Shown here piece by piece: positions 1-21,838 of a stretch of DNA of 21,838 nt; position 1 is the stretch's first letter, and every line of letters starts with the position of its first letter. Origin of the DNA: a virus; IMG/VR virus record IMGVR_UViG_3300018875_000072, positions 1-21,838 of that record; one strand, given 5' to 3'. The position numbers were made by a program, and so were the translations under genes. Under the pieces are notes generated by a model that was not told the origin of the DNA, made no database searches, and saw only the letters and a program-made list of their open reading frames with translations.

Positions 1-2
1 AT

Positions 3-65
3 GCGGACAAGCTCCCCAGCCTCATTCCCGTTTCATTACAACACAGGAAGGAGGGGGCCGTATGA
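3..65 (+). CDS. 3' end of an upstream gene (partial)
   Basis: The third forward frame is open from the window edge to a TGA at 63-65, and this TGA overlaps the ATG at 62-64 as ATGA. That is the coupling style used elsewhere in this operon, which suggests the last 20 codons of an upstream gene. By position it would be a head-tail connector or tail completion protein, but the visible piece (ending KEGAV) is too short to identify. All three forward frames are open here, so the frame choice rests only on the ATGA overlap. Confidence 0.35.
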   Translation, partial: ADKLPSLIPVSLQHRKEGAV

Positions 66-142
66 ATGGGCAAACGAACGACTTGATCGGCAAGCCGTTC
101 TTTTACCGGATGCCGGATGCGCTTCGGCTGTGTTTTCGATGA
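62..142 (+). CDS. Possible 26-residue peptide between two coupled genes
   Basis: ATG at 62 follows a very strong ribosome binding site (GGAAGGAGGGGG, about 5 nt away). The frame gives a 26-residue peptide starting MNGQTNDL and ending in TGA at 140-142, which overlaps the next ATG (139) as ATGA. Both ends are therefore in coupled configurations. The peptide is short and matches no family I know. It may serve mainly as a leader that delivers ribosomes to the next gene, or it may be the end of a longer gene, since the frame is also open upstream to the window edge. Confidence 0.35.
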   Translation: MNGQTNDLIGKPFFYRMPDALRLCFR

Positions 143-993
143 GAGAGGCGATCAAACAGGCCGTTATGGAATTGGTGCCGGAGCTTGCGGGACGGATTTA
201 TGACGTGCATCCGCCCGAGGGCGCTGTAGATGATTTTTTTGCGGTGCTGCAGCTTGGCGAGGATGTATGGAAGTCACCTTGGGCCGGTTACCGGCAGGTG
301 ATTAGGCTGAAGCTGTACGCAGGCGAGGCTATCGTCTCGCGGCAGCTGGATTCGCAGGCGGAGCGGCTCATACAGGGACTGCATCGCAAGCGGGTAACAG
401 GTCCGGAGAACCGAGCCTTCAAGCTTCATTACCTTGGCGTTCCGGAAGCGGATCAATGGGATTCCGGCCTGGGCTTCATGATCCGGGTTATCCGTTTCGG
501 CGTTTATGCCCCGGAAGCGTCAGCCGACGGCGGAGGCTCCGGTAGCATCGGCGCACCGGATGAATGGCTTTCAGCGCTGATCGTGTGGACTTCCAAGCAG
601 CTCGGAAGCAGCTGGAGCGTTTACCGGACCTCATGGCCGGCGGATCGGGAAGACCATGCCGTGCTGTGGCGATTGTCAGGGTGTGAGACGAAGATGGCGG
701 GAGCGTCCGTATACGAAATCAGCAAAAGCTTCACAGGTCATGTGGCGTCTACTTCTTCTGAGCATGAACAGCTTACGGCATTTTCGCTGGTGGAGTCGCT
801 CGGCTCCCAGGCCCAGCTGCCGCTTGACTCCGAGGCTGGCCGGTATTTGTCCGTCGCCGGTATTTCCGGCAATTTGGAGGCCGATGCGATCTTGAACGGT
901 CAGCTCAAGCTGACGCTCATCCAGCGGCAGATGCGTTCGGCGCAGGAAGCTGCAAGGATTCGCCGCGTTCATGTTCAACCGATTTTAAATTAA
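139..993 (+). CDS. Tail-terminator-like protein with two tandem domains
   Basis: A 284-residue protein using the ATG at 139, chosen because it overlaps the preceding TGA as ATGA. The frame is open back to base 1, but nothing supports an earlier start. Residues 1 to about 126 look like a DUF3168/gpU-type tail terminator: an N-terminal helix, then RIYDVHPPEG, a strand with FFAVLQL, and a C-terminal strand ending near VIRFGVYAPE. A Gly/Ser-rich linker (about 128-140) leads to a second domain (about 141-284) with a similar plan, containing EWLSALIVWTSKQLG, WSVYRTSWP and, late, a LNGQLKLTLIQR strand. Tail terminators cap the tail tube and join it to the head. Position ahead of the sheath gene fits the XkdI/XkdJ slot of PBSX. 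Module 2 has a single-domain protein at the same place. Assignment is by pattern and position, not by a clear signature. Confidence 0.55.
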   Translation: MREAIKQAVMELVPELAGRIYDVHPPEGAVDDFFAVLQLGEDVWKSPWAGYRQVIRLKLYAGEAIVSRQLDSQAERLIQGLHRKRVTGPENRAFKLHYLGVPEADQWDSGLGFMIRVIRFGVYAPEASADGGGSGSIGAPDEWLSALIVWTSKQLGSSWSVYRTSWPADREDHAVLWRLSGCETKMAGASVYEISKSFTGHVASTSSEHEQLTAFSLVESLGSQAQLPLDSEAGRYLSVAGISGNLEADAILNGQLKLTLIQRQMRSAQEAARIRRVHVQPILN

Positions 994-1005
994 GGGGGAC
1001 TCGAG

Positions 1006-1215
1006 ATGGCGGTTAAGAAATCAACCAAGACGGAAGTGAACAGCGGGAGTGAGCCGCGGTATGCATTGGCTGAGTTGACGGCTCATGCCAAGGAGCGGTT
1101 CGGCGTCCGGCCGGAAGTCATTGCGGGCGCGATGTACGGGGCAGCGGGCGGGCTGTTTACCGTGGCGGAGGTACAAGAACAAATCAAACATTTTATGAAA
1201 GCGAAGGTGGACTAA
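1006..1215 (+). CDS. Small tail protein preceding the sheath (YkzL position)
   Basis: A 69-residue protein with a good ribosome binding site (AAGGGGG, about 7 nt before the ATG). It starts with a Lys-rich tail, and its second half has the pattern FTVAEVQEQIKHFMKAKVD. The module 2 gene at 13855-14028 occupies the same place and ends with a related pattern, YTVQQAKEQLTTFLKKEVI. In PBSX a small gene (ykzL) sits just before the sheath gene xkdK. The function of this family is not established; it may be a small head-tail joining or assembly protein. The sheath ATG follows 2 nt after its stop codon, so the two are probably co-translated. Confidence 0.6.
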   Translation: MAVKKSTKTEVNSGSEPRYALAELTAHAKERFGVRPEVIAGAMYGAAGGLFTVAEVQEQIKHFMKAKVD

Positions 1216-1217
1216 TC

Positions 1218-2687
1218 ATGGCGGGAGGAACATGGGATAGCACGAATAAACCGGTATTGCCGGGTTTGTATATGAATTTTAAAGCGGCGGCAGCCTCAGC
1301 GATTCAGGGCGGCGCACGCGGGACGGTCATCGTTCCCGTTAAAGCGAACTGGGGGCCGGTACGCGAGTTTGTCGAGATTGGAAGCGAGCATGCGATCGGC
1401 GAGTCGTTCTCCGCAGATCATGAAAATGGAGCAACCGCTTATCGGACGCTGTATCTGGCGCTGCTGGGCGGTCCGAAAAAGCTGCTCGCGTACCGTCTTG
1501 CGGACAGCACGGCTTCGGCGGCATCAATTACGCTGCAAAATGGCGAAGCGACGCCGTCCGATGTGCTGCAGCTTCAGGCTAAATATCCGGGCAGCCGCGG
1601 AAACGGCTTCTCGGTAACGATTCAGCCGTCGCTGATGGATCCGGCTGCTCGGGAGCTTCGCCTGTATGAAGGGGCCAAGCTGCTCGGCACCTATGTTGGC
1701 GCCGACGGTACGGCAGCATCGATCGCTGCGAAGATGAATGAGGACGAGGAGAACGTCTGGGTGAGCGCAACTGTGCTCGGCGATGGCAGCGCAGTGCCTG
1801 CTGACGTCAACGGCGCAGCATTCACGGGCGGAACCAGCGGCAACAGCGGGATTACCAATGCGGATTATCTTGAGTTTCAAGAAGCCGCCCAAGGCCAACA
1901 GTTCGATGTCGTGGCGCTGGACTATGCGGCCGACATGTCCTTGCTTCAGAGCTTTGCCGCTTGGGTGAAGCGCCTCCGCGAGGAAGGCCGCGGGGTTATG
2001 GCCGTATTCGGCGGAAGCGCGGCCGACGATGTGTCCAAGGATGCGCCGAAGACCGCAGCTGCCCGTTCGCTTGCGCTGAACCATGAAGGCGTCGTGAACG
2101 TCGGCACCGGCGTACGCTTGTCCGGCGTGGATTACAGCTCCGCGCAGACAGCCGCCTATGTGGCCGGTTTGATTGCAGGTCAGCGGCTGAACCAGTCCGC
2201 TACATACGCGGTGACGCCGTTTGAGGATGTCACCCGCCGCTGGAGCCGCTCGGAACAGGAGCTTGCGGTTCAAAGCGGCGTTTTCCTGCTTATTTTCGAC
2301 GGACGCCAGGTGAAAGCTCTGCGCGGCATCAATACGCTCGTGAACCCGGTGGAGGGCCAGAACAATGCGTGGAAGAAGATCCGTTCGATCCGCGTCATGG
2401 ACGCCATTCATGCCGATCTGCAGGCGGCCGCCGAAGGCACGTACATCGGCAAGGTGAATAACACCGAGGAAGGAAGGCTTGCCCTGATCGGCGCCGTGAA
2501 AGAATATTTGGCCCAGCTGTCGCTGAGCAATGTCATCGAGCCGGATGGCTATGACGTCATTCTGGACCCTGCCTATTACGGCGATTCCGCCGTGAGGCAG
2601 CCGGAGCCGGATCAAGTGTTCCTGCAATGGAATGTGAAGCTGACCGATGTGATGGAGCAGCTGTTCGGCACGTTTTACGTGCAGTAA
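1218..2687 (+). CDS. xkdK: Contractile tail sheath protein, module 1 (XkdK-like)
   Basis: A 489-residue tail sheath subunit. It forms the outer contractile cylinder, whose contraction drives the tube through the target envelope. The N-terminus MAGGTW followed by NKPVLPGLY is typical of PBSX XkdK-type sheaths and is shared with the second sheath at 14029 (MAGGTW, NKVRPGVY). The middle contains KYPGSRGNG, matched by ARYGGERGN in the second copy. The C-terminal part has RVMDAIHADL and TYIGKVNN, again matched in the second sheath (RVLDGIANDL, SYIGKVDN); this is the conserved core that makes sheath-sheath and sheath-tube contacts. It is about 50 residues longer than the module 2 sheath, mostly in the middle. 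Its start is set by GAAGGTGG upstream and its place 2 nt after the previous stop. Confidence 0.93.
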   Translation: MAGGTWDSTNKPVLPGLYMNFKAAAASAIQGGARGTVIVPVKANWGPVREFVEIGSEHAIGESFSADHENGATAYRTLYLALLGGPKKLLAYRLADSTASAASITLQNGEATPSDVLQLQAKYPGSRGNGFSVTIQPSLMDPAARELRLYEGAKLLGTYVGADGTAASIAAKMNEDEENVWVSATVLGDGSAVPADVNGAAFTGGTSGNSGITNADYLEFQEAAQGQQFDVVALDYAADMSLLQSFAAWVKRLREEGRGVMAVFGGSAADDVSKDAPKTAAARSLALNHEGVVNVGTGVRLSGVDYSSAQTAAYVAGLIAGQRLNQSATYAVTPFEDVTRRWSRSEQELAVQSGVFLLIFDGRQVKALRGINTLVNPVEGQNNAWKKIRSIRVMDAIHADLQAAAEGTYIGKVNNTEEGRLALIGAVKEYLAQLSLSNVIEPDGYDVILDPAYYGDSAVRQPEPDQVFLQWNVKLTDVMEQLFGTFYVQ

Positions 2688-2855
2688 AGGCAGATGGCCT
2701 ACGGTAACGCGAAGAGCCGTGTAGGCACGAGCCTAGGACGATCCGGAGCCGATCGGGTTTCAACATCTATCGAACCGTTCTGCTGTATGATCCGGTTAGC
2801 GGCACCGTGAGGTCCAATCAACCCAATCATTCAAAAATGCTGAGGAGGAATATCT
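2688..2855 (+). other. Structured leader between sheath and tube genes
   Basis: A 168-nt gap in an otherwise tightly packed operon. Four short complementary arms alternate near its start: AGGC at 2688, GCCT at 2697, AGGC at 2723 and GCCT at 2731. They allow mutually exclusive hairpins, for example GCCTAC 2697-2702 with GTAGGC 2721-2726, or TAGGC with GCCTA in 2722-2735. A further CGGT/ACCG hairpin lies at 2793-2807. There is no T-run, so this is not a terminator. A 40-codon open stretch follows the sheath stop in the same frame but has no convincing ribosome binding site. The likely use is as the translated-mRNA leader of the highly expressed tube gene; that role is inferred. Confidence 0.35.
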
Positions 2856-3263
2856 ATGTTGGATGCTTCAAGAGTCATTATGGGAACGTATGGCCAGGCC
2901 TATATCGACGGGGTATGGCAGACGCATATTAACAAGCTGGAAGCTAGCGTGGAGCTTGAGAAGCGCGAGCTGAAGCTGGTCGGCAACGACTGGACGGTGC
3001 ATAAGAGCGGGAGCAAAAAAGGCACCGGCACGATGAGCGGCTATAAGGTCACATCGGATATGATCGCCCGCGGCTTTACGAAGTTCGATATTATTTCCAA
3101 GCTGGACGACCCGGAATCGTACGGTCATGAGCGCGTGCGCCTGATCCGCTGCATGCCGGACAAGATCCAGCTCGCAAACTGGACTGCGGGTGAAGAAGTG
3201 CAGGAGGAGACATCGTTCACCTTTGAGGGGTACGAGCTGCTCGACCCGATTTCGGCGGACTAA
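2856..3263 (+). CDS. xkdM: Tail tube protein, module 1 (XkdM-like)
   Basis: A 135-residue tail tube subunit, which polymerises into the inner tube inside the sheath. Length and pattern fit the XkdM family (about 130-150 residues). The stretch with KLEASVELEKRELKLVG, then a GTGTMSGYKVTS turn, aligns by eye with the module 2 tube (TLEATVEKEKAELKTMG, then GSGTMTIYYVTS). The C-terminal EETSFTFEGYELLDP is the closing strand, matched by EVAFTFENVRIETP in the second copy. The ATG follows GAGGAGG at good spacing. The gene is set apart by a 168-nt leader upstream and a terminator-like hairpin downstream, which fits separate, high-level expression of a major structural protein. Confidence 0.9.
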   Translation: MLDASRVIMGTYGQAYIDGVWQTHINKLEASVELEKRELKLVGNDWTVHKSGSKKGTGTMSGYKVTSDMIARGFTKFDIISKLDDPESYGHERVRLIRCMPDKIQLANWTAGEEVQEETSFTFEGYELLDPISAD

Positions 3264-3299
3264 TGATTCTATTATAAAAGGTGAAAAAAGCATAGACAT

Positions 3300-3353
3300 G
3301 CAGCATCGATCGATGATTCACGCCGTGAATGTTGGGAGATGCTGCTCTTTTTT
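3300..3353 (+). terminator. Terminator-like hairpin after the tube gene
   Basis: GCAGCATC (3300-3307) pairs perfectly with GATGCTGC (3338-3345). The loop contains its own small hairpin, ATTCAC-GCC-GTGAAT. The stem is followed by TCTTTTTT (3346-3353). This has the form of an intrinsic terminator, but it lies between the tube and the chaperone genes of one operon. Partial termination would lower expression of the chaperone and tape measure relative to sheath and tube. A second, weaker hairpin (AATGGTTCAC 3368-3377 with GTGAACGATT 3397-3406, one mismatch) follows without a T-run. Confidence 0.6.
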
Positions 3354-3440
3354 ATGGGAAAGAGATGAATGGTTCACGCCTTTAATAATCGATGGAGTGA
3401 ACGATTGAAAGGCTAAAGAATCGCGAAAGGGGACGACGAT

Positions 3441-3875
3441 ATGAGCTTGAACGAGCATTTGAGCGAAGAGCAAATTTTGGACAGCCTGTTCGAGGCGGCG
3501 GAGAAGCTGCCGGAGGAAACGGTGCGCATCAAGCGGCTCGATATGCAGATCGTGCTGCACGGTTTGACTTCGAGCAAGGTGGACAGCATCCGCGAGCGCT
3601 GCACGGTCCGCCGGAACGTGAAAGGCGCGGTGGATGAGAAGGTGGATACGGAGACGTTTAACGCGCTCCTGATTTCGGAAGCGACTGGCAGCTTGTCCGT
3701 CAAAGGGCTGACGCTGAACGGCTGGGGCGATCCGCGCATTACCAGCCGCTTGAAGCTGTCGGGCGGAGAGCAAGCGGTCCGCCGTATGCTGCTGGCCGGG
3801 GAGCTGGATGCCGTCGGCGATAAGGTGCTTGAGCTGTCCGGCTTCGGAGTCGAGATCGCCGACCTAAAAAACTGA
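3441..3875 (+). CDS. xkdN: Tail assembly chaperone, module 1, zero-frame product (XkdN-like)
   Basis: A 144-residue protein lying between tube and tape measure, where long-tailed phages encode a tail assembly chaperone (G of the lambda G/GT pair; XkdN in PBSX). It starts after AAAGGGGA with an ATG at 3441. It contains an N-terminal helical segment (LSEEQILDSLFEAAEKLPEE split by a short turn), a middle strand region, and a C-terminal helix pair with MLLAGELDAVGDKVLELSGFG, matched in module 2 by MLLPGEFAALGERVQALNGFD. It ends in AAA AAC TGA, where a slippery sequence permits a -1 shift into a 53-residue extension. The protein is expected to coat the tape measure during tube assembly and not to be in the finished tail. 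Confidence 0.82.
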   Translation: MSLNEHLSEEQILDSLFEAAEKLPEETVRIKRLDMQIVLHGLTSSKVDSIRERCTVRRNVKGAVDEKVDTETFNALLISEATGSLSVKGLTLNGWGDPRITSRLKLSGGEQAVRRMLLAGELDAVGDKVLELSGFGVEIADLKN

Positions 3876-3941
3876 TCGGCTCCGGGGGAATGACTACGAT
3901 GCTGTACCACTTATGGGCCAGGCATCATCTTCGCCCCGGAG
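3866..3941 (+). promoter_or_regulatory. Programmed -1 frameshift signal, module 1
   Basis: The heptamer A AAA AAC at 3866-3872 is in the correct phase for -1 slippage (codons AAA AAC directly before the TGA at 3873). Seven nt after it, CTCCGGGG (3880-3887) is perfectly complementary to CCCCGGAG (3934-3941), giving an 8-bp GC-rich stem over a 46-nt loop, a plausible stimulator. Shifting gives an open frame to TAA at 4031-4033. The same heptamer and layout recur at 16249 in module 2. Confidence 0.8.
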
Positions 3942-4033
3942 AGTTTTGGCGGCTGCCGCGAGGCGAGCGCTTATTGCTGCTCGCTTTTTCCCAGGAGGAA
4001 ATGGACCGGCTCGCCGATCAGAGCGAAATGTAA
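3872..4033 (+). CDS. Frameshift extension of the module 1 chaperone (T-like domain)
   Basis: In the -1 frame after the slippery site, 53 codons run to TAA at 4031-4033, giving a full 197-residue G-T type fusion with the zero-frame product. The extension begins LIGSGGM and contains RPGEFWRLPRGERLLLLAFS, which resembles the T-domain pattern (proline, acidic/aromatic residue, then a helix) of other phage chaperone extensions. In lambda the rare GT product bridges tape measure and tube subunits. Independent translation from the ATG at 3899 is possible, but it has no clear ribosome binding site. The stop overlaps the tape measure's ribosome binding site (TAAGGAGGTGA). Confidence 0.75.
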   Translation: MIGSGGMTTMLYHLWARHHLRPGEFWRLPRGERLLLLAFSQEEMDRLADQSEM

Positions 4034-4047
4034 GGAGGTGAATCGAT

Positions 4048-5829
4048 ATGGCTGAAGCCATGAACTACCGGATGAATCTAGTCATTGATCCGAAAAACGT
4101 CATCAAGGCGAACCGCGAGCTGCGGGCCATGGAGCGCTACTTCGAACGCATCCAGGGCCGGGTGCTGCGAATCGGCAGAACCCGCATGGCACCGGAAATC
4201 GTGCTGAAGGACCGCGCCTCCAAAGGCCTGGACAACCTGCTGGCCAAGATCAACCGCGTGAAATCGCAGGTGATTAATGCGTCGGGAAATGTGAATATGA
4301 ACGTGAATGTCAAGCATTCTGCCCAGCCGCTTAATTTTGATTCCCTGGTAAAGGCACTTAAAGAAAATACAGTTGCGTTGAAGGGCCTTACAAGCGCGCT
4401 TGAAAAGCTGCAGCTTGGCGGCGGAGGCGGAGCTCAGAAGCCGAAAACCAAGCTTGATCATGCCATCGATATGTTTGGCGCAATGAAAACATTCGGCAGC
4501 GGTGCTAAAAGCGTAGGCGAGCTGCGCGATAAGACGAAAAAGGTAGGCGATGCCTGGCTTGGAAATGATACCAAAGAGAACAAAGACTCTTCCAATTCGG
4601 AGAGCTCCTACCCCAAAGAATCCAGAGTGGAACGAGGGAGAAGGCAGCGAAAGGGAAGGGGATTTAGAACGATCGCTGCCGCGGGTGACCTGATTGAAAC
4701 CGTAGGTAATGCAGGTACGGGGATTCTCGGAGGAGCTAGAGACTTCTGGAAAAGCGGAAGCGCGCTTTTTGGTGGTGGCAGCGGCGGTGGTGCCAGCAGC
4801 GCCCCTGCGACCAGCGGGATAAGTGCAGGAAGCAGTGCGGCGACACAAGCAGTGGCGAATCCTGCCAGCAAGGCTGCCGCGACACCGGCAGATAAGATAG
4901 CGGACACTGGCAGTACGGCAGCTGGAGCGGCAAAAGGCACGGACAGCGGGGCAGCTTCGCAAGCGACGAAAGCAGCAGATTCAAATGTTGCTGCTTCCAA
5001 GGTGTCAGCAGGAGCAACTCCAAGCAAGCTTGCTTCCGGCTTCTTAAAGGGAGCAGGCAAGCGAATTTTGGGTCCTTTAGGCTTCTTAGCGGACGTTAAC
5101 GATATTGCTGCGGCCAAACCCGGAAAAGAGCGCAATCAAGCGATCGGCTCTGCCGTTGGCGGTGGTATAGGCGCAACGATCGGCGGAGCGATCGGGTCCG
5201 TTATCCCGGTGGCCGGCACCTTGGTCGGTTCCACCGTCGGTGGCGCTGTCGGCAGCTTCGTAGGCGAAAAAATCGGCGGCGCAATTAACGGGATCACGAA
5301 AACGTTCAAATCGGGCGGGGATAAGGTATCGAAATGGTTCTCCAACACGTTCTCATTCGGAAAAAAGAAAAAGGACGTTGTTGCCGAGGCAAAGCCGGCT
5401 CCGAGGCCGGCAGCACCAGCCGTATCTGCCCCAAGCGCCATGATTGCCAATCCGGCACCGGCAATACCTGCAGGTCCGGCAACCCCACGCCCGGCATCCG
5501 CCCCCGTCCTGCCATATTCCGGATCATTGTTCGGTCCACCGGCCATTGGTCCCGCCCGGAGCCAGGCGTATTCCGCTGGCAAGCAGATGTCGCCGCAGAT
5601 GGTTCAGATCAGTCCGGAGCAAATGAGCGCGCTGACGGGATATTTGCGGGATTCCAAAACGGAGGCGACAACCAACTATAATCTCCCGCCGGGAGCGGTG
5701 CAGGTTACGGTCCGTGAAGATCATCCGGTAGATGTGGAGGGATTGATTCTGCAGGTCGGGCAGCGCCTGAGAGCGGAGTTGATGAAAGCATCCCAGAATC
5801 GGAAGCCGGCTGCGCCTATGCCATATTAA
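4048..5829 (+). CDS. Tail tape measure protein, module 1 (XkdO position)
   Basis: A 593-residue protein with an excellent ribosome binding site (TAAGGAGGTGA) and an ATG at 4048. Position after the chaperone frameshift and before the LysM protein makes it the tape measure that sets tail length and is ejected through the tube. Residues 1-130 are mostly helical with a basic section (RVLRIGRTRM). Residues 250-335 are rich in Ala, Ser, Gly and Thr. About residues 365-415 form a glycine-zipper-like stretch (AIGSAVGGGIGATIGGAIGS and onward) of the kind seen in membrane-inserting proteins. About 447-510 is an Ala/Pro linker, and the C-terminus is a conserved-looking closing domain (SPEQMSALTGYLRDSK). 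No peptidase or muramidase motif is seen. It is not similar in sequence to the module 2 tape measure except for the Ala/Pro linker design. Its function is assigned mainly by position and architecture. Confidence 0.75.
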   Translation: MAEAMNYRMNLVIDPKNVIKANRELRAMERYFERIQGRVLRIGRTRMAPEIVLKDRASKGLDNLLAKINRVKSQVINASGNVNMNVNVKHSAQPLNFDSLVKALKENTVALKGLTSALEKLQLGGGGGAQKPKTKLDHAIDMFGAMKTFGSGAKSVGELRDKTKKVGDAWLGNDTKENKDSSNSESSYPKESRVERGRRQRKGRGFRTIAAAGDLIETVGNAGTGILGGARDFWKSGSALFGGGSGGGASSAPATSGISAGSSAATQAVANPASKAAATPADKIADTGSTAAGAAKGTDSGAASQATKAADSNVAASKVSAGATPSKLASGFLKGAGKRILGPLGFLADVNDIAAAKPGKERNQAIGSAVGGGIGATIGGAIGSVIPVAGTLVGSTVGGAVGSFVGEKIGGAINGITKTFKSGGDKVSKWFSNTFSFGKKKKDVVAEAKPAPRPAAPAVSAPSAMIANPAPAIPAGPATPRPASAPVLPYSGSLFGPPAIGPARSQAYSAGKQMSPQMVQISPEQMSALTGYLRDSKTEATTNYNLPPGAVQVTVREDHPVDVEGLILQVGQRLRAELMKASQNRKPAAPMPY

Positions 5830-5893
5830 CGGTTGGCAGCACTAGGCAGGCAAGAAACTTTAGCAGCATTTTAACGGAAAGGAGGGGCCGGCG

Positions 5894-6529
5894 ATGGAGT
5901 TTATTTTGAAGAACGGCAAAGGGAAGGAATTTATATTTCCGGTTAATCCCGAGGAAGTGACCATCTCACGGCAAAAGGGCTTTGAAACGGCAACGATTCT
6001 AGCCTTTGGCGAGTTTGATTTTCCGCAGGGAAACAAAATCAAGGAAATATCCTTCTCTTCTTTTTTTCCAAAAGAGTTCGATGAATCATACTGCAAAGGA
6101 AGCCGGGATTCGCACCCGAAACCGCAAACGGCCATGAATACGCTCAATGAGTTCCTGGTGTCCAAAACGCCGCTTCAGTTTATCATTACCGAAACCGCGG
6201 TCAATGTACCGGTGTTCGTGGCTTCCCATCAAACGACGTTTCGCGGCGGGGAGCAGGGGGATGTGTATTTCGACCTGACCCTCCGGACGTGGAGTGAGAT
6301 GAAAGTAGCGAAAACCGCCGGCGCATCGGGCATCAACAAAAAGCCGCGGGCCGACATGAAGGAGAAGAGCAAGACTTACACGGTCAAGCCGGGGGACTCC
6401 CTCTCCAAAATCGCCAAGCTGGAGCTCGGGGACAGCTCGAAATGGAACCAGATCTATACACTGAACCGGCAAGCGATCGGCAACAATCCAAATGCCATTA
6501 AACCCGGTCAAAAGCTGGTGCTGCCATGA
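5894..6529 (+). CDS. xkdP: LysM-domain baseplate protein, module 1 (XkdP-like)
   Basis: A 211-residue protein with AAAGGAGGGG before its ATG. Residues 1-135 are the phage-specific domain: FPVNPEEVTISRQKG, then ISFSSFFPKEF, matched in module 2 by FPVNPERIEVKDGSEG and ISFESFFPGR. Residues about 160-211 form a LysM domain (YTVKPGDSLSKIAKLELGDS to the end, GQKLVLP). LysM binds peptidoglycan or, in tail baseplates, joins tube and hub parts, as for phage T4 gp53-like proteins. Here the C-terminal LysM follows a short Lys-rich hinge. The stop overlaps the next start as ATGA (6526-6529). Confidence 0.9.
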   Translation: MEFILKNGKGKEFIFPVNPEEVTISRQKGFETATILAFGEFDFPQGNKIKEISFSSFFPKEFDESYCKGSRDSHPKPQTAMNTLNEFLVSKTPLQFIITETAVNVPVFVASHQTTFRGGEQGDVYFDLTLRTWSEMKVAKTAGASGINKKPRADMKEKSKTYTVKPGDSLSKIAKLELGDSSKWNQIYTLNRQAIGNNPNAIKPGQKLVLP

Positions 6530-7503
6530 GTTATAAAGTGATTTTGCAGGACAAATACGATTTGTCGCCTCTGGTGGAAGCTATCAACTTAAGGGATTCG
6601 CTGGAGCAGGTCGCCTATCAAGGCACGGTGAACCTGGTGGTGACGCCGGACTTGCCGCCGATTTCTCCGGGGATGGCGATTCGGATCAGCGGTATTCCCT
6701 ATGGGAAGAAGGACTATGTTCCCTTGCTCCATCCGGCTGTGGTTTGGGAAGCGGAGACTACGAACAATGGCGTGAAGCGGATGACGCTGACGATCTATGA
6801 CCGGACGGTCTATCTGGATAAATCCGAGGATGAATATTTGTTCCCAGCAAAACAGACCGCAACGCAGCGCTTCAAAAAGTACGCGGCCGACTGGAACATC
6901 AAGATCGCCCATCTGCCCGATACCGAAAAACAGCTCGGACGCTCCGTTTACCGGACGCAGTCGATCTATGCCAGCATGTTCGCCGATTTGCGGGAAACGG
7001 CCAAGGCCGGCGGCAAGCTGTACCATCCGCGCATGATCCCTTCGGGACTCGAGCTGTATGAGCTGGGGTCAAACCGCGAGGTATATGTCTTAGAGACGTT
7101 AACCGATACGATCCAGCAGCGGACGCTCGAAGGGGCGGCGACCAAGGTCAAGGTGCTGGCAACATCGGCCAGCGAGACCGGGAAGGAGGTCCCTTCGAAG
7201 GTAATGGCCATCGAAGAGAAGGATATCGCGAAATACGGGCAGCTGCAGGCGATCATCCAGGACGATGAGGTGAAATCCGCCGCGGCCGCGCGTCAGCTGG
7301 CCCGAAGCAGGCTCCGGGGGATCCGGGAGACGATCACGGTAAACGCTCCGGACATCAACACAATTCGCGCAGGAGATGCCGTCATGCTCGGTTCGTCGAA
7401 GCTGCTTGTGATTTCGGTCAGCCGGGAGCTCGGCAATCCGGGAAACATGATGCTGGAGCTTGGGAGCTATGACGATGTAAAAAGGAGGTTTTATCTTGAG
7501 TAA
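6526..7503 (+). CDS. xkdQ: Baseplate hub protein, module 1 (XkdQ-like)
   Basis: A 325-residue protein in the XkdQ position, whose family corresponds to the tail hub (gpD/gp27-like) below the tube. It starts by ATGA overlap with the LysM gene. The N-terminal half is beta-rich (VKRMTLTIYDRTVYLDKSED, then EYLFPAKQTATQRFKKYAADW), equivalent to EVKLMAYDQLRYLSSNDTYR and TNAKVEDIIRKIAKDF in the second copy. The C-terminal part has the AARQLARSRLRGIRETITV and INTIRAGDAVML stretch, matched in module 2 by KQLAQNLLELKNREQQTLSI and LRVRAGNTIYV. No lysozyme domain is present. Confidence 0.85.
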   Translation: MSYKVILQDKYDLSPLVEAINLRDSLEQVAYQGTVNLVVTPDLPPISPGMAIRISGIPYGKKDYVPLLHPAVVWEAETTNNGVKRMTLTIYDRTVYLDKSEDEYLFPAKQTATQRFKKYAADWNIKIAHLPDTEKQLGRSVYRTQSIYASMFADLRETAKAGGKLYHPRMIPSGLELYELGSNREVYVLETLTDTIQQRTLEGAATKVKVLATSASETGKEVPSKVMAIEEKDIAKYGQLQAIIQDDEVKSAAAARQLARSRLRGIRETITVNAPDINTIRAGDAVMLGSSKLLVISVSRELGNPGNMMLELGSYDDVKRRFYLE

Positions 7504-7885
7504 AGACCCCTATGGACAATTAGCATCCTCCTTGCTGTCTTCCTTCCATAAGCAGACCCGCCAAGCGATCGGCGGAGTGGGAGCCGTACTCGGCACGATA
7601 ACCTCGACCGGACTCAAGCTGGATGATTTCAAGCATGAGCTGCAAGAGTATATGGTTGCCGAGCTTCCGGGCCAATTGTCGCTGCCCCGCCGAACCGTAG
7701 AAGGAACGATCAGCGGAGATGGCGGCAAGTCGGCAGTCTCTTTGGAATTGGAGGAAACGGAAGTGGAGGAGGCACAGTGGAAGCTGAACCAAGGATTACA
7801 ACCCGGCGATCGAGTGCTAGCGGTACGCGTCAACGGCGGCCATGACGTCGTCGTGGTGTGCAAGGTGGTGAGCGGTCATGGCTAA
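7496..7885 (+). CDS. xkdR: DUF2577-type baseplate protein, module 1 (XkdR-like), TTG start
   Basis: A 129-residue protein whose TTG start at 7496 is fixed by AAAGGAGG at the right distance and by its overlap with the hub gene's stop. It has a predicted OB/beta-barrel region (VEGTISGDGGKSAVSLELEE split over two strands, then LQPGDRVLAVRVNGGHDVVVV), fitting the DUF2577/XkdR family, a small baseplate protein next to the hub. The module 2 copy is shorter (99 residues) and closer to the usual form, with GLEIGDTVLLLRYQGGQTYLVL. Residues 1-65 of this copy are an extra helical section. Confidence 0.72.
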   Translation: MSKDPYGQLASSLLSSFHKQTRQAIGGVGAVLGTITSTGLKLDDFKHELQEYMVAELPGQLSLPRRTVEGTISGDGGKSAVSLELEETEVEEAQWKLNQGLQPGDRVLAVRVNGGHDVVVVCKVVSGHG

Positions 7886-8339
7886 TTTGTTCCCCGAAAC
7901 GGAGGACATGATCTGGACCGATCCAGTTGGGCTTGAAGCGTCCGAAAACCACAGGGCCATATTCGGGCGGAGCTGGCGGTTTGATTTTGAAGCCGGAGAA
8001 TTTGTTATGACCCCAACCCGAAAATTGGCTGCAGCGGATGAGAAGGACGCATGGGTCGTCTGGTGTGAAAAAACGATTCGAACCCCGCGCTACCGGCATT
8101 TGATCTATTCACGCGGCTATGGCAGTGAATTGGAGGAGCTGATCGGCAAGCGGCATGGCCGTCCGCTGTTGGAGAGCGAAATCCGGCGGATGGTATCTGA
8201 AGCGCTGCTGGCGGATGCCCGCACGGAGAGCGTGGATCAATTCCAGTTTGAATGGGAAGGGGAAGCCTGCCGTTTCAGCTGCCGCATCACGAGCGTACGG
8301 GATGAAACGGAAATGATAGAAAGCGTGGTGATGACCTGA
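7878..8339 (+). CDS. xkdS: DUF2634 baseplate wedge protein, module 1 (XkdS, gp25-like)
   Basis: A 153-residue protein overlapping the previous gene by 8 nt and the next by one base (TGATG). It shows the DUF2634/gp25-like motif TPRYRHLIYSRGYGSELEEL, aligned with TRRFEHLIYSSDYGHELYDV in module 2. The region around W52-W54 (SWRFDFEAGEF) is the expected N-terminal strand. In T4, gp25 joins the wedge and starts sheath polymerisation, and the XkdS family is thought to do the same. It is probably translated with XkdT by coupling. Confidence 0.85.
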   Translation: MANLFPETEDMIWTDPVGLEASENHRAIFGRSWRFDFEAGEFVMTPTRKLAAADEKDAWVVWCEKTIRTPRYRHLIYSRGYGSELEELIGKRHGRPLLESEIRRMVSEALLADARTESVDQFQFEWEGEACRFSCRITSVRDETEMIESVVMT

Positions 8340-9493
8340 TGGCCGATGTGCCGATGTATTTGCAGGAACAGACGGAAGAGAACATTTTGAACCGTATGCT
8401 GGCAAAAGTGCCTTCGGATATCGATAAATCCGAGGGCTCTTTTATTTGGGACGCACAGGCGCCGGTGGCGTTCATGCTGTCTGAAGCGGCCCTGTGGGCG
8501 CAGGAGCTGCTGCGACGAGGGTTTGCCAGCACGGCGGCCAGCGACTCCCCGGATATCCGCTCAGCCGAGCTGGATCTTCGGACAGCCGAGCATGGCGTCA
8601 CAAGACGCGAGGCGGTTGCTTCATCGGGAAGTGTCGTGTTCACGGGGAAACCGGGCACGAACGTCCCGAAGGGAACGTATGTGGCAACGCCGGCCGACGA
8701 GACGACCGGGGAGTCTTCAGTTGAGTATGTCACGACAGCGAGTGTCACACTGGGACAGGACGGTACCGGAACAGCTCCGATCCGTGCCGTAACTCCAGGG
8801 AAGAGCGGCAATGTGCCGGCAGGGGTCATCCAGCTGATGATGACCTCCGTCAGCGGCGTCACGTCCGTGACAAATCCCGAGCCGACGCGGAGCGGGACTG
8901 ATATTGAGACGGATCAGTCGCTGCTGGAGCGTTTTTACGCAAAGGTCAGAAGCCAGGGGACCAGCGGCAACAAAGCGCAGTATATGCAGTGGGCCAGCGA
9001 AATACCCGGCGTCGGCGGCGTGGAGGTCGCCCCTCTGTGGGCCGGACCGGGAACGGTCGGCCTCTATTTGCTGGACACGGACAAGCGGGCGGCTAGCCAG
9101 GAGATCGTGGATGCCGTCCAGCGGCATATCGACCCGACGCAGGATGGACAAGGGGAGGGGACGGCTCCGGCAGGTCCTATCGTCACCGTCATGCCGGCCG
9201 AGGAAGTCGAGATTCATATCTCGGTCAAGGTACAGCGCACCCAGGAGCAGCCGTCCACGATTGAGGAAATCCGTGCACTGATTGAGGAAGGGGTCCGGGC
9301 TTACCTGCAGCAGATCGCGTTTAACCGGAAGGACCCGCTTGTCCGGTATACGCGTATTGCCGCCGTGCTGCTGGATATCCCGATTATCGTCGACTATTCG
9401 GAGCTGACGATTAACGGCCAAGCCGAGCAGCAAAACATCGAAATCGGCTCCGGCCAGGTGGCGGTGCTGGGGACGGTGAGCGTAAGTGAATAA
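8339..9493 (+). CDS. xkdT: Baseplate J protein, module 1 (XkdT-like)
   Basis: A 384-residue gpJ-type baseplate wedge protein (Baseplate_J family). The N-terminus shows TEENILNRMLAKVPSDIDKSEG, split here by phase, with an acidic SEGS pattern typical of XkdT. The middle contains the jelly-roll region with VPKGTYV and VTPGKSGNVPAG. The C-terminal half has GTSGNKAQYMQWASEIPGVG, then APLWAGPGTVGLYLLD and IDPTQDGQGEGTAP. These last motifs are almost the same in the module 2 protein (FPLWDGPGTVKVVLLD, IDPTMDGMGEGAAP). J subunits form the trigger ring of the baseplate. The start overlaps the preceding stop by one base. Confidence 0.92.
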   Translation: MADVPMYLQEQTEENILNRMLAKVPSDIDKSEGSFIWDAQAPVAFMLSEAALWAQELLRRGFASTAASDSPDIRSAELDLRTAEHGVTRREAVASSGSVVFTGKPGTNVPKGTYVATPADETTGESSVEYVTTASVTLGQDGTGTAPIRAVTPGKSGNVPAGVIQLMMTSVSGVTSVTNPEPTRSGTDIETDQSLLERFYAKVRSQGTSGNKAQYMQWASEIPGVGGVEVAPLWAGPGTVGLYLLDTDKRAASQEIVDAVQRHIDPTQDGQGEGTAPAGPIVTVMPAEEVEIHISVKVQRTQEQPSTIEEIRALIEEGVRAYLQQIAFNRKDPLVRYTRIAAVLLDIPIIVDYSELTINGQAEQQNIEIGSGQVAVLGTVSVSE

Positions 9494-10052
9494 GGCGAGG
9501 ATCAACAGCTTGCGGGGACGCGAGCTGTTATCATATCTGCCGGCTTATTACGAGACGTCCCGCGTCATGCAGTCGGACATGGAGGCGAAGGGGAGCGAGC
9601 TGGATGCGCTGTATCTAGCGCTCAACGAAGCCGCAGACCAATTCTTCGTCCGTACCGCGACTTGGGGGCTCGACCGCTGGGAGGAGGAGCTCGGCATCCC
9701 GACGGACCGGGCGAAGCCGATTGAGCAGCGGCGGGCTGTGCTGGAGTCGAAGCTGCGCGGAGCCGGGACCTTCTCCGGCCGCCTCGTCAAGAATGTCGCC
9801 GAAGCTTACGACGGCGGTGCGGTCGAGGTTACGTTTCAACCGGGGGAATGGCGATTCACCGTCCAGTTCGTCGACACGCTCGGCATTCCGCCGAACCTGG
9901 AGGATCTGAAGGCGGCGATCGAGGAGATCAAGCCGGCGCATTTGGCGGTGGAGTATGCGTTCAATTACCTGCTCATCCGCGACATCCACGAGGTCATTAC
10001 CTTGGACCAGTTGGGACAGATGCCTTTAAACAAATTTGCAGGAGGTGCCTGA
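9486..10052 (+). CDS. xkdU: Baseplate/tail protein, module 1 (XkdU-like, DUF2313), GTG start
   Basis: A 188-residue protein starting with GTG at 9486, inside the end of the baseplate J gene. The N-terminus has LLSYLPAYYETSRVMQSDM, then a helix-rich middle with WGLDRWEEELGIP and KPIEQRRAVLESKLRGAGTF, which are the signature of the DUF2313/XkdU (gpI-like) family. It then has a beta section (VEVTFQPGEWRFTVQFV) and IEEIKPAHLAVEYAFNYLL. gpI-like proteins connect the baseplate J ring to the tail fibres. No module 2 equivalent is in the window; it would come next after 21838. Confidence 0.9.
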   Translation: MNKARINSLRGRELLSYLPAYYETSRVMQSDMEAKGSELDALYLALNEAADQFFVRTATWGLDRWEEELGIPTDRAKPIEQRRAVLESKLRGAGTFSGRLVKNVAEAYDGGAVEVTFQPGEWRFTVQFVDTLGIPPNLEDLKAAIEEIKPAHLAVEYAFNYLLIRDIHEVITLDQLGQMPLNKFAGGA

Positions 10053-10053
10053 A

Positions 10054-11361
10054 TTGGCCAGTAACACACCGAATTTAGGACTGTTGAAAAAAGACCCGAT
10101 GACGGATGGCAACGAGACATTCAACATCGAGACGATGCTGAACGAGAACTGGGACAAGATTGATACTGCCGTCGGTCAGGTGCGTGAGGGCTTGGAAAAT
10201 GTGAATGTCGACATTCCGGACGCATCCCTGACGGAGAAGGGGATCGTGCAGCTGTCGAGTGCCACCAACGGCACGCGGGAGAATGTGGCTGCGACGGAGA
10301 AGGCGGTGAAGGCGGCGTATGATCGAGGAAGTGCAGCTGAAGCGGCAGCTTTACCTAAGACCATTCCTGATACCCGATCCGTTGCCACAAAGCCGAGCGA
10401 TTACAATCAAAACGTTGCGTATTCCTTTAAGAGTGGTTCAGTTGTTGGATTGGCTAATGAAGAGTACGTAGTCATACATGGATTCAAAGGATGGAATGAC
10501 GACAGCGGCGGTCTTTCGCATGAATATGCCTCTGGGGGAACAACCGGGAAATTATATCACCGGACTGGAACATCGAGTAATAATACTTGGGGGCCATGGG
10601 TTCAGATCATTGATTACGGGGAAGCCTGGCAGAAGGCTAAGATCACAGAGGATAACAATAAAAGTATTCTCATTTCAGGTCAAGATCTTAATACCATCGT
10701 TAGAAATGGTTTCTATAACGGGGATCGATTAATAAATGGACCGCTCCCCGCACAAGAAGGATTATGGTATTATCTTGAAGTGCAATGTCACTCTAACGGG
10801 GATAGTTATGTACTACAACGGGCAATGAGATTAAACGGGGGAGTGCAGACACTCTATCAACGTACCAGAGAAAATGGGGTCTGGCAGCCATGGAGTCAAG
10901 ACCTTTTTACCTCTGTCGCTAACGGGAAACAGGCGATCGCTTCCGCCATTAGCGGCAAAGGTGTACCAGCTTTAGGAAGCGACGAATTTGCGGTGTTGGC
11001 GAATAAGATTTCGCAGATTAAGACGGATGCAAAAGTTTCTACAGGATCATTTAGTCAGACGTCGTACAGTGCGGTTACTATCGCCAATCTGCCGTTTAAA
11101 CCGTATGCGGTATTTGTCTACGGATCGGCATCGACGACCTATGACGGTAATTATGCTGCTGGGGCGCAAGGATGGACGGGCGCATATCTTAACGGGAGTG
11201 AAGTCGTAGTTACTGCGACCGTACTTGCGCGTCTGTACGGCGGGATTCAGCAGAGTGACTATTATCGACTGAAAGATGTTGCGTTTGGGTCCAATTCCGT
11301 CAGTTTCGCAGGTGATCGGGGTTTTGTTGGTCCGTGGCCGTATATCGTATTCGGCGTTTAA
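10054..11361 (+). CDS. Tail fibre protein with XkdV-like N-terminus and pyocin-knob-like region
   Basis: A 435-residue receptor-binding fibre. I place the start at TTG 10054, because AGGAGGTG (10040-10047) lies 6-8 nt before it; the earlier in-frame TTG at 10036 lies before that ribosome binding site. Residues 1-40 (NTPNLGLLKKDPMTDGNETF, then NENWDKID) are the conserved baseplate-attachment segment of Bacillota tail fibres. Residues about 55-95 hold one tail-fibre repeat (ASLTEKGIVQLSSATNGTRE). About 150-300 has two knob-like blocks, GKLYHRTGTSSNNTWGPWVQ and later GGVQTLYQRTRENGVWQPWS. The C-terminus is rich in Tyr, Gly and Phe and ends FVGPWPYIVFGV. Codon use shifts to AT-richer after the repeat. 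Confidence 0.85.
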   Translation: MASNTPNLGLLKKDPMTDGNETFNIETMLNENWDKIDTAVGQVREGLENVNVDIPDASLTEKGIVQLSSATNGTRENVAATEKAVKAAYDRGSAAEAAALPKTIPDTRSVATKPSDYNQNVAYSFKSGSVVGLANEEYVVIHGFKGWNDDSGGLSHEYASGGTTGKLYHRTGTSSNNTWGPWVQIIDYGEAWQKAKITEDNNKSILISGQDLNTIVRNGFYNGDRLINGPLPAQEGLWYYLEVQCHSNGDSYVLQRAMRLNGGVQTLYQRTRENGVWQPWSQDLFTSVANGKQAIASAISGKGVPALGSDEFAVLANKISQIKTDAKVSTGSFSQTSYSAVTIANLPFKPYAVFVYGSASTTYDGNYAAGAQGWTGAYLNGSEVVVTATVLARLYGGIQQSDYYRLKDVAFGSNSVSFAGDRGFVGPWPYIVFGV

Positions 11362-11373
11362 GGAGGCGAAAAT

Positions 11374-11805
11374 ATGAAAGTAATTGAACCACTCGGCAGA
11401 CGTTTCTTTTGGGTTAAGTCTACTGGAAACATAGTTGCACAACGCGGAGAAATGGCGGCAGGCATCGAATCCACCAAAGAGGAAGATTTCGCGGTCTACG
11501 TGGAGTTGAAGCCGTACGATCCGGATGCTATCGAAATGACCACGTTTGAACCTGGACAATATGCGGAGGAATTCGCAACCGCGTCCAGTTGGCGTTTTAA
11601 TCCGGACACAGGAGAAATTGAATTTGCGTATCCAGATCCAAACGAACCGGAAGCACCACCTGTATTCCGAAAGCCATTGACGGAAGAGATTGAGGAACTT
11701 AGGCAGGAGAACATCTTGCTGAAAGCACAAAACAGTGCATTGACTGAAAGAACGGAATTTATCGAGGACGTCATCGCCGAGATGGCCCAGCAGGTTTACC
11801 AGTGA
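11374..11805 (+). CDS. XkdW-like tail fibre partner protein with coiled-coil end
   Basis: A 143-residue protein starting after AAGGAGGCG, 12 nt downstream of the fibre stop. Residues 1-95 are an acidic beta-type domain (SSWRFNPDTGEIEFAYPDPN), and residues about 98-140 form a likely coiled coil (LTEEIEELRQENILLKAQNS and onward) with leucine spacing. In PBSX, xkdW follows the fibre gene xkdV, and many such proteins are fibre assembly chaperones or small fibre tips. Assignment is by position and general shape. Confidence 0.6.
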   Translation: MKVIEPLGRRFFWVKSTGNIVAQRGEMAAGIESTKEEDFAVYVELKPYDPDAIEMTTFEPGQYAEEFATASSWRFNPDTGEIEFAYPDPNEPEAPPVFRKPLTEEIEELRQENILLKAQNSALTERTEFIEDVIAEMAQQVYQ

Positions 11806-11889
11806 TTTGCCGGTTCCTCTACTGGATACTCTGGAACGGAGGTGAGGATGTGATGGGAGATGTTGTATAATATCATTAGGAGGGATTGC

Positions 11890-12531
11890 ATGAAGAAATA
11901 TATTGTTTATGTACATGCCAACAAAATTAATAAGAAAAAGTATGTTGGCATCACATCACAATCTGCACACTCTCGCTGGAGAGACGGTAAGGGATATGGG
12001 ATGGGGTATAAAAACGAAACATATTTTTTTAATGCAATCCAAAAGTACGGATGGGACAATTTTGAGCATGTGATTGTAAAAACTGAATTGACGGAAGAAG
12101 AAGCGAGGGAAATGGAAGCAAAACTGATAGTGGAGTGGAACACTAATAGCCGAATGTTTGGTTATAACTTAACTTCCGGCGGGGAAGGAATCAGCGACTT
12201 CCACGAATTTTCTGAAACAGAAATCGAACGAAGAAGGCATTATATGAGCAAACGGGTCGTATCTCGTGAGACAAGACAGCGAGTGAGTGCTGCTAAGAAG
12301 GGCCGTTCTCCTTGGAACAAAGGGAAAGTGATAGATGAAAAGTACCGTCAACGTATATCAGAAACACATGGTCAATCAAAACGCGTTAGATGTAACAGTG
12401 AGTTATTCGAAAATATAACAGAATGCGCAAACTACATTGGCGTACAAAGAAAAACTCTTTCAGAATGGTTGAGCGGAAAGAGGAAACCTTCAAAAAAATA
12501 TGCTCACTTCAACATTGAGATGGCAGACTGA
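11890..12531 (+). CDS. GIY-YIG homing endonuclease (free-standing)
   Basis: A 213-residue protein; the ATG at 11890 follows TAGGAGGG, so it is preferred to the in-frame ATG at 11860. The nuclease domain shows the family pattern: YIVY (4-7) and YVGIT (18-22), R29 as probable catalytic arginine, and E76 in EMEAKLIVEWNT as probable metal-binding glutamate. Residues about 133-146 (SAAKKGRSPWNKGK) match the NUMOD3 DNA-binding motif. About 177-205 (TECANYIGVQRKTLSEWLSG) is a NUMOD1-type helix-turn-helix. Such proteins cut a homing site and spread by repair. The gene is AT-rich compared with its neighbours and lies outside any visible intron, which marks it as a later insertion. Confidence 0.92.
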   Translation: MKKYIVYVHANKINKKKYVGITSQSAHSRWRDGKGYGMGYKNETYFFNAIQKYGWDNFEHVIVKTELTEEEAREMEAKLIVEWNTNSRMFGYNLTSGGEGISDFHEFSETEIERRRHYMSKRVVSRETRQRVSAAKKGRSPWNKGKVIDEKYRQRISETHGQSKRVRCNSELFENITECANYIGVQRKTLSEWLSGKRKPSKKYAHFNIEMAD

Positions 12532-12536
12532 GATAA

Positions 12537-12549
12537 AGGAGGTGATCTA
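12537..12549 (+). promoter_or_regulatory. Extended ribosome binding site
   Basis: AAAGGAGGTGATC directly before the ATG at 12550 is complementary over its whole length to the 3' end of Bacillota 16S rRNA (CCUCCUUUCU region). It fixes the start of a 43-residue gene that would otherwise be ignored. Confidence 0.7.
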
Positions 12550-12681
12550 ATGTTATCCATTTTCTTTGCTCAACGTGTGATCCTAGGTAAAACCAAGTAC
12601 AACGAAGTACCGTCCACATTGCAGCCGGGCGTACGCGATATCTTGGTTGATAGCGGACTGGAATTCCTGATCGAAGAATAG
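12550..12681 (+). CDS. XkdX/CD1375-like small protein
   Basis: A 43-residue protein (MLSIFFAQRVILGKTKYNEV, ending VDSGLEFLIEE) with an unusually complete ribosome binding site. It resembles the small proteins of XkdX or CD1375 type that follow the tail fibre genes in PBSX-like elements: a short hydrophobic start, a VILGK turn, a VPSTLQPGVRDIL helix and an acidic end. Function in that family is not known. It was probably next to the XkdW-like gene before the endonuclease gene was inserted between them. Confidence 0.65.
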   Translation: MLSIFFAQRVILGKTKYNEVPSTLQPGVRDILVDSGLEFLIEE

Positions 12682-12692
12682 TTATACCATTA

Positions 12693-12713
12693 GCGCCGAA
12701 AGGCGTATTTTTT
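12693..12713 (+). terminator. Intrinsic terminator 1 of module 1
   Basis: GCGCC (12693-12697), GAAA tetraloop, GGCGT (12702-12706), then A and six T (12708-12713). The stem has four GC pairs plus one G-T wobble. It follows the small XkdX-like gene and ends the module 1 operon. Confidence 0.85.
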
Positions 12714-12715
12714 AT

Positions 12716-12744
12716 GCCCTTGGGTGGTCCGGGGGCTTTTCTTT
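12716..12744 (+). terminator. Intrinsic terminator 2 of module 1
   Basis: GCCCTTGG (12716-12723) pairs with CCGGGGGC (12729-12736), with two G-T wobbles over a 5-nt loop, followed by TTTTCTTT (12737-12744). It lies directly after terminator 1, so read-through from module 1 into the downstream region should be low. Confidence 0.7.
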
Positions 12745-12766
12745 ATACAGACAGGGGGAGAGGGTC

Positions 12767-13172
12767 ATGCCGGAAGGAGACGTGGTTGACATTGAGCAAT
12801 TACGATCTAAACATGCAGAGTTAACGCAACACCTGCAAAACCTTAGCGGCGAATTTGCTCGATTGTCGGCGGAGGCCGTCGCGCCGAATAACGGTTTAAA
12901 CTGATCGAGCAGACAGCAGATCGTCACGATGACGAGATTCGCCAGCTCAAGAATTCGACCAGGTTAATGCAAATCCACTTCAAGCAGGTGATGGGAAGAT
13001 TGACACGCTCGAGATGAAGCTATTCAACTGGCTGCAGCAGACGCAGAAAGAAAATGCGAAGGAGCGTACGGCCAGCCAAAAGCAATGGATACAATTTCTT
13101 CAGTTCGGGCTCGGCGGGACGATCATCGCCATCGTGACTTTCATTTTTGCTAAGGGGGCGTTCGGGCAATGA
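12767..13172 (+). pseudogene. xhlA: Broken XhlA-like lysis/holin-accessory gene
   Basis: The pieces of one protein lie in three different frames. From ATG 12767 (after GGGGGAGAGGG) 45 codons read MPEGDVVDIEQLRSKHAELT and onward, ending in TGA at 12902-12904. From 12901 another frame gives LIEQTADRHDDEIRQLKNS. From about 12940 to TGA 13170 a third frame gives IDTLEMKLFNWLQQTQKENA, then QFGLGGTIIAIVTFIFAKG, a single transmembrane segment with a short end. A charged coiled coil followed by one C-terminal membrane helix is the XhlA (PF10779) plan, which acts with XhlB and an amidase in PBSX lysis. Two frameshifts are needed, so it is probably non-functional; a 52-residue piece from ATG 13014 could still be made but has no clear ribosome binding site. 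Confidence 0.75.
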
Positions 13173-13334
13173 AGCTTATTGATCTACGAGGGAAGCTTCC
13201 GACCCACAAAACAAAGCGGTATAAGACGCGCAGACTATCGGATATCCCACTCGATTGCGATCCATCACTCGTTGACCTTGTCCGGATCCTCGGAAGATCA
13301 CGTTGGAAGAGTACAAGCTAATCTCAAATGTTAA
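13169..13334 (+). pseudogene. Truncated, frameshifted N-acetylmuramoyl-L-alanine amidase
   Basis: ATG 13169 overlaps the XhlA-like stop as ATGA. The first frame reads MKLIDLRGKLPTHKTKRYKT, then loses sense near 13245. From 13251 the next frame over gives SIAIHHSLTLSGSSEDHV and stops at 13332-13334. IAIHHSLT is the zinc-ligand region of Amidase_2 (PF01510) endolysins, and the N-terminal stretch is typical of such enzymes in Paenibacillus-type prophages. Only about 55 codons of a gene usually over 450 nt long remain, with one frameshift; the rest is missing. Together with the XhlA remnant it marks a decayed lysis cassette. Confidence 0.75.
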
Positions 13335-13354
13335 TGATGCAGCCTAGGGGCCAC

Positions 13355-13382
13355 TTCAATTAAATATTGTTTGTTTTATAAT
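13355..13382 (+). promoter_or_regulatory. Probable sigma-A promoter of module 2
   Basis: TATAAT (13377-13382) matches the -10 consensus fully. TTCAAT (13355-13360) is a weak -35 at 16-bp spacing. The region 13350-13385 is clearly AT-richer than its surroundings. The promoter lies between the decayed lysis genes and the first gene of module 2, whose ATG is 39 nt downstream of the -10. No operator repeat is obvious. Confidence 0.55.
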
Positions 13383-13420
13383 GCACTGTGCTTTTTACAC
13401 TCTACCGAAAGGAGCACCCC

Positions 13421-13858
13421 ATGCTAACCCAACACATCACGGATGCCCTGGCATCCCGATTAAACAGCTCCTTCCCCGGCATCCCCCTGATTTCCAAGGA
13501 GGATGCCGTTCCTATACCAGAACCACCCTACTTCCATACCGAGCTGGCGCTAGCCGAATTCGAGCCGATATCGCAACGACGATATGCGGCTCGTTTTCGT
13601 TTCCGCATCTTTTATGAGCCTGCGGCGGGACAGCCCGTAGCAGGGATCATGGACGAGATGCTGGAGAGCTTGACGGAGCTCGAAGTGGACGGCCGGCCAT
13701 GCCGGGCGGCGGCGGTCGCATGGGAGCGGCCGGAGAGGGAAGGAGCTGCGGCGGAAGAAGGATACTTCCGCGCGGAGTATGTCATTCAGGTATCTTCGGA
13801 TTCAGCTGAATCCGTTCCAAAGATGCAAACCTTACAACAAGGAGGCGGTTTGAAATGA
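13421..13858 (+). CDS. Tail terminator-like protein, module 2
   Basis: A 145-residue protein; the ATG at 13421 is chosen because AAAGGAG lies 7 nt before it. It has an N-terminal helix (LTQHITDALASRLNSSFPGI), the strand region RRYAARFRFRIFYEP, a helix (GIMDEMLESLTELEVDG) and a final strand (GYFRAEYVIQVS). This is the outline of the tail terminator family found before xkdK in PBSX-like elements. It caps the tail tube and completes the tail end that joins the head. Its stop overlaps the next start as ATGA. It is single-domain, unlike the 139-993 protein of module 1. Confidence 0.65.
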   Translation: MLTQHITDALASRLNSSFPGIPLISKEDAVPIPEPPYFHTELALAEFEPISQRRYAARFRFRIFYEPAAGQPVAGIMDEMLESLTELEVDGRPCRAAAVAWERPEREGAAAEEGYFRAEYVIQVSSDSAESVPKMQTLQQGGGLK

Positions 13859-14028
13859 GCAAGAAACAAGTTGCACCGGCGTTTACGAAACACCAGCTGG
13901 TACAGTCCCAGCAATTCAGCAACCGGGAGAAGGACGTGCTGAACGCCATATTGACCGAGGAGACGTTGTACACGGTCCAGCAAGCGAAAGAACAGCTTAC
14001 CACATTTTTGAAAAAGGAGGTCATTTAA
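13855..14028 (+). CDS. Small tail protein preceding the second sheath (YkzL position)
   Basis: A 57-residue protein starting MSKKQVAPAFTKHQLVQSQQ and ending FLKKEVI, coupled to the terminator gene by ATGA. GGAGGCGG lies just upstream. Its C-terminal pattern (LYTVQQAKEQLTTFLKKEV) corresponds to that of the 69-residue module 1 protein at 1006-1215. The AAAAAGGAGG inside its last codons is the ribosome binding site of the sheath gene, whose ATG follows the stop at once. Function unknown. Confidence 0.7.
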   Translation: MSKKQVAPAFTKHQLVQSQQFSNREKDVLNAILTEETLYTVQQAKEQLTTFLKKEVI

Positions 14029-15348
14029 ATGGCCGGAGGAACATGGACAACACCTAACAAAGTAAGACCTGGGGTATATACCCAAATTACATCACTGGAG
14101 CAGCCAATCGGACGCGTCGGTGAACGCGGGACTGCCGCGTTGGGACTCTCGCTTCCATGGGGAGAGCCGCATAAGCTCCTCACTATCAAACCAGGCAGCA
14201 ATCTGCTGGAGCTATTGGGCTATGATATCACGTCGCCTGAGCTGCTGCTGGTAAAAGAAACGCTCAAGCGGGCAGGAACGCTTATGCTGTATCGCCTGAA
14301 CAGCGGCGTACAGGCAGCAGGCGCCGTAGCAGGGCTTAGCGTGACCGCTCGATATGGCGGGGAGCGCGGCAATGATATCCGCATCGTGATCGAGAACGCG
14401 GTCGATGATCCGGGCAAGTTCGTCGTCAGCACCTTGCTGAGCGGCAAAGCAGTAGACAAGCAGATCGTCGCAAGCGCAGCAGAGCTGCAGCCGAACCTGT
14501 ACGTAACCTTCGTGCCGGATACCGGCGATTTGGCCGCAACGGCAGGTTTTGCGCTGGCAGGCGGTGCGAACGGGACCGTGACGAACCAGGAGCATGTCGA
14601 TTTTCTGGCTGCGCTTGAGGTTCATGACTTCCAGACGGTGGGATTGGCTTCGGATGATGCTACCCTCAAATCGCTGTACACGGCGTTCATCAAGCGCTTG
14701 CGCGAGCAGGAAGGCAAAAAGGTGCAGGCCGTGCTTCCGGATTATCCGGCGGCGGATTACGAAGGCATTATCAGCGTGAAAAACGGCGTTGTCCTTATCG
14801 ACGGCACCGTCGTGGACAAGGTTAAGGCGGTTGCCTGGGTGACGGGCGCCACGGCTGCTGCTGCCGTTAATGAGTCGCTGACGTATGCGGCTTATGATGA
14901 AGCGGTCGATACCGATGTTCGCCTGAGCCATACGGAAATTGAAGAAGCTTTGACGAAGGGCGAATTCCTGTTCAGTTACAGTGGCGGCAAAGCCGTGGTG
15001 GAACAAGACATTAACAGCTTTACGTCGATTGAACCGGCGAAGGCGCGCCATTTTTCCAAAAACCGGGTAGTCCGCGTCCTGGACGGCATTGCGAACGATC
15101 TGAAGCTCATCTTCGAGCAGTCGTACATCGGCAAAGTCGACAACAACGTGGACGGCCGAACGCTGTTCTGGGCAGAATGCGCGGCATATTTCGCTTCCCT
15201 GCAGAATATCGGGGCGATCCAGAACTTCAACGCGAATGAGGATATTGCGGTGACGCCAGGTACCGAGGGTGACGTGCTGTTCGTCGATATCAAGGTTCAG
15301 CCGGTCGATGCAATTGAAAAAGTATACATGAAAGTGAAGGTGGTCTAA
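14029..15348 (+). CDS. xkdK: Contractile tail sheath protein, module 2 (XkdK-like)
   Basis: A 439-residue sheath protein, close to the usual XkdK length. N-terminus MAGGTW, NKVRPGVY as in PBSX. Inner motifs include VTARYGGERGNDIRIVIENA, DFLAALEVHDFQTVGLASDD and IKRLREQEGKKVQAVL. The C-terminal sheath core has RVVRVLDGIANDLKLIFEQS, then YIGKVDNNVDGR and VDIKVQPVDAIEKVYMKVKV. The same landmarks occur in the module 1 sheath but overall identity by eye is low, so each module probably polymerises its own sheath. It follows a strong AAAAAGGAGG site. Confidence 0.93.
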   Translation: MAGGTWTTPNKVRPGVYTQITSLEQPIGRVGERGTAALGLSLPWGEPHKLLTIKPGSNLLELLGYDITSPELLLVKETLKRAGTLMLYRLNSGVQAAGAVAGLSVTARYGGERGNDIRIVIENAVDDPGKFVVSTLLSGKAVDKQIVASAAELQPNLYVTFVPDTGDLAATAGFALAGGANGTVTNQEHVDFLAALEVHDFQTVGLASDDATLKSLYTAFIKRLREQEGKKVQAVLPDYPAADYEGIISVKNGVVLIDGTVVDKVKAVAWVTGATAAAAVNESLTYAAYDEAVDTDVRLSHTEIEEALTKGEFLFSYSGGKAVVEQDINSFTSIEPAKARHFSKNRVVRVLDGIANDLKLIFEQSYIGKVDNNVDGRTLFWAECAAYFASLQNIGAIQNFNANEDIAVTPGTEGDVLFVDIKVQPVDAIEKVYMKVKVV

Positions 15349-15349
15349 G

Positions 15350-15808
15350 ATGGCATTTTTACGTGCAAGCGATACGATTTCGGGACAAGAGGGCAAGGCA
15401 TTCGTCAAGATTGGCGACCGTATGGAGGAAATGTTTTATATCAAAACGCTGGAAGCTACGGTGGAGAAAGAGAAGGCTGAGCTGAAAACGATGGGCCAGC
15501 GCGCTGTACAGCATAAGGCGATCGGCTGGAAGGGCAGCGGCACGATGACCATCTATTATGTCACCTCGCTGTTCCGCGAGCTGATGATGGAATATATCCA
15601 GACCGGACAGGACGCTTATTTCATGATCGAGGTCCGCAACGAGGATCCGGGCTCGTCCACCGGAAGGCAGACGGTCATCCTGGAGGGGGTCAACCTCGAC
15701 AGCGTCATCATGGCTTCCTTGGATACCGAAGCGGAGGCGCTGGAGGAAGAAGTGGCGTTTACGTTTGAGAACGTGCGGATCGAAACCCCGTTCAACCCAT
15801 TGGCCTAA
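15350..15808 (+). CDS. xkdM: Tail tube protein, module 2 (XkdM-like)
   Basis: A 152-residue tube subunit beginning one base after the sheath stop; GAAGGTGG in the sheath's last codons is the ribosome binding site. It shows TLEATVEKEKAELKTMGQRA, then KGSGTMTIYYVTSLFRELMM and a final VAFTFENVRIETP strand. It is about 17 residues longer than the module 1 tube. Unlike module 1, no leader or terminator-like hairpin isolates the gene, so sheath and tube are closely coupled here. Confidence 0.92.
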   Translation: MAFLRASDTISGQEGKAFVKIGDRMEEMFYIKTLEATVEKEKAELKTMGQRAVQHKAIGWKGSGTMTIYYVTSLFRELMMEYIQTGQDAYFMIEVRNEDPGSSTGRQTVILEGVNLDSVIMASLDTEAEALEEEVAFTFENVRIETPFNPLA

Positions 15809-15835
15809 TACGAACATACAAGAGGAGGAAGGAAA

Positions 15836-16258
15836 ATGAGCGATTTTAGCATGTTTTTTGCGGGTCAGTCGCCGGCGGAGATCACGGAGGAATTCGTGGT
15901 CTCCATTCGTTTCAAGGATGCGGAGGGCAAGCCCGTTCCGTGGAAGCTGCGCAGCATTACGGAGGAGGAGAACCAGGAGTGCCGCCGTGCCGCCACCCGC
16001 AAGGTGAAGGGCAAGAACGGCGTGTATACGCCGGAGATCGATCCGAATGACTATATGGCGAAGCTGATGGTGACGAGCGTCATTTACCCGGATTTGAAAA
16101 ACAGCGAGCTGCAAAAATCCTACGGCGTGCTTGGCGCGGAGTCCCTGCTGCGCAAAATGCTGCTTCCGGGCGAGTTTGCGGCGCTCGGCGAGCGCGTGCA
16201 GGCCCTTAACGGCTTTGACCGCGATATGAACGAGCTGGTGGATGAAGTAAAAAACTAA
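15836..16258 (+). CDS. xkdN: Tail assembly chaperone, module 2, zero-frame product (XkdN-like)
   Basis: A 140-residue protein after AGAGGAGGAAGG. It begins MSDFSMFFAGQSPAEITEEF and continues with a beta section (FVVSIRFKDAEGKPVPWKLR), then a helical end with SLLRKMLLPGEFAALGERVQ and ALNGFDRDMNELVDEV. This is the XkdN/phage tail assembly chaperone pattern, and it looks more typical than the module 1 copy. It stops in AAA AAC TAA, with an in-phase slippery site giving a longer product by -1 shift. Confidence 0.88.
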   Translation: MSDFSMFFAGQSPAEITEEFVVSIRFKDAEGKPVPWKLRSITEEENQECRRAATRKVKGKNGVYTPEIDPNDYMAKLMVTSVIYPDLKNSELQKSYGVLGAESLLRKMLLPGEFAALGERVQALNGFDRDMNELVDEVKN

Positions 16259-16302
16259 TCAACGAGGGCGACGGCGACGCGAACTATGCGTACTACGCCC
16301 TC
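16249..16302 (+). promoter_or_regulatory. Programmed -1 frameshift signal, module 2
   Basis: The heptamer A AAA AAC at 16249-16255 is in phase and directly before TAA (16256-16258). Eight nt later GAGGGCG (16264-16270) pairs perfectly with CGCCCTC (16296-16302); inside the loop ACGC and GCGT can pair as well (16277-16280 with 16288-16291). The -1 frame is then open to 16428. The same arrangement is seen at 3866. Confidence 0.85.
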
Positions 16303-16428
16303 CACGAACTGCACATCCTTCCTCATGAGCTCATGGCGATGACGGTCCGGGAACGGGCCGCCATCTATGCCATGATCTCGATGCGGGTGGAGAAGGAGAA
16401 ACGGGAGCGGATCCGGAAGCGAAGATAG
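16255..16428 (+). CDS. Frameshift extension of the module 2 chaperone (T-like domain)
   Basis: The -1 frame gives 57 codons, from LINEGDGDANYAYYALHELH through ILPHELMAMTVRERAAIYAM to a very basic helix (EKEKRERIRKRR), ending in TAG 16426-16428. The HILPHELMAMTVRERA part matches the usual chaperone T-domain pattern (Pro-His-Glu, then a helix that begins with basic and acidic residues). No convincing separate start exists, so production by frameshift is the simplest reading. The fused protein has 197 residues, as does the module 1 fusion. Confidence 0.85.
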   Translation, partial: LINEGDGDANYAYYALHELHILPHELMAMTVRERAAIYAMISMRVEKEKRERIRKRR

Positions 16429-16452
16429 ATTTTAGAAGAAGGGGGTGAGGGA

Positions 16453-18378
16453 ATGGCGAGTGTAAAGGATGCCCTTCTGCAAACCAAAATCATGCTGGGC
16501 AGCATGAATCAGCTGGTGAACGAAGCGCTGGTGAACCAGATGCTGCAATTCGAGCAAGGCTTTGATCAGGCTACAAACCAAATTAACAAAGCGGCCCAAG
16601 CTCAGGGACAATTGAACCAGAAGATCGGGCAAGGGAGTAAGATGGCCGGCATGCTCGGCAGCATGATGAAGTTGGCGAGCTCCATATATTCCGCAGGCAC
16701 GATGGCCGTCACGATGACGATTATCCCCGCGGCCAAGGAGCAGGCGATAGAGGATTTATTCAAGGCCAAGACCGGCAACGCAGATCTGGGGTCAGCCATG
16801 TTCGAGCAGCTCAAGCAAAATGCGCTCCGGACAGGAGCAGACGTGAGCGAATCGTTAAATAATGCGTTAACGTTCATGTCCATGACACAGAACTCCGACC
16901 AGATCGCCCAGTTGAACAGCTTTGCAGACCGGTTAAGCATGCTGTCTCCAGGCAACAAAAGCTCGAAGGATGCCACGGCCGCCATCATGAGCGCCATGAG
17001 CGGCGATACGAGCGCTTTGGCGAAAAACTTCAACATACCGGATGCCCAGATGAAAGCTTTTAACGCCGAAATCGTGGCGTCGAAGGGGAACTTTGCGTCT
17101 TTCCTGGCTTCCATGGATCAGCTGCTGCAAAAATCGGGCATGACCCAGCAAGCGATGGATACGATGATGGATTCCCCGATGAATAAGTGGAAGAGCATCA
17201 TGGGGTATGTTAACGATTCCTTCGTTCAAATGGGAGGAGGGGCGCTGGCTGCGATTATGCCTCTCTTGGACATGCTGCAATCCGCGTTTGAGAGCGGATC
17301 ATTCCAGCCGTTCATTGACGCAATTTCGATCGGATTGTCGATCCTGGCCCAAGGGTTTGTCTGGATCGCCCAGCTGGTTCCACCGGCTTGGGAATTCATT
17401 AAGGGAGCGATTTCCGGCGTAGGCACGACGATATGGAATCTGATTAACATTTTCATCGGACTAATGCCTATCCTTACGTTTGTAGGCGTACTGATCGCAG
17501 GACTGAATGCCGGCCTCATTGCCGGAAGGATTGCGGGTTACGCTTATTCTGCGGTGCAAGCGATGATGGCGGCCCGCACCATGATCACCACCAGCGCTAT
17601 GCGATTGTTTAACATGATCGTCAAAGCAAATCCCCTGGTGTACCTCATAACCATAATCATAGCCGTCATCTCGGCTTTCGGCGTATTAGGCGTCGTTACC
17701 CAGGGGGTCAAGCAGGTGCTTAGCAACGTCTTCGGCTTCATTGTTGATCTGGCGCAAGGTACGGTCAATACAGTCGTTACCGTCATCAACGGTCTGATTA
17801 AAGGAATCAACGCTGTTGCGGGCTTCTTCGGCAGGGTGCTGGGCGTCGACACGAAGCAAATCGCGGAGATCGAGTACAAGGCGGATTTTACGAATTTCAA
17901 GGACAAGGGCCAAGATATGATCGAGAATTTCTCGATGGATAAATTTAAGGATCAGCTGCTCCCGGATAAAGGGATCGGTAAGGAGTACGAAGACCTCCTC
18001 AAACAAAACAACGCCGGCAAAACCGGCTACGACGTAGCCTATCCTAAAGGCGCCCCGGCTCCAGCCATGCCCGCCACGCCTGCCATGCCCGCAATGCCTG
18101 GCATGCCGGCGGCACCGGTGCCGGTCGCCCCTGCGGGTGGCAGCATCGATTCCATCGGCCAGGTGAACAACACGGTTGACGTAGCGAGTGAGGATCTTAA
18201 AGTGATGCGAGATTTGGCCGAGGTGAACGCAATCAGCAACATGATCACGTTAACGCCGACCGTGCAGATGACGACAGGGGATATTAATTCCGGCGCAGAT
18301 CTCGATACGATTATGTCCCGGATTAACCGGACGCTGGAGGAACAGTTCGTATCCAGCGCGGAGGGGGTGTATTTGTAG
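16453..18378 (+). CDS. xkdO: Tail tape measure protein, module 2 (XkdO-like)
   Basis: A 641-residue protein with GGGGGTGAGGG before the ATG. Residues 1-70 are a helical Gln-rich part, followed by a hydrophobic segment (about 77-97). About 285-480 carries a row of hydrophobic segments, including WNLINIFIGLMPILTFVGVL and NPLVYLITIIIAVISAFGVL, common in tape measure proteins that enter the host membrane. About 533-562 is a repetitive Ala-Pro-Met linker (PAMPATPAMPAMPGMPAAP), and the last part ends with GDINSGADLDTIMSRINRTL. It sets tail length and is ejected through the tube. No cell wall hydrolase motif is seen. At 641 residues it would measure a tail only slightly longer than that of module 1 (593). 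Confidence 0.88.
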   Translation: MASVKDALLQTKIMLGSMNQLVNEALVNQMLQFEQGFDQATNQINKAAQAQGQLNQKIGQGSKMAGMLGSMMKLASSIYSAGTMAVTMTIIPAAKEQAIEDLFKAKTGNADLGSAMFEQLKQNALRTGADVSESLNNALTFMSMTQNSDQIAQLNSFADRLSMLSPGNKSSKDATAAIMSAMSGDTSALAKNFNIPDAQMKAFNAEIVASKGNFASFLASMDQLLQKSGMTQQAMDTMMDSPMNKWKSIMGYVNDSFVQMGGGALAAIMPLLDMLQSAFESGSFQPFIDAISIGLSILAQGFVWIAQLVPPAWEFIKGAISGVGTTIWNLINIFIGLMPILTFVGVLIAGLNAGLIAGRIAGYAYSAVQAMMAARTMITTSAMRLFNMIVKANPLVYLITIIIAVISAFGVLGVVTQGVKQVLSNVFGFIVDLAQGTVNTVVTVINGLIKGINAVAGFFGRVLGVDTKQIAEIEYKADFTNFKDKGQDMIENFSMDKFKDQLLPDKGIGKEYEDLLKQNNAGKTGYDVAYPKGAPAPAMPATPAMPAMPGMPAAPVPVAPAGGSIDSIGQVNNTVDVASEDLKVMRDLAEVNAISNMITLTPTVQMTTGDINSGADLDTIMSRINRTLEEQFVSSAEGVYL

Positions 18379-18379
18379 C

Positions 18380-19096
18380 ATGAGCGATTACGGGCTGTTT
18401 CTGAGTTTTAATAATCAACAGGAAGTATTCCGCTTTCCGGTCAATCCGGAACGGATCGAGGTCAAGGACGGCAGCGAGGGGAAATCCTACACCGTGGCCG
18501 GACTTGGCGAGATCAACGCGATCCTGTATCCGAAGCTGACCGAAATTTCGTTTGAAAGCTTTTTTCCGGGACGAACGTATCCTTTCGTCAATACAAGCAA
18601 GGACAAGCTGAAGCTCCCCATCGACTATGTAAACACCATCAAGGGATGGATGGAGAGCCGAAGACCAGTGCGATTTGTCATGACGGGTCTGGTCCCCGAT
18701 CCGCTCAGCGGTACGGACAGCGGGAATGTGGTACGGGCGATGAAATCCTTCGGCATCAACATGGCGGCCTCCATCGAGAGCTTCAGCTGGAACACGATGT
18801 CCGGTTCGCCGGAGGATATCGAATTTTCGATCACCCTCAAGCGCTATGTGTTCTATGGCGCCCGCAAGGTTGTGCCGGCGAAGAACAGCAAGGCGGCAGC
18901 GGTGAAGACCAAAGAGCGTCCGGATGACCGGAAGAAGCCGAACTCGTATACCGTAGCCAAAGGGGACACGCTCTGGAGCATTGCCCAAAAGCTGCTCGGC
19001 AGCGGCTCCCGCCATACCGAAATCCAAAAGCTGAACGGCATCAAGGACCATGAGGTTCGGAAGCTGGCCGTCGGCCGAGTTTTGAAAATTCCGTAA
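18380..19096 (+). CDS. xkdP: LysM-domain baseplate protein, module 2 (XkdP-like)
   Basis: A 238-residue protein starting one base after the tape measure stop; GAGGGGGTG in the tape measure end is its ribosome binding site. Residues 1-155 form the XkdP N-terminal domain (FRFPVNPERIEVKDG; LTEISFESFFPGRTY; VRFVMTGLVPDP). A Lys-rich hinge leads to a LysM domain at about 190-237 (SYTVAKGDTLWSIAQKLLGS, ending VGRVLKIP). It is a baseplate part near the hub that may bind peptidoglycan. Architecture equals that of module 1's 211-residue protein. Confidence 0.92.
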   Translation: MSDYGLFLSFNNQQEVFRFPVNPERIEVKDGSEGKSYTVAGLGEINAILYPKLTEISFESFFPGRTYPFVNTSKDKLKLPIDYVNTIKGWMESRRPVRFVMTGLVPDPLSGTDSGNVVRAMKSFGINMAASIESFSWNTMSGSPEDIEFSITLKRYVFYGARKVVPAKNSKAAAVKTKERPDDRKKPNSYTVAKGDTLWSIAQKLLGSGSRHTEIQKLNGIKDHEVRKLAVGRVLKIP

Positions 19097-19108
19097 AGGG
19101 GTGACGGC

Positions 19109-20074
19109 ATGATCGAGCTGATGATAGACCGGAAGAACGGAAGCGTATGGGATCTCGGGCAGGTCGTCACCGACATCACGTGGAAAACAGGCCGACAGGC
19201 GAAGCCGGCCAGTCTGGATATTCGCTTCGTGAACGACGGTTTGGCGCAGAGCCGGCAATTCCAGATCGAGAATGGTGACATCGTCCGGTTCCGCAAGGAT
19301 GATAAGGATTTGTTTTACGGTTATGTTTTTTCCAAAGAGTGGGGCATGGATGCCGAGGTGAAGCTGATGGCCTACGACCAGCTGCGCTACCTGTCCAGCA
19401 ACGACACCTACCGGTTTACGAACGCCAAGGTGGAGGACATCATTCGCAAGATTGCCAAGGACTTCAATCTGAAGACAGGGACGCTGGCCGATACGGGACA
19501 CGTCATTCCGGCGATGCTGGAAGCGGACAAGAAGCTGATCGATATCATCTGCAAAGCGCTGGATGCGACGCTGATGGCCACCAAGCAGTACTATATGTTT
19601 TACGACGAGTTCGGAAAGCTGACGCTCAAGAACATCAAGGACATGCTGCTGATGCTGGCCGTTGGGGAAGACAGTCTGATGACGGATTTTTCCTATAAAA
19701 AGAGCATCGACAACGAAACGTACAATCGAATTAAGGTCGTGCGCGATAACAAGCAGACCGGGAAGCGGGATGTCTACCTCTATCAGCATGGAGAGAACAT
19801 TGCCCAGTGGGGCCTTCTCCAGCTGTACGAGGTTGCCGATGAGAACATGAATCCGGCGCAGCTGAAGCAGCTTGCCCAAAATTTACTGGAGCTGAAGAAC
19901 AGGGAGCAGCAGACGCTCTCGATCGAGGCGATCGGCGATCTGCGCGTCCGGGCAGGGAACACGATTTATGTCAATCTCCCCGGCGAGGGCTTGATGCCGT
20001 ATCTCATCGATGAGTGCTCGCACAAGTTCTCGGATGGGACGCATACGATGTCGCTGAATATGAAGGTGGTGTAA
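19109..20074 (+). CDS. xkdQ: Baseplate hub protein, module 2 (XkdQ-like)
   Basis: A 321-residue hub protein with AAAGGGGTGA before the ATG. It begins MIELMIDRKNGSVWDLGQVV, then VTDITWKTGRQAKPASLDIR, a typical XkdQ start. The middle has EVKLMAYDQLRYLSSNDTYR, then TNAKVEDIIRKIAKDFNL and HVIPAMLEADKKLIDIICKA, and the end has LRVRAGNTIYVNLPGEGLMP. This family lies under the tube tip and holds the spike. It aligns in outline with the 6526-7503 protein, but it is more canonical. Confidence 0.9.
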   Translation: MIELMIDRKNGSVWDLGQVVTDITWKTGRQAKPASLDIRFVNDGLAQSRQFQIENGDIVRFRKDDKDLFYGYVFSKEWGMDAEVKLMAYDQLRYLSSNDTYRFTNAKVEDIIRKIAKDFNLKTGTLADTGHVIPAMLEADKKLIDIICKALDATLMATKQYYMFYDEFGKLTLKNIKDMLLMLAVGEDSLMTDFSYKKSIDNETYNRIKVVRDNKQTGKRDVYLYQHGENIAQWGLLQLYEVADENMNPAQLKQLAQNLLELKNREQQTLSIEAIGDLRVRAGNTIYVNLPGEGLMPYLIDECSHKFSDGTHTMSLNMKVV

Positions 20075-20077
20075 GTC

Positions 20078-20377
20078 ATGATGCTGGATATTATCAAAAA
20101 AGCGAGCCTGAGCGCCGTGGGAAGCACGAATCCCGTAGCGGTGCTGTATGGCACGGTAACATCGGTAAATCCTCTCGAGGTGAACGTGGATCAGCGGTTC
20201 AGCCTGACAGAGGATTTTTTAGTGATCGGAGAGTCCATGACAGAGTACAGACTGGACATTGACGGTCAGGACGTGCTGATCCGCAAAGGGCTTGAGATCG
20301 GGGATACGGTGCTGCTGCTCCGTTATCAGGGCGGACAAACGTATCTTGTGCTGGATCGGCTGGTGAAGCCGTCATGA
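20078..20377 (+). CDS. xkdR: DUF2577 baseplate protein, module 2 (XkdR-like)
   Basis: A 99-residue protein; ATG at 20078 or 20081 follows GAAGGTGGTG at the end of the hub gene. The pattern VAVLYGTVTSVNPLEVNVDQ, then IRKGLEIGDTVLLLRYQGGQ and TYLVLDRL, is typical of DUF2577 and of OB-fold spike or hub parts. The stop overlaps the next start as ATGA. It is the standard length for the family, in contrast to the 129-residue module 1 copy. Confidence 0.88.
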   Translation: MMLDIIKKASLSAVGSTNPVAVLYGTVTSVNPLEVNVDQRFSLTEDFLVIGESMTEYRLDIDGQDVLIRKGLEIGDTVLLLRYQGGQTYLVLDRLVKPS

Positions 20378-20787
20378 TTCCGCAGGGAGGCACGATTCAA
20401 CCGGATACCGAAGTGGTGGAGCGTCTGGACCAGCCGAGCTTGACCTACCGATTGAACCTGGAAGAGGGGACGTTGTCCGGTCAAATTGACGGGCTAGAGG
20501 CGATCAAGCAGGCCGTCGCCAAGGTGCTCCAAACCCGCCGCTTCGAGCACCTGATCTACAGCAGCGATTACGGCCATGAGCTGTATGATGTCATCGGGCG
20601 TGACCCGCTGTGGGCGTATGCCGAGATTGAGCGCCATATCAAGGAAGCGCTGCTTCAGGACGACCGGATCCTGTCGGTCGATGACATGGATATTTCATTT
20701 GCCGGGGAGACGGCAATGGCGGAATTTACGGTCCGAACCGTGTATGGGCCGTTTGCGATGACGAAGGAGGTGAGGGAGGATGTATGA
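20374..20787 (+). CDS. xkdS: DUF2634 baseplate wedge protein, module 2 (XkdS, gp25-like)
   Basis: A 137-residue protein starting inside the stop of the previous gene. It shows the gp25-like section AIKQAVAKVLQTRRFEHLIY, then SSDYGHELYDVIGRD and IERHIKEALLQDDRILSVDD. These match the module 1 protein at 7878 in order and spacing. It is expected to nucleate the sheath on the baseplate. The stop lies 8 nt into the next gene. Confidence 0.9.
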   Translation: MIPQGGTIQPDTEVVERLDQPSLTYRLNLEEGTLSGQIDGLEAIKQAVAKVLQTRRFEHLIYSSDYGHELYDVIGRDPLWAYAEIERHIKEALLQDDRILSVDDMDISFAGETAMAEFTVRTVYGPFAMTKEVREDV

Positions 20788-21838
20788 GGAGCAGACCTAT
20801 GAAGCGATCCTGGAACGGATGCTGGGCCGGGTGCCGGATGGACTGGACAAAAGAGAGGGAAGCATTATCTATGACGCGCTGGCCCCTGCCGCCGCGGAGC
20901 TTGCGCAAGCTTACATTGAGCTGAGCTCTTCCATGAACTTCAAGTTTGCCGCCACGGCTTCCGGCGAGTTTCTGGACCGAAGCATCGCCTGGTCGGGGCT
21001 GACGCGTAAGCAGGCTACGAAGGCGCGGCTGCGCGGACGTTTTACGGGAGAACAAAATCTACCGGCGGAGGTTCCGATGGGGAGCCGTTTTTCGCTTGAT
21101 GCGTTAAACTACACGGTCATCGGCCGGCTGGATGCGGGCGAGTATGTGCTGGAATGCGAGACGGTCGGCCAAGAGGGCAACCGGCGGTTTGGCCCGTTGC
21201 TGCCGCTGGATTATATCGAAGGCTTGGTGAAGGCGGAGCTGTTGGCATTGCTGGCACCCGGAGAAGATACCGAGTCCGATGAAGCGTTATATGATCGTTA
21301 CCGGGAAAAAATCTCACGACCCGTCACCAGCGCGAACCGAAATCAATATGAGCTGTGGGCGCGGGAGCAAGCCGGCGTTGGCAAAGCCAAAGCCTTTCCG
21401 TTGTGGGACGGGCCGGGAACGGTTAAAGTTGTCCTGCTGGACAATGAGATGAGATCGCCTGCGCCATCTATTGTAGAAGCTGTGCAGAAATATATCGATC
21501 CCACGATGGACGGGATGGGTGAGGGAGCCGCTCCCGTCGGCTCCGTTGTGACGGTGGCCGGGGCGGTTGAAGTGCCTGTTAACATTGAGGTGCAGGTGAC
21601 CCTCCTGGATGGTGCGGGCTTGGACGGCGTCCAGCAAGCGATTGAAATGGGCGTTCGCCAATATTTGAAGGATCTTGCCATGACAGACCCGCTGGTCCGG
21701 TATAACCGGATTGCCAACGTCATCCTGGATATTCCCGAAGTCATCGACTACGAGGTGCTGACCATCAATGGAGGTACCGAGAGCATCTTGATTGAACCGG
21801 AAGCGGTCGCCGTACTGGGGACGGTGACGGTGCGATGA
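20780..21838 (+). CDS. xkdT: Baseplate J protein, module 2 (XkdT-like)
   Basis: A 352-residue gpJ-type wedge protein, complete to the TGA at 21836-21838, the last bases of the window. It starts MYEEQTYEAILERMLGRVPD and has GSIIYDALAPAAAELAQAYI, a jelly-roll part, and the shared motifs SANRNQYELWAREQAGVGKA, FPLWDGPGTVKVVLLD and IDPTMDGMGEGAAP. It is 32 residues shorter than the module 1 J protein, mainly in the middle. AAGGAGG and GGGAGG lie just upstream inside the previous gene. The XkdU-like gene of module 2 should begin at or just beyond the window edge. Confidence 0.93.
   Translation: MYEEQTYEAILERMLGRVPDGLDKREGSIIYDALAPAAAELAQAYIELSSSMNFKFAATASGEFLDRSIAWSGLTRKQATKARLRGRFTGEQNLPAEVPMGSRFSLDALNYTVIGRLDAGEYVLECETVGQEGNRRFGPLLPLDYIEGLVKAELLALLAPGEDTESDEALYDRYREKISRPVTSANRNQYELWAREQAGVGKAKAFPLWDGPGTVKVVLLDNEMRSPAPSIVEAVQKYIDPTMDGMGEGAAPVGSVVTVAGAVEVPVNIEVQVTLLDGAGLDGVQQAIEMGVRQYLKDLAMTDPLVRYNRIANVILDIPEVIDYEVLTINGGTESILIEPEAVAVLGTVTVR

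Follow-up and report, generated by a model that had tools for sequence, protein, structure and literature searches.

Why should one locus carry the landmarks of a contractile tail twice, and does it give rise to two particles, to a single one, or to a particle and a leftover? In the stretch of DNA analyzed here (the window; 21,838 nt), nine tail genes are present two times, on the + strand both times and in identical order, as module 1 (about 139-11805) and module 2 (13388-21838; Table 1). The reading favored here, with a probability of about 0.75, is that the window is Paenibacillus DNA and represents the middle part of a domesticated dual R-type tailocin locus, from which two separate particles would be induced and released together.

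The doubling described in the original prediction was borne out by Pfam and PHROG matches. The sheath family PF04984 has exactly two matches in the whole window, and the tube (PF09393), the XkdN-like chaperone (PF08890), the LysM protein, the YqbQ-like hub (PF24032), the sheath initiator (PF10934, previously named DUF2634), and Baseplate_J (PF04865) are likewise each found twice. The proposed DUF2577 pair holds for module 2, where the protein matches the Pfam family; the module 1 copy falls below the DUF2577 model and matches the module 2 protein weakly. Each module was correctly credited with a length ruler and baseplate of its own, the tape measures comprising 593 and 641 aa. Moreover, both chaperones end in the slippery sequence A AAA AAC right before the stop codon, with -1 extensions of 53 and 57 aa, and all 12 tandem relatives retain this heptamer in their two chaperones. 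Module 1 holds a complete contractile tail set (tube, sheath, tape measure, hub, baseplate, and fiber), and its first gene sits where the tail terminator belongs, a place at which Bacillus phage BalMu-1 has an equal-sized gene. Module 2 is complete up to baseplate J, at the stop codon of which the window ends; its gp48, fiber, and lysis genes lie beyond, and the former two are present in relatives. No capsid, portal, or terminase genes are among the gene assignments of the window.

Table 1. Features assigned in the window, with positions, strand, and basis of the assignment.
Feature	Position	Strand	Basis or remark
First gene, PHROG 2146, function unknown	1..993	+	ORF open at window edge; conserved from about 139
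Small pre-sheath protein	1006..1215	+	PHROG 1939
Tail sheath, module 1	1218..2687	+	PF04984 1.7e-29; best solved relative, phage gp55 sheath
Tail tube, module 1	2856..3263	+	PF09393 7.7e-50
Tail assembly chaperone (XkdN-like), module 1	3441..3875	+	PF08890 6.9e-21
Slippery A AAA AAC, module 1 chaperone	3866-3872	+	-1 extension to 4033
Tape measure, 593 aa, module 1	4048..5829	+	position, weak PHROG tail matches, length kept in relatives
LysM tail protein, module 1	5894..6529	+	PF01476
Hub (YqbQ/XkdQ-like), module 1	6526..7503	+	PF24032 9.9e-24; solved XkdQ-related protein 3.2e-51
DUF2577-position protein, module 1	7496..7885	+	PHROG 2403 6.3e-25; PHROG 579 weak
Sheath initiator (DUF2634), module 1	7878..8339	+	PF10934 2.1e-36
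Baseplate J, module 1	8339..9493	+	PF04865 7.2e-65; diffocin CD1371 2.1e-47
gp48-like baseplate protein, module 1	9486..10052	+	PF10076 4.1e-36
Tail fiber, 441 aa, module 1	10036..11361	+	PF03406 4.9e-16; PHROG 381; divergent part among relatives
Post-fiber protein, module 1	11374..11805	+	PHROG 3321
GIY-YIG/NUMOD3 homing endonuclease	11860..12531	+	PF01541, PF07460
Inter-module relics	12550..13340	+	PHROG match, three-frame translation
Tail terminator, module 2	13388..13858	+	PF20765 4.4e-09
Tail sheath, module 2	14029..15348	+	PF04984 4.9e-37; best solved relatives 3HXL, 3LML
Tail tube, module 2	15350..15808	+	PF09393 1.9e-46
Tail assembly chaperone, module 2	15836..16258	+	PF08890 1.1e-40
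Slippery A AAA AAC, module 2 chaperone	16249-16255	+	-1 extension to 16428
Tape measure, 641 aa, module 2	16453..18378	+	PHROG 1068 1.6e-85
LysM tail protein, module 2	18380..19096	+	PF01476
Hub (YqbQ-like), module 2	19109..20074	+	PF24032 1.6e-122; diffocin hub CD1368 N-terminal part
DUF2577, module 2	20078..20377	+	PF10844 1.8e-23
Sheath initiator, module 2	20374..20787	+	PF10934 1.8e-26
Baseplate J, module 2	20780..21838	+	PF04865 3.2e-60; stops at window edge

The two modules have separate ancestries. As had been anticipated from shared landmarks and low overall identity, the pairs align at 23-43% (sheath 31%, tube 38%, chaperone 30%, tape measure 24%, LysM protein 29%, hub 23%, DUF2577 position 27%, initiator 33%, and J 43%), with BLAST E-values from 1e-3 to 1e-69 and no significant match for the tape measures. 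Trees were built for the sheath and baseplate J, and in both module 1 groups with BalMu-1 and phiCD418, and module 2 with PBP180, EJ-1, and Powder, each with a support of 99-100; the nearest phages and solved structures also differ between the modules. The view that two independent tail lineages meet in one locus thus stands, and the label 'PBSX-like' fits module 2, but not module 1, which belongs to the BalMu-1/phiCD418 tail lineage. A recent duplication is ruled out by the trees and the low pair identities. An old tandem duplication followed by divergence would explain the common gene order, but tails of this type normally share that order, and in both trees known phages fall between the two copies, by which this scenario is refuted unless long-branch artifacts mislead both.

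Separate lineages also bear on whether the modules build one mixed particle, or hold baseplate or fiber parts in common. J and gp48 (about 48% identical) are the most similar pairs, and an 871-aa fiber family, which belongs to module 2 in P. lactis and to module 1 in other elements, indicates that fiber cassettes have moved between module types. Each module nevertheless has a full set of its own, with sheath, tube, hub, and initiator being 62-77% different, and single-module elements of each lineage occur alone in other species, so that each set is probably sufficient. A mixed particle is therefore considered improbable.

The survey of related genomes that the original prediction had proposed did recover the tandem layout, in 12 species of the P. 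lactis/lautus/glucanolyticus group within the genus sample and in other Paenibacillaceae, and a looser module pair was found in G051, beyond these 12 species. An assembly artifact is ruled out, as independently assembled genomes show the same tandem, on contigs that reach the size of a chromosome. The core ORFs of both modules are full length in nearly all loci, and the median dN/dS of the core genes (0.066 for module 1 and 0.055 for module 2) reveals strong purifying selection, with fiber 1 diverging more (dN/dS 0.29-0.52 at dS of about 0.85 or more). Distances in module 1 and module 2 correlate across 13 loci (r 0.88; reached in 0/3000 permutations), which is what co-inheritance predicts.

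These data argue against one module being a captured spare or decaying leftover while the other alone makes particles. Decay does occur: module 1 is almost entirely lost, at the same site, in sp. JCM 10914; its TMP1 and gp48 are interrupted in sp. DMB20; and in G062 the lineage-1 sheath was the only one found, so that either module can be lost. In the other tandem loci, however, both cores are intact, with purifying selection of equal strength acting on them across large synonymous distances, and the frameshift sites of both modules are retained, which makes the spare unlikely, if the least unlikely of the alternatives weighed here. The intact genes and the purifying selection on both modules support, indirectly, the earlier proposal that the locus could make two contractile particles. 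In DMB20 the module order is also swapped; independent acquisition was ruled out, as each of its modules has the G130 counterpart as sister, leaving a rearrangement, the path of which is likely marked by a 352-bp repeat (94%) ahead of each module.

Control and lysis genes were read in relatives, and the flanks in the window strain were inferred from P. lactis and these relatives. Upstream of the pair, the complete relatives hold one cassette encoding an ImmA/IrrE-like protease, an XRE repressor, and an ArpU-like activator, and downstream there is one endolysin; one cassette and one endolysin per tandem locus were found with few gaps, and the P. lactis locus also has a holin model match. Module 2 of P. 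lactis begins 34 bp past the module 1 fiber, and no + strand terminator was found in this gap. From control cassette to endolysin of P. lactis, all ORFs above about 130 aa are either assigned or antisense to tail genes, and no head gene is among them. Identical downstream host neighbors, an HD dGTPase-like gene and an LLM oxidoreductase gene, were found in several species. In P. lactis and G069, the 40 kb that were read contain no tRNA that could have served as insertion site of the tandem; a single lineage-2 element, by contrast, lies behind an rRNA operon and a tRNA array in G120. No leader common to the module 2 starts was found in tandems of normal order.

The spacing of the modules speaks to a further explanation, in which two ordinary defective prophages lie side by side by chance and do not form one working unit. 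About 4 kb, with two genes that we take to be holin-like and lysozyme-like, separate the modules of G051. In the window strain, the inter-module stretch measures 1.6 kb and holds the homing endonuclease and broken lysis genes: next to an intact small PHROG 1382 ORF (12550-12681), broken genes start at 12767 and 13169, which by their motifs are presumably XhlA-like and amidase-like, respectively. Relatives match the first ~200 bases of these relics, small ORF included, and only in part; an intact counterpart of the remainder was not found in them. Two terminator-like hairpins in this stretch do not exceed chance. Against a chance neighborhood, the pair is retained in 12 species, where a single control cassette and a single endolysin accompany it and head genes were not seen. 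Moreover, only tens of bp separate the modules of P. lactis and P. solani, and the gap is a few bp, as judged from mechanical starts, for G072 and P. glucanolyticus. Two such prophages are considered even less probable than a mixed particle.

In the favored dual tailocin, each module would yield a complete headless contractile tail with its own tube, sheath, ruler, baseplate, and fiber, and, coming from different tail lineages, each would probably assemble with its own parts only, giving two particle types. If control works as in ImmA/ImmR systems, repression would be relieved by DNA damage, upon which transcription would proceed from module 1 through module 2 to the downstream endolysin, a few producer cells would lyse, and both particles would be released to kill target cells, the separate fibers conferring separate target spectra. 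The tape measures are near-equal (48 aa apart), and therefore particle length in electron microscopy would not separate the two.

How the pair arose can be outlined more tentatively. The loci form a series, from adjacent modules with lysis genes between them (G051), via broken lysis genes (window), to modules joined across a gap of tens of bp (P. lactis). In G030/G031, the partner of a PBSX-lineage module 2 is a module 1 of a quite different kind, and the lineage-1 sheaths of tandem loci are not one clade (p-AU 4e-5; 0.005 without G051), a split for which losses from an older tandem may also account. With somewhat less than an even chance of being right, the Paenibacillaceae could have repeatedly brought a tail of the BalMu-1/phiCD418 lineage next to one of the PBSX lineage, with a common switch for the two, traded fiber cassettes between them, and kept both tails, each covering targets that the other cannot.

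Among known systems, the R/F pyocin locus of Pseudomonas aeruginosa encodes two tail-like bacteriocins with control and lysis in common; one of these tails is contractile and one flexible, whereas both are contractile in Paenibacillus. To our knowledge, diffocin of Clostridioides difficile exists only as a single module. This Gram-positive R-type bacteriocin (CD1363-CD1371; PDB 8V3T and related entries) has homologous sheath, hub, and J proteins and is distant in sequence from the Paenibacillus modules. The PBSX/PBP180 defective phages of Bacillus share lineage and gene order with module 2, but PBP180 combines terminase, portal, and capsid genes with one tail module, in contrast to the two tails and no head genes seen here. 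Similarly, BalMu-1 and the Clostridioides phage phiCD418 share lineage and gene order with module 1, but are phages with tape measures of about 1425-1441 aa, versus 593. The closest parallel is the dual R-tailocin cluster of Pseudomonas protegens CHA0 (tailocins #1 and #2), where two distinct contractile tailocins of different prophage origins and with variable fibers also adjoin, with one regulator and lysis set, as read here in relatives of the window strain (PMC7815802). The CHA0 cluster differs in being Gram-negative, PrtR-controlled, and located between mutS and cinA/recA, and in having tape measures of different length, and its particles were studied by deletion (PMC7815802). A literature search found no Gram-positive or Paenibacillus precedent for a dual tailocin locus.

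Dual tailocin loci have been characterized in Pseudomonas, and the Paenibacillus locus would, if the present reading is true, be their conserved Gram-positive counterpart, implying that the placing of two contractile weapons under a single switch has more than one evolutionary origin. The case also cautions that virus catalogs, IMG/VR among them, count domesticated loci of this kind as phages. Finally, common soil Paenibacillus would offer a natural system for the question why cells keep two weapons, candidate reasons being that two tails reach more targets, insure against the loss of a receptor, or allow fibers to be exchanged.

The nine tail genes from sheath to baseplate J (J) are each present twice in the 21838-base virus record, on one strand and in the same order, with copy-to-copy identities ranging from 23% (hub) to 43% (J), which confirms on the window the doubling at low pair identity that was originally noted; a similarity search between the two window tape measures (TMP) gave no significant match. 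The proposal that the modules represent separate tail lineages was borne out by trees of 67 sheaths and 62 J proteins, constructed by a quick method and containing some long branches, in which the modules fall in distinct clades (support 99-100). In both trees, module 1 of the window groups with BalMu-1 and phiCD418 (lineage 1), and module 2 with PBP180, EJ-1, and Powder (lineage 2). The nearest phages are BalMu-1 for sheath 1 (35%) and Brevibacillus phages for sheath 2 (50%), and the best-matching solved sheaths are phage gp55 (2.7e-67) and 3HXL (1.1e-143), respectively, each being a much weaker match to the sheath of the opposite module. As trees, nearest phages, and solved sheaths agree, the copies are two tail lineages; recent duplication is ruled out by the tree placement and by the different nearest phages and best solved sheaths.

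In both window chaperones, A AAA AAC directly precedes the stop and -1 extensions would add 53 and 57 aa; the heptamer is kept in both copies in 12 of 12 tandem relatives. We take this to be the G/GT frameshift known from tail chaperones, predicted here from sequence. Chaperone 1 of one relative (G062, locus L203) is read as a longer ORF with no slippery heptamer ahead of its stop. In this it stands apart from the other lineage-1 Paenibacillus chaperones that were checked, and a natural in-frame fusion or an error in the sequence could account for it.

Features at the module boundaries of the window
Feature	Position	Remark
gp48, 441-aa fibre, post-fibre gene	9486-11805	module 1
GIY-YIG/NUMOD3 homing endonuclease	11860-12531	inserted between module 1 and lysis relics
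Small intact ORF	12550-12681	between modules
Broken XhlA-like and amidase-like lysis genes	12767-13340	between modules
Own terminator, first gene of module 2	start 13388	
End of module 2 in window	21838	stop of J; module cut there

The closest relatives of the window are Paenibacillus lactis and its kin (97% and 95% identity to sheaths 1 and 2 of P. lactis DSM 15596). The inter-module gap of P. lactis is 34 bp, in which no plus-strand terminator was found; read-through from module 1 to module 2 in the window strain is uncertain because of its 1.6-kb insert. Beyond the start of the inter-module stretch, the lysis relics had no similar counterpart in the loci retrieved from relatives, whose endolysin differs from the broken genes. 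Upstream of the pair, complete relatives carry single copies of an M78/IrrE-type protease, an XRE repressor, and a PHROG-248 activator; downstream of it lies one glucosaminidase endolysin. Within the stretches read, the activator was not found in G007 nor the protease in G130, and the endolysin was not listed among the ORFs of G006 and DMB20. A Phage_holin_4_1 protein occurs in P. lactis, and G130 has a member of its cluster; in the other relatives the simple ORF caller did not list it. The protease-repressor-activator cassette also precedes single lineage-1 and single lineage-2 elements, and thus one type of switch serves both kinds of element in Paenibacillus.

Both modules have been kept in working order at the sequence level. 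In the 13 tandem loci compared, nearly all core ORFs have their full length (the exceptions are LysM1 in G101 and TMP1 and gp48 in DMB20), median dN/dS is 0.066 for module 1 and 0.055 for module 2, and the divergent part is fibre 1. Divergence in one module tracks that in the other (r 0.88; 0 of 3000 permutations). The two module trees have 5 of 10 splits in common, including the main groups, and show a few supported conflicts, the pattern that co-inheritance plus some recombination would give.

The survey of related genomes recovered the tandem layout repeatedly. Among 100 Paenibacillus species genomes, a close sheath 2 (82-95%) with a lineage-1 sheath approximately 10-14 kb away was present in 12 (G001 P. 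lactis, G002 P. lautus, G003 P. glucanolyticus, G005 P. solani, G006, G007 P. campinasensis, G019, G069, G072, G101, G105, and G130), with a looser module pair in a thirteenth (G051), a lineage-2 sheath of 56-65% identity in about 50, and a lineage-1 sheath alone in about ten. Sheath pairs within 20 kb occurred in at least 9 of 150 family-wide genomes (G001, G180, G198, G222, G236, G243, G255, G261, G262), where most lineage-1 carriers among the matches listed have one module only. Two sheaths approximately 10-16 kb apart were found in seven more virus records (G023-G029) and in G030 and G031; the gene layout was followed in full for G023, G024, G026, G027, G030, and G031. By these counts, most carriers have one module, and tandems recur in a minority. 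The first module of G030 and G031 (L178-L181), very different from that of the window, belongs to a third tail lineage: its sheath has 28% identity to that of module 1, and a 1286-aa protein occupies the tape-measure position.

Strain JCM 10914 (G004; L166-L167) has lost one module in place: the flanks are kept, the chromosomal site is unchanged, and module 1 is reduced to a fragment of its first gene. This fragment adjoins a 629-aa protein that resembles a pectate-lyase-type spike. In DMB20 (G019; L164-L165) the module order is swapped, and TMP1 and gp48 of module 1 are interrupted; as both modules are sisters of those of G130, the swap is a rearrangement, perhaps through the 352-bp repeat (94%) preceding each module. 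The lineage-1 sheaths from tandem loci do not form a single clade, and G051 and G030/G031 have other module partners; this suggests that pairing took place more than once, several losses being a possible alternative. Fibre families c17 and fib1 are present in both module types, and fibre exchange between chassis is therefore likely. In G120 (L199, 1-8500), an rRNA operon and a tRNA array immediately precede a single lineage-2 element, and the ORFs neighbouring this element are found again in G131, G093, and G109.

ImmA/ImmR systems are the model for protease-driven repressor removal, and by analogy the most likely working of the locus is that a damage signal would lead the ImmA-like protease to remove the repressor, after which the activator would switch on the tail operon, the two part sets would form two headless contractile particles, the endolysin would release both, and the fibres would select targets. 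As tape measures of 593 and 641 aa predict near-equal lengths, a length-based EM test would be weak. No report of such a dual locus in a Gram-positive was found in the open-access literature, subscription journals being outside the scope. In Pseudomonas protegens CHA0, a single cluster with one set of lysis genes gives rise to two R-tailocins, whose prophage origins are most probably independent (PMC7815802). In its gene content, the Paenibacillus locus follows this plan in a Gram-positive, with two predicted R-tailocins in one cluster.
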